From Deuterostichococcus epilithicus (Eukaryota; Chlorophyta; Trebouxiophyceae; Prasiolales; Stichococcaceae), in contig JAVTLE010000004.1 of assembly GCA_033439295.1 (NCBI GenBank), positions 496,012 through 560,011 of the forward strand: 64,000 bases of DNA. The letters are read 5' to 3'. The position numbers were made by a program, and so were the translations under genes. The stretch's first letter is position 1. Each line of letters starts with the position of its first letter. Below the pieces are notes generated by a model, which worked only from the letters and a program-made list of their open reading frames with translations, did not search any database and was not told where the DNA came from. Of the stretch, positions 1 through 64,000 are shown in pieces.

Positions 1-547
1 TTATCTCGAGTTGTCTCTGTCGCATTGTCAGGTGTCAGTGCCAGGTGTGCGTACTGGGCCGCATGGCGTGGCGCTGGAGGGGTGGCCGGGTGGAACTCGG
101 GCGTCGGATGGCAGCTATCTGTACAACTTCCAGCAGCCGCGCACCCTGGAACAGGCCGAAGGTGGGGCGGTCGTCGAGAAGGCTGGTGTGCGGATGAGAC
201 GCCTCTGCATGTGACATGCAGTTGACGTCGTCTGACAGGCACCTGCTGCTGCCTGTCGAGCAGCTGCTGCTGCTGCTGCGGCGGCGGCTGCGGGGCAACG
301 GCGGCGGCCCCTAAAACGGCCCCTGAAACAACTACAGATGTTTGTAAGCGGCGCCTTCCAGCTTGCTTTCGCTGTCTGGGGGCAAATGGGGCGGCAACGG
401 CAACACCAGGCAGGCTGCACGACATCCAGCCAGCAGTGGTCCCGTGAGCGTGCGGGCAGGGGAAACCGGCGCCAAGGTTTAAAACTTACTCCCGCCTGCC
501 TGGCACCTGATTGCTGAAGCCGCCAGTGTTGCAGCTCGAGGTCTCTG
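1..547. other. Upstream region of the GT90 gene, no gene called
   Basis: I see no convincing coding exon here. Open frames on both strands are short and arginine/alanine-rich, as expected from GC-rich DNA. A short CTG-rich stretch lies near 240-290. It probably holds the promoter and 5' UTR of the GT90 gene, or an unrecognised first exon of it. Confidence 0.4.
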
Positions 548-3500
548 ATGCCATTTCGCGTGGAGGGAAAGCCGTTGAGCGACCAATTGCGGACCAAATT
601 GCAGCGTGCATTCGCAGACGAGGATGCGGCGCCGCCGCCGGCAAAGCGTAAGCGGTGGGTGCTAGGGCGACTGGCTGCCGCGGCGCTGCGGCGGAAGCCG
701 GCGCCGCCGCCGCCACCTGCGCCGCCGCCGCCACCGCCTCCGACGGCTGAGAATCTCGAGCGGGAGGCACGACTGCGATGGTGGTGCGTTGGCGATGTCC
801 ATAACAGAATGCCAGGGCGAGGAAGCGGCTGTCAGGACATAAACCACCCAGGGAAATGTGACAGTTCGTTGTCGGTCGGATGCCTGCCACAGCGATCAAA
901 CCTCTTGCAGGAGGCGCTTCACAGCGCTGTGGCGCCGACTGCGGCCTCGCGCCGTGCGCAAAGCAGACCACTCCTTCTGAGCGCCAGACTGTGCCGGCAG
1001 GGCCGGGGCAGGCCACTTGGATCGCATCTGCAACTGCAGGTGGCCCGACGGCGAGCCGCGGCACAAGCTGCCCAACGAGACGTCGTATGGGGACCCCAAG
1101 TTCCGGCGGGAGCGGGCGGCCCCCGGGGAGCGCTCATACTACCTGCACTGGATCCGCAAGGACCTGGAGCCCTGGGCCTCGCGCGGCGGCATCACGAGGG
1201 TGAGCATGCACGCGCGGCCGCGGCACTTGGCGCGGCGGCGGCACTTGGTGCGGCAGGCTGTTGTGCCACGTTGCCCAGCGGCCGGAGGCTCGGTGGCTGC
1301 CGGTGGGCCCGACGGGGGCGTCGCTGGTCACGGGAGCATTGTTTCCCCTGAACGCCAGACATGCACTGTGCGGTGCACGTGGTTCTGAAACTCAACCTTT
1401 GGAAGGAGAGGCATGCAGAGCTGCGCCAGTGCGCATGCCGCAGACAGTTGGCGCGGGCGGGCTGCGCTGCGGAATGCCGCGCTGCCAGGCGGAGCCTGCA
1501 CCCACTGTCCCTGCATAACCCGTGCACGAAGCACCGGTGCAATTCCGGGGCTGCTGCGCGGTCGACATGCTGCGCTCCCACATTCTGCGCGGCCCGCTGT
1601 CCACGACCAATAAATAAATCTTGAGGGAACGACACCTTTGTTCTACTTCGTCTGCACTGCAGGGTGCGGTGTTCTCGGGCCGCGCGGTTTCAGGCCTACC
1701 TCGCCGGCGGTGTGCTGCACTTCCAGATCATGGCGACCCCGCTTCGTAAAGCACGTACGAGTGTCCATGTTTCTTTCATTATGCGCACACAGGAGGACGT
1801 GCGCAATGCGTCCGCGCTGTTCCGAGGCTACTGCGCCGGCGACGTGCTGCGCTTCCAAATCCTGCGGGGCCGGCTGTGGGTGGACTTTCGCACCAAGCGC
1901 ACCAAGGAGGGCTGGTTCCCCATGAAGCTCGGCATCGGTGCGCGCCTCCCCTTCTAATAGCAGCGGTTGATGGAGGGGGCCTTTGGTAGGCAGTGACTGG
2001 TCAGTACTCCAAACATTATCAAAGCTTTCAACAGGAACACATGCTGTCTTCCAGCCCCGCCGACTGGTCGTTCTGGGTGAATGCGCAGCTGCACACAGCT
2101 GCAACACCCTGCATCTCACGCCATCCAGCAGGCTCTGGGAGATCCTGGATCTCAGTTGCACAACCGAAGATTCACAAAGGGAACTTCACAGTTGGAGCTT
2201 CAACACCGAAGCTACACACCTGAGGCTTCACAACTGAAGCTGCAGCGGGGCATGTCGTGCAGGCAACACGTCGGCCAAGGGACACATCCCCTTCGTCATC
2301 TTCGCACTACTGGATGTGCTGCGCGCCTTTCCCGGCCAGGCGCGCCTGCCTCGCGCTCCTGTGAAGGAAGACTGTCTGGCAAGCGAGACGGTGTTTTCTG
2401 CTCACGCGGTGTGAGGCAGCCTGCCAAGCGAGACGGGGCCCACGCCTGCGTGCCAAGCCGGCAGAGTCACGACGCAGCAAGCTGCACCTCCGTCTGTGCT
2501 GCGCCGGCGCGGCGGCGGCGGCGCACACCGCTTCCAGTCTGACCGCTCCTTTCCTGCACGAGGGCAGCGCCCCGTTGCAGCGGGTTGCCAGCAGGCGTCA
2601 GGCAATGTGACGCCGAAATTTGCTTTCTCCACCGAGAGGCTGCCATACTTTTGCATACCCAACTCCCGTCTAGCGATGCAGTGAGGAAGGTGATCGGTTG
2701 TTTTATCGGATTACAGCTACACTTATTGTGCCTTATCTGCCTCAGATCCCGGATGTGGACGCTGTGGTGCACACAGCAGACTTCCCCTGCGTCAAGCGGT
2801 CTCCAGACACCGTAGACTACAAACGCCCACACGAGCTGATCCGGGTACGCGTGCTGGTCGTGGGCCGTGCACGAAGTGTGCTCCCACCATGCCAGCTCAC
2901 GCTCTCTCGCGTGCTGTCTGCCTTGGGCTGGCCCATCGTTAGGGCTGACAGGGCCAATTCGAGCACGCCGAGTGCTCCAGCAGGGAAGGGCCCGCCACCG
3001 TCTGCCGCGCCGATGCGCACGGCGATGGCCCGCGGGCGCGGCGGCCGCCTGCATTGCTGGCCAGCAAGCCCAATGGCTATGGGGTGCAAACGACCGGCCC
3101 TGGTGTGATGAGTGGGGCGCGAACCCTGCCTACAAACTGGGCGTTCCCCTCGCCCTGGCTGAACATACCTGGGCATACCCCGCCCTGCTGACGCATGCTT
3201 GAGCTCCCTTTGCAGGGCCGCCCAGCGCAGTGTACAACGGTGCCGCGAAGTATTGCGACGCATCTCTTTCAATGTGCTGACCAGGCACTCGCCGGCTGCC
3301 GTCACGGTGTTGATCGAGCCGTGGTGTCGCTGCAGGACCGGCCGACGCCGATGCTGGGGTACAACAGCGCTGCGGCGTACTGGGACATCCCCTTCCCTGA
3401 CTTCACCTTCTATGGACACGAGCACTCCTGGCTCAACGGTGCGCCGCCCTCGTTCCAGGGCAGCAGCTCCGACGATGCAACTGGAGAGTCGGGCTTGGCA

Positions 3501-6500
3501 ACGCGCCAGGATGCTTGCACCGCTGCTGCTCCAGCGCCCAGCGCATGCAGCAGGCTCGACGGAGACAGCTGGCAGCTCCGCAAACAAAAGCAAGCATCAG
3601 CCTCGTGTCTCCCTGCGCAGACGCAGCGGGCCGCTCGGCGGTGGGCTGGGCGTGACAGGCGGACCTTGCAGAGGCCGCATCGAAGACGGCGCTGCTGTGC
3701 GCCTCTGCCCGAACCTAGGCGTCAAATCAGCCGTCAAAACAGCTGCATCTGTTGCAGACGCGGCGGGCGGCCTCGTGGTGGGCTGGCCGCAGCAGGCAGA
3801 TTTCCTCAAGGCCAAGTACGCTGACGTGCCGCTGTCGCGCCGCAAGCCGGCGCTGGCGTGGCGCGGCCGAACGCAGGACCCGGAGCACCCCTGGCGCGAC
3901 GAGCTCAGGTGGGCACGATGGCTTGACAGCAAACCCCTGTTTTGTCTCTGTCATTGCAATGAGACAGGGAGAGAACACGGCACTCATTGCCGAGCCAGTC
4001 CCAGATCATCCCTGGCGCAACGAGCTCAGGTGGGGGCGTATTGGCCTGGCGGCAGCTTCATTGACTACTTGTCACTGTCTCTCTGTGTGCCTGTCAAAGC
4101 TTCGAGGAGAAAGAAGAGGTTACGTCACTGGGATGCCAAGAAGGTCCCACAGCGCCCGTGGCGCAATCGGCTTGAGGAAATTGTGGAAACCATTCGAAAG
4201 GAAAGCTGAAAATCGAGCTGCTGGGGGAATCCTTGTGAGTTGGGAACATATGTCCTGCATTGACCCTTCTTCAAAGCTGGCACAGGCGTCGCACGCTGGG
4301 CTGCTTGATGCAGCAAGGATGCACAAGGACGAGGCACTCCTCCTCAGCCATGCACAGGAGCTGCAGCGCCCGAACATGGCGTCAGATGCCGCTCCTGTCA
4401 CTCTTGGGCTGCCGCATATTGGCGCAGCTTCTGCAAAGACCAGAAATCGTCAGCATTGCAGTGCTTTGGGGGATACGTTCAGAGTCTTTTGAACGGTTGC
4501 CAAAGCAAGTCACCATGTTTGGGGCTCAAGCGGCGCATGACAGAGTGCTCCATGTGGTTGTCAGCGACCGAAAGAGCCGCCGGCGCGGCGCTGTCTCGTC
4601 GGACACCTGCCATGGCTGCAAACCCTGTGCGAGCTTGACGCGCAGGCGGCGCTTCACGGAGTGCCCATTGCTGCTACGGGAGGCGGGACGAGACGCCGAC
4701 GCGGCGCTGTTCGACCTGGACACGCCAAACATGACGCTCGCCAGCACCTGCGACTTCAGGTGACCCCAGCTTCACCACCAGGCTGCTGTGCATTTCATGG
4801 TCCCTCAGTTGCTTTGCTCACTTGTCAGGCGTTCTTCGACAGACTGCAGGTATGTGACGCGCACGCGGTCCCGCGCCTGTGTGTCCAACCTGCGGCAGAA
4901 GCTGGTGGGCTCCCCGCTTCAGATCGAGCGGAAAATGTCCTTATCTTCAGAAATCCAGCTCATAAAAATTAAAAATGCGTGTGTTCGATGCAATAGAGGC
5001 CCACTTGCATGGTTATTTTGCGGCAGCAGCGGGTGTGCGCCTTGCCGCCGCTGGCGCGCTGCATGAAATTGCGCTGCTTGCGAGCTCAGGAACTTGCTCA
5101 TCGCTCGAATGCACTTGCAGGTACTCGATGTACATCGAGAGCAGGGCCTACGTGTCCAACCTGCGGCAGAAGCTCGTGTGCGGCAGCCCGCTGCTGGCGC
5201 CCCGCATGACCTACTACGAGTGGTGGAGCCGCGCGCTGCAGCCGGGCGTGCACTTCGTCGAGGTGTCAGACGGGCCCGACATGTGCGACGACATCGTGCT
5301 CAAGGTGAAACCAGATGGTGAAAACCAGATGGTGAGTCCATCCGGCCAGATGTCGTTCTGCAACCGACAGCGGGGACCCTGGGCTGGACTGGATACATGC
5401 AAAGTCTGCAGTCGTGTCAGGCGCCAGCTGGTGTGCCGCTAGGCCTGCTCCGTGCGCTGCTGTGTGACCAATGGTCTCAAGCCGGCACCGGGCAACGCAC
5501 ACATCGAGTGAAACTCTGACTCTTTGGCGATCTTTGCCACTGCAGCTGCGGGAAATGGACCAGCTGGTAGCAGAGGAGGCGGCCGCCGTCGGCGAGGCGT
5601 CTGAGGGCAGCGCTGGCCCAGCGGCCGGCGGCGGGCGCAATGACAGCAGTGTCGGTGGCGGCAGCACGGCAGCGACCTCGCCCGGCGCGGGGCCAGCAGC
5701 CAGCGGAGCAAGGGACACGGCAGAGGCGTGGCAAAGGCGGCGGCGGCGACTGCATGCGCGAGCGCGAGCGCTGCTGGCCAGTGAAGCCGCTGCCGCCGCC
5801 AAGGCAGAGGGAGACGGCGGCGGCGGCGGAGCGGCAGCCGCCGAGGCGGCGTCTGAGCGGAAAGAGCGGGACAGCTGGCACGTGGAAGGTGTGCTGGCTG
5901 CCGATCATCGAGTCCAAAGTGTGGGTACCAGCCGCATTCAGCCTGATTCGGGGAGGTCATGCTCGACAGTGTGCCAGTCTGGCCCGCGCCTCAGCGACTC
6001 GTAGTCAGGAGCCCCGCGTGATGTTGTGTACCCCTGTGTCCTCAGTTTAGCTGCAAGAATGCACAGAAAGCCCTTGACTGCCCGGACCCTCACCTGCTGT
6101 GGTTAATCCACTGCAGCAGAGGTGGCGGAGGAGGCAGCGGAGGAAGCGGCGGAGGAAACAGGAAGCATCACTGAGATGGATGCTGCGGTTCACTTTGCGG
6201 GGGACCTGCGGCCGTGGGCGACGCCGCTGGGGGGCCAGGACGAGGTGTCGCCGGACGACTGGCGGCCCCGCCGCAGCTGGGGCAGCCGCCTGACGCCGGC
6301 CGAGATGGGCGAGGCCGCGCAACAGGCGCGGCTCTTTCCCCCTCGTTTGTTTCTCGAGATTCAATGAATCTTCTCGTGGCTTGCACAGACTTCGCAAGCT
6401 TTCGGCATTCCTCAAGAAGAGCAGTCGGTGCAAGGGCAGGGTTTGCTGAGATACCCTGTGCTTGGGATCGATGCGCAGAGCGGACAGCGGCGGCGCCGAG

Positions 6501-8732
6501 GATGGGCCCTGCTGTGCCGCATGGGTCTTTCGGCTCACTCTCAATTCCCATTTTCTGTCATAATCTGCTGTGCTGCTTCCGGAGGGTAGCCTGCGGCTGG
6601 AGGGCGCAGGGTGTGGCCTGCAAAACTCGCTGCAGCAACGCACAGCCCCAAAGTCTCAATTCAAACTCGAACCTTGTCGCTGTGAACTTTGCTTCTTTAA
6701 CAGCCCTGGACGAGCACACACGGCTCGAGGCCTGCATGGCACAGCTGTGCCTGCTGTACTGGCGTGCTGATTAATCTATATCCACCTCATTTCAGCTCCA
6801 TACCGCCAGTCGCACTCTCTCTCTTTGCCATCGCAGCGTAGCGACGAGCGCCTGAGCGTGGAAATTCTTGCGGCTGCAGTTGTGCCGCCTGCGGCTTCCA
6901 GTCTGGATTCCTGGGTGTTGATTGATGTCAGTTTCTCTTGACTTGACGCTATCTCGACCGCAGTTCCTGGACGAGCACCTGCGGCTGGAGGATGTGCGCC
7001 TGTACCTGCGCGACCTGCTGCGCGAGTATGCCGGCCTGCAGGCCTTCCAGCCCTTCCGCAGCGAGGAGGCTCGCTGCATGAACTGGGACCGCATGCTGGC
7101 CGAGTTCGGCTACCCGCACAGGCGCCCCAACTACGTGAGTGTGTCTCCCCTCACGAGTGTCCTCTTCGCCATGAGTGCCCCCTTTACTCTGCCTGCTGCC
7201 GTGAGCCTCGGTCCTGCGCCTGGCACACCCTGTGTCAGCGCAAGCGTTGTGACGGCCAGGGCGGGGCGGCTTCCCGCACCTTCGGCTCACCAGGCGCCCC
7301 TCCCACGAGTTTCTTCACTCCCCTTCTCTGGATTCGACCCGGGCCATCCCTGCGATGGCTCGATAGCCCCTTGCGCCTCCTGTTGCTGTGCCCCGCCTGT
7401 GGTGCCATGCCCGGAGCTGGCACAAGCATCAGGCAAGCTGGCTGAGCCTCCCCAGCGGCCCAGGTGTGTGCGCCGCTGCGCCAGGCTGTACAAGTCGACT
7501 TGACCGGGGTTCTGGGTCCATGTGAGCTCCCCACGGCCGGGCTCATGCGTGCCACAGACCACCGCCTACAACTCTGATCCCGCTGCATTCGCGCAGTCGG
7601 CACCAGCTGCGCTGCCCTCCTTGCCTGCGCGGCGGCCACCGCCTGCAGGACACACAGTGCCACAGCAGTGCGCGCGAGCAACACCAGGGCAACTCGTTGC
7701 CAGGGAATGGAAACACAGCAGCCAAATGCTGAAGCACAGCAGCCAAATGCTTAAACTAGCCCTGCGTGAATTTCTAACCTAGTCTGATGCAACCTCATCT
7801 ACGTCCAGGACGAGGACCTGCTGGCACGGTATTACCCGTACCTGCGCGGCAAGGACATCTACTCCTGCCGCGATGAGCGCAAGGTGCGCCATAGCAGTGC
7901 CTGTAGGTCCTGTGCCAGGCAGAGGGGGGGGGGGGGGGCACCTGGTCACATGCCCTCGGTGCTTGGCCCTTTGCACCGGCTCCGACACGCTCGTGGCTCT
8001 CTTCCCTGACGCCTGTGCAACGCAGCGCGGCGGCGGCAAGCCGTGCCCAGCTCCAGGCTCTGCGCAGCGTGCAATGTCGCTCGCTGCTGCCAGCAGTCCC
8101 TGGTCGAAGGAGTAGCATTCCGTGCGGCCGCAGCACAGTTGGCAGGGCAGCGCCAAAGCCTCCAGCTGTATATGGGCGCCAATGGCTGACTGGCAGCACA
8201 TCAGGCATGATGACTATCCCAAGCTAATCGTCCCCTTCTGCATGAAAGAGTTTAAGGGAACCACAAAATTCTGGCAGTGCGGCATGGGAGGCACCATAGG
8301 CGACTTGCACCTCATCAACTGATCAATCGCTCTGATCGATGTGAACCTTGCTTCATGTCTCGCTTGTCCATCCGTTGCAGACGCTGACATGATGACATTG
8401 CAGGACTGCCAGCTCAGAGCGGCTCGAATATCAAATGCCTGGCCGTGTCATGTGTTCGCCTGTGCTTTTCCTGAAGACTGCCAAGCTCTGGCAGTGCAAG
8501 CAAGGAATGCTGACGGTTGTGCACCCAACAAAAAAAACACCACTGTTCGACGTGGAGATAATTTAACCCTCTTTTCCGTCTGCAGACGCCCAAATTCTGG
8601 CAGTGTGAGGCGGTGGAAAACTGGCAGCCGCGCAAGCGCAAGCAGCGGGCGGCGGAGGCGTGCCATCTGCCATGGGGGCCAGAAGCACAGGCGGCTTGGG
8701 AGGCGCATCCTGTCGGCAAGGGCTACATCTGA
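548..8732 (+). CDS. GT90 (CAP10/DUF821) O-glycosyltransferase, about 13 exons
   Basis: This is a glycosyltransferase family 90 protein, the family of POGLUT-type and plant DUF821 enzymes, expected to act on secretory-pathway glycans. Exons that splice in frame: 1040-1199, 1793-1937, 2717-2844, 3336-3438, 3758-3908, 4646-4759, 5121-5304, 5546-about 5890, about 6120-6330, 6963-7134, 7809-7883 and 8586-8732 (stop TGA). Family landmarks in order are HWIRKDLEPWASRGGIT, GDVLRFQI, IPDVDAVVHTADFP, IPFPDFTFYG, ALAWRGRT, the nucleotide-sugar region YIESRAYVSNLRQKLVCGS, TYYEWWSRALQPGVHFVEV and a C-terminal FLDEHLRLEDVRLYLRDLL helix. The N-terminal exon from ATG 548 is proline-rich and uncertain. The tail ends in a basic stretch, not KDEL. 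An alanine/glycine-rich insert (5546-5890) is unusual for the family. Several introns carry decayed exon copies, listed separately. It is convergent with the methyltransferase gene. Confidence 0.85.
1676..1742 (+). repeat. Ghost copy of GT90 exon 1793-1937 in the upstream intron
   Basis: Translated, this intronic stretch reads FQAYLAGGVLHFQI, against FRGYCAGDVLRFQI in the real exon. The copy lies 132 bp upstream of the matching codons, in the same orientation, with several substitutions. It cannot be used as an exon as it stands. Confidence 0.75.
3211..3276 (+). repeat. Ghost copy of GT90 exon 3336-3438, offset exactly 120 bp
   Basis: A TGCAG acceptor at 3211 and the real one at 3331 are exactly 120 bp apart. 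Downstream of the ghost the frame reads AVYNGAAKYCDASL, against MLGYNSAAAYWDIPF in the real exon. The ghost runs into a stop after about 20 codons. Confidence 0.75.
3980..4180 (+). repeat. Two ghost copies of the 3' end of GT90 exon 3758-3908 and its donor site
   Basis: The real exon ends in EHPWRDELR followed by a GT donor at 3909. A copy reading DHPWRNELR ends 121 bp further on at 4029, again followed by GTGGG. A third, more decayed copy reading RPWRNRLEE lies near 4150-4180. This set extends downstream from a donor rather than upstream from an acceptor. Confidence 0.7.
4843..5080 (+). repeat. Two ghost copies of GT90 exon 5121-5304 in its upstream intron
   Basis: The shared word TGCGGCAG occurs at 4891, 5019 and (real) 5162, giving steps of 128 and 143 bp. 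The first copy still reads CVSNLRQKLVGSP against YVSNLRQKLVCGSP and keeps a CAGG acceptor at 4847. The middle copy is recognisable only at the nucleotide level. Confidence 0.8.
6690..6910 (+). repeat. Two ghost copies of GT90 exon 6963-7134
   Basis: The first copy (6700-6770) reads LDEHTRLEACMAQL, against LDEHLRLEDVRLYL in the real exon. A second, weaker copy begins GACGAGCGCCTGAGCGTGGA near 6843. Steps between equivalent positions are about 137 and 125 bp. Confidence 0.75.
7924..7938 (+). repeat. G homopolymer (15 G) in a GT90 intron
   Basis: An uninterrupted run of 15 G lies 41 bases into the intron that begins at 7884. It could form a G-quadruplex on the sense RNA. Run length is a known weak point of sequencing, so the exact count is uncertain. 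Confidence 0.8.
8250..8510 (+). repeat. Ghost copies of the last GT90 exon (8586-8732)
   Basis: The real exon starts PKFWQCE. Copies of the FWQC-coding word (TTCTGGCAGTG or CTCTGGCAGTG) lie at about 8269 and 8486, and a short GCAGACGC acceptor copy lies at 8378. Steps are roughly 95-125 bp. Each copy is only 15-30 bp long, so this set is weaker than the others. Confidence 0.55.
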
Positions 8733-9159
8733 GAGTCAGAGACAATCTGGAATCGCAGCTGTGCCACTGCTCAGCTGCATGGCGCTCGTTGCACACGAGA
8801 GCACCAGCAAGGTGCATACAGAATAGCTGGCTTGGATACGCGCTGGCTGTTCTGCTGCAGCTTGCCACTTGTGCCGCGCTTAGGTGTGTGTGAAGGATGC
8901 AGCCGATGCAACTTTAGCAGAGGATGTACATCTTAATTCAGCGGTTTGTGCAGCTTGGTTTCAGCTCGTTTCAGTGAAGAGTTTCCATCGGCAACACAGT
9001 TGAGGTTTGCTGATGGTCAATTCATCCAAACCATGTGCGACAGGCGCCGCCTGTTTCCATAAATGGCCGGTTCTCGATCTCGCCGTGAGCTGAGCTGCCT
9101 TACCCTCCACTACATCCATGGTATATACACGGATCATGCGTGCCCTTCTCACCAATGCA
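8733..9159. other. 3' UTRs between two convergent genes
   Basis: This lies between the GT90 stop and the ghost of the methyltransferase last exon. No coding exon is recognisable. It probably contains the GT90 3' UTR. Confidence 0.4.
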
Positions 9160-9320
9160 CAACGAAGCCGGCGGACATGTGATCCATGTTTCAATCCGAA
9201 GTATGGGCGCATGTCCATGGCGTCAGGCCGCCCCCGAATGGCCCCAAACCAAAAACCTTTTGACCAAACCTTTTGACCAAAGCCACTGCGGCCGAGCACC
9301 TCCCGCAACGCCGGGACCTG
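9160..9320 (-). repeat. Decayed copy of the methyltransferase last exon, downstream of the gene
   Basis: On the minus strand this reads GRPDAMDMRPYFGLKHGSH and carries LGRSG upstream, against GRPDAVDLHPNFGVHMDH and WLGRSG in the true last exon (9619-9775). Shared words include GAAGCCGGCGGACATGTG and CCACTGCGGCCGAGC, the latter 457 bp apart. The open frame runs on past the true stop position, and the stretch contains a small internal tandem repeat of TTTTGACCAAA near 9258-9280. Confidence 0.8.
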
Positions 9321-9618
9321 TCCTCGTGTAAAGCAGCAACTGTCACCCTCAGTAGTCTTGCTGGCAGCGCCTACATGCCCATTCCGATATCAGCAGCAAT
9401 ACAATGTCAGCACGCAGTGACGTTTTCAGCATCCAAAAGGCGTGCTTTCGTGGGTTTTCGAGAGGACAACACACACGCATTGATATATACATGATGCTGA
9501 TAAACCCCTGCTGTTGCATGTTCGCAACATCTTTCCATTTTATCTTGGCGGAATAAAAACACCGCCGCTTTGCTCGCCTGAAGGCGCAGCTACTCGGCTT
9601 ACCTTTGAGTCTCCCGTC

Positions 9619-11737
9619 TCATTGCACCACGAAGCCGGCGGACATGTGGTCCATGTGCACTCCAAAGTTCGGGTGCAGATCCACTGCGTCAGGTCGCCCT
9701 GGTAGCGGGCCCCGCATGCCGATGACCGACAGCTGCCGGCCACTGCGGCCGAGCCACTCCCACAGCGCCAGCACCTGTTGCGCCATCGTGATGTAAATGA
9801 GCACAGCCTCGGCTGAAGCATGACGGCTGCTGCTGATGCCACACACATGGGTACTGAAGCAGGCGCATTCTGGCAGACATATGAGGCTCTGCTAGTAGTG
9901 CACCTCGTGCTCGCGCCACAACTCGTAGTTGACCAGCTGCGCAGCACGACGGAACCTTGCGTCGTCAGCGGCGTAAACTTTCAACACCGATTTGAGAGCG
10001 CAACGCCAGCAGCAAGCTAGGCAACTCGCATTCATTTCGACACCTTTGCCGGCCGGTTCCAGGTGCAGCCCCGAATTCGGCATGTGCACTTCCGTCCCAC
10101 CTCGTCAAAGAGGATGATGGCGCCAGGTGCAATGCGATGCTCCAAAATATTCAGCACATCGGCAGTGCCTGCAGGTACATGGCACGTTTGTGAACAGCGC
10201 CTGCAGAACGATGGCCCAAGTAAGAGCATCGGACAAGAATCAGGTCGCGTGCATGCAGCGCATGGAGCAGGGTCGCCACCATCGTTGTTTGTAATGTCAA
10301 ACACAGAAAAGTGGAAGAGTTCCGATATTCTTTTACGATTACTGAACCGTGTGGGAGACCTCCCTGGCTTGTACTTAGCCGCGCAGGGGCTAGCCACCCA
10401 GACATGTACGGCATAACTATATGGCTTGAGGCACGCACCGCTGTAAATGTCGCAATCGATGTGCAGAAACGTCACGTTGGGCATTCGACCATTGGACGCC
10501 GCATCCTGCTGCTTCAGCAGCTCTGGCAGCGACTCATTAAATAATCCAGGCACCAGCTTGACATTGGCTGGCACGTCCGGCATTGTCCCGTTCATGCTCA
10601 GGGTGCCCTGCGGCAGCGAGTGGGCCATGGCATTCTGAGCAAACAACGGACAGATACCATAAACGTTGAAATTGCAATCGCATCGAACGAGGTGCAAGCT
10701 GCGAAGGGCAGTTTCCACCATGAGAAACCGGTGCAAGCACGGGGCACGCACCGATGTGTACTGCCCCCACCAGGTCTCCGGCAACCCCTGGAAGGGCACA
10801 AGGGGTGTTTCAAGCACGCTACATCAACGCACAGCGTGTGCAGGATGTCATGCACGAGAGGACATCATGGCAGCCTCGCCGTGAAGGTGTCAAACCCCCA
10901 GACTGGCGCCACCACATTTGGGCATTGCTGTGAGCGCCATGCCGCCGCCTGCTTGATCGTCCCTGCAAGCATGTCACGGCGTTGATCCAGCCAGAGCATT
11001 TCACAGCGGTGTGCGTTTGAGCCTCGACATAACTTCTGTTATAAAATTTATTACTTAGTATTTTCATATCGAATGAAACCCACCGCCTTTGTAGACACCA
11101 AATTCCATCCATGTGCCGGCGCACGGCGGCCACGGCAGGAGGTTGGCGTTCTCCGAGAACACCTCGCTCATGACCCTGTCTTTGAGCTGATTTGCGTCTA
11201 GTGCGGCCTTGAGCGACAGCAGAAAGCGCTCATAGTCTGGATCGTACACCAGCTGCCGCTTGCGCTGAAATTCGCTGTGCAGCGGCTGCAGCATGGCCTG
11301 CAGCTGCTCGACCTGCGAAGCCAACCATTCGCGTCATGCCAGCTTCATTGTCAGAGCGTGGTGGCGCAGCTCATAACTGACGATCAATGAAGCCGGTGTC
11401 ACAGCGGGTGGTGTTCGGGAGGGTTGACCTGCCGCGCCAGCATCTGCAGCTGCTGCTGCTGTCCTGGCGCACAACCAAGTCTCAGTGTCGGTGATCATGG
11501 CCGCGCTGGCCGATAGTCGTGCATGCGCCCAGCAGAAATTACATGTGACTTCATGCGAGCGCAGGTGGTGCGGATGGTCTGCACTGTGATGTGAATGGGC
11601 AACTTGGCAGTCGACTCCCACACAGGCCGGGACGGGAGATGCACCTCATGTTGGGAAGGGCGAAGTGTGCTGGAGAGCACCCACAGGACAACAAGCAGAC
11701 TTGCTGCGACTATACTCGCTGCTCTGCTCCAAGGCAT
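9619..11737 (-). CDS. TylF/macrocin-type SAM methyltransferase with N-terminal membrane anchor
   Basis: This is a class I methyltransferase of the TylF/MycF (macrocin O-methyltransferase) family, which O-methylates sugars in characterised bacterial members. The chosen ATG at 11737 gives a short N-terminus followed by a hydrophobic segment, IVAASLLVVLWVLSS, typical of a type II Golgi anchor. Later exons: 11084-11312 (coiled QVEQLQAMLQPLH region, then the SAM-binding motif WMEFGVYKGG), about 10770-10805 (GLPETWWGQY), about 10441-10630 (MPDVPANVKLV...FLHIDCDIYS), about 10103-10171 (RIAPGAIILFDE, metal/catalytic region), about 9908-9945 (NYELWREHE) and 9619-9775. The fit IDCDIYS|GTADVLNILEH across an intron supports the model. 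Target and exact exon ends in 10.6-11.0 kb are unresolved. A Golgi glycan substrate is inference from the anchor. Confidence 0.75.
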
Positions 11738-11773
11738 GGCTCTCGGTGGGCAGTAAGCAGCTCGGCTCACCAT

Positions 11774-13079
11774 GCTGTTTACGGAGGAATCAGTATGCGG
11801 ACGAGTGACGGGCAATTCCAGACGATGAATTTGTGCTCGTGTGTACAGTGGACGATCGCTATAACGTGCGTCCTTGACAGTTCAAGGCCAATTGACAGAC
11901 CAGCCTGATCACGTGGTCACACTTGAACTGTACAAGCAATGGACCACAGTTTCGCATACCAGATCATCATAGTACCATTCGTCGATCTCTCCGACATGAC
12001 ACGTGATGTGATTGACCAGGGACCCACCCTGAAGTCTCGCCGAGTACCCAAATGCGCAGAGATGCATCCCTTTGTCCACAGTGGTCTACTGGGCCCAAAG
12101 TTCATCTTGAGCCTGGTGTGCAGGCTACGCCCTTGGGCCGACCTGCACCGGATATGCCCGTGCAGGCCCCCCGCTTCGGCGGGGTGCTGGCGGCGGGCTA
12201 CTTATGCCAAAGGCAAGGTTTTGCCTTGGAGCACCCTTGCTTCGCTGTCGGATGTAGCCCATATGTGCATCCCTCGTTGGCGGCTCGCTCGCACCTCCTG
12301 CAGCCTCTGAGGATGTCCTTGCAGGCTGCGGCCACGCACAACACGCGACGACTGTTGAATTGCCGAGTATGCCATGCATCAATGCTTTCGTCTGGCCCCT
12401 CGCTTGGCGTGCATGAGTCAAGGACCCATCTTTGTGCGCCGCCGCTCCCACTAGAAGTGTTGACGCCGCTGTTGCTGCGGCTGCGGCTACTTCCATTCCA
12501 CTGTCGTTGTTGAATGATCAGCTAACGCCACTGCAGTGACTGCGCCTGGCATCGCTGTTGCTAATGGTGCTGGTGACTGCCTCGTCAGCACTGCTGCTGC
12601 TGCTGCTAATGCGGATGCGCGCTGATCATGCTGCTGCTGCCGCCGCCGCCGCTGCCCTTGTACTACTGCTCACATAATTGCCGCTACTACACCGGCGGCA
12701 GTCACGAGTAATGTGACCGCTAGCCTTCACAGGTCTCGCTGGCATGACAAACAGATTCGCTATATAAACAGCAGGAGCTGTCCTATCAAATGCGGCAGCT
12801 AGCTGAGGGTGACAGCGGCGGTGAGTGGTGACAGCGGCGGCGCACAATGGTGGTATGGTCATGCCCTCAAGCTCTCAACGGCGCAGATAGACCTAACGAA
12901 GGTTAACACGTGTGTGCTCTGCCTGCAGTGGTGCACGAAACCCTATACCATAACCGCTTCACGAGCACAAACCTCATTGGGTACATATCATGTGACGATC
13001 TTGTGTCAACTCTTGCAACAAGCAGCTTATTAGACGAAACCATAATTAGATTTATTTCATTTTTCTGTCTCAACCCCAA
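11774..13079. other. Intergenic region, no gene called
   Basis: Short open frames here have no recognisable motif or consistent splice sites. There are CTG/GCC triplet-rich stretches at about 12590-12660. This probably contains the promoter of the anchored methyltransferase (minus strand). Confidence 0.35.
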
Positions 13080-13691
13080 TCAGCCTGAGTGAGGCTGGAA
13101 AGGTGTTAAATTGTCTGATTGGGTCGCCGATTGATGAGGTGGTGACACTCGCTGCCAACATTCTTTCGCCTCCTTGAGCAGTCTGACTGACTCCATGTCG
13201 GCCCGACGGACTGTGTGGCAGCTAGATCCGCCAGATTGCTCAGGGTTACAGGGGAACTCACAGCGTGTTGCGCTGTGCTGCAGTGACTGCCCGCACACAA
13301 TGCAGGGCCCGCAAGTACTGCGTCTCTTGACCTTTGCATTTTGACCCCAGCCGTACCCAAGGTGCTCTCCGTGCTGCCATCCAAACGTCGCCCGTAGCTC
13401 CCGGGTCCAACAGTCGAGCAGTGGCGTCGCATCGCTGTTGCAGGACAGCGAAGCTCGGCCCACGTACGCTTGATCACAGCAGCGTGCGTGCGTGCCTGCC
13501 CCTACGTTTCCCCATCTCATGGAGCTCCGTCCTGGATCCACGTGTACTCGCTCCGCAGTTGGCGTCTCGCTGCAAGCGGTCTGACATCGTCGACACCCCA
13601 GTTCATGCACTGCAGGCCAGCTTGAACGGTTGCCAGTGTTCTTATAGTGGCCCGCCTCGCCTCTGCTGACCAGTGACTGCCCGCCGAACAA
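13080..13691 (-). CDS. Doubtful 203-aa ORF with a zinc-knuckle-like motif
   Basis: A 203-residue open frame on the minus strand contains CIVCGQSLQHSATRC, which resembles a CCHC zinc knuckle but has one residue too many between the second Cys and His. Another frame just upstream (13517-13912, minus) partly overlaps it, as if a longer coding sequence had been frameshifted. A decayed retroelement gag-like fragment is one possibility; chance is another. I do not recognise the protein. Confidence 0.2.
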   Translation of the reverse strand: MFGGQSLVSRGEAGHYKNTGNRSSWPAVHELGCRRCQTACSETPTAERVHVDPGRSSMRWGNVGAGTHARCCDQAYVGRASLSCNSDATPLLDCWTRELRATFGWQHGEHLGYGWGQNAKVKRRSTCGPCIVCGQSLQHSATRCEFPCNPEQSGGSSCHTVRRADMESVRLLKEAKECWQRVSPPHQSATQSDNLTPFQPHSG

Positions 13692-14026
13692 ACTACTTGC
13701 GGCGAAGCGAGGCCCAATAACCGGTGCGCAACTTGGCCCCTGCAGCGGCCGCTAGCAAATATTAACCACATTGTCATAGCAGAGTTGATCAGGCCCTGCA
13801 ACGCGTCAACGGAGACAGTTCGGAAGTACACAACAGTGTACTCCCATCGAAAGATCGCGAGGAAGTTGAGGACATGCTGCGGCACACGACGCCCAAGAAC
13901 CCTGCTGGCCATGAAAGCACTTCCTTCTGCAGCATTGTGCTTATGGACGTTTCAGCCGCGCTTGGCTGGCTAGCATTTGTGTTGTGCAGATGTGCTTTGC
14001 CCAATAGCTACAGTTGCGACCAAGCG

Positions 14027-17000
14027 ATGGCGGCGGCGGGCTGCCGAATGCTGACGCTAACTCTCGCCGCGGCGCTGCTCCTGGGGTGCCGCCCACGCAT
14101 GGCAGTGGCAGTCACAGCCGTCACACCGTGGGAGCAGGGCCAGGCCAGCTTCTACGGGGGCGCCCCTGACGGTGCGCAGCATAATGCACAGCATGTGCTC
14201 TCCACTTAAAACCTGTATCAGCGTCACTTTCTGGTTTCTGAACCAAAAGCACTGCCCGCCTCCCCCCTCTCGCAATGCGTGCTGCAAAAGTTCGCATGCA
14301 TCTGGCTTCATCGGTTTGTCCGATGCAGCATGGCACGATGTAGCAACCTTTAAGATGGGTTGGACCGCAGGCATGTCCCCCTACAGCCCTTCCTTTGGCA
14401 CCCTACAGGTACGCCGTGAGTGAGGCTGCCCTTTAAGTGAAACGCTGATTGTAGAATCGTTATTCTAGCTTCCTTTCAGCCTGGCAGAAAGTTTGAACAC
14501 TTGATACGATGCAACAGACGCTCGTCGCATGCATGACAGGGGAGCTGCGGCTACGGTCTGCTCAGTAGGGGGGACTATCCTTTCTGGAGTGTGGCAGGCA
14601 TTGCCACCGCCAACCACTTTTTCCAGAGCGAGCCGCAGCAGGTAGTGTATTCTCTGCATGGTCATGAAGAGTCTTGCAAATCTAAGAAGCGCCTGTCATG
14701 GCTGGCGACATTACTTGCACAGCTCCAGCATAACCATGCGTCACTGCTCGCCACTGCATTCCCGTCAGCAGCTAGGTTTTCCACCACTTCAAGACGACTG
14801 GAGTCAATGACCGACACTCTGCAAATGACATACGCGATTGCGTTCTGCAGGCATGCGGAGAGTGCTTCGAGGTGCAGTGTCTGGAGCAGGTGTGCTGACG
14901 GAGGCGCATCACTCGTGTGCCCCAGCTTCCCTGGCATTGGTCGGATGTTCGTTCAACCTAGACTCAACCCTGTTCTTTGTGTTCTCTGGCTGCCATTGCA
15001 CACGAAGGCATGTATGCAGAGCATGCGGCTTCTGAATTATTTGAATAATCCCTGGTGTGTCGTTGACAGGGACCTCTGGGTCCCAAGCCGGGCAGCTGCC
15101 AAAGCAATCCGGCCGGCCGTTCGATTGTAGTGATGGTCACTGACAGCTGCCCCGAGTGTGCCAGCAACCAGCTCGATCTCCAGGCGCTCATCTGGGAAAA
15201 GGTGCGGCATGCACCTTGGTCATGAGATACAAATGTATCTTCTGAATCAAAAGACGGCCATTGGCACCTGCTTGCCCATATATGCGAGATGAAGGGAGCC
15301 GGGAGCTGCAGTCGTCTATTTTCTGCGTTTGAAATGGCCTTGATAATCGCCACGAACCAGCGCCAATCCATAAGCAAGGAATAGTGCTAGCCGGCATCTT
15401 ATTGCTCATTGCCATGCTTACGGTTCTCGGCACAAGAAATATACCGCTGCATGCATGTTGCAAATGTTCACATTCGCAGGTCTGAGCTTGATCGACGAGC
15501 GACAACAGGTGTCGCTGCTGCTGAAATCATGATCTCATGTCACTGCCGCAGATCGCAAATCCGTCGCCGAGCGGCGGGCGCATCAATATCCAGTTCCGAC
15601 GCGTGGAATGTGCGCCACCATCAGACCTGGTGAGTATTTACTGTGCCTGCAATGCGCAGTGCGTGTAGCAAAGTAAGGTCCAGGCAGCGCTACTTCAGCT
15701 TACATGCACGATGCAACTTGATTGAGCGAAGTAAAGCACGTAATTTGTATGTCTCGAAACGTTCCGTTCCAGGTGGTCATAGTGGACAGCAACTACGGCG
15801 GAGACGCCTGGATCCGCCTGAAAATCTACGTGGGTCAAGCGCGCTCCGGTCTTCTCGTGCCTGCTTCGTGGCAATCGTGTGGGGCTTTGTGCGATGACCG
15901 AAATGGGTGTATATCCGCCGTAGACGTCTGCCCCCTGGGCTTCGTTGGATTTTCGGTATTACAGCGCGTTGCTTGCTGCAATACCCTGCGTGTGATGGTT
16001 CAAAGAACTGTCATGCTGTCTGATGCGCACGCAGGGCGGTGAAGTATGAACCCTTACCCCTTATGTGTGCAGAAAGCGGGAGGGCCGGCCCCGGTTCAAC
16101 TGGTGCGCAATGATAAGGAACCTGAGTCACTCAGATGGGACCAATGTCTCATTGTTTGTGAGATTGAGGATGAACCGTCACACAGATCCAAGCACATACA
16201 TGCAGGCTGCAGCCGAGGCCGAACACTGGTGCCGTTGACACACCCTCATGAGCCCGTGCGAGACTCATGCAGGTGCAGTTGAAGAACTCTAACGACTCGA
16301 CTTGGAACAGCATGAACAACCTCTGGGGCGCCACCTGGGAGCTGCCACAGTCTCCGCAGCCTCCCGTGTAAGCATTTAACAACTTTCAGAACGAACCTGC
16401 TGTATATCTAGCAGGGCAGCACTGCTGTCATGTATAGCCCACTTTGCTGCAGCAGCAACCTGGCTAGAACATTCTCGTCAGCAGCAGAGCGTCAGCAAGG
16501 AAGGCCACTGCCCAATTGCACGTTCAACCCCTGTGAATGATTTGAAACTATACTTGATGGAAGAGGCCGAGTCTATGACGAGTCTCTTAACAATGTGCAG
16601 AGACGTTCGCATCACTGCCAACGACGGCGACTCGGTGAGATTGGTCATGCGCTCCGTGTGGTGTTTGCCATAACATGATCAACGTGGCGGCTGGAGCCAT
16701 GTGTTCCAGCGCAACAGGCAGTAGCTTGTTATTTATGATGAGGGATCGCGAGGTCACCTAATTTAGACCCTACCATTCCCTTTGCAGGTCGTTCAGCGCG
16801 ACTGCATCCCATACAGTGCGACCTGATCTGCTCTGGTCATTGCATGATGTCTTTCTTGAAAGGGTTGCCTTGCTTTACGAACCTCTGCCAGAAGCCGTAT
16901 AAATTTTCTGGTTCGCTGGTCCCCTGTATCTTCTGCTGGTTTCAGGTCGTTGCATTGCCTTTGTGGTGCACGTGCAGATGCGCAGACGGGTACCCTGCAA

Positions 17001-17653
17001 ACCAATGTGCAATTCAACATCACAGACCCCTCCGACATACAGCCCTCAGTACGATGCAGCATAGTGGCACTCATGATGCACCTATCTCATACGACGTTTC
17101 CTGTACTTGATCTACGGCATGCCTGACTTGAAGCTGCCATTCATGTATTGCCGCCCATAATGCACATGTGCATGTACGAGTGCGAAGTGCATTGACATTC
17201 TTGCGTTGGCGGACGCAACTTCACAGCACATCCTGCCACCGACATAATGCACCTGCAGTTGCTCTCGCGATGGCCATCTTTAGAATGCTCCTGCGCTATC
17301 TGCAGGGCAAGACCAGTAATCCTAGCAGAGACGATGTCAATCTGACAGCTGCGCAAGATGTCGTGCAAGCCTTCGAGGGGCCTCCCGACAGCGCCGGCGC
17401 CATTCCCCCTGCTCCAGGTGTGTAGCTGCTCAGCTGAGCTCACCAAACTCTGCACGTGACCTGCCTGCCAAACCCCGAAGCCTTCGGGTGGGACCAAAAA
17501 ATTGGTGCAGGCCTTGCTAACTGCATGTCTATGCTCTTGAATCAGAGAAGATTGTGATGACATACCTGCAGGCACCGCCGCAAACCCTGTGACCAGCATC
17601 GCAACCGGCGGTGGCGAGGCTGCCCCAGGAAAGGTCCCGCCCTCTCCCGGCAA
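14027..17653 (+). CDS. Expansin-family cell-wall-loosening protein, 10 or more short exons
   Basis: This is a secreted expansin with a GH45-like domain followed by a cellulose-binding-like domain. Exons: 14027-14171 (signal peptide LTLTLAAALLLGC, then GQASFYGGAPDG), 14371-14408 (MSPYSPSFGTLQ), 14540-14641 (GSCGYGLLSRGDYPFWSVAG), 14851-14889 (ACGECFEVQCLEQ), 15070-15201 (SIVVMVTDSCPEC...LDLQALIWEK, holding the HFD-like LDL position), 15552-15629 (GGRINIQFRRVEC), 15773-15829 (VVIVDSNYGGDAWIRLKIY), 16273-16367 (WNSMNNLWGATWELP), 16601-16634 (DVRITANDGDS), 16788 onward, and a GTLQTNVQFNITD exon near 16980-17050. Phases join without a stop through 16634. A further exon pair, about 17272-17418 and 17570-17653, would add a proline/glycine-rich tail beyond the normal expansin end. 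That tail is uncertain. The gene is convergent with the GNAT gene. Confidence 0.85.
16035..16043 (+). other. Possible 9-nt microexon of the expansin gene
   Basis: GGCGGTGAA is flanked by a CAG acceptor and a GTATGA donor. It would insert Gly-Gly-Glu in phase between the exons ending at 15829 and starting at 16273, where expansins have a glycine-rich turn. Evidence is limited to splice-site fit and phase. Confidence 0.35.
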
Positions 17654-18683
17654 GTAGGTTGACGGCAGCTTAGTAGCCCTATCGCCTCTTGGCAGCAGGT
17701 GTAGTGATGGCAGTACAGCCCGCCGCCGCCGCTGCTGCATGACCTGCCATCACAGCACCACATGCAGATGAGATACCGCAAGTGCCACAAGACCGCTGAC
17801 GCACAAGGTAGACGCTCAAACGTGGGTGAGTACTGAAGTACGGCACATATTTAAGCTCTATATGCGTGGGATTCGGAGCTTCTGGAGTTGTTGCACTGCA
17901 TCAATATTACTCGTTTGCCAGCTCAGTGCATTGTTGCAGGGTTTTGATGTCGCACATAGGAGCTTGCACTGACATCAGTACCACTGCCGCATTTGGACAT
18001 CAATGCACATGGTGCATTGGGTGCACTATTGGCCTGTTCGTCGAGTGCTGCCAGATCGTTTCAGGCGGGTATTCGATCGTAGATACTCTGTGTATGTTCC
18101 AGCTAGGACTATGTTGCCCACCTTCCTCAATCCCATGTGCGTGGTCGCTACCGGTCCAATGGTCTTGGTGAATTTGAGCAACACTAACTCTGAGATTCTC
18201 TCTTCGAAACGTTGCATATCAAGTGTGAAACACACAATCTCCATTCAATGTAACTTCCTTTTCTCTATTTCGCTGCTCATCATATGTACATATACGTCTA
18301 CCTGCCACGAGTCCTTCTGGCACCCTCTGTCAGCTACGGCGAGTGCCTGCAGCTCGTTTGATTTGAGGATTGCTGCACGGCTACAACTCAGGCCAACGGT
18401 TTCGCGCCGCAACCACCACCATCTCCGGTGGCTGGCAGGCGCTTCAGCATCATGCGCTTCCCGCTGTGCTCATTTGTCTGCGTCCGATGTCACGACATCT
18501 GAGTCAGCACGTCCATCCCACGCCAGAAGCGGTTCGCGGGAGGGTTTCAAGCACACGAGGTGCCGCTGCACGTAGCATTGCACAGGCGAATGGACGCAGA
18601 GGGGGCCGGCTGTAGCTCGCTTCCAAGGCCCAGTCTCCGGCGGAGCAGAAGCACAAAGCCATGCCTGCCACCACAGTTCAAGC
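17654..18683. other. Intergenic region between convergent expansin and GNAT genes
   Basis: I see no supportable gene. Several open frames on the plus strand (18003-18615) have low-complexity arginine/cysteine-rich composition and no family motif. It likely holds two 3' UTRs. Confidence 0.35.
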
Positions 18684-21421
18684 TCAAATGCAGAGGAAGC
18701 AAGGACGCTGAACAGGAAAGCTCACAAATCTGGCCAGCCAGTTGCGGCGCGGTTCGCGCAGCAGCCGATATCGCGCCCGCGAGTACAGCCGTGTAGCACT
18801 GGCGTTGTCCTCGTCCACGTGCAGCATCGCCGACCTACAGCCCCACTCTGCCGCCAGCTGCGGGGCACATCGGTGTTCAAGCCGGTTGAGTTCAGAGGAC
18901 ACGGTTCTGAGCAGCGGTCGATTGATACACTAGCCTGCTGAGCATGCCCACCCAAGAGGACTCTCTCAGCCGATGCTCAGGCACACGCCTCAGAATTGAG
19001 GCAGCATGCACCACCAGGCTGGAACCTTGGCAATCTGGCTCAAACACACAGAATGACCACCGCACCCAGTGGCACTTCTCCACCTGAGTTCATATGCAAA
19101 GCCTGTTGCGGTGCAAGGTGACACCATGAAGCGGCCCCAGTCCTGGAAAAGATGCCGATCAGGTCACATGCCCTCCAAGCCCAGTCCCCAACCACATAAC
19201 CTCAAACCTTTGACCCACCTGTTCCGCCTCGCGCAGCAGCGCCGCCGCGATGCCCCGCCGCCGCGCCGCCGCCCCCACCGCCACGTTGCTCACGTACGCC
19301 ATACCGGCTCGCCGCTTTTTGACGCCGCTGGGCAGCCGCCGCGGCGGCGTGTGGTCGCCTAGGGTGTCCACCACGGCAGCGCCGACGATATCCAGGGCGT
19401 CAAAGTGTGCGCCCAGGCCTGCGGGCAGGATGATAACAACTGAGGAGGTGTTGATTGGGCGCTGAGTCTGAGAACCATGCCTCCCTCATCAAGAGCAGCA
19501 TCCCAGTCGGGAGCCTTCCACATTCTCCCTGTTTGCCTGTAGAGTTGATGCCATCATGTGCTGGCGTGGTTCAGAGCGGGGCGCTGCGTGAACAACGGCA
19601 CCACAAGGCAGCCGAAATACTGGCACAGTCCCCAAGCCCAAACAACTGGTCACTCCTCGATCACTAAACCTCAAGCTTGGCAAGCGCAGCCTTGCTGGGC
19701 CGACCCTGAGGCGACAGCCAGGTTCAGATGGCAGCATCACAAGGAAGTTGGGCAGGCGGCCGACAGTGCTCTTCCAGCAGCTGTGCCCTTCCAGCAGCTA
19801 TGGCTGCAGATCCCTCAGCGACGGTGCACCTGCTGTGACTGGGCCGGGGACGGCCGCCCGCCAGAATGCCCAATACTGCCGCAGGAAGGCTGCCCGCACG
19901 CCGCCGCCGCCGCCGCCGCTGGTTCGCCGTATGCTGTGAGCCCCGGCGCCAGCGCCAGCTGGTCGCCGACACGCGACAAGGCATCTATAGCAGCGCCGCT
20001 CCGACTTCCTTGCAGCGTGCATGCCCGCCTGCATGACCACGACACGGACTCCCGAGCCAGCAGTGAAGGAACGGGGTTGCTGCCGGCCGTGTGGGAGGCA
20101 CATGTCACGGTTCGTGCATCGGCTGCCAGCCGGGGGCCGTCAAGGCTTGGTGGCCATCGCTGCGCAGGGGCAGAGCCAGATACCCACACCGCTGGCGCTC
20201 GGCAATGTTTTGCGACGCGACTGCAGCACGCAATTGTCAGCTCTGGTTCGAACGCCTGAGGAGTGATGGAAGGTGTAGGGTGCAGGACTTTAGACTCCTA
20301 TGACTCGCTCACCGACAGGGCCAGCACACGGTCCAGGCGCAGTAGCATGTGCATCATGCCGGGTGGCTCCCGCGGGTAGAACGCGCAGCAGTGCAGCTCC
20401 TGTGGATGCGCACGAGCGGCGGGGTGAGTCGTGGCACACACAGCACTGGCGCCGGAGGGCAATGCATGCCGACTGCAGCCGTGCTGCGGCTGCGCTGGCA
20501 AAGGCAACGACAGGTGTCGAAGAGGGAGTCACGGCGGCGGCAGCAAGACCATGCCGCCGATGCGGCTGCTGTGCTCGCAACGTGGCTTGGCGCAACAGCA
20601 CAGTGGCATTGCGGCAAGGCGTCAGCACGCTTGCTGAACAACGCATAGACTCGCACCGCAATGGCCCAGTAATCGGTGGGGACCGCTGTGCGGATGACGA
20701 CCTCCGAGCGGGCTGGTGCCGCCGCCGGCTCTGCATGCCAGCACGACAGTTAGCCGAGGGGGAAGTCCAGGCACCCGACCGGCGTGCGGTCAACGTTAGG
20801 TTCACGTCTCAAGTTGTAGAAAGCTGGTCTGTAGTTACTCTGGGTAGGCGGCTATTCAGCACGATAGGGCACGGGGGCCGCATGCAATTGATGCTGTGGG
20901 GAAGAATCCTGAGCAGTGGCCTGACTCGGGGATTGCTCTCGAACGTTGGAGAATGCTTTGAAAATCAGCCCCTCACCTAGTTCACGCATCTGCCGCGGAG
21001 GCGCCACCGGCAGCGTAGCAGAGTCCACTAGGCAGCGGCATGCAGTCCATCGGCTGCCGGCCCCGCCTCGGGCGCTGCCACTGCTGCCGGCGCGCAGTCG
21101 TCGCAGCAGCACTGCGTCCGACTGCAGCGCTGCAGCATCGGGCACCTGCGGCTGCACGGCGCCGTGCCGTCGCATTATCGGCCGAAGGCTGGTTGGCCGC
21201 CGGCGGTGGCACCGCCATGCGACCGCAGCAGCGAGCGCTGTCTCCGCATTGGCGGATGCAAGTGGCCTCTGCACGGCGCTGCTGCTGCCTGATGGCAGCG
21301 CGAGGCTGTCAGCTGCGCGCAAGGAGCATAGTCTCCTCCTCACGGCAACGTGCTGCTGACTGACGCTGGGCTGCCGCTGCGGCGCCATGGCCCGCAGCAT
21401 GCGGCTCTGCGTTAGTGACAT
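18684..21421 (-). CDS. GNAT-family N-acetyltransferase, probably plastid-targeted
   Basis: This is a GCN5-related acetyltransferase using acetyl-CoA. Exons in order on the minus strand: 20977-21421 (N-terminal leader rich in Ser/Arg/Ala with few acids, chloroplast-transit-like), 20657-20730 (SEVVIRTAVPTDYWAIA), 20313-20399 (ELHCCAFYPREPPGMMHMLLRL), possibly one near 19800-20050, 19219-19418 (AYVSNVAVGAAARRRGIAAALL, the Q/RxxGxG/A acetyl-CoA motif A) and 18684-18857 (AMLHVDEDNASATRLYSRARY, motif B). The first three exons join in frame, giving YWAIA|ELHCCAFYPRE as in algal/plant GNATs. The join to the 19219 exon is unresolved. Substrate is unknown; plastid protein N-terminal or lysine acetylation is inference from the leader. 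Confidence 0.75.
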
Positions 21422-22338
21422 GCAGCCAGGCGAGCAACGCCAAATATGGAATCGAGCGATTACGTGCTGCTGAGCATCACAGCAGAGCGTGTTGATGCCG
21501 TTCGTAAGCTACAATCGTCGAGAACGAGATGGGATGACGTGTCAATGCCGACCGTTTTGCTTCGTGTTAGCACTCCCTTGGGGCCGCTGATCACCCAGCA
21601 AAGCGTTTATAGCATTGTGGCTGCAAGTTTTCACCGCTACTGCTCTGAGCCGAGACGGCACAGATCGTGCGAAGCTGCAATGAAACGTCTTGCTGACGGA
21701 GCTGGCAAATCAAGATCCGAGACAAGGCTGGCTGGCGGGAGAGGGCCTAGGGGTTCTGCCCATCCCCTGCCATAGTTGCGCACCCAGAATGCCTTCTGCT
21801 GGAAGATCCATTGTGCTGCAGTCAGATCTTGCAAACTTTGATCCCAAACTAACAAGAGCTGGCATGCCAGTGCCCTTGCCAAGCTTCAAATGACACCGAC
21901 ATCGAGCTGATCTGACCTTTTGTGCTTTGCATTAATACAAGCAGCAGTAGTGAACAAGGTGGTCATTCGAGAGGTGAATGGTTCTCATCCCGATCGGATT
22001 CTGCCGATCTTGAACTGAGAGACTTGCCTCAACGCGCAGAGTTCACTCAGCCTGCCAGTACCAAGTGAGTTTCGCTGATCACTCCCAGATACTCCACCGC
22101 ATTTAAGCCCAGCGAGGTCTTAGCGTTGACTCTGCGCATTTCGTCTTCAGGCATAACAGCTGCCGGCACGCCACACAGACACCACTGCGGAAATCCTTGA
22201 AGCTGAGCGGATGACTGAACACTCGGCCTTATCTGCTCCTGCTATCCAACGTCAGCTGATCGCCTGCGAAGGGAGACACGGCAGCGGCGCCGGGGTGAGC
22301 GGGGCGGCCTGCGGCGGCGGGCGGACACTCGCCGCAGC
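21422..22338. other. Divergent promoter region between GNAT (-) and fatty acid hydroxylase (+)
   Basis: About 0.9 kb separates two divergently transcribed genes. A 109-aa plus-strand open frame (21446-21775) lies here but has no recognised motif or splice partner, so I do not call it. Shared regulation of the flanking genes is possible but not shown. Confidence 0.35.
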
Positions 22339-25072
22339 ATGTGCGCCATGGCAGCAGCGATGGCGGAACGGAGCTACCTGGCCGCCGTCAGCAATCCCGG
22401 AACAGAGTGCAGCATGACGACTGGCGCCCCGACGCCACATTTGCAGTCGCAGGTGGAGGCGCCAGAAGTGGACGTCTCCCAGCCCATCCTGGCGCAGGTG
22501 CGGCGCAATGAGCTGCCAAAGCTGGACACCTAGTTGGCAGTCAGCACGCTACCGAGTACAGAGTCAGCGGCCTCTTTCCGTCTGCCTCTCCAATCTGCAC
22601 ACACGAGCTTCGCCCTGCATCAACACCTCGACCGTGCAGCGCATCGCATGCATTGATTGGGTGGCGACCTCTCGATCTGCACAGCGCACACAGTACGGCC
22701 GATCGGCAGTGGCCATGGCTCCCTGAGACAGTGCCGTCCGCTGAGGCTGGCGGGGGACCCCAGCTGCACTGCGGTGCGGAGCCACGATGCTCGCTGGCGG
22801 CCGCCGCCTTGCCGCCTCCATTCCCTCCACATCTCCATGACGTCTCACGATGCCATGCAGAACCAGGCACTCTGCCCACGCAGGTGGGGCGGCTGGGGCC
22901 GCGCTATGAAGCCTGGGTGCACTCGCCCGTGGCCGGCGCCCCACGATTCTTCGCGTCGCCTGCCGCAGAGGCGCTGACCCGCACCACCTGGTGAGCATGT
23001 GCGGCTATTCCCTACAGGAGCCTTGTGTCCGACCTACAGGAGCCTTGTGTCCAACGAGTGCCACGCACGGCTTCTTGTTTGCCCTGCGTGGTGGTGACCC
23101 TCATCCAGTGGCTGCCCTCGACGCTGAGGCAGCAGGTAGTTGGTTCCATGTCAGCACCAGTCGTGCGCGGAAGGCACTTCCGCGCTGCCAAGGCTGGGAG
23201 GCGATGCGCACAGTCGTCTTGGGCACATTGCAAGCTACCAGGCTGTGCTGAAGTGCGATCCTGCCAGGAATGGGGCCTCCGCCAATGCTGCAACCAAGGC
23301 CCTGCAGCAGGGGCCGACACAAAAATCCTAAACCCTAAACTCTGCACCGCAGGTGGGTGGTGCCGCTCCTGTGGGGCCCCCTGGTGGCCGCCGGCCTCTG
23401 CGCAGTCTTCCGGGCGCCGGCGGCAGGCGNCGACGCCCGCGGCGCGGCGGCGGCCGCTGCGCAGGTCCTGGCGGGAGCGCTGCTGTGGCAGCTGGCAGAG
23501 TACAGCCTGCACCGATGGGTGGGTCGCTGGAGCTTCCGCGGAACACACTGGGAACACGCTGAAAGAGGATGTTCACTGGAGTTGGCCAGCCTGGATCCGT
23601 GTGAGTGGCCATCGGCGCAAAGCAATACATGGGGCGGCCGGCGATGCGTGCTGCAGAGCAGCGACAGCAGCGGCACTGATGGTGCCGCTAAATGTTTGCT
23701 GTGCGCGCTGCGCGGCTGCCGCAAAGGCTTTCGTGTGTCATCGAGATCACTCTTATTTGGCCCAGGAAAGCGGCGGCCACTTGCTGCTTGGCCCCATGTC
23801 AGTCACGGTTCGCGGGACTCAGGTTTCGGAATTTCTGCCTTACAGGTGTTTCACTCCGTCCCGGCGCGGCCCGCATTCATTGTCGCACACTTTGCGCTGC
23901 ACGGCTGCCACCACAAGTTTCCCGCCGACACCGGGCGCCTGGTGTTTCCGCCGCTCCCGGCGGCCACCATTGCCGCCGCAGTGTATGGCGCCCTGCGCTG
24001 CTTGCTGCCCAAGGTGCGGCTTTGCTTTCTATTAGGGTTCATCGGCAATGCATCAAAGCCGGGAGTTCCGCCCCGCTGCCGGCGGCTGTCGCAGCGAAGG
24101 CGGTGTACGGCACGCTGCCCTGCCTGCTGCACAAGGTCTGGCCGCAGGCGACAGACCTCAGCGGTGCATCAAAGTCGCATATATCGATGGAGAGGCACAG
24201 AGGTCGCAACATTGCCACCACACGTGGCGGCTTCACAGCGTGCATCCCGCGCTCGAGTGACGGCTCTGCAGCCCTGGGTGGACAGGCCGAAACGCACCGG
24301 CAGGGTTTTGCGATGCGGCACGCTGTTGGCGCAGGATCCGGCACTGCGTTACTGAACGAAGTCGTGCATTTCCAGTGGGCAATGATGCCCTCACGATCCA
24401 CCAGCACACTGTGCAGGCGTGCTCATAATGCGCACAATTCGAATTTGTCGTCTTCTGCAGGCCGCGGCGTTTGCGACATGCGTGGGCTTTGTGGGTGGCT
24501 ACGTGGCTTACGATTGCCTGCACTGCACGATGCACGCGCGGGGGGCGGCGGCGGGCCGCTGGCGCCTCTTTGCCCGGTCGCGACGCGCGCACATGAACCA
24601 CCATTACAGGTAGCAGTCAATGGAGTTCTTTTGCGAGCCTGCAGTGCCTGCGAGCCTGCAGTGCCTGCAGCTGCCGCGTCAACCCTCTTGGACTCTCGAC
24701 AAAAGGGCAGCTCACGGTCGTGGCCTGCAAACAGAAGCTCGTGGTGCATGCGTGCAGTAGTCCTTCGCGGCAGCCACTGCTCTTGCATCACTGTCAAGAT
24801 CGGGAAGAGCAGCATTTCTGCAGGATTTTGGTTGCATGCCGCGAACTTCAGGACGCAGCGATGTCACACGCTGATGCACATGCCTGCCTGTCTGTTCGTA
24901 TACGGGGCCGCTGAACATCTGTTTGGTGCCGTGCAGGAACCCCGATGCCAGCTTCGGCATCACCAGCGACCTGTTTGACGTAGTGTTTGCAACGCGGCCG
25001 CCATGCAGCAAGGCTCGCGGCGCCACAGCCGCCGCAGCCGCTGCGAGGCGGCGGCAGCTGCTGGCGAGATGA
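22339..25072 (+). CDS. Fatty acid 2-hydroxylase (sphingolipid FAH/Scs7-like, no cytochrome b5 domain)
   Basis: This is an ER membrane di-iron hydroxylase of the fatty acid hydroxylase superfamily that 2-hydroxylates very-long-chain acyl groups of ceramides. Exons: up to 22497 (VDVSQPILAQ), 22884-22990 (VGRLGPRYEAWVHSPV...FF), 23353-23518 (WVVPLLWGPLVAAGL membrane segment, AEYSLHRW), 23846-24013 (HFALHGCHHKFPAD, the central histidine cluster), 24461-24609 (GFVGGYVAYDCLHCTMH and HMNHHYR) and 24937-25072 (NPDASFGITSDLFDVVFAT, stop TGA). Phases join throughout. The N-terminus is short and lacks cytochrome b5, as in plant FAH. Start is uncertain: ATG 22339 or 22348. One ambiguous base (N at 23430) falls in the third exon. 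A ghost of exon 23846-24013 lies in the next intron. Confidence 0.88.
24048..24140 (+). repeat. Ghost copy of the 3' end of a fatty acid hydroxylase exon
   Basis: The real exon ends AVYGALRCLLPK at 24013 with a GT donor. The copy reads AVYGTLPCLLHK and ends at 24135, also followed by GT, a 122-bp step. The word GCATCAAAG recurs after both copies, so intron sequence was copied along with the exon. Confidence 0.8.
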
Positions 25073-26539
25073 CCAAGTAAGGGGGCAATCGGCTGGCTGG
25101 CTGGCTGGCTGGCTGGTGGCTGGCTGGCTGCGCCTGATGGGCAAGGGCGCATAGGCGGAACGGTTTTGCAAGGGAACTGATCCATGCAGTTGCCCTACTA
25201 GGGAGATAGTATGAGCAATGACCATACGAGGGACATAGTATGAGCAATTACCAAACTCAGACTGCTCCAAATTCTGCGGGATGGAGCGCTCAGCAGTGCG
25301 AGGCAGTGTGTGCTGCTCATATTTGTGCAGAGGATGGTTTTGAACCAAGAATAATTCAACGACGCCAATATCCAGCTGTAGCCACTTTCGTTCGTCCGCC
25401 GACGGCCATGAACCCCTAGGAAACAGTGTGCACGTCCTGCACGTGTCGGATTCACCTCCGTAGTAGGTCAAAGCTTGTGGAACCCATGTACATACGGATG
25501 CCATTCACGGGCCAAACCATCTGGCGTGCGAGCAGAGCGAGGACCAGTCCAGCCACTCAGGAGAGGAGACTGCCCCTCGTTGTGTTTTGTCATCACTGGA
25601 GCAGCAAACAACGCGACCAGCCACACATCACGGAGGCCAAGGGCTCGACAAACCTGTCGTGAGGCTGACTCGCTGGGTCGACCGAGAAGAAGCCTTTAAG
25701 AACACAATTCGAGGAGTCTCGTCTGTGGTGGAATATCCGGCGGCTTGTGTGAAGGCAACGGCAAGTCCCTGCGTCTCTGGCGGGTACTCTTCGATCAGCG
25801 GCTGCGAGAGCGAGCAGCACTACGTCAAGTCGCTCGAATTTACGCGGTGCGTGAGGGCTGGAAATTTCTTTTGCTCGTCTGCTCGGTGTTCTTGGGATTG
25901 GCATCCTCGCCGGAATGCAGCTACAAAGCCAAGTGCAAGTCAGTTAATAAACAATATACGGCGGCCGGAGATTTATATCGTTCGAGTTGACAGCTGATTT
26001 GGACTGACAACTATTACAACAAGGCAGTTTACCCCTGCGAGTGGTTGCAAATGAAAACCGACTCTGAAAAGGTTGTACCATTAGTTCTTCGAAGTGAGAT
26101 GATGGCACGCAATGCTCTGCACAAGACGTGCTGCACGTTTACACGCTTGTGCTCAGACCCTACCAATGCGACCCTGTCGATGCAAGCGGCGCGTGTACAC
26201 GCCGCCACAAGCCTTGAAAGGTGGTACTGTGAAGCGCACCACTCCCAAAAGCACCCAGATGATTGCCAGGCGTGGAGGCAAAACCCAAACATTTGTCGAT
26301 GCTGACGCCGCCCGCCGGCGAAGCGGGACAGCGCTATGGCGTGCCAATGGCGGCGCACGCAGAGTTGAGCCCAGAAAGCAAAACAAAGTCTCTGTTCGGT
26401 GGGCAATCAACGCAGGCGACGCAACCCTCCAGGGATGCTCAGTCGCCGCGGCGATGCGACCCCTCTCCGCAGTGGGAGCACAGATGTATGATGGCACACT
26501 ATCTCTCCGCTTGGGAGCACATTCGTCTGCCTGACAACC
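25073..26539. other. Intergenic 3' regions with small repeats
   Basis: This lies between convergent hydroxylase (+) and bZIP (-) genes. It contains a (GGCT)n run at about 25090-25130 and a 33-bp tandem repeat of ATAGTATGAGCAATnACC at about 25206-25252. Open frames have no recognised motif. Confidence 0.45.
25090..25130 (+). repeat. GGCT tetranucleotide microsatellite
   Basis: A run of GGCT units with one interruption (GGCTGGTGGCTGG) lies just downstream of the fatty acid hydroxylase stop codon. It is expected to be length-polymorphic. Confidence 0.85.
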
Positions 26540-29095
26540 TCAATGCATGAGGGCCATTGCCATGGCCTGCAGGCCCTGAACCTCATGCACCGCAGCAGCA
26601 GCGGCGGTGGTTGCGGGCGCCTGCCGTCCGAAGCGGCCTGGGTGCCGCGGCTGAGGCTGAGTTCGGTCCTGAATGCGGGCGCTGACCTGCTGCAGGTTCC
26701 CCAGCCTGACCGCTAGGCGCGGGTGTGACAACCGTCATGGCCACTGACTATGCAAGCCAGGCGGCAAGGAATCTCGGTCTGGAGGTTGCCCTGGCGATGC
26801 GGCTGAAATGCGGCTGAGGCAGGGCTTCCAGGGCTCCCACCACAGCAGGCTTGGCAGGCTCCCTCCAGGGGGATGGACCACGCGCTCAGTCCGCGGGCCT
26901 GCTGCTGGCGGGCTGGCAGAAGGCGCTGCCGCCAGGGCTGCCGAGCCGCGGGGCGCCGGCGCCGCCTCCGCCGGCGGCGCCGGACAGCGGGCTGGCTGCC
27001 CCGCGCCGCTTGGCAGTCGGCGCGTCTGCAGCGCCGCCGTCGGCCATGGGCACAGGCGAAAGTGCCCCATNGCCGGCTGCACCCCCCGACACCATTCCCG
27101 ATGCCGCCGCGGCCATGGCGGCCGGCGCCGGCGCCGCGGCCCTCCTCTGCCAGGCCCCCATTGCGTGCAGCGCGCATGGCTGTCGGCACCGCAAATGCAC
27201 CGCCACCCAGCCCCGCTGGTAGGCCCAGGCTGAGGCCCTGGGCCCCCAGGCCGGGCGAGCCGCCCCTGCCGCTTCCTCCACCGCCGCCTCCGCCGCCGCC
27301 GNNGTCAAGCCCCCGAAGGCCCTGCCCGAGGCCGGGGCCGCCACCCAGGCCCGCGGGCGGCGGCTGCCGCCCGAGGCCGGCGCCAAGGCGCATGCCAAGG
27401 CCACCGGCTGGGCTCTGCCGCTGGTGGCCGACAGCGGCGGCGCTGTAGAAGGTCGCCAGGGCGTCTGCGCCGGTGACCGGCGGCGCGGCNGGANCGNCGT
27501 CGCCGGCGCCGCCGCCGCCAACGCCGCCGAGCCGGGCGGCGGNTGCGCTGCCGCCTGGTTGATCGCCGCGCCGGCGGCGGTCTGCAGGCGCGCCAGCTCG
27601 CTGCGCAGCGCCTCGTTCAGGGTGTCCTGCGGGCGACGAGACCTTTACACAGCGTGACAAAGGCGGCAGCCCACAAGGAGGAAGGTCAGCGGACGGTCGG
27701 TGGGTAGGCTCGCGCAAAGGCGGCTGCAGGCGCATGGCTGTTGGTGCTCAGGTATGACATGCACCCTCTGCCCTGAGTGAAGGCAGATAGTGAATTGGAC
27801 CCCATACACTAGACCCTCTCCCGCATCCACACCTTGTACTGCGTCTCCTGCAGCAGCTGCGCCACCTGCACACGCAGCTCGTCATTCTGCTGCCCAAATC
27901 CTGCAAGCACATTGACAGAGCCTTCAGCTCGATGCATCATTCAGCTTGAGCCTTCGGCTTGATACATATTTCAGCTTGGAACACCTGGCACGATTGCCTG
28001 AACCAAACGTGATGAATCTGCTAGTGCCATCAGCATGCTCACCCCGCAGCGCATCTTCAGTCCGCAGGCACTGCATTCCGGACACTGCGCCAAGCGCAAA
28101 CAATTCCCACCTGCGTGCTGCGCCTTCAGGAACGCCAGCTGCGGCCCGAGCTGCGACACCTGGTCGCTGAGCCCCGCAATGTTGGACTCCAGGTCCGAGA
28201 TGTACTGCAGCTTGCGCAGCCGCGAGCGCTGCGCCGACTGCCGGTTGGCGATGATGCGGCGGGTCATCTTCTTGCCGGTGCCGCCGCCGTCCGCGCTGCC
28301 TGCGCGACAGGAAGCGTGGCATCCGTCGTCTGGGCCCTTTACGACAGACGCAGGGCTAGTTTCGAGGTACGCTGTCTGCCTCCCGGTGCATCTGTGCCGC
28401 CAGCGGCCGCCCAGTGGAGCTCGACCTGCCATCTGGGCGAAGGGTACCGCCGCCCTCATGGGCCTGAAGCGCCGCTTGTCACAGCTCGCGGCCTCTTGAG
28501 CACAGGAGGCTCCCTGTGCCCCAGCCCCTGCCCGTCAGGCGTTGTGGACCGGCGTCCGGACCCTTGAACAGTCTGCATGCCAAAGATGCTGCACATCGCC
28601 CAGCGACTGCCCACGCCCTCGCTGCGGTGCCGCGCTCGCGGCAGTGGGCGCGCATTGAATGCGGCGCCCTCGCAGCTTGCGCGGGCAGGTGACGAGGTGC
28701 ATGGCCCCAGCGTCTTACAGGTAGGAAACCATAAAAGCAGGAGGCCCACCAGCGGCGGCGCCGTCCTCCGCACCGAGGTCGCTGCCGCTGCCCCCGCTGG
28801 GAGACGCGTGCGTCGCCACCGCCACGGCCGCCCCTCGGCCGCGGCTGCCCCTGCCGACGCCCGCCGCCCCNGCCCCGCCGCCGCTGCCGAAGTTGCCCTC
28901 GTCGCCGCTGCTCGTTGCTGCCGCAGCGCGCATCCGCCCGCTGGGCGCACGGCTGCGGGCCGACTTGCGGGGCCGCGCCGCCGGCGTGTCGCCTGAGGTG
29001 TCGTCATCAGCCGAGCGCCGCGCGCCGCGCCCAGGGTGCGCCGCGCCGCCGCGCCCGTCGCCACTCAGTGCGGCAGGCGGCGAGTCGGAATCCAT
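26540..29095 (-). CDS. bZIP transcription factor resembling plant group E
   Basis: This is a nuclear DNA-binding bZIP protein. The start at 29095 opens an acidic/serine-rich N-terminus with basic KSARSRAPSGR. Its first exon ends near 28722 at a GTAAG donor. Exon about 28112-28303 holds the basic region NRQSAQRSRLRKLQYISDLE, with the invariant Asn and Arg (N-x7-R), and then a leucine zipper. Exon about 27835-27905 (QNDELRVQVAQLLQET) and the start of the next (near 27628, LNEALRSELARLQ) extend the coiled coil, as in group E AtbZIP34/61. A long glycine/proline/alanine-rich C-terminal region follows, ending at 26540. Several N bases (27071, 27302-27303, 27490-27497, 27543, 28871) fall in it and the reading frame appears to switch, so the C-terminal protein cannot be trusted. 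Confidence 0.8.
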
Positions 29096-30887
29096 CAGAG
29101 TCGCTGCCTGCAGCCTCGCACCTGCGGTGGGACCTGATTGTGAGTTGATGCTGTGGACCGTGCAGGCAGCCGACCAGCTGGCGCAGCCAGCGGAGGCGCC
29201 GGCGCTGCGAGCGGTTGTTGTGCACAATCGCAGACGACGCAGTTGACATTGCAATTCGCAGACAAGCAGATTTACTGTGCAGTCTGGGTGCTTTCAATCT
29301 TGAAGCATCGGGCAGGTCGAACACTGGATCTGTAGGCACTCTGAAGGCACTAGCAAAAGTTTGATCAGCCAAGCCACCCGTGCGTGGAGAGCACTCGAGC
29401 TGTCGTCGGATCACCTCGCTGGAGACAAGCTGGACGTGTGCCGTCTCAGCTGGCGGCCCCTCCCGCACCGGAAGGCCGCACCCAGCGGGCCAAAAGTACA
29501 CAGTTCATGCGCTGGCACTTGCCCCCGCGCACAAGGTCTCGCGCGGGAGTGTCCTTCGGCTCTCGTGCTGCTAGCACCGCTGGCAGCCGCGGTTATCGCT
29601 TGCCCTCACCGGTCCGACAACAGCGGCTGACAGGACGCCCGCAGCACGCGACAGCGCTCTACCGGAACCAGCTGGCTGAGGGCCGCAGCCGCGGGCAGAT
29701 GCGGTCTCAACGCCGGCAACTTCGTCCTGCGATGCAGATCATCTCGTGACATCTGACGGCCGGGCGCTGGCAAGGAAGCCGGACGGAAAGGTTCAAGCCT
29801 CCTTCCGACATGCGCCTCCGACTTCGGTGAGCGTACGCATGCAGAGGACGTCGTGCAGGCTGATAACAAAGGCTTGCGGCGTGGCACTTGGCGTGGGCTG
29901 ATCTATCTGCATGCATCAGGCAAGCTTGGCTGCCTCCGGCCAGCTGGCAATTTCGCACCGGACGGTAAGCCGGCGTGCACTGTGCAAATGGGCTGCAACA
30001 CCGTCTTCAACATCTTTCTGAGGCTCGTACCTCACCCATGCACAGTATTGAGGATGTGAGCAGACCTGGCGATCACATAGCGAGAGTCGAAGTGGCCCTG
30101 ATCACGTTCTGCCTTCTATCGACACCATCCGTTGCCGGAGCCCAGTTCCAGCCTTGCAGCGAGCCTTCCTGACGTCAAATAATGGAGCTGGCCACGCCAG
30201 CGCAACCTCACAGTTGTGTACCCCTGTCTAAACTCTGGTCCCTCTTCGGCCCCAGAACCGTTGTGATCATAGGGCAACCAATTGTACTGAAACTTAGGGC
30301 TTGTCTTGTCCCCGGTCGGGCCCCACTTGGAGCGCGGGCGACAAAAGGGCTCAAGTGCAGCGGCAACCGACAACTACCTATACCATCACTTGAAACTTCT
30401 ACACAGCTCAGCTGTCCTGTCAGACGGACGCTGCCGGCATTGCTGCCCTTGCGAGGCAGTCAGTCTCAGCCTCAGTGCACAGCAGCTACTGCATCCGAGC
30501 GAAGCCTGCTCTCTCAGGTGCAGTCTTGATCGAAAGCCGTGGGTTTCCGATGCCTGATCGGTTCACACATGCCTGCACAAACCTCACGGCAACCCAATTT
30601 TCCAGATGCGATCTCATCTTCTTCCTTGCCATACAGGCGCGGGTCGGCGAGCACGCTCACGGCGGCATCCAATCGCGGTCCGCACGAACCGCCCGCCTCG
30701 AGCTACTCACTGCCACTGGTCGGCGGGCCAGTCCTGAGAAAGACCCGTGGCTGCCGAACGAGTTGTGGTGGCCAGCAGGCCGCGAGACTATCTGCAGACG
30801 CGCCTGGCAACTGAGGCGCGCGCAGCAAGTAAATCCATCGCGGCATGCCGGGCTGAGGGGGGCACTGCCCCGGAGCGCAGGCCTGCC
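29096..30887. other. Divergent intergenic region between bZIP (-) and IPUT1-like (+) genes
   Basis: About 1.8 kb without a recognisable gene. It must hold both promoters. Short open frames lack motifs. Confidence 0.4.
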
Positions 30888-33800
30888 ATGCGCACCGCCC
30901 CATGCCACCGGCGGCGCGCCAAGCGCCGCGAGGCCCCCGGCCTGCAGCGGGCGGGCCTCCTGCTGGCGCTTGCGCTGTTGGCGTCGCAGTGCTGCTGGAC
31001 GGCAGCTCAGCTGCAGCAGCCGCAAGCCACGGCGCCAGAACACCCAGGGGCGGGAGCGGCAGCTGCGGCGGTGGCAGCCGCGCAGCATGCGACGCAACAT
31101 CAGAGCGGCGCCGGCGATGCGGGCATCGGCAGCCGCAGCGGTGACGGTCGGTCGGCCCAGCACGGCGTGGCCGGCGCCGGCGCCCAACAACATGCCAGCC
31201 CGCTCGCGGCGGCCGGCAGCTCGCTCGCGCGGCGCTTCGGCGCGGTCTTGGACGGATTCGATAGCCTCGGCGAAGCCGTTGAGGCGGCGGCGTCGGCCAC
31301 CGGCATTGTGCAAGGCCCTTCGCCCGGTGGCCTCGCCGGCGTGACGGCCTCTCAGGCCCTGCCGCAGGCTGAGCAGCGGCGCCTGCAGCAGCAGCTGCGG
31401 CAACGGCAGCAGCAGCAAGCGCAGCAGCAGGAACAGCAGCAGCAGACGCGGCAGCTGGAGGAGCAGAGGCGGCAGCAGCAGGCAGGGATCGACGGCTTCG
31501 ACGATGTCAGTGACGGCAGCGACGGCACCGCCGGCGGCGGCAATGCCGGCCGTGCAGCGCAGGCGTTGGGCGGCAGGAGCGGCGAAAGCGGGAAGCAGGC
31601 GTACGTCACGCTGCTGTACGGCGAGCCCTTCATGCTGGGCGTGCGGGTGCTGGGGCAGAGCCTGCGCGAGACGGGGACCACCAGGTGGGTCTCGTGACTT
31701 TCTAAATTCTCCTGAGCTTACCGACCTACCCTCTGAACCTACCGTATTGAGTCTGCGTCAAGACAGGCTCTGTTGTGGGCTGGGGCAGAGCCTGCACGAG
31801 ACCGGGGCCATCAGGTTGGCAGTTGCGTGCTGAGGTCACGAGCCTACCTACAATGCCTTGCAATGCAGAAAAGTCCGTGCACTGGCCAGCCGTCATGCCG
31901 GGGCGGGGCCTGCGAGGTGGGGGACCGCCATTTGGGTGTTCATCCACACGTGGCTTGCTGAAAGGTCCCAGCGGCCTGTTCCGTCACCGGGAGGCCGGCC
32001 GTTACCAGGAGGCTCTTCTCGGTGCAGGGACCTTGTGGTGCTGCTGGCGGGGCCGCTGAGCAGCGAGTCCGAGGACACGCTCGTGAACGAGGGGTGGGAG
32101 GTGCGGCACGTGGACGCAATCCGCAACCCGGGCATGTGGCGCGCTGGCGCCGGCGCCGGCGCCGGCGGCGGCGCCGCCGCCTTCCCGCCGCGCTTTTGGG
32201 CGGTGTACACCAAGCTCGCCATCTTCAACCTGACCGAGTACAGCCGAGGCGAGTGGGGAGGGGGCCCGGCACCGACTGAGGGACAGTGCTCTTGGCGCAG
32301 CGGTGCATGCAGGGGGACGAGCCAACATGGGGGCGGACCACACGGGCGTCGGACTGTCTGCCGCCCACGCGCCTGGACATGGGGTGCAGCACAGGCATGT
32401 TCCGTGGTGCTCAAGCGGTTTGCTGCACGCCTGCCGCGCAGTCGCGTCCCCTGGCTGCAGATCCCATCATGACAGCTCGACATGGACGATGGGCACGGCT
32501 CCAAACCACAGTTGCAAACCCCAAGCTGGTCCAGAAGTATGGGCCAGCAGACTCCTCATGCTTCCTGGCGCGCAGTGGTGTTCCTGGACGCGGACACCAT
32601 CGTGACGCGCAACATGGACGAGGCCTTCGGCTGCCCGGGCTTTTGCGCCGCGATGCGCCACTCGGAGCGCCTCAACAGCGGCGTGCTGGTGGTGGAGCCA
32701 TCAACGGCCACCTTCCGCGACATGCTGGGCAAGATCGCGCAGCTCCCGTCCTACACCGGGTGGGTCGTCTTGTGCACTCCCCCAAGGTATTACCGGGGGC
32801 TCAGGGCACACGCAGGCAGGTGGCTGGCACAGACAGGCATTGCTGGAGCCAATCACGACATGCTGAGCAATGCTGTTGGAGCTGCCGTCCTGCACCGAGG
32901 GACGGCTGGGTTTGTAGGCCCTGTGACCAACCACATCCCACGCTGAACACTGCTGTCATGCTGTCGACCAGCCCGTTTGCGATGCCACCCGGTGGCGCAG
33001 ACGAGCCTGGTGGCCCTGCGCTGTGGCGTCCCCCGGCAGTGAGCCGCCCTTTCACACTCCACGCCTGCTGAGCCACGCCCCTGACCAGCGCCTCCTGAAC
33101 CCTGAGACACCCTAAACCCTGCGCAGCGGCGACCAAGGCTTCCTGAACTCGTACTTCTACGGGTTCGCGGGCTCGCCCATGTTCGACCCGCGGCGGGACT
33201 ACGCCGGCAGCGGCTTCTCCGTGATGCGGCTGCCGACGACCTACAACGCCGACCTGGGACTGTACATCATCAACGGCAACCGGTGGTCGCTGCCCGCCGA
33301 TGAGATCAGGTTGGTGCTCCTTAGACCATTGGATTACAGACTGCAACGTCCCCGCGATTTCCCTTGCAGCAGATTCGTTGCTCGGTCAGGGCGGCAACCT
33401 CGGCGGCAGCTACGCCAGCCGGTCGCTCTGCCAGGGAGCACCCGGAAAGTTCCATGGGCCTCTGCCTGTACGGGGAGCTCCCGATTGGGCCTGCTCACGG
33501 TATGAACAGGAAGCCAACTCTGAAAGTTGCATCGGTACCTTTCCTGTTCATGCAGGGTGATGCACTTCATGCTGGGCACCGGCGCCGTGGCACTGGCTCG
33601 CCACCTGAGTGATATGATTGGCGTGCATGCCGCTGTTGCAAGAGTCACAATCTTGTGCCGCGTTCCCGCGCAGGGTGATGCACTTCACGCTGGGCATCGG
33701 CAAGCCGTGGCACTGGTTCGCCACCTGGCTGGTGGTCGACCTGATGCCGCTGTGGGCGGACCTGCGGGAGCGGCTGCCCCCGACGCCGCGGGGGCTGCGC

Positions 33801-36253
33801 CATGGCGACTGCGCGGGGCACGCGGCGCGGCGGGCGGTCCTGTTGCCCGCACCCTTCGTGCTGATGGCGCTGCTGGCGCACCGCCTGGTGTTCAGGTGCG
33901 TTTTGGGGTTCTAGGGCGATATGCCCAGTGAGCGCTGATCAGTGGTGGCCGTCCCGGGGCGCCCTGGAACGTGTGACCGCTCAGTTTGAGTTCGCAAGTG
34001 TGTAGGATGTGCTGTGGCTGCGCTGCGGCCAGCGCACAGGCGGCACTGGTGCCAGGGGGTGACAGGGGGTCGACCTCGTGATGTTGTAGGAATCGATCTC
34101 GGAACCGTCATCCTGCAGCGCCCTTAGTGAAACGCTTAGTAGCTATTGTCGGCTTGTCACACGCCCACTCCCACAAGCTGCTGGTCCCAGTGTTGGAGAA
34201 GCACCGGCACGTAGCAGGCGGCTGGCGATGTCTTGCGGCGCCATTGCACTGCTGCGCCTTTGTCGGCAGCCGGCGACCCACCTCCGGAGGCTGCCGCTGT
34301 TCACTCAGCCAGGCTGCTGGCACCGCCACAGGCATCTGCGGAGGGGCGGCGGCAGCAGCGGAAGCGGCAAGGGGCGCGAGCGCGGCGGCATGTCGCACAT
34401 GGCGCTGCAGCGGACGGCCTCGATGCCGGCAGCAGCGTTCGCTCTGCCGCAGGCTTTCCAGGTGTGTTTTGAGTGCAGCCGACACCGGGTGGCGCGCCCA
34501 AATCTCAGCGCGGCACTGTCAGAGCGGTGCCCTGCCGCCCCAGCGGCTGACGCAGGCCTATCGCACGTGCCCCACCTCACAGCCGCGCTGGGCTGTCCTC
34601 GCAACCGGTCGTGTGTGCCTCTCGGCTCCGTGGTCCGGGGCGGCTCTCACGCTCTGGTCGCTGCAGGCCACTGCCACGGGCATGGGCCGAGGCTGCTTCA
34701 GCGCGGCAGCATCAATTGCGTGCTGCATCCGGCGTGGCTTCCTGAGGCAACGGCATCGGCTTGGGCTCACGTCCCCTTGCCAAAGCGCAGGCCATTGCTG
34801 TGGGCGCAAGCTGGCGCGGCGGCGCTCGCCATTATGCCGTGTTCGGCAGCCCTGTATACAAGACCGCAGCGTCACCAGCAGCTTGCTTTCGACTGCGTGG
34901 CCGCAGGCCATTGCAGTGGGCGTGGGTCTTGCCTGCTTTGGCGCGGCGGCAGTCGTCGTGGCGGTCCTGGTGCCCATGGACATGCGGCCGCGGCATGCGT
35001 GGCCGCTGGCCAGCGAGTGGCTCGTCTTCTCCTTCTGCGCGCTGCTCGTTGCCTGGTTCACGGTGGGCGCCCTTTCTTGAAAGGGAGTCTTCGAAAAGGA
35101 CTAATTCAATCAGTCTATTATTTGAAATAGTCTCCGGCACAGCAAAGCACCTTTCAGCATGCGGTGTCTTCAAGAGGATTTGATCACGGATGTCAGGGAG
35201 CGGCAGGTGCCAGCTGAGATGGGATCGGTGCATGTGCGGGCAGCAGCGAGCGTGCCTCCTTTTGCTGCCTCGACGTGGTACTTGGTGTCGTCCTGTGCCT
35301 GGCGCACCCTTCTGCAAGATCAGTTGGCGGTGCAACACCGCGGGCCCGGGGGGGGAGGGGGGCAATGCAATNGAGGAAGCANGGCGTGAGCACGGCGGGC
35401 TCTCCGTCTGCACAGGAGTTGCAAGCCGGAACGTCGTGCAGCTCCACTCCCTCTTTCCCATCTTGTCAATGCACTCGCCGCAGGTGTGCTACCACAGGGG
35501 TACAGGGGCCGGCGGCGGCGCGGCAGCCAGCGCCGCAGGCGTGGTGCCGATGTCCTCCAAAAAGCCCTCCGTTTCCGTCCTCATCTCATGCTGGTAATCA
35601 CCAGCAAAGCCCTTTTTGAAAATATCCATCAGTGTCGTGCAACCTGCCGCAGGTGTGCTACCACTGGGGCCGCGGCACGGCGGCGGCGGGCGGCGGCGTC
35701 GCGGGGCTGCGCGCCGCCGGGGGGCGGCCGGTGCCAGGGTACTACTACCAGCAGCATCCCTGGCTGCGCACCGCGCTGTGAGCCCCTCTCCGCACTCTGT
35801 AGCTCCTGATATCTCCTGATATCGGGGAGATCTATGTTGTGTTCGCCGGCCCTGGACAGCAGACATGCTGGGGGTGCGGGGGCTGGCAGCGCGGGTGGAC
35901 TGTCAAAGGCACAACAGATAGTTGTCACCTGCTGACAGTGCAGCAGGTGTTTGGCGGCAGGGCCAATTTTCGTAGTCAGCCTTGACGGCTAACATGCTGC
36001 GGTGCAGCTGCAAAGGCATCAAGCATCCCATGCTGACGGGAGCTCCTACATGCACAGGTACATGGCAGTCGGCTCGGTGCTGATAGTTGCCGGCCCCTGG
36101 ACGGCGGACATGCTAGGGGTGCGCGGCCTGGCAGCGCGGGTGGTGGTGTGCCTGGCGGGCGCCGCCGGCATCGCCGTCGCCTGGACCTTCGCCTTCATAC
36201 AGCTGGCCACCACCTGGTTCGTGGCCGGCAAGGCGGAGGCCCTGTATCGATAG
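30888..36253 (+). CDS. Inositol phosphorylceramide glucuronosyltransferase (IPUT1/PGSIP6-like, GT8)
   Basis: This Golgi GT8 enzyme adds glucuronic acid to inositol phosphorylceramide, the first sugar step of plant GIPC sphingolipids. Exons: 30888-31684 (signal GLLLALALLASQCCW, glutamine-rich linker, then AYVTLLYGEPFMLGVRVLGQSL), 32028-32248 (RFWAVYTKLAIFNLTEYSR), 32576-32759 (VVFLDADTIVTRNMDEAF with the DxD motif; HSERLNSGVLVVEPS), 33127-33309 (GDQGFLNSYF), 33674-33895 (RVMHFTLGIGKPWHWFATWLV), about 34907-35060 (membrane segments), about 35653-35770 and about 36057-36253 (further membrane segments ending FVAGKAEALYR). The C-terminal multi-spanning layout matches PGSIP6. The intron after 32248 starts GC, not GT. 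The glutamine/alanine-rich linker (31000-31590) is longer than usual. Four introns hold ghost copies. Confidence 0.88.
31649..31940 (+). repeat. Three-copy ladder at the end of IPUT1-like exon 1
   Basis: The real exon end (GGGGCAGAGCCTGCGCGAGA...CCAG|GTGGG) is followed 124 bp later by a copy reading LGQSLHETGAIR and again by an AG|GT. About 122 bp further on (near 31897) is a weaker copy, GGGGCGGGGCCTGCGAG. Confidence 0.75.
33546..33620 (+). repeat. Ghost copy of IPUT1-like exon 33674-33895
   Basis: The copy reads RVMHFMLGTGAVALARHL, against RVMHFTLGIGKPWHWFATWL. Equivalent positions are 118 bp apart. The acceptor-like GCAGG is kept. It is about 75% identical by eye over the first 60 bases. 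Confidence 0.8.
34310..34850 (+). repeat. Multi-copy ladder upstream of an IPUT1-like C-terminal exon
   Basis: The exon begins GCAGGCCATTGC at about 34903. Clear copies begin at 34787 (GCAGGCCATTGCTGTGGGCG) and 34663 (GCAGGCCACTGCCACGGGCA). Weaker GCAGGC starts occur at about 34552, 34449 and 34324. Steps are 116, 124, 111, 103 and 125 bp. The two nearest copies are convincing; the outer three rest on short words. Confidence 0.6.
35478..35550 (+). repeat. Ghost copy of IPUT1-like exon near 35653
   Basis: GCAGGTGTGCTACCAC occurs at 35480 and at the true acceptor, 35649. After it the copy continues with a GGGGCCGGCGGCGGCGCGGC stretch like that of the exon. The step is 169 bp, larger than in most other sets. 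Confidence 0.65.
35845..36015 (+). repeat. Two ghost copies of the last IPUT1-like exon
   Basis: The real exon has PWTADMLGVRGLAARVVV. A copy at about 35850-35900 reads PWTADMLGVRGLAARVD in one frame and is nearly identical over 50 bases. A weaker copy with CTTGACGGCTAACATGCT lies at about 35980. The ACATGCT word falls at 35863, 35992 and 36108, steps of 129 and 116 bp. Confidence 0.8.
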
Positions 36254-37190
36254 CTGCCTTGCTGCGCTGGTGGTGGCGGCGGCCGCGGCGGCACGCCGGC
36301 TGCAGGGCAGGGCAGCGGAGAGCAGCGGCAGGGCAGCGGCAGCAGCCTGCCTGCTTCAGGACTGTGACGACCTTCTCCACCCCACCCCTGCACCCAAGGG
36401 TGGTTGACAACGGCGGCAGCAGAAAACGGCGCCACGAGCGGCGGCGCAATCCGCTGCCCGACGCAGCCTGGTAGGATGCATGCGCGGTGGCTCTGGTGCA
36501 CCGGGCCGCGGCCGCCGTGTCAGCCAGACACAGCGCTGCGCGGGAAGATTGCCGCTGAGGGTGTTTCGGGGTGGCTGGGTGCGGCCGCTCCGCTGAGTCC
36601 GTCACTGTTGCAGCCTCACCAGGCTGCACATCCAAGGCAGCACGGCAGGCACATAGTGAGGGTGTGAGTGGTGGGGGGAAGCTCTCTTCGGCATGGTGTT
36701 GTCAGTGGCTGAACAGAGCCGTGGGAGCAGCTGAAGCAAGTGGAAGGCCCAATGTGCGCGGCCTCTTGTTTTGGACACTAGTGCAGCGTGCAGACATGCG
36801 CTTGCATGTTGTGTGCAAGTTTCGATTCATCTGCAAAGGTCAATTGATCTTTAGCCTGAGACACGCGGTTAAGATCCAGGGTCATTGGGGACCGGTTCAG
36901 ATTTTGGTTTGGCAGGGTGCCGTCGACAATGAAATATGTGCACGTACGCGCAGCTCAGCCAGCTTAAATCAGCTAAGTATCACACGTCTTCGGTGCGGGA
37001 ACTCGGACACTCCCAAGGTGCTCGAAACAAAATAAAACAAAATAACACAAGTGCGCAGCAGGCCGCTCTCTCGCTCACTCGAGACTGGTATTTCTACATC
37101 GCGCACACTCTGCACCGTTCAACTGCCTATGTCTGCATCATTTTCCAGTGGTTCCGCAGGCATCATTGGTCACGCTGCGTTGGGCAATGG
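36254..37190. other. Intergenic region, no gene called
   Basis: This lies between convergent IPUT1-like (+) and hypothetical (-) genes. The first part is GC-rich and probably 3' UTR; the rest is closer to average composition. No motif-bearing frame is visible. Confidence 0.35.
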
Positions 37191-38071
37191 TGAGGACACT
37201 ACTCCTGCCACACTGTTGCCGCCAGCATTGTTGATGCCAAAGCGTGCAAACATGATTTCTGATCACTGGGTCCGTGTCATGCCGTTCCCCGTCTAGAAGT
37301 GCCTCCAGTGCCCTCTACAACCTGCTGTGTCTCGGTGTTGTTGAACAACAATGTCCCATCGGCAATGCTGGTTGCTGGAGACGGCGCCAGCCTGCACAGC
37401 AATAATCAGCATATCTGCTAGAATTATTGGCGGCTCCCAACCCTGATGTGCATGCACAGCAACTCCGGAGCCGCCCACCTCTGGGTATCGAAATCGTGCT
37501 GCCATTCCGGCTCAGCCCACCAGTTGATGGCCAGGCTGGCTGCACTTGCGAAGGCAGATGGGTCCAGCAGTGCCGGTCCATTATTGGCAGGCAGCTGCAG
37601 CGGCAGCGGCAACACGATAGTGACGGGTGCTGGAGTGCCCTGCGCCAGAATATACAGGCAATTGCAATGAAATCTGCACAAAGGTGGCAACGAACGCATC
37701 TCTTCACTTACGTGATGCATCATGCACATTATCAGCAGGGCAGCATCCTCTCTTGATTGTTCTCGTGGCCTTTCGACCAGGGCCGCAGAGCACATGTAGT
37801 GTCCATCGGCGGGGGCTGGGATTGTCACCCAACAACAGCGGCGGAAGAATCTGCCCGAGATGGAGGCTGTTTGCCGCCGCTCGGCGTGGTGTCCAGTCAT
37901 CAGCACCAAGGCAAGTGCCAGGGCAGTGAGGGCTGCCAGCGCCGCCGCGGGCGCTGCTCGCTTAAAGCGGCATGTGCGTGCGCGGCATGTGCATGTGCGC
38001 CGCCGGTGCACAAGTGCAGACCGCCCGCTGTACTTCAGCAGCAGCTGCAGCTGCTGACTTTTGCTTCTCAT
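37180..38071 (-). CDS. Hypothetical secreted protein (exon structure uncertain)
   Basis: I do not recognise this protein. On the minus strand, a hydrophobic stretch AALAALTALALALVLM (about 37900-37960) could be a signal or anchor. An exon at about 37430-37640 reads PAPVTIVLPLPLQLP and INWWAEPEWQHDFD. A possible exon at about 37280-37390 reads ADGTLLFNNTETQQVVEG, ending in a stop. Another frame (FARFGINNAGGNS, about 37185-37270) is also open. Phases were not resolved, so which pieces belong together is a guess. Confidence 0.35.
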
Positions 38072-38772
38072 CTGTTGCAGCGCTGCTGCACGGGGGCGGA
38101 AATAGGGCCGAGTGCATTCGCCAGCAGATCAGGGCTCCGTCAGCAGATGCGAACAGAGCTGGCAACCCTGTACAAAGCCTCGTCGGCAACAAGCAAACAA
38201 GCGGTGGGAGTTCAGGCGGTCTTCTCGGCTGGAGGATGGCCAGCCGGCTTCTCATTGGGGTTCATTCTGTGCTTCTGTTGATGCTTGAGCTGACCGAGAG
38301 AAGCCAGCGCGAGAACGTGTCAGTATCTGCATGTGATGAGCATGTGCCGAGAGCTGACAAGTGGCAGACGGGATGCTATTTTCGCTGGCTGGGCTGCCAG
38401 ATTTGCAGGCTTTCGTCACAGCGCTGATTGCACTTGATTTTGCCTGCCCGCTAGAGCGATGCTCATTGCTCAAGAAGCAGACTGCTACAGCATGGTACCA
38501 CCGCTCCACTGATATTGGGTTGTCCTCACAGCAACAGGTTCGCGTGGACACAACCAGTAGGTTCGTGCCCACCGTTCGCCGTACTGCCAGCTTCATCAGG
38601 CTTTCCCATCAAAAACAGACACCACAGACGCCCACCAACAAATCAGGCAGGGTAGTGGTTGGCTTCTTCAGAGTAGCCTGCCGCTATCGACTGCAGTAGT
38701 GTGAAGAACATGCGCTGTTGGGCGCAACCACTTCAGTGGCACAGCACCACAAATACTTCGAGCCTCAAAAGC

Positions 38773-39946
38773 TCAGGCGACCGGCGCTGGAGCGCCGCTG
38801 TACGGCTGAGCTGCCGGCTGCGCTGCTGTCTCCTCACCGCTGCCGCTGCCGCCAGCAGGTTCTGCTGCGGGCGCCTGCACGGGTGCCCCTGCCGCTGCTG
38901 TGCCCTTCGACTGTGCTGCCACATCTGGCTTCTCCTCCTCTGACTTTGCCGGCGGCGCCGGCGCCGCAGCGGCGTCTGCCGGGGCGCCTGCCACCGCCTT
39001 GGCGTCTGCTGATGCGCCGGCGGCGCCATTGGAACCAGCAGCCAAAGCGGCAGCGGCGTCCGCCGGCGCGTTTAGAAGGAGGAAGTTGCCGAGCCACTTC
39101 ACAGGCTCCTGCGGCTTTTCCCTCACCAGCTCCTGCACACTTGCACAGTAAGACCTCAGGGGCGGCGCAGGCATGTCAGCAATCTGACCCTGCGTGTTTG
39201 CTGCCAGGCCTTGCCCTGCCGAAAACTGATGTCGCCAGGCCGCCGCACCCATGAACCCTAGCCTGACTGCCGTGGATGACAGACTCAGAGCGGCGCATGC
39301 CAGGCAGTTCAGAAGGAGGGAATCAGACAGCACCTGCAGGCCCGCCGTCAGCAGCGGCACGACGGTGGAGTCTAGGTATGGCCGCACGCCGGTGTCGCCG
39401 GAGGTCTTGGGCGCCCGCGTCCGCTTCGGTTTCGGCGGGGCGCCCTGCAAAAGGTGCACTGCACGGTCGTCTCGTGGGCACGCCTGGATGCCGGACGGTG
39501 CGTGCGCCACAGCTCCCTCTAACAGGGCATGTACATTAGATGCTACCGGCAGGCTTCCTAACCCGAGCTACGGCTGTTCAGGTCTCTTGAGATGCACTGG
39601 TCAAGCAGACACCGTTGCACGATGCAGGGAGCTGCCATGGCATGCACATGCGATGCGTATGGCCAGCCAGTGCATTTCAAAGATGTGGCCATGTCGCCGA
39701 GCAGGCGATACTTGCCTTCGCCTTAGCATCACCGTTGGCCCCGGCGGCTGCCTTGTCATCCAGCGGCCGCTTGGCTCCGGCAGAGGCACCTGCAGGCGCT
39801 CCGTTTGCTGTGCCGGCAGGCTTTGGCACCGCGGCCGCATCTGGCTGCGCCGCAGCGGCTGGGTCGGGCGCAGCTGCAGTGCTGGGAGGTGCGGCTGGCG
39901 CGGGAGCATCGACGGTAGTGTCCATAGGCTGCGCTGTGTCGGCCAT
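38773..39946 (-). CDS. DPY30/SDC1-like COMPASS (histone H3K4 methyltransferase) subunit
   Basis: This is a Dpy-30 motif protein, the small dimerising subunit of COMPASS/MLL-type histone H3K4 methyltransferases, also found in axonemal proteins. Exons on the minus strand: 39716-39946 (MADTAQPMDTTV start, alanine/proline-rich, basic KRPLDD), 39334-39444 (PPKPKRTRAPK nuclear-signal-like stretch, then VRPYLDSTVVPLLTAGLQ) and 38773-39132 (ELVREKPQEPVKWLGNFLLLN, then a long alanine-rich tail). The joined LDSTVVPLLTAGLQ|ELVREKPQEPVKWLGNFLL is the classic Dpy-30 helix pair, split by an intron. The first intron uses a GC donor (AAG|GCAAGT). The alanine-rich extension of about 85 residues makes the protein longer than usual DPY30. 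COMPASS rather than flagellar function is inference from the basic stretch. Confidence 0.85.
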
Positions 39947-40500
39947 GCTGGACCAGCTTTCGGAGTTTTTCAAATCTTGCACTGTGATCAGGTTGAATCG
40001 TGCGGCACAGCGCGGGGTGAATGGTATCAGCAGTGCACAATCAGCTCATGGCACGATGCAAATGGTTCTCATATACAGCGGCTGCTGCTCGCAACAATCG
40101 AGACGCTAGGGGAATACACGAACGCTTGCGTTAAATCGTCACCCATAAGGGGATGAGAAATGCCCGAAATGGATCAGACCGATGCAAGTGTACAGCCTTT
40201 GCCATTCACATGACTGCGCGCCAGAAGTTGTGTTTAAAGAGATTGCTTCATCTAGGAAACGCGGTCTGAAGACCGTCCACCATCGTAGAAATGGCATCGT
40301 GCATGGCTTCGAGCGGTCAGATGGCGTGCAGTTGCAGCGTACGGCTGCTACAACGACAGCGTGCCATCGCAGGTGACTAAGTGCACCATCGCATCAACTG
40401 AACCACTTGGGCAACGCTTGCATCTGATGAATGCATCCGGAAGTGGCTGCCACCTAGCTTCGCATGCAGGGAGTGACACGGACTTTGAGACAGCTTGCAT
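39947..40500. other. Intergenic region between divergent DPY30-like (-) and proline-rich (+) genes
   Basis: No recognisable exon. It should contain the promoter of the DPY30-like gene. Confidence 0.3.
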
Positions 40501-41851
40501 TTGTTGCATTAGCAGTCAGCATGTACAGCATTTGATCATTCACTTGAAGCTCAGCCAGGTGTGCAGTAATATCGTGCTCAATGTCAACGGCTGCCGAGGC
40601 AACACACAGGGGTCGACCTGCAAGCAGCTTCCTAACTTTCGCTTGCAACGCGCTGCAGGACCAGCCCGCGCCTGCTGGACCGCTCAGCAGGTCTCCCAGC
40701 CGCAGCATCGCATGGCAGTCTGGCGGCAGGCAGCGCCGCTGACGCACGCGTCTGGCGCCATCCCGCAGTCGCCTCCTGAGTGGGAGCCACCATCGCAGGT
40801 GCACCTTGGGACATCATGGACAGCCGTATCATGTCATATGATCACGTAGCCTGGCGCGGTTTGCAGCCTACAGGCGTACGCTTGTGCAAGGTTGCAGGCG
40901 CACTTTGTTGCGAGCTCGCATCTACGCGCAACGGGATGGAACATCATTGCCAGGTGCATGTCGAGTCTGCGAGGGCGGTACACAGCAGGGCATGGTGTTG
41001 TCGCTCAAGATCCACTCAGCCAGCCAGTGCAATTGGACGGTCCACCATGACCATGGCTGATCGATGTTGCTTCTTGCCTGACTGTAGACCCCCACCAGCC
41101 CGCCGGGCACGACGCCGGAGTTTACGCCGCCGAACCGGCCGGAGATCACCCCAGGGCAGGGCAACCCCACTCCGGAGTACTCGCCCCCTGGACGCATCGC
41201 GCCGCCGGAGCGGCCGGAAACCCCCCAGCCAAGCAGAAAGTGAGCCACCCCTCTGTAGGACTCTGTAGGCCTCTGCAGGAGGCACCATCTACGGCAAGAC
41301 CTGGGGAGGAGGGTGTGGGTGCTCATGGTGATGCAGGGGACGGAGCGTTCGAGGCTACTCTTCCTACGCATGGGCAGCAAGCTGTGGTAGGGCGTGCACA
41401 CGACGCCAGTTGAACTGCACGCAGCGTAGCCGCGTCGCAGGGTGGCATGATCTTGCTGAGCCAGCTACTGGACGACAATCAAGTCTTGGCTCAAGAGACT
41501 TAACTGGTGCAGGAGCTCATACACCCCTGCACTGTGCACTTGCGCGTTCTGAAGCTGCCGAGCCCGAGCTCGAGCCCTGTGTCATTGCCTTCAGCCTCGC
41601 CAGGGCGGGCTCTCCACCGCTGGCATCGCGAAGACATGTACCCGGACATGTCACATACAAAACCCTCTTGTGCAGCCACGTTACTACTTTCATCATTCGT
41701 TTCCCCTGCCAGGCCGGACTCGACGCCGGCGCCGCCAGAGATCCCCGGCAAGCCGGCGCCGCCAGACAACCCGCCCGACACACCCTACCGCCCCGATGAA
41801 CCGGTGCCAGAGTCAGACCCGGGCGCGCAGCCGGACGGTGGCAGCAAGTAG
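40500..41851 (+). CDS. Proline-rich, extensin-like protein (partial model)
   Basis: The 3' half is supported by two frames with clear proline-rich composition. About 41088-41243 reads TPTSPPGTTPEFTPP and PEYSPPGRIAPPERPETPQP. About 41710-41851 reads RPDSTPAPPEIPGKPAPP and continues to a stop after DPGAQPDGGSK. Such Ser/Thr-Pro-rich modules are typical of algal hydroxyproline-rich wall or surface proteins. A cysteine-containing upstream frame (about 40560-40630, CSNIVLNVNGCRG) may be an earlier exon, but I cannot prove splicing. The start is not defined. Confidence 0.4.
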
Positions 41852-42582
41852 CCGCCGCCGGGACCCTGGCTGCTTGGGCTGGTGGCGCTACGTGCCGCTA
41901 GGCCCCTAGCCGCTGGGAGTTTCTGGCTGCCGGGGCCGAGTCGACATGATGCCGGACCTCAAGAGCTCTGGACCAGTTGGGGGACGACGCAATAGAATTT
42001 ACTCATACTTGGCCATCGATGCTGATCGTTGCTAGCGTGCTAGATTCGTGGCTGAGTGTGGTGCAGCCGTGGGCGCCTGAGCGCGCACGCTAGAAGGCGA
42101 GGTGGTGAACTGATCAAGCTGCTGATGGTGTCGTGGACTCGCAAACTCAGCCTGTGGTGCACATGCAAGTTGCCGCTGTAGCAGCGCAGGTGCCGGCGGG
42201 GAAACGGTGTCGAACCTAACTTGCCCTGCAGATAGCCACAGTTTTGGGCATAAAAAGCGCTGCGCTACCCTGAAATGCAACAGCTGCCGCCTGCCAGCTG
42301 GCAGACCCCGCCTGAGTGCATTCCACCCGCTCGCACCTAGGTTATCGTTTCCTTAGTTGCGGGGACAGTAGCGGGGACAGTAGCGGGGACAGTAACGATA
42401 AGCTGCCGCCTGCAAATCGGGCGGTGCTTTCGTACCCCGCCCCTTCCATGTTCAGCCCCCTGCGGCTACGAGAAAGTGCAGAGACGCTGAAAGGTGAGTC
42501 TGTGGTCTTTGGTGTATCTCCTCAGTCCAGTCCACCTACCTTGTCGACACAGGAATAAGCTGCGATTGCATCGGGAGGCAGC
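41852..42582. other. Intergenic region and SR-gene promoter, with small tandem repeats
   Basis: No coding exon is seen. A 14-bp unit GCGGGGACAGTAGC is repeated three times at about 42358-42395. CTGCCGCCTGC recurs at about 42284 and 42402, a 118-bp step, which may be another duplication of the ~120-bp type, here in a promoter. Confidence 0.4.
42358..42396 (+). repeat. Triple 14-bp tandem repeat upstream of the SR gene
   Basis: GCGGGGACAGTAGC occurs three times head to tail, the last ending in GTAACG. It is flanked by TTATCG on the left and CGATAA on the right, a short inverted repeat. It lies about 190 bp upstream of the SR start codon. Confidence 0.75.
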
Positions 42583-45500
42583 ATGCGGGGGCCGGGCGTC
42601 GTGTTCTGCGGCAATCTGCCGCCGGATGTGAAGGAGAAGGAAGTTGACGACCTCTTCTACAAGGCAAGGAGGCGACACGGAACTCTGCATGTATTGGCGG
42701 CTTGCAGGCCTCCAGCCGGTGGCGCCACGCCGGAGGGCGCCGGGTCGGCCCTTGGCGCCTGCAGCTTTGCCGGACTGGATGCCTGAGAAACGTTGCTGGT
42801 GCCCCGGATGCTTCCCGCTCGTGGTGCCGGCGCTGGCCATTGCCGGACAGCCGGACCGCCTCTGCTGCTAGGACTGCCGGTCGCCACCCCCGGGCGGTCC
42901 GGTACACTGCTTTCAAATTGCATGAAGCTCGAGTGATCCCTTTGCTCTGCGGGCCTGCCCAGTCTCTGCGCCAGGTGTGGACCTGGTTGAAGTCCCATAC
43001 ATGAACAGCAGATCTTCCGCACTCAACCGCAGCTCTGACGCTCGGCCATGTGTCAACGAACTCTACAGCTGTGGTTCTGCGGGTGGCGCTTTGCGGAGAC
43101 ATGCCCTAAATTCGTGCTTGCGACCAAACCTTGCAGGAAACCCCTGTCAAGCATTGGCCTCATTTCGTGCAGCACTTTGCCATACGATGAGTCAATCGCC
43201 ACTTGCTGACTATGCTGTCCCATATCGCGATTGCAGTTTGGACGCATCAGGTACATCGACCTCAAGACGCCGCTGCGGCCGCCAGCGTTTGCCTTCGTCG
43301 AGTTCGAGGACCCCAGGTGCGCACAGCTGCCGCTCTGATTCAGCCCTGCTTTGAACTCGATTATTTGTTGCAATGCTATGCGCGCTGGCGCGCTTGTGCT
43401 TTATCTGGGATATGTTTTGTGTTGACCCGGCTGCCTGTGCCACCTGCCTTCAGCGGGCACCTCGCTCGGCGTGACACCTCACAACATCGCAGCCCCATGC
43501 CAGCGCCGCGAGCTGTGGTGGAAAGCGGCGCATCTGACCTGTCCTCACAGCAGCCCGTCAACCCTGCGGCGGCAGGGATGCCGCCGAGGCGGCCCGTGCC
43601 CGCGACGGCTACGACTTCTACGGTGCCCGGCTGCGCGTGGAGCTTGCTCGGGGCAACCAGCCGCCGGGCGGCGGCTTTGGCGGCGGCGGGTTCGGCGGTG
43701 GCGGCTACGGCGGAGGTGGCTACGGCGGGGGCGGCTACGGCGGGCCGCCAGCGCCCTACGGCGGCGGGTCCGGACCCTCCTCCAGAAACACCGAACCAGC
43801 GTCAGCGCGTTGTGTCCCGAGTGCACGCTGTTAGTTGCTCTCGCGCCGCTCTTAGCCGGGTTCAGATGCGGAGCGGTTCCGGAGAAGAAGTGCATTGGCC
43901 ACAAGCGGCCAGCTCATCATGACGGCAGCGCACTTGGTGGTGTCGCCTGGTGCCCTGTGTGCCAGTGCTCCGGCCCGATGCGCTGCCGCCCCCGCAACGG
44001 GGTGGCAGCAGGCGTCGCATCCCTGCGACATCGTGTCGAAGCGAGCTGGCGCCTCGTCTTCGTCACAGAGCGGCAGCTCTATGTTGCGACTGAGAAGCTG
44101 GAGCCGCGTCCGCATGGCTGGCAAAGCGGCGCGGCGCAGTTTGCATCGCACATTTCATGTTTCAACAGGGCGGTCCGATCCCTGGTCCCCAAAGCTCGGC
44201 AGCGCCTGCCTCCTTGCGTGGCGGACCCGCACGGCGCGTCTGACACTGGTCTCCCCCGTCCCTGCTGCGCAGGTACGGCATGCCGTCGCGGATGGGGCCG
44301 GGCGCGGGGATGCCCTCGAAGGGCTCGGCGCACCGCGCCATCGTGAAGGGGCTGCCCATCTCCGCCTCCTGGCAGGACCTCAAGGTGCAGCCGCTTTTAG
44401 GGTTCTGTCACTCGTGGTGCATGACAGAAAGATGAAGGGGTGGGGTTCATCCCCACCCCATCGTGAAGGGGCTGCCCATCGCCGCCTCCCGGCAGGACCT
44501 CAAGGTGCAGCTGCTTTTAGGGTTTTAATCACTCGTGGTGCATGACAGAAAAATGAAGGGGTGGGGTTCATCCCCACCCATCGTGGAGGGGCTGTCCATC
44601 TCCGCCTCCCGGCAGGACCTCACGGTGCAGCCCCCTTGGTCGCTCGTGGTGTCTGACAGGACCTCAGGGGAATATACTCCCTGAAAGGCGCCAACCTGAA
44701 GGGCCGCCTGCTGGCGGGACCTCAGTGTGGCCGGTTCTCTCTGCCCTGCACCTGCCAGCGGAGTCGCAGCACGAGTCGGGCGCAGGGGAACGTCAGCACG
44801 CGGTCGCCTGCCGTGCGGCGGTCCTGGCGCAACAACGCCTCTGCCGCAGCGCCCCTGCAGCCGGGGAGGTCACGAAGCACCTTTGCAGTGGGACAGCTCT
44901 GACATGGGACAGCTCCGAGCCTGCGGTGAACGGCGCAATGCCTCCTGCCGCAGGACCACTTCCGCAAGAGCCGCAAGCCGTCGTACACCAACGTCTTCCA
45001 TGACCGCGGCGGCGTGCTCGGCGTTGTGGAGTTTGAGACCCGGGAGGACCTGAAGGCCGCCATCCGCGACCTGGATGGTGCGTGCCCTTTCGATGCCATA
45101 CCGCGCACAGCTTGCAGGGAACGTTGTGCGACAAACACGTGCCACCGGGATGAGGGAGGACGCAAGAGGCCAGCCGCGATGTGGATGGAGGCTCACACAC
45201 AGTCCTGCTCACGCTCCTGCTCTCGATCTCGCTCCTGCTGTCGTTGCCACTCTCGCAACAGATCGACGGGCATGCCTCCGGGTGGACCTCCGCAGCTCAA
45301 GCGGTGTGCGCCTTGCATGCCCAGTGCCGGTGGCGTCAGAAGCCTGCGCCGTGCAGCCGAAGGCAGGCGCGTCCCTGTCTTTCCAGGTGATCCGCCTGAC
45401 GTCGGCCTCTTCTGCCCATGCAGACACCGAGTTCAAGAACCCCTTCAACAAGGTGGGCGCCTTTCTTGCTCCTGTTTGGCCTTGCCCTGCAGCAGCACTT

Positions 45501-47013
45501 GCAATCGCGGCTGCCCCTGCGCAATTGCGCCGACGCAGCCGCGGTGCCGGCGCCGCCCACACCGCCTTGCCTGAGGCGGCGGCGGCGGCACTGGCGTAAC
45601 AGCAGCCGCTGCCGCTGCATTTCAGAAGGCCCCTCCATGCTTTTCTCAGCCTCTGCCGTCTCAGCTTCGCTACACCGCCTGCCCCGGCTCTACGCCATCT
45701 GCCACGATGGACCTCGACGTCCCTGGGCTGACGTCGTGTGAGCTGCCCCCGCGCAGTGCTACATCCGGGTGATGGACGATAGCCGGGGCGGCTCCCGCTC
45801 GCGCGGCCGCTCCTACAGCCGCAGTCGCAGCCGCTCCCGCGGCAGGTGAGCACAGAGCCGCTTGCAGCTTCCAACTTCCACTCAAAACCCTTTGCAAGCT
45901 TGCAGCACGGCGCACAGACATGTGCCGCTGCTCGCGGTGCGCACGAAGTGCCATGCAAGTGCGATTTCCGAAAATTAATATTTCCGTAGCGATGGCCGTC
46001 CTGGTAACTGGCAGGTCCTACTCCCGCTCTCGCTCTCGCGGCAGGTGCGCCTGTGTTGATGTCGAGCCTCTTCGCGGCTGACGCTGTCGGTAGCACTGAA
46101 GACCGCTGGAACGATCGAATCAAAACACAGCCAGCGAGACACGAGGGCTGCAGGGGCATGCCTTAGCGTGAAAAGCACATTGGACTCCCCAGATCTCCCC
46201 AATCGAAAGCACACGATTCCACAGTCACCGCGCTGTCGCCCCGTGCTCGGCAGGTCCTACAGCCGCTCTCGTTCCCGGTCGGCCAGGTGAGAGTCTCGAA
46301 TGATGGCCTGCTTGTGAGTAAGCCGGGTTTGGCACTCAACATGCACCGAGGGGGGGACGCTCCCCTCATCTTGCACAGGCAGGTGCCCCAAGTGCGGCGC
46401 CGGTCGCCGCCGCCGCCAGCCGGGGCGCTGCGCTGTCGGACGCGACTCGGCAACACAGCTTCTTTCTGTCTGTCTGCAGCCAGCAGCTAGCTGACCCGTG
46501 CGTGTCGTGTGGGTGCCGCAGGCGAGACAGCCGGTCCCGCTCCCCGGTCTCCAGGTCCGACCTGCTGCAGGGGGACCTCGCTCCTGTTGCCCCGTCCTCG
46601 GCTGTCGGCTGTGCCGCTTGTGGCGCTTGCCGTGCTCTCAAATTGCTGCTGGCCCTGAACGGGAATGGCACCTACTGCACACCCTCAACCAGTGTTATTG
46701 TAGTCGCACCGCGATGTGGTCAGCCAGCCTGTGCAGGGTCGTGACTGAGAGCATATGACCTCACGAGGAATTTTTCAGAGGGCGATGGAGCTCAGCTGCT
46801 GTTCCTGTCGCTCCCCACAGGTCGCGCAGCCCGGTGAGCCGCAGCCGCAGCCCGGCAAGCCGCTCGCGCAGCCGCTCGCCCGCCAGCAAGTCGCGCAGCC
46901 GCAGCCGCAGCGTCGCCAGCAAGTCCAAGAGCCGGTCGCCGTCGCCGGCCAAGAGCCGCAGCGCCAGCCCCGCTGCCGCCGCAAAGTCGAAGTCCCGCTC
47001 GCCCAGCCCCTAG
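42583..47013 (+). CDS. SR splicing factor, SRSF1/SR34-like (two RRMs plus RS domain), 11 exons
   Basis: This nuclear protein binds exonic RNA and guides splice-site choice. Exons: 42583-42663 (RRM1 start, VVFCGNLPPDVKEKEVDDLF = RNP2), 43237-43316 (IDLKTPLRPPAFAFVEFEDP = RNP1), 43576-43767 (DGYDFYGARLRVELARG, then a glycine-rich GGGFGG/GGYGG linker), 44273-44384 (RRM2 start, IVKGLPISASWQDLK, matching the SWQDLKD signature), 44954-45077 (GVLGVVEFE), 45424-45452, 45757-45845 (CYIRVMDDSRGG, RS start), microexons 46015-46044, 46254-46286 and 46522-46554, and 46821-47013 (long RS tail, stop TAG). All joins keep frame. The first intron has a GC donor (AAG|GCAAGG). A fresh triple 120-bp tandem repeat covers the end of the RRM2 exon, giving extra candidate donors; SR genes commonly self-regulate by alternative splicing. 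Confidence 0.92.
44339..44665 (+). repeat. Three tandem 120-bp copies spanning the RRM2 exon end and its donor
   Basis: Copies begin at 44339, 44459 and 44579 with CCATCGTG. Each holds the last ~46 nt of the exon (AIVKGLPI.AS.QDL), the donor GTGCAG and about 70 nt of intron (GGGGTGGGGTTCATCCCC). Copies one and two differ at only a few positions; the third is shortened and more diverged. Copy two keeps an AAG|GTGCAG donor near 44504. Confidence 0.95.
46015..46554 (+). other. Three symmetric RS-domain microexons (30, 33, 33 nt)
   Basis: 46015-46044, 46254-46286 and 46522-46554 all start with one base and end with two bases of an arginine codon, so any combination can be skipped without a frame change. 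They encode SYSRSRSRGR, SYSRSRSRSAR and an RDSRSRSPVS-type repeat. The similarity of their edges (CAGGTCCTAC...CAGGTG) suggests they arose by tandem duplication. Confidence 0.8.
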
Positions 47014-49043
47014 GGTTCAAGTTTCTGACATTCTAAGGATCCCTCCTGCTGGGGAGGCCGGGAGGCGCCTCCCTAAGGAATGCGGGGGGAGTCTGGTGGC
47101 GTCGCCGGAAGGGATGTCGAGGGTGGCGGTGGCTGGGCGGCGGCGGCGACGCCGCCGCCGCCGTTGGCAGCGCAGGCTGCCCCTGTTAGCTCGGCAGCTG
47201 CAGCCTGACGCCGCGGCAGCCTCCAGCAGATAGACCTGCGCTGTGCGCCGCTGGCAGCGAGCAGCGCTGCCGCTCTCGCTGCAGCAGAAGCACCATCAGG
47301 CATGGTAGAGACTCATGCCACCGAGGGGGTGATTGCCTGCGAGCGGCTGATTGCCTTGTGGTTTCTATGGAGAATCTTTCTATGGAGAACAGGCTGCTGT
47401 GGTAAGCGCATTCCTGTGGGGTGTTATGGCAGCACTTCCACCCAGAGAAATCTTGCCTCTCCAACAGTTGTACTCTGTGGGAAGCCCTTTGTTGGCAGAA
47501 CAGCGGTAGAAGCCACCAGCTTCTTCTTGCCCCACGCTTCTTTCCGGCAGCCCCTCTCTCACTTCCTCCCACCCTTTACCGCATCAGGCCCTTTAGACTT
47601 TACATCGCTGGTGGCGAAATTTTTTCAAGAGAAGATGAAACTCGTCAGAGAGGAAATCATTTCAAACAACGGGCGTTCGCCGGGGGCGAGACGCGAGTTT
47701 GATCGAAAGGGGCCAGTCGAAAGGGAGCAGCCAGGTCGCTAATCAGGGCGGCCGAGGAATGCCAGCACCGGGCAGCACCCTGTAGCGAAAATGGCCACAG
47801 CAAAATGACGCATCGCAGCATGCAGCAGCTGGCATGGCATGCTCGTGCTATCACGATCGCAGGACTCATACAGGTAGCACATCAGCACGCTCCAGGACAC
47901 TCACGGCTCGGGGTGAGGGAAAAAATCACGAAAATGTGCAAATGAGTCAGCGCGACGTGAATTTACACGCCGAAAGCGCCCGCACATCACTGCAGCAGCC
48001 TTTCTGACATGTGCTGAAACAAGCAGGCGCGATTTCCAGCTCGGCTGCCAAGCATCCCCAGCCGGGCACAGCCGTTTGGAAATAAAAGTCCTTAATTTCC
48101 CCCCGTCGTTGATCCCTCCGAAACGCCCCTTTTGCAACCTGCCGCAGCGCGCAGCGGCTGCCAGCTGCAGCAGCCGTGCAACCTGCGTGCGGACTGCTCT
48201 GCAGCCGGAAGGCTCTCGAATCACAGTCTGCGTCTGGCAATCGCGACTATCACCCTCGTTTTCATACCTAGCAATAAGTACCCAGAATCATCCCCCGTTC
48301 TATGGAAAATCGTACTAAGGGCGCGGAAACGATTCTTACATCAACTCGCCAAATCTTACAACGCCGGCTGCCGGGGCGCCGTTCGCACGGCCAGCCGCAG
48401 CGCGAGGCCCCTGCCACACGCAAGGTCTGCAGAATGGCCCAAGGAGCAGCTGACGGACCACGGAAGACCTGAAGACGCAGGCTGACACCGGCAGAAGGCG
48501 GAGGAGGTTTCCCGTCGACGACTCTTAGGGTTTACTACGGCCAGGCGGAAAACTTGAGTGCATAAGTTTGAATCACCGAAGGTGATCAAACTAGAAGAGA
48601 GATATGTTATGCCAGGGAATCCCGCCGACAAAACCACCTCCCCTGTTTACCAGCCTCTTTCCATTTCCGGATAACAGCCTCTTGGCCAGTGGAGGAGATC
48701 TGACAAACTTTGCGTTGAATTTCTTCATCATGCCTCCAGCCGAGCAGAGTCACATCCCGCGCGCATCACAGCACCGCCGCAGCTCATCACAATAACAACC
48801 AAAATAACAGCAATTTGGGGCGAAAGTGCATAATCGCAGAGATTGCTCAGTGGTGGAACAACCAGAACAGAATCAACACTCATGCGGTTCCGTTGGTCGT
48901 CATTTGTGGCGCTGTCAGCCCACCAGGCTGACGCAGCCTCGTCCCATTCATTCGCCGGAGGCGCAAGTGTCCAGGTGTTGCTTCCGGCGTGAGTCAATGC
49001 GGTGTGACACCCTTCCTACTCTACCGCCTGCTTCCCTAAGTTG
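47014..49043. other. Gene-poor region between the SR gene and the retrotransposon
   Basis: This is about 2 kb of SR 3' UTR and intergenic DNA. A 15-bp tandem repeat TTTCTATGGAGAA(T/C) lies at about 47366-47392. Open frames carry no recognised motif. The right end is the pre-insertion flank of the retrotransposon. Confidence 0.4.
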
Positions 49044-49048
49044 GCGGG
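49044..49048. other. Left target-site duplication GCGGG
   Basis: Five bases GCGGG precede the left LTR and recur directly after the right LTR at 55073-55077. A 5-bp duplication is what Ty3/gypsy integrases make. Confidence 0.9.
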
Positions 49049-49437
49049 TGTGACAGAACGGGGCCCTGCAGTGCTGACGTGGCCTCAATCTGTCTTTCTG
49101 GAGGTACTGGAAGTAGGTTCTGAGTTCCGACGTGCTGCGTTCTGAGGTTAGCGACTGCTTACAAGTTGGAGGAGAGCTTTGAGAACGAGAAGTGCAAACG
49201 AGAAGTGTCCTGCAAATGTGCCAGCGCCATGCTTTTATAGCAATGTTCCCAAGTCTAAGCCCTGTACTGCCTGATGCATTATTCCCGTCTCTAGAACGTT
49301 CACAGTTGCAAGCATCATCTAGAGTATTCTCTAAAGACGTCCAGACTGTTCGATGGCAAACGACGCGAAGTTGGAGTATGTAATGCTGACTCACGCCACG
49401 TGGTGGCACGTGCGTTCTCCGACACCATTCTGCTACA
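49049..49437 (-). repeat. 3' LTR (left copy in this window)
   Basis: 389 bp, beginning TGTGACAG on the plus strand and ending CTGCTACA; in element orientation TGTAGCAG...CTGTCACA. It contains a TATA-like word (TATAAAAG on the minus strand, 49232-49239) and two CACGTG words near 49396-49412. Confidence 0.95.
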
Positions 49438-49449
49438 TTCCTCCCCTCC
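49438..49449 (-). other. Polypurine tract of the retrotransposon
   Basis: GGAGGGGAGGAA on the minus strand directly abuts the start of the 3' LTR, the expected place for plus-strand DNA priming. Confidence 0.85.
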
Positions 49450-49492
49450 GTGAAGAAGTGTTGTCCCCAACACTTTTGCATTTGTTCTAGCG

Positions 49493-52400
49493 CTAGCGCA
49501 TATTCCGGGCCTCCTCCTGCGTCTTTGAATTCAGATTGCCGAGTGGCTCCCATGTGGCATCAGCCCTAGGGTATCCTTTCCACTTGATCAGGTACTTGTA
49601 GCGGCGCTCCGTCTTGAAGTACTTCTTGTCGATGATGTAGTCCACATCGTAAGCCTCGCCAACTTCGGGGTCGAAGATGGGGGGCGGCGGTGACTGCGCC
49701 GGACGGCTGGCAAACTCAGGTGCGCCGTCATGGAAGGGCTTCAACTTCGAGACGTGAAAGACGTCATGGATGCGCCAGGAAGCTGGTAGCTGAACCCTGT
49801 AGGCGACTGGCGAGATGACCTCGATGATCTTGAGAGGCCCAGTAAAGCGTGGCTTCAACTTGTAGGCGGGTCCAGCGGCAATTGGCGTGTTGGCGGTGGA
49901 GAGCATGACCCGATCTCCAGGCTCGAATTGCAACTCGCGGCGTTGTCGGTCGGCATGCTGCTTTTGGCGGTTTTGCGCTGCAGCAATGTGGCGCTTGGCG
50001 GCAGCTTCGGCGGCGGCGATGGTCTTCACAAAGTCCTCCGTGGCTTGGACGCTTGTGGAAGGTACGATGGAGTCCAGCGGCGTTGTCGGGTGTTGTCCGT
50101 AGTTGATGAAGAATGGCGACTGGCGCGTCGTGGCGCTGACGGTGGTATTGAGGGCAAACTGGGCGGGCAGGATCCAGTTATCCCAGTCGCACTGCTTGTC
50201 GTCCACGTAGCTGCGGATGATTTGCTCCAGTGTTCGATTGGCACGCTCCGTTTGGCCATCCGTTTGCGGGTGGTAGCTGGTCGACATATCGAGTCGTGTG
50301 CCGCAGGCTTTGAAGAGGGCCTGCCAGAAGCGGCTGGTGAAGCGGGGGTCGCGGTCGGAGACGATGGAGGTGGGTACTCCATGCTGGCAGACGATGGTGT
50401 CAAAGAAAAGCTTCGCGATGTCCGGTGCGTCGGCGTTCGTGTGCGTAGGGCGGATGTAGGTCCACTTGCTGAGGCGGTCCACCATGACAAGGGCGGCATC
50501 ATACCCGCTGCGTGTCTTAGGTAGCTGGGTAATGAGGTCCATGCTGACGGATTCCCAGCGACGCTGAGGGGTGGGCAGCGGCTGTAGGAGTCCGGCTGGA
50601 TGCTGATTCGACGGTTTGCTCCGTTGGCAGGTGTCGCAGGTGCGGATGTATCGGCGGACGGTGTCGGTGAGGTTGGGCCAATAGAAGCGACGGCTGAGGC
50701 TGGCTGCTGTTTTCTCCACTCCCAGGTGGCCAGAGAGCGGAATGTCGTGGGCCTCTTGCAGCAGTGCTTCGCGGACGGCTGGTACATCTGGGATGCACAG
50801 GCGGCATGTGGCGTTGCTGTTGTCGTCGTCGGCGCTGAAGGTGAAGAGTCCATTCCCCTCTTTGCGGATGGCAGCAGGCAGGCTGCTGGGGTCGTTGTAG
50901 AAGGGGTCGGTGGTGTAGTTCTTCCGAATTTCGTCCAGTAGGGTGGCAGCAGGTAGTACAGACGAGATGGCTGCCAGGCGGAGGTCTGGGCGGCGGGACA
51001 GGGCGTCAGCGGCGACGTTATCCTTTCCGGGGCGATATTTGATGGTGTAGTTGAAGTTGCGTAGCTTGTCAGCCCAGCGTATTTGGCGCTGTGCCAGCTT
51101 GGGCTGGTCTTCAAAGAAGCGCAGCGAGGCATGGTCGGTGTAGATGGTGATGTGCCGGCCTTCAGTGTAGTAGCGGTAGTACTCCAGAGCGTCGATGATG
51201 GCGAGCATCTCTTTCTCGTGGGTTGGGTAGTTGCGCTCAGCGGGGTTGAGCTTGCGGGAGTGGAAGGCGACGGGGCGCAAGCCAGAGCCTTGATCTTGGC
51301 TGAGGACTGCTCCAATGGCGAAGGATGAGGCGTCCGTTGCCAGCACGAAGTCGTGCTTATGGCTGGGGATCTGTAGGGTTGGTCCAGAGGTGACGGCGGT
51401 CTTCAGGGCGTTGAACGCGGCATCTTGTGCGGCCGTCCACTCATAGGGCTGGTCCTTGCCCAAGAGTGCGGTGAGAGGGCTGCAGATGTCGGAGTAGCCC
51501 TTGATGAAGCGGCGGTAGAAGGCGGCAAAGCCTAGGAAGGCTCTTAATTCGGTGATGTTGGCGGGGGGTGGCCAGTTCTTGACGGCGTTGACTTTCTCGG
51601 GCTCCATCTTCAGCCCGTCTGCGGTGACGATGTAGCCGAGGAAGTTGATGCTGGTCGAGAAGAAGTCGCATTTCTCCATCTTGGCGAAGAGCTGGTGGCG
51701 TTGTAGGATGTCCATGGCTGTTCGCACATGACGGTCGTGTTCTTCTGCTGTTTTGGAGTAGATGAGGATGTCGTCGAGGTAGACGATGATGAAGTGGTCG
51801 AGGTGTGGTCGGAAGATGTCGTTCATGAGGTGCATGAATGTCGCCGGGGCATTGGTCAAGCCGAAGGGCATGACCAGAAATTCGAAGTGACCGTAGCGCG
51901 TTCTGAAGGCGGTCTTGGGGATGTCGGCGTCTTCGATTCGGATCTGGTGGTAGCCAGACCGAAGGTCGATCTTGGTGAAGAACTTGGCTCCTTGCAGCTG
52001 TGTGAGTAGCTCGTCGATGCGCGGCAGCGGGTAGCTGTTTTTGACGGTAATCTTGTTGAGAGCGCGGTAGTCCACGCACATGCGCATGCTACCGTCCTTC
52101 TTTTTGACGAAGAGGACTGGTGCTCCGAAGGGTGACTTCGAGGGTTGGATGAATCCCTTGTCAGTCAGATCCTTGAGCTGACGGCGTAGCTCCTCAAGCT
52201 CAGCATAGCTGGACTTGTAGCAGGGGCGCGATGGCGGCTTGGCGTCGGGCAGCAGCTCGATTCCATGGTCTGCCCAGCGGTGTGGCGGCAGCTTGGTTGG
52301 CTCCTGAAAGACGTGGCTGTAGTCCTTCTTGATCTTGTCGATCTTGTCTTGGTAGGGGTTGGCGTCGGCTGCCGATGAGGCGGCAGCAGGGCGGACGACG

Positions 52401-53473
52401 CACAGGAGAAGCTCGCCTCCTTCGCGTGCGGCTTCATGTAACTGGAGGATAGAGATCAGCCTGTCTTGTAGTGCTGGCTCTGACATGTGCTGCTCTTGGT
52501 CTGCAGCTGGCGGCGGCTGTGCCGGTGGCGGCTGATCCGGCGGCGGTGCTGACGCTGGCGGACGATGTTGGCCATGCGGGGATCGCGGCGTCAGTGTGGC
52601 CGGCTGGCGGGGTGGCTGCAGCGTGATGCGTCCACCGGCGGTGTTGAAGGTGAGCGTTTGTGGCGCGCTCCACTTTATAGTAGGGTTATGGCGCGCCAGC
52701 CAGGGCATTCCGAGGATGAAGTCGTAGTTGCCCGGCAAGTTGGTCACGTAGAAGCGGCTCGTACAGGTATAGGTGTTGGCGGCAGCTCCGAGGGAGATTC
52801 GCAGCTGGTCCACCACTTCTTGACAGGGGCGCTTGGAGCCGTCTGCTAGGATGATATTGAATCCCGGGGTGCTGTCCAGCGGTAGTCCGAGAAGTCGGGC
52901 GTATGCGGCGTTGACGAAGTTGCCTTGGGCGCCGCAGTCTACCAGAAAGGTAGCAGGCTGTCCGCGGGCGCGGCCGTGTAGATGCATCGGCATCTCGTTC
53001 TGTTGTGTCTCCACTGAGGTCAGGCGCAGTTCTCTTCCTTGCGGCGTTTGTAGTTCAGCGGCGTCTGGCAGCAGCGGTGTTGGTTCTGCTGTGCAGCTGC
53101 TGGCTGTTCTGCTGACCTCGTGCTCCATTTTGGCGGTGTCCAGCGGGTGTTCTGCGGCCGGCGTGGCGGCGGTTCCGAGTTCCGATTCCTGGGCGGCAGC
53201 AAGGGCGTCCCCAAGCTGTGCGGCAGGGTGCGTTCTGCGTTCTGCTCGTTCTGACGTTCTGCGTTCCGATCGTTCCGAGGCATGTCCCACACCATCAGGC
53301 TGTGGCGACTGCTTTTTGGCTGGCGCGGCTTGTGCTGAGGCGCCCTGGCTGCGTTCCGATGTTGGCGGCTCCGGCGGCGGTGCTGATACGCTGCCGTTTC
53401 GCTGGCTTCTTGGCGGGTCTGCTGGTCTGGCCATAGGTTCCGAGCTGGCCGTCAAGGGCTCCTCTCCTAGCAT
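49493..53473 (-). CDS. Pol polyprotein of the Ty3/gypsy chromovirus
   Basis: 1,326 residues from the first Met. In order: low-complexity N-terminus; aspartic protease ([12 protein letters not shown], about residue 180; note Cys in place of the usual Ser/Thr of D-S/T-G); reverse transcriptase (about 420-610, with [13 protein letters not shown] and the catalytic YLDD); RNase H (about 690-810, [25 protein letters not shown]); integrase with H2C2 zinc finger ([10 protein letters not shown]...CDTCQRSK, about 890-945) and D,D-35-E core ([27 protein letters not shown]); and a C-terminal chromodomain ([21 protein letters not shown], shown split here as [11 protein letters not shown] plus TWEP). The frame is -1 relative to gag and remains open upstream through the gag stop, so it is probably made as a Gag-Pol fusion. 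Confidence 0.97.
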
Positions 53474-53523
53474 AGCATAGATGCTCTGGTGCAGAGGGAT
53501 TGGAGAGGCCCCGGAGCTGATGG

Positions 53524-53554
53524 CGGCGCTCAGCGCCGGGGCGGGCCGTTTCCC
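53524..53554 (-). promoter_or_regulatory. Probable -1 ribosomal frameshift signal between gag and pol
   Basis: On the minus strand the heptamer GGGAAAC (53554-53548) lies exactly in the gag frame as G-GGA-AAC, a classical X-XXY-YYZ slippery site. After a 9-nt spacer comes a perfect 6-bp hairpin, CGGCGC-TGA-GCGCCG (53538-53524), whose loop is the gag stop codon. The pol frame is open across the region. Confidence 0.8.
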
Positions 53555-54588
53555 TGGCGGGACGGTCCGGGTGCGCCGGAGTTGGGGCGGTAGTTGGACT
53601 TGCCAAAACGCTGCAGCTTGACGGGGCAGTCGCCGGCCCAGTGACCCAGCTTGCGGCAGTAGAGGCAGCCGTTGTTCTCTCGAAGATAGGTACGCTCCTC
53701 TGGCGTCAGCCGGGCGCGTGATGGCTGGTTGCTGCGGAAGGCGGCGGCTGCGATGACGTCGCTGTTCGGCAGTTGTGCGGCGTTGACGTTTGGGCCCTGA
53801 TCTGCGCCCATGTAGCCCAGCTCCATTGGCGTTGGGCCAGACGGGTTGTAGCTGCGGTTAGGCACGCTCTGCTGGCGGTTGCGGCTCGCAAAGTTGATGC
53901 TGTCCACACGCTGCGCGATGTGGAAGCAGTCGTCCAGTGTCTGTGGATTCTGCAGCTCCACGTGGCGGCGGATGTCGGATTTCAGCCCGGCAATGAAGCG
54001 GCGCTTCTGTTCTGGCTCGTGCATGTCCGGGATCTCGAGGCAGTAGCTCCGGAACTGATTGATGTAGTCCTGGACGTCGCGGCGCTGCATCAGGCGGCTG
54101 ATGCTGTAGGCGGCTTCTTGCTCGCTGTTGATCCTGGCAAAGGCTTGGCGTGCCTCTGCCAAGAACTCTGGCCAGGTGCCGAAGTTGTCAGGTCTGCGGC
54201 GTTGGCAGCGGAAACGCCACCAGGTGGCTGCGGCGTCTGCGAGTAGTGATCCGGCATAGCCGACCCAGTCTTGTGGCAGCACCTTGGTTTGCTTGCAGAA
54301 GTGCTCGACTTGGAAGAGCCAGGTCTCCACGTCGACGCCGTATTTGGTGGCTCCAGAGAAGCGCTGTGGCGTTGGCGGCTTGGGCGGTTTGACTGATGGA
54401 TGGTGTGTTGCATGTTGCAGTGCAGCGGCGGAGGCATCGCGAGCGGCTGTGGCGGCGGCTGCAGTGTTCTGAACTTCTGACAGCTGGGCGCGGACGGCGT
54501 TCAGCTCAGCGGCGCCGCGGGCGATTGCTGCATCGCGCTCGTGGATGGCGGCCTGGAGTGCGGCGACGTCCAATGGTGCTGTATCCAT
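53530..54588 (-). CDS. Gag polyprotein of the Ty3/gypsy chromovirus
   Basis: 352 residues forming the virus-like-particle protein. The N-terminus has a heptad-rich segment ([20 protein letters not shown]). The central retrotransposon-gag domain (about residues 90-240) includes [19 protein letters not shown] and [20 protein letters not shown] zinc knuckle, [14 protein letters not shown], lies near the C-terminus and should bind the RNA genome. It ends in TGA at 53530-53532, which sits in the loop of the frameshift hairpin. Confidence 0.95.
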
Positions 54589-54667
54589 ACTGCTGCTATA
54601 GGGCTGGTTTAGCGTGGAAGGTTGCGAAGGTTTTTACGCTTTGAAAAGGGCGAACAGAACGAATCGA

Positions 54668-54683
54668 CGGCACCGATAACCAC
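54668..54683 (-). other. Primer-binding-site candidate
   Basis: One base inside the 5' LTR the minus strand reads TGGTTATCGGTGCCG, the expected position and TGG start of a site complementary to a tRNA 3' end (…CACCGATAACCA). It does not match the usual plant initiator-Met site TGGTATCAGAGC, and I cannot name the tRNA. Confidence 0.6.
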
Positions 54684-55072
54684 TGTGACAGAACGGGGCC
54701 CTGCAGTGCTGACGTGGCCTCAATCTGTCTTTCTGGAGGTACTGGAAGTAGGTTCTGAGTTCCGACGTGCTGCGTTCTGAGGTTAGCGACTGCTTACAAG
54801 TTGGAGGAGAGCTTTGAGAACGAGAAGTGCAAACGAGAAGTGTCCTGCAAATGTGCCAGCGCCATGCTTTTATAGCAATGTTCCCAAGTCTAAGCCCTGT
54901 ACTGCCTGATGCATTATTCCCGTCTCTAGAACGTTCACAGTTGCAAGCATCATCTAGAGTATTCTCTAAAGACGTCCAGACTGTTCGATGGCAAACGACG
55001 CGAAGTTGGAGTATGTAATGCTGACTCACGCCACGTGGTGGCACGTGCGTTCTCCGACACCATTCTGCTACA
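54684..55072 (-). repeat. 5' LTR (right copy), promoter of the retrotransposon
   Basis: 389 bp, apparently identical to the left LTR. In element orientation it begins TGTAGCAG, carries two CACGTG words (near 55031-55046), a TGAGTCA-type site (near 55021-55028) and a TATAAAAG TATA-like box at 54874-54867, about 200 bp in. This is the usual U3 promoter layout. Confidence 0.95.
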
Positions 55073-55077
55073 GCGGG
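55073..55077. other. Right target-site duplication GCGGG
   Basis: It matches the five bases at 49044-49048 exactly. Confidence 0.9.
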
Positions 55078-55101
55078 AGTCGATGCCATTTAATGCCCTC
55101 C

Positions 55102-57038
55102 CTACGTGGGCGTGCCCGCCGTGGCACCGCCAGAGGTTGCAGCGGACCCGTCCCCATCGGCCGAGGCAGCAGCAGAGTTGTCGCCGCCGGCAGCGGCGCC
55201 AGCGGCAGAAGACCCACTGGCTGCAGCGGCCGCAGNGGCGGCGCCNGCCGCGGCGGCGGCAGCAGAGGACTCACCACTGGCAGCGGCGGCAGCTGAGCCG
55301 GCAGCGGCGGCAGCAGCAGCAGACCCACCGCTAGCAGCAGCAGCAGGCGGCGGCACCACCTGCAGCAGCGGCTGCCGCCGCAGAGCCTCCAGCGGCAGCG
55401 GCAGCAGCGGCANCATCACCTGCCGCTGCAGCGGCGGCAGCGGAGCCACCCGCGGCAGCCGCAGCTGCAGCCGCTGCGGAAGAGTGCAGGACAGCCAGTC
55501 AGGCTTACCACTTTTGATTTACCAAAAGGTCAAGCAAAAGGTCATGTTGCTTGGCAGAAAGACGCCGAGTCAAAGCCACGCACCTGAGCCAGCTGCAGAT
55601 GCAGCGGCGGCGGAGGCTCCCGCGTCCAGTGCGGTGCTCTCAGCGAGCTGGAAGGCTACAGCGGGCTCAATGAGCAAGATGACCTCCTCGACGGGGGCCG
55701 GCTCCGGTTCTGGTGCTGGGACTTCAGCAACGAGCACCTGCGAAAGCAAATAAGGGATCATCAATAGCCATAAACCTGAGTTTGCGGAGGCTATTTCGGC
55801 CCATACTAGTGACAGCAGAATAAGAAGTCCATGGGGTAGGAATGAGTCATTACGTAGACGTGCAAACATGCTGGCACCACAAGCTGCCGTTAAGCAGGGG
55901 CAACACGGGAGACAGCAGCACTCCATGGGTAAAGGAAACTCGCACAGTTTTCTTTGTGGCCGGTGCTGGAACGAAGAGGGTCTTCTTAGGTGTATTAGCG
56001 ACTGGGACGAAAACGATGCCTGGCGCCGCTGCATCCAGGAGAGATAGCAGGTCAGAAGCATATCGTCAATCCAATCCATCGCGACGGGAAGAAGCATGTA
56101 GGTTGACAAATTTGTTGATGCAGATTTGCTCTAGAGCTGACAAGAATAAGCAAGATAATATGACGAATTGGAGGAAAGCGCAAACGTTCAGGCTCCTCAG
56201 GCGGAGAGCCAGCAGCTGCTGCCGCAGCGGCAGCGGCATCTCCAGCAGATGAGGCTGCAGAGGAGGCCGCACCAGCTGCGGCGGCGGCGGCTGCGGCAGA
56301 GGGTAGCACAGCGGTTCTGTTGTATGCTTGCATTTCAACCAGTGTTCATGACTTCTAGTATGACGATGCTGGCGGAAGTCAAAATTGCAGATTGTTATCT
56401 ACGGACACAAAGCGGTGTTCTCGAAGTAACACCTGCCGCCGCCGAGCCTGAAGTCGTAGGCGCAGGCGCTGTCGGCGCTGCCACTCCCAGTGCCTTGCGG
56501 CCGAACAGCGTCTGCTCCGCCAATGCCTGGCCTGCATGAAAAGGCCTGACCGGAGTCGGGTACATTGCACTACTCGCTGGCTGGCGTCCGGCTGACACAC
56601 CTTGAGAAGACTAATCCTCCATCAAAATTGCACAGAAAGCAACGCGACAGTCTTGTCTTACGTATGTATTGCGGGTTATCGTGTGCAGGCCTCTCGACAG
56701 CATTGATTCAAGTCTCTACCCTCGAAAACCTAACAGAAAGGGTCATTCAGTGGATGTGGGTGCGCCGTCGAACATCCTATACGCGGTCCGTGGCAAATTT
56801 TCATGGTGCCACATACGTTTCAATTTATTGCTTGATTGTGCTTGGGAACCGCACGATGTCCAGAGTTGTGGTTGCTCAGATCATTAGTCATACGGACCGC
56901 GCGGCGGCGCTTGATCTCGCGCAGCATGCCCCAATAGCGAACGAAGTGCTTTGCTTGTTGCTGGAAGTCGGCCAGCATGGACTTACCGGCACAGAGCACA
57001 GCCAGCAGCAGAGCGGCGGAAAAGATGGCGGACTTCAT
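55102..57038 (-). CDS. Alanine-rich secreted protein, unknown function
   Basis: I do not recognise a family. Start at 57038 gives a clean signal peptide, MKSAIFSAALLLAVLCA, followed by a CCG|GTAAGT donor at about 56984. Likely exons on the minus strand: about 56443-56538 (QALAEQTLFGRKALGVA), about 56180-56309 (alanine runs, then SPPEEPE), about 55570-55745 (LVAEVPAPEPEPAPVEEVIL) and about 55102-55490 (alanine/glycine/serine repeats ending GTPT and TAG at 55102-55104). Three N bases (55236, 55246, 55413) and an apparent frame switch near 55330-55350 mean the last exon is not reliable. The protein would be an alanine-rich extracellular or wall protein. A retrotransposon inserted 30 bp after the stop now displaces its 3' UTR. 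Confidence 0.5.
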
Positions 57039-57815
57039 GCCGGCAGACGGTGGCTTGCAGCTGCTGCGGCTCCTGCTGTCAGTGACAGTTGATTTGCTGA
57101 TGGACAGGCGATACAGCAACTCCGGCAGCAGCGGGAGGTGGAGTCGGCAAGGTGGAGTGTGGCGCACGCGAGAAGCTGGCCGCCGCAGGAGTCCCTTGGA
57201 CTGCCAATTGTCCTTGCAAGACAGGCCGAAGGCCAGGGCGACACTTGGCGGGTACCAGGATGCGATGGCCCCAGTGAGCCAGGGTGGCTCTCTTCAGCCC
57301 AGAAGCCGACATGTGGCTCACATGACAGACTGGGACGCATCGAGAGCTGCTCTATCCTGTCATAATGTGTAGAGCCAGTGAGAGAGATGTTGACACCTTT
57401 CCGTCTCACTGGGGCTGATTAGGGTTGAGGCACGGCGCGAAATATACGAGTTGACGAAGATCTTATCCAGTACGTAGCTGTTGCCAAGGTTCCCACAGAT
57501 CGCCATATGACATACTGAGGCGCTGCCAACCCTACAACAGCCACCTAAATCAATACGACTATTAAGTGTATGCCACACGTCGCCGCTGCCGCACATCATC
57601 GCATTGACACTATGCGTGGCGGCCGCATGCAACAGGAACGTTATTTTCAGGCAGCTGCTTGGCATGTCAGATACTGATACAGGTTCATCGATCCTCGATT
57701 GCAACTCTGTCGTGATGGAGCCGGGTTTCCACTGCAGTGCCGCAGCCAGCTTAGCTCATCATGTCTGATCTGTCTGCCGTCAGTTGACTCAAGTTGCATC
57801 AATCTGCAAGTTGCA
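57039..57815. other. Intergenic region between the alanine-rich gene and the LRR gene
   Basis: No coding exon is recognisable. It should contain the promoter of the alanine-rich gene (minus strand) and the LRR gene 3' UTR. Confidence 0.35.
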
Positions 57816-60800
57816 TCAATTCCTCCCGAATGCACATGCACCCTGGCTGCTGCTCACTGGAAACCTGTCAAGAATCCGAGCAGTCCAGCAGAATGTAGGG
57901 GTAGGACGAAGCTGGTGCATTCCGGCCAGGCCTCTTCGTAGCCGCCGGCACTTCTCAGTCTGAGGTCCCGCAGCTGCGGCAAGCAGCAGAGCGCCTGCAC
58001 ACCTCTGCATCAAGACATCTGATCTGAAATTATTGCGAGGCTGCTGCTTTTTTAATTGTTGAGTGTTGATGGGCGGTCGCAGCCCCAGCAATCTATGCGG
58101 CAGCCGCAAGTAGCACCACGTGCTCTGATGTATGCCAGAGCGGGCGGAAGGCATACATTGGGCACTCACGAGCGTTGTATGTTCAAAGCTGCAGCAGATT
58201 TTCCCGTATGTCCTTGCTCCGTCTTGCCTTTGCTCCCCTCAGCCGACCGCCGGAGACTGAGCCAGCGCTTTGCATTCGCACCTGGCGGTGATATTGCGGC
58301 ACCACATCAAATCCAGCGCTTGCCGTTGCCGCAGACGTGTCAGCGACTGCAGACCCATGTCACACACGTCAGGGAAACCGATTCCAGCACGGTGAGGTTC
58401 GTCAGCATGCCGACGACTTGCATGCCGCTGGGCGGCAGCGCGTTTGAGCGCAGGCACAGGACCCTCAGACACGGTAGAGACTCTAGCGCCCGCAGACCCT
58501 CCAGCGGTTCCTGTTCGTTGTGCAGCCACCCATCAATGAGCTTCAAGCTACATCACTACAGCGCAGTTTGATGCCGCAGCCAGATACTTGCGGCAAGATC
58601 GGCTTTGCATTGTATTCCGATGCCAACTTGGCGTCAAAGGTGTTGAACACCGTACTTAATGCATTGATGCATGTCATATGACAAGGCTCCCGCAGGACTC
58701 ACAACTCACTGCAGTGCTGATTGCTATTGTGGTCGGCATGCTTGCTGAGTCTCCGCACGCTCCATCCAGCAGAAAAAGCACAATTACCTCCTCTGTGTTG
58801 GGGTCGTCCAATGGCCACAAACGGTCCATTTCCAGGCACGTCAGGCCAGTTCCGCTGCCAGCGTTTCGATTTTTAGAGCCGATGTGCTCAAACTTCAATA
58901 TGTTTAGGTGTTTTAAGGTGGGCACAGCCGCCAGGGCAGCGAGCGCAGCAGCTGGCAGGCACAAGCCGCTGGCATTCAAGCTGCGCAGCGCTGTGAGGTG
59001 GAGCCGCATCACTTGGCACGACCTGCGCATCAAGCTGCGTCAGCAGAACAGGCGTGGCGCGCTGCAGCCGGCCGCTGTACGGTGCCATGCAGCAGTGCAC
59101 GCACAAAGGCAGGAAGGGGCCAGATACGCATGTATCTCATCAGCCTGGCCATCTGCAATCATGGCAGTGCATGTGCACTACCGGCGAATCAGGACACAGA
59201 TGCACGACATGCATGAGACAGAACTGCATCAATACCGCGCTGTGATAGCTGCGCGGTAGCAGCTGACGTCGAGGCTAGTCAGTCCGCCAAATCTTCCGAT
59301 GGTGTCATCGAGAGACGCCTCCGACAGCGGAGTGCAGGCGATGGACAGTGCCCGCAGGCAGGCCGGCGGCCCGTGCTCTGAAATTGGTCGCATGTCTTTC
59401 AACTGCGGCAATTGTAAAGAAACCATCTTATTAGGATCAATGCAGCGCATACGATCCTCAACAGAGGCATGCCTCATGAACTAATCTGCATGCGTTCTGT
59501 GTGTGTTGAAGCACTGCACAAGCGAAACGAGGGTGAGCATGGCTAAGGAAACGGTGTGACCATTGCATGCTGAGGAGGGGGCAAGGGTGGTGGCGTGAGT
59601 GTCACACACTTTCCAACATCCCTCAAGGGTGACAGATGTGAAAAATGTGATGCCCTCCAGTCCGGCAGGCCAGTCGAGCTCCGGCGGCGCTGCCATGCGC
59701 GAGCCAGACGTGACAGCCAGCTCCTCAAGGCCGGTTAGGCGCGCAACTGCAGCCACACCGGCTCCGGCAGATGGCAGTATGGTCATGACTCCAACGCAAT
59801 CAGATGACTTTATCTTCAGCAGTCAGTGGCGTATCAGTGCTGCACGCTTGACTTATGGACAAGAAACGGTGCAGCTGACAGACCGTCTCCAGCCGAGAGC
59901 GCCTGGTAGTCAGCCAGGTGCCAAACCTGCAGCTGCCGCAGCTCCGCTAGCACCGAAGCGATCACCGCAGGTACAAGCGCCCAGACGCGCGTCTGAACTA
60001 GCCGGGTCAATATGGTCAGCTCCGCAACACAGGGCCAGTCAGGCTGGACGATCCTGTCAGATCCAGATCGACGAGTGAAGCGCATTCCTGCCCGATCTTT
60101 TGAATATCTGCATGTGAGGAGCATGTGTTGTGATATACTAGCTGTAATGGCTTCGTCATTTCTGAGCCGCCAAACAGACGCAAGCCCTTTGTATTGACCA
60201 GATTTTGCACAGGACTGGTTGCGATCATCAGCCCACCTCCGTCTTGGATGTGCCTGCGATACGACATTTTCAGCCGCTGCAGCGCTGTCAGAGCGAGCGG
60301 ACAGGTGGTACGTCTGTTCTCCTTCGTCATTCCCCAGGCATAGGCTCGTTAGCGTCCGCCGCAGCGGCGCCAAGTTCGCCAGGTACCCACTCGCCACGTG
60401 TCCACTAATACCCGTATAATGGACAAGATTGTGGCCGAATGACAGCACCTGCACATCAACGATCGTGCCCAAGCATAGTAGGAGCATCGTCCTGCTCGCA
60501 CTGCAATTCTTGAGCAGGTGCATGCAGTCCAGCCGCTGATATGGTGAATGCGCACCTGGCGTGACATTGACTGGCTCCACTCATTATACACTTTGAGAGT
60601 AGCCCTTACCTGCAGGGCTGTCAGGGCAGCCACAGCCGCGATGCAGCCATCTGACACGCAGACACCTGCATGAGCGCACCCTCTACTCGATTCCCAGCTT
60701 CCCGAAGTTTGCATGGCCCAGGTCCCCATTGTAGCACAAGGTGAAAAGCAAGGTGCGTGCTGTTGCACTGAGGTGCAGGGTACCTGATGTCTCCCAGGTG

Positions 60801-61090
60801 CAGCCGTTTTAGTCTGGGCAGGCGTTGCAGCAGCTGCTGCAGCGCAGCGTCTGAAATCCGTTCATGCTGGGCGGCATACTGCAGGTCGAGTTCTTGCAGA
60901 GCTGGAAATGCCGCAGCAGGCTCCACTGCGTCCAGACTTTGAAGCTGCAGGGGTCCGTGCCAGCAAGCTGCAATGGCAGCGCGGAAGCAGCGACAGACCA
61001 GTCGCAGCGCTCTGAGGCACTAAAGCTCCGAGTCCTGCAGTTGGTGTCGTTGCCAGAGTCAGGTCATCAGGCAGCCAGACACTAGCAGAA
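57816..61090 (-). CDS. Leucine-rich repeat protein, possibly F-box/LRR
   Basis: A series of minus-strand exon frames carries LRR units, each interrupted by introns. About 60790-61012: LRALRLVCRCFRAAIAACW, reminiscent of the end of an F-box, then FPALQELDLQYAAQHERISD and LPRLKRLHLGDI. About 60614-60662: VCVSDGCIAAVAALTALQ. About 60250-60545: NLAPLRRTLTSLCLGN. About 59990-60060: CASLVDLDLTGSSSLTG. About 59650-59790: LTGLEELAVTSGSRM. About 59270-59440: CLRALSIACTPLSEASLDD and LTSLDVS. About 58790-59020: LTALRSLNASGLCLPAAAL. About 58370-58546: LPCLRVLCLRSNALPPSG. About 57890-57980: a C-terminal piece. The pattern fits cysteine-containing/RI-type LRRs of F-box-like proteins. Exon joins and the N-terminus were not fully resolved. 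Confidence 0.65.
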
Positions 61091-61318
61091 CGCAGAGAAG
61101 CAAGCTGCAAGCAGCAGCTGCAATGCATACAGCGAAGCAGCTCGAGCACCAAAAACCCAGTGGTGTGGATCTCACGACCTGAAGACTGTCTGCAAGATGA
61201 GCTGCTGAAGCTCTGCTGGCAACGGCAGAAACGGTGATACAGCAACGTCCCAGCTACGAGAACCAGCATCTGGCGACAGCCCCGCAATCCGTTTGGACCG
61301 CCGCATCATTCAAGACGG

Positions 61319-61350
<32 letters not shown>

Positions 61351-61807
61351 GCGGCGGCGGCGGTGGACCGCTGGGCTTGCTTCGCGAGGTGAAGGCGCAG
61401 CACGGATGCGCCGTTGTCGGCCGAGAGGACTGACTCGGCCCTCTATCTTGGAACGAAGGCTGGGATAAAGAGAGTTTGCTGAGTTGTCAAGCAGCTCAAA
61501 GTACGGATGTCATCGGCCAGCAGTGAAGCGGAGTTTTGACGGATATCAGTATCCAACGGAGTTGTAGGCACTTCCGAGTAAGCTTGGCTATGCTCTCACT
61601 TGGTGAAGACCCGGAAAGGGGCGTGAGCAGACTCAGTTGGTTGGTCCCAGGTGGAAAGTCTGGCGGTCCCAGGACAGCTGCGCAGCTGCTTGCAGTAGTA
61701 GTGCAACAATCATCAAGTCTCCTCTGTCGAAACGCGTTCATCACTCAAAGCGGTGTCTAAGCAAGCTCGCTACATGCCCCGCACTGGGGCACTTGTAGCA
61801 CAGGCGC
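61091..61807. other. Divergent promoter region with a GGC-rich repeat
   Basis: This lies between the LRR gene (-) and the exostosin-like gene (+). A (GGC)n/(GAC) stretch runs at about 61316-61372. Part of 61091-61290 may contain the LRR first exon. Confidence 0.4.
61316..61372 (+). repeat. GGC trinucleotide repeat
   Basis: An almost pure GGC run with three GAC interruptions lies in the intergenic region between divergent genes. Confidence 0.85.
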
Positions 61808-63668
61808 ATGTGGGCATCCGAGAAGCGGCCATCCACCTGGACCGTCGCCCTTGTGGCTTTGGTGGCAGGGCTGTCGCCCCTGCTGTTCATCGTGGTCCCG
61901 CACAGGGTGCTGTGCATACGAGCAACACGACAGGACAGCAGCAGCGGCACGCGCTGCGCCCCTTGGCCAGCGGGTTTGGCGGGGGCTGCCGCCGGTTGGA
62001 ATGAGACCGCGCGGCAGGAGTATCAGGCGTTTCTGCTGGAGGACGCCAAGCGCTTTCAGACGAGCAGACCGGCAAACTGGGCAGGTGGGCTAACAACCTG
62101 CATGCGCAATTGGGCGGCGTCTCAGTATTCCCCAACGCAGCTTGTGCTGTGCACACTGCAAGACCATGCTCAGCAAATTCTTTGAGCAGTGTAAACATGC
62201 CAATCAATGACTGCGCCTGTAGACCAGGCATGTGCATGCCCTACGCACAGGGTATGAGGGGCCCTGGATCGAGAACGCCTTCTTCGAGCACTGGCAGGCG
62301 GCGCATGCAGCCGGCGTCGACCTCGGCGACCGGCTGTACCTGCCCGTCATGTTTTTCGACTGCTCCTTCTACTGCAGCGCCGAGCGCAAGGCGGACATGA
62401 AAACATATCTCGGCGGCCTGCGCCGCGAGTACCATTACTTTATGGTGCTGCAGATCGGCAAGGGCATGGCCTGGCTGCAGATTGCTGTTCCGCCGGGTCT
62501 GGACCTCATGCTGTTCGCCTCTGTCACCAGCCGCGGCGTGCGGACGGTGCCCATCCCGCTGCTGAAGGAGGTGCGGCCAGAGACAGCAGCGTGGCAGCAT
62601 GCCCCTACTCACGTAAACAGGCACTCTGCTGGAGGTTCTGGTAATTCACTAAGGCGTTTGGTCGACACGAGCACACTTACGTACAAACAGTAATGCTGCC
62701 GGTTTGTGCCATCATGCACTACTATGTTGAGGCGGGCGCTACCGGCGCCGCTGTATTCAGACAGAACTGATGGTACTGCCAGCTGCTGGCCTTCCCCCGT
62801 GTGAGAGCCAGTGCTGTTTCGCATTCGCTAGACCCAGACGTAGTGTCCCAAGGCAGGTGCTGGCGCCGGCGGGCACGTGCTCCAGGGCATCGACCACCGC
62901 CTGCTGCATGCGCAGGGCGGTTCATCTACGAGTGATTGCAACTCCAAGGAGCTGAAGCGTATGAATGCAGGTGCTGACGCCGGTGGGCCTGGCGAAGGAC
63001 ATCAAAGCCAGCTTCTTCGGCGGGCTGCACACGCACAAGATGCGAGGCGAGGTGCACGCACAGCTGGCGCCGCACGGCTTCCTGTTCGGAAAGGCAGACA
63101 ACGCCACGACGGCGCGCATCACCGAGCGCTCCAACTTCACGCTGGCTCCGCGCGGGTTCGGGTCCACGTCCTGGCGCCTGTATGAAGCGCTGCAGCTGGG
63201 CTCCGCTCCCGTGTACATCTGGGACTACGACCTGGTCCTACCCTTCCAGGTCCTGCTGCTTCACCCCGACAGCCTTCCCCACCTTCGCGTTTCGTTCAGG
63301 GTTTTGTTGCCACATGACTCGAAACTTACAGCAGCAGGGTTGCCGCTCCAGGGGGTTGCCACAGTGTGTCCGATGGAAGGTGTGTGAGCATGAGCGTGCC
63401 TGGCGGTGCATGACGTCGAGCCGTCCTGCCGCTGCAGGAGCTGCTCAACTGGAACGAGATGGCCATCATCGTCCACCGAAAAGAGATGCAGACAGTACCG
63501 CAGCGCATGCGGGACTTTGACCTGCCACGGGCACAGACGCTCATGGCGCAGTACAGGTACATGTGGACGTACAACTTCACCTGTGGGTACATAGTTGACC
63601 GGCTGCGCAACGAGCGTTGCTTTCCGGTGCCCTTCTCCACACGGGCGGATATCCCGGGCATCGAATAG
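61808..63668 (+). CDS. Exostosin-family glycosyltransferase (GT47)
   Basis: This is a type II Golgi membrane glycosyltransferase of the exostosin/GT47 family, which builds wall polysaccharides or glycoprotein glycans. Exons: 61808-62083 (cytoplasmic basic tail, anchor TWTVALVALVAGLSPLLFIV, stem), 62252-62570 (YEGPWIENAFFEHW, LYLPVMFFDCSFYCSAE), 62971-63249 (FFGGLHTHKMRGEV, ITERSNFTLAPRGFGSTSWRLYEAL and APVYIWDYDLVLPF, the conserved GT47 sugar-nucleotide region) and 63438-63668 (ELLNWNEMAIIVH, stop TAG). All joins keep frame (ANWAG|YEGPW). Sequon-like NFT and NAT occur. The acceptor substrate is unknown. A short ghost of exon three lies in the preceding intron. Confidence 0.85.
62852..62880 (+). 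repeat. Ghost copy of the start of GT47 exon 62971-63249
   Basis: CAGGTGCTGGCGCCGGCGGG at 62854 matches CAGGTGCTGACGCCGGTGGG at the true acceptor, 62968, a 114-bp step. Similarity fades after about 30 bases. Confidence 0.65.
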
Positions 63669-64000
63669 TCTGCGCTGTCATCACCTCCCTCAGAGAAATT
63701 GCTGTCACTCGCTCTGGCGTCATCTGCTTTGTACCAGCTGCCCTTGTGTTTGATGTTCGACCAGTGATGGCCTTCGTTCGCTGTGCCCTGGTGCACAATA
63801 AAGCTCTGCAGGTTGTAAGCGCGGTGGTGTGGTCTAGCTGCAGACTATTGCGAGCACGACCGGAAACCCCGTCCCTGTTCGCCAGTTGATTCAAGATCCA
63901 CCTGATCCGCCCTCTACATCCGTCCATAACACATGCGTCAATAACAGTGGCAGAAATTGGCATGGCGTACTTGTCACCGTTCACCGGGGCTTCGACATGC
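63669..64000. other. 3' region after the GT47 gene
   Basis: No gene is recognised up to the window end. It probably holds the GT47 3' UTR. Confidence 0.35.

What the first reader, a model, noticed from the sequence alone, without database searches (positions are those of the whole stretch)
1676..62990. Introns of several unrelated genes are ladders of decayed ~120-bp copies of the neighbouring exon edge
Seen directly: in the GT90, fatty acid hydroxylase, IPUT1-like, SR and GT47 genes (and downstream of the methyltransferase) the DNA beside an exon holds one to several same-strand copies of the exon edge, splice site included. Steps cluster near 120 bp: 120 (3211/3331), 121 (3908/4029), 122 (24013/24135), 124 and about 122 (31.65-31.9 kb), 118 (33.55/33.67 kb), 124 and 116 (34.66-34.90 kb), 129 and 116 (35.86-36.11 kb), 120 and 120 (SR gene), 114 (62.85/62.97 kb); others are 128-147. 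Copies range from near-identical to barely visible. Established idea: tandem duplication of a segment holding AG|GT can make or enlarge an intron without changing the protein. Inference: a recurrent process with a preferred ~120-bp length acts on exon-intron borders in this lineage and may account for much intron growth.
Basis: partly seen in the sequence, partly recalled or inferred. Interest (0 to 1): 0.9.

Follow-up and report, generated by a model that had tools for sequence, protein, structure and literature searches.

The report
Old 120-bp duplications that lengthened introns
In a green alga, many introns contain worn copies of the neighbouring exon's end about 120 bases away, best read as the remains of an old wave of 120-base tandem duplications that helped lengthen introns, above all on one chromosome piece.

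Summary
In 324 kb of this genome (window plus 260 kb), 54 of 1159 tested exon edges have a same-strand copy within about 420 bp (score>=16), against 0-1 in shuffled, reverse-complement and 2-4 kb controls. Near steps have median 120 bp, IQR 116-123 (27 edges); a second mode lies at 220-279 bp. Homologous proteins confirm that four consecutive IPUT1 introns each hold a copy. No dispersed family was found. Mismatches are nearly even over codon positions, as expected of decaying intronic copies.

The 'border' part of the reading is not needed. Simulated tandem duplications at random positions, if old (25-30% substituted per copy), roughly reproduce the excess of exon-intron over intron-intron similarity: the exon, frozen by selection, keeps the trace visible. 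A steady ongoing process does not fit.

New here: concentration on the window's contig (44/331 edges against 20/964; introns >300 bp 71/238 against 44/585), where it may explain about half of the extra intron length. The 120-bp ruler and the contig bias are unexplained. Duplication across splice sites is known; I did not find this scale and fixed size in print.

The parts
1521..1600 (+). GT90 gene: far copy (lag 277) of exon start 1798-1877
   Evidence: alignment 76% over 80; not reached at random
1655..1743 (+). GT90 gene: near copy (lag 132) of exon start 1788-1875
3617..3663 (+). GT90 gene: copy (lag 137) of the exon start at about 3757
3866..3913 (+). GT90 gene: exon end with donor after 3908; copy 121-123 bp downstream (about 3989-4036)
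4540..4612 (+). GT90 gene: copy (lag 116) of exon 4656-4727
4845..5066 (+). GT90 gene: two copies (4845-4918, lag 271; 5019-5066, lag 143) of exon 5116-5209; the gene model counts parts of these copies as exon, so their status is uncertain
9126..9350 (-). Copies of methyltransferase exon sequence 3' of the gene (lags 457-467)
23978..24142 (+). FA hydroxylase gene: exon end 23978-24020 and copy 24100-24142 (lag 122)
31649..31689 (+). IPUT1-like gene: exon end and donor, source of copies at 31779-31819 (lag 130) and about 31896-31938 (lag 248)
31686..32025 (+). Homology-bounded IPUT1 intron (340 bp) holding the copies of the upstream exon end
32430..32489 (+). Copy (lag 134) of the exon start at about 32563, in homology-bounded intron 32248-32562
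32856..32897 (+). Copy (lag 138) of exon end 32718-32758, in homology-bounded intron 32761-33127
33552..33607 (+). Copy (lag 118) of exon start 33670-33725, in homology-bounded intron 33368-33671
34657..34806 (+). Two copies (34657-34711, lag 240; 34786-34806, lag 116) of exon start 34897-34951
35458..35549 (+). Copy (lag 168) of exon sequence 35626-35716; the gene model counts part of the copy as exon
35845..36005 (+). Copies (35845-35898, lag 244; 35980-36005, lag 116, modest) of exon 36089-36143
44338..44632 (+). SR gene: young 120-bp tandem array, 2.5 units of 47 bp exon end plus 73 bp intron start; first unit is the real exon end
46010..46047 (+). SR gene RS-rich segment with copy at 46249-46289 (lag 239)
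62850..62874 (+). GT47 gene: copy (lag 114) of the exon start at about 62970

Best explanation
The ladders are remains of DNA-level tandem duplications with a characteristic unit of about 120 bp (range about 85-160), placed at random with respect to exons and introns. Exons and introns are short here, so many 120-bp segments span a splice site (about 43% on C4). Such a duplication leaves the real exon and splice site usable, and the spare copy is removed with the intron, which grows by one unit; repeats give steps near 240. The exon is held by selection while the spare copy decays, so the exon-to-copy match outlasts the intron-to-intron match (single against double divergence), which makes it look as if borders were the target. 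Most events are old (roughly 20-30% substituted per copy) and far denser on the window's contig C4. Shown: copies, ruler, locality, decay pattern, contig excess. Inferred: random placement, age, and the breakage mechanism (staggered break or paired nick, fill-in, end joining); what sets 120 bp is unknown.
For: Tight steps: 27 near edges, median 120, IQR 116-123 (some are two edges of one event, 3 are the SR array), spread over all three frames 10/7/10. Multiples at 220-279, few at 160-219. Young cases show the whole unit duplicated: SR array 120 bp x 2.5 copies at 92%; C4 9817-10068 aligned over 130 columns at lag 124; C9 25438-25690. Donor and acceptor sides equal, 26 against 28. Mismatch rates by codon position .165/.160/.229 over 32 pairs. 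Intron flanks of the copies are also related: 11 of 27 rank below .05 (9 of 24 without the SR rows; some rows are two edges of one event), mean z 2.6. Intron-intron excess on C4 is highest at lag 120.22 +/- .03 without SR. Random-position simulation at d .25-.30 gives a hit ratio (exon-intron to intron-intron) of 8-21 and an excess-score ratio of 1.7-3.4, against 12-18 and 1.7-1.9 observed (SR in or out); border-only placement at d .22 gives 11.7 and 4.9 and at no tested d meets both. No dispersed family seen.
Against: Some well-preserved copies have intron flanks no better than controls: window 33673 and C12 26601 (both 26/30 exon match, ranks .29 and .50); C12 14932 matches 29/30 in the exon but its flank is only slightly above controls (12.9 against 10.0). 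Similarity stops sharply at the acceptor (near baseline from about -6 outward, 21 events). Under neutral duplication these need luck in detection or slower decay of the copy. The intron-intron peak is weak: the share of mid-scoring tiles on C4 is about flat from lag 60 to 150, and outside C4 intron-intron excess is highest at lags 60 and 150, not 120. Uniform ages are rejected (predicted ratio .4-.5 against 11), so an old, narrow age must be assumed. At gene level the contig excess of decayed copies alone is modest (9/22 against 7/56 genes, p .01). Exon labels come from my own ab initio finder; only IPUT1 was checked by homology across introns.
Confidence: 0.62

Rival explanations
1. Exon-end copying: a process that copies 30-60 bp of exon end with its splice site into the adjacent intron about 120 bp away, with unrelated filler between (duplication with filler at a staggered break, or an RNA-linked process aimed at splice sites).
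For: Similarity stops at the splice site; exon-intron tile hits 55/1622 against intron-intron 5/2140 at lag 120 on C4; some well-preserved copies with unrelated flanks.
Against: Intron flanks are significantly related overall; weak intron-intron excess on C4 is highest at the same lag; young cases carry the intron half too; one age range roughly explains both ratios under random placement.
Confidence: 0.2
2. The copies are kept by selection as decoy or alternative exon ends, after ordinary duplication.
For: 13 copies that keep CAG have acceptor-like upstream sequence (mean .70 against 1.08 in real acceptors and -.92 for random CAG; p .0017 against random.29 against real) and 12 that keep GT lean the same way (p .029 against random); some copies outlast their flanks.
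Against: Mismatches nearly even over codon positions, and 9 of 32 pairs have gaps; exon matches run from 29/30 down to the 21/30 limit; acceptor-likeness is also what a decayed duplicate acceptor would show.
Confidence: 0.1
3. Intron birth by the classic AGGT model: exonic tandem duplication in which the two AG|GT become the new splice sites.
For: Same-strand duplication with AG|GT at many copy borders; two introns have length close to lag (99/97, 109/109).
Against: The 27 introns holding a decayed copy have median 345 bp, far longer than the lag; similarity does not run across the splice site.
Confidence: 0.05
4. Introners or other mobile intron elements.
For: Many introns share an internal pattern of similar size.
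Against: All-against-all comparison of 324 kb gave 11 distant hits, one of them the LTR pair and five among a few C12 places (the hits were not examined one by one); two intron units searched in the whole genome match only their own array.
Confidence: 0.01
5. Chance or low-complexity similarity, or assembly error.
For: The genome is GC-rich with many simple repeats.
Against: Shuffled, reversed and far controls give 0-1 per about 1000-1160 edges; most copies are diverged (alignments mostly of 64-93% identity), which mis-assembly does not produce.
Confidence: 0.02

Closest known systems
Tandem duplication crossing an intron-exon boundary in the potato RdRp gene (PMC4974935; abstract and Results section read)
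   Same: A same-strand tandem duplication spans an intron-exon border and splicing copes with it.
   Different: One gene in potato, with a new intron gained; here dozens of edges in many genes, a fixed ~120-bp unit, and mostly longer introns rather than extra ones.
[quoted passage not shown] passages read)
   Same: Tandem duplication is the source of the intronic sequence.
   Different: There the duplicated AGGT supplies both new splice sites and intron length equals the unit; here most hit introns are far longer than the unit.
Introners (PMC9860276, passages read; Micromonas classes in PMC3879977, passages read)
   Same: Episodic addition of intron sequence in algae.
   Different: Introners are dispersed families; here copies were found only beside their source.
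Big Outlier Chromosome introns of Mamiellophyceae (PMC3879977, passages read)
   Same: One chromosome has introns unlike the rest.
   Different: BOC1 introns are short and AT-rich in a low-GC region; C4 introns are longer, with normal GC.
Small tandem duplications from fill-in and end joining of staggered breaks (PMC8355091, passages read; Vaughn and Bennetzen 2014 seen only in its reference list)
   Same: A plausible mutational source of short tandem duplications.
   Different: That paper speaks of small duplications as the commonest short (<100 bp) insertions in human; the passages read give no fixed 120-bp step.

Membership tests
Tandem duplication spanning exon-intron borders | Same-strand neighbouring copies at a constant step | tested here: met
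Tandem duplication spanning exon-intron borders | Whole unit, intron half included, is duplicated | tested here: inconclusive
   Clear in young cases; 11 of 27 flanks rank <.05; absent in some well-preserved copies
Rogers AGGT intron gain | Intron length equals duplication step, similarity runs across both splice sites | tested here: not met
   two possible exceptions by length
Rogers AGGT intron gain | Intron absent from orthologs | not testable with these tools
   no related genome held (answer)
Introners | Similar introns dispersed in many genes | tested here: not met
   324-kb sample and two genome-wide queries:
Introners | TSD or TIR | not tested
   no dispersed family to test
Mamiellophyte-type outlier chromosome | Low GC and short AT-rich introns | tested here: not met
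   C4 intron GC .58-.59 as elsewhere; introns longer
Staggered-break duplication | Break-repair dependence | not testable with these tools
   needs mutants or mutation-accumulation lines

The most novel reading that the evidence does not exclude
One chromosome of this alga went through an old burst of tandem duplications cut to a ruler of 120 bp, perhaps set by a chromatin particle or a repair step, which lengthened its introns as a class. Intron growth would then be a chromosome-specific, unit-by-unit process whose record is legible because exons keep the original.
Probability: 0.4. Interest if true: 0.8.

Novelty: new variant of a known kind. Interest (0 to 1): 0.62.

Why it matters
How introns grow without transposons is poorly documented. 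If right, exon ends are a built-in reference against which old duplications in introns can be counted, sized and dated in any intron-rich genome. Here that gives a fixed 120-bp unit and a strong chromosome bias, two features that a mutational mechanism must explain and that can be tested in sister strains.

Tried and rejected
Rejected: steady-rate random duplication (predicts an exon-intron to intron-intron ratio of .4-.5 against 11); border-only duplication (no tested d meets both the hit ratio and the excess-score ratio); introners; coding alternative exons; a foreign C4 contig (codon-usage r .88-.96 with other blocks, same splice signals); a GC-based outlier chromosome.

Led nowhere or flawed: the 'far' control was faulty (negative slice, self-hits) and was redone. 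The refinement aligned segments with themselves and was redone. The first gene finder chained genes and was replaced by a two-strand version. One search scored too leniently to give unit limits. In one search the far copy had higher identity to the exon than the near one in 7 of 8 ladders (and a higher score in 7 of 8), but I had picked ladders by their far copy, so I draw nothing from it. One search included the SR array, and a first ratio of about 2.6 worked out by hand from it depended on an assumed background; one search repeats it with and without SR and with a measured background (1.65 and 1.85), and these are the figures used. The kinase search gave too few C4 matches to compare intron lengths by contig. 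None of the listings (titles and abstract starts) of literature searches describes this pattern, and one search found no paper; the library is open-licence papers only.

Rows dropped before counts: skips low-complexity queries and those near block ends (1159 of 1295 edges used). One search keeps pairs scoring >=15 whose copy is at most 20% annotated exon and merges edges within 60 bp (32 pairs). One search keeps events scoring >=15 with at least 21/30 exon matches (40). One search uses the 27 of those 40 with lag <170, SR edges included.
Full report
WHAT WAS CHECKED. The window is G000:C4:496012-560011 of a 46.8-Mb, 21-contig genome. Proteins point to a green alga: among the best named hits of the IPUT1-like protein are Bryopsis, Auxenochlorella and Chlorella vulgaris at 33-44% identity, so the species does not seem to be in that protein set. 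I worked on the window plus 260 kb of the same genome, 324 kb in nine blocks: the window and another block on C4, and seven blocks on other contigs, each containing an RRM hit, so the sample is not random.

In the window, 14-mer pairs peak at 120-129 bp (53, against 0-6 in the other 10-bp bins from 40 to 179). An unanchored scan of 324 kb gave 59 clusters of local direct repeats with lag 60-450; 25 of them have lags 115-144. An earlier unanchored scan of 264 kb gave 55 clusters >=17 at 50-450 bp, against 3 and 0 at 1.05-1.45 and 5.05-5.45 kb and 11 inverted. Anchored on predicted exon edges, 54 of 1159 score >=16, against 0-1 in shuffled, reversed or distant controls and 7 of 1140 in the next 420 bp. 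Lags fall at 80-159 (36), 160-219 (2), 220-279 (13) and 300-339 (3).

THE COPIES ARE IN REAL INTRONS. Exon calls come from an ab initio two-strand finder that I wrote and trained on the sample; it has no RNA support. For the IPUT1 gene, the 120 listed homologous proteins mark exons independently. The four introns between them (340, 315, 367 and 304 bp) each hold a copy of one flanking exon edge, with no equal among up to 3000 random placements; the other flanks gave p .46.42.009 and 1.0. For the SR gene, removing the whole intron joins a normal RRM, and the array lies inside that intron.

WHAT KIND OF COPY. They are local; no intron family was seen. Exon-to-copy mismatches run .165/.160/.229 over codon positions 1, 2 and 3 (32 pairs, chi-square p .03): close to even, with a third-position surplus that fits synonymous change in the exon. 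Changes from G/C to A/T outnumber the reverse (91 against 65). The near steps are tight (median 120, IQR 116-123, n=27, some being both edges of one event) and show no frame preference.

THE PUZZLE AND ITS RESOLUTION. Similarity is high in the exon and falls to near baseline by +20 at donors and about -6 at acceptors (40 events). On C4 at lag 120, exon-intron tiles hit 55/1622 but intron-intron only 5/2140. Randomly placed duplications of all ages predict the reverse (ratio .4-.5). If the duplications are old, the double divergence of the intron-intron half hides it: at d=.25 the predicted hit ratio is 10.5, or 8.0 over the wider lag range. The model then predicts a weak intron-intron excess at the same lag. 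On C4 it is there: direct minus reverse-complement score is .22 (s.e. .03) at lag 120 without the SR array, the highest of twelve lags, the others running from -.09 to .16. Flanks of the copies are related in 11 of 27 events, 9 of 24 without SR. But the share of mid-scoring intron-intron tiles on C4 is about flat from lag 60 to 150, and outside C4 the intron-intron excess is highest at lags 60 and 150. The observed hit ratio is 12-18 and the excess-score ratio 1.7-1.9 (SR in or out). Random placement gives 8.0 and 1.65 at d=.25, and 21 and 3.4 at d=.30; border-only placement gives 3.6 and 3.0 at d=.15, 11.7 and 4.9 at d=.22, and so does not meet both. Against this reading, some well-preserved copies have flanks no better than controls (window 33673, C12 26601), and C12 14932, with 29/30 exon matches, only slightly better, so a copy-only process or slower decay of the copies is not excluded.

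CONTIG BIAS. Hits are on 44 of 331 edges on C4 (two separate blocks) and 20 of 964 elsewhere (score>=15). Introns over 300 bp are 71/238 against 44/585. Permuting the 78 genes between contigs, none of 20000 shuffles reached the observed differences; counting only genes with a decayed copy, 9/22 against 7/56, p .01. GC, codon usage and splice signals are alike. Dividing the excess scores by the simulated score per event (d .25-.27) gives, by hand, roughly 60-100 duplications in 104 kb, about 7-12 kb, against about 16 kb of extra intron (66 bp x 238). So the process could account for about half of the extra intron on C4. This rests on assumed indel rates and on my gene models.

HOW IT WORKS, STEP BY STEP. 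Shown: ~120-bp same-strand duplications, decay of the intronic copy, contig excess, longer introns. Inferred: a mutational origin by staggered breaks with fill-in and end joining, as described for small tandem duplications (PMC8355091, passages read); survival because splicing removes the spare copy; an old wave rather than a steady rate. Unknown: what sets 120 bp, and why C4. A selective explanation of the size seems unlikely for added units in an existing intron, since shorter units should do no more harm, yet exon-intron hits at lag 60 on C4 are 0/724 (1/1088 at finer steps).

KNOWN OR NEW. Tandem duplication across an intron-exon border is known, for example in potato RdRp (PMC4974935, abstract and Results read), and tandem duplication is an accepted source of introns (PMC3443670, passages read). 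I found no report of a fixed 120-bp step, of ladders in many genes, or of a chromosome bias in the listings of searches of an open-licence library. I file it as a new variant of a known kind.

Noticed in passing
window 49049-55072 (- strand): Young LTR retrotransposon: two 389-bp LTRs (49049-49437 and 54684-55072) are 100% identical; predicted products between them read like Ty3-type gag and pol (recalled motifs, no family search run).
   Followed up: partly
L031-L032 block, G000:C5:2364059-2364306 (- strand): A ~113-bp intron-like unit with both splice sites is present twice, 91% identical, separated by about 22 bp; similarity begins and ends at the splice sites and no other copy was found in the genome. 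Could be a local intron transposition rather than a tandem duplication.
   Followed up: partly
window 9126-9350 and 9591-9810: Copies of methyltransferase exon sequence lie 3' of that gene at lags 457-467, larger than the 120-bp class.
   Followed up: no
window 55185-55470: 27/54-bp GC-rich tandem repeats in a predicted exon.
   Followed up: no
G000 C7 block (L033-L034) positions 15.8-17.5 kb: Long coding tandem repeats with lags 126-363 in predicted exons; they probably inflate exon-exon counts outside C4.
   Followed up: no
G000 contig C21: Holds a RuBisCO large-subunit match in a 475-codon open frame without stops, so probably the plastid contig; it could identify the species.
   Followed up: no
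G000 contig C4: Only 2 of the 146 listed kinase-domain matches lie on C4, which is 4% of the genome.
   Followed up: no
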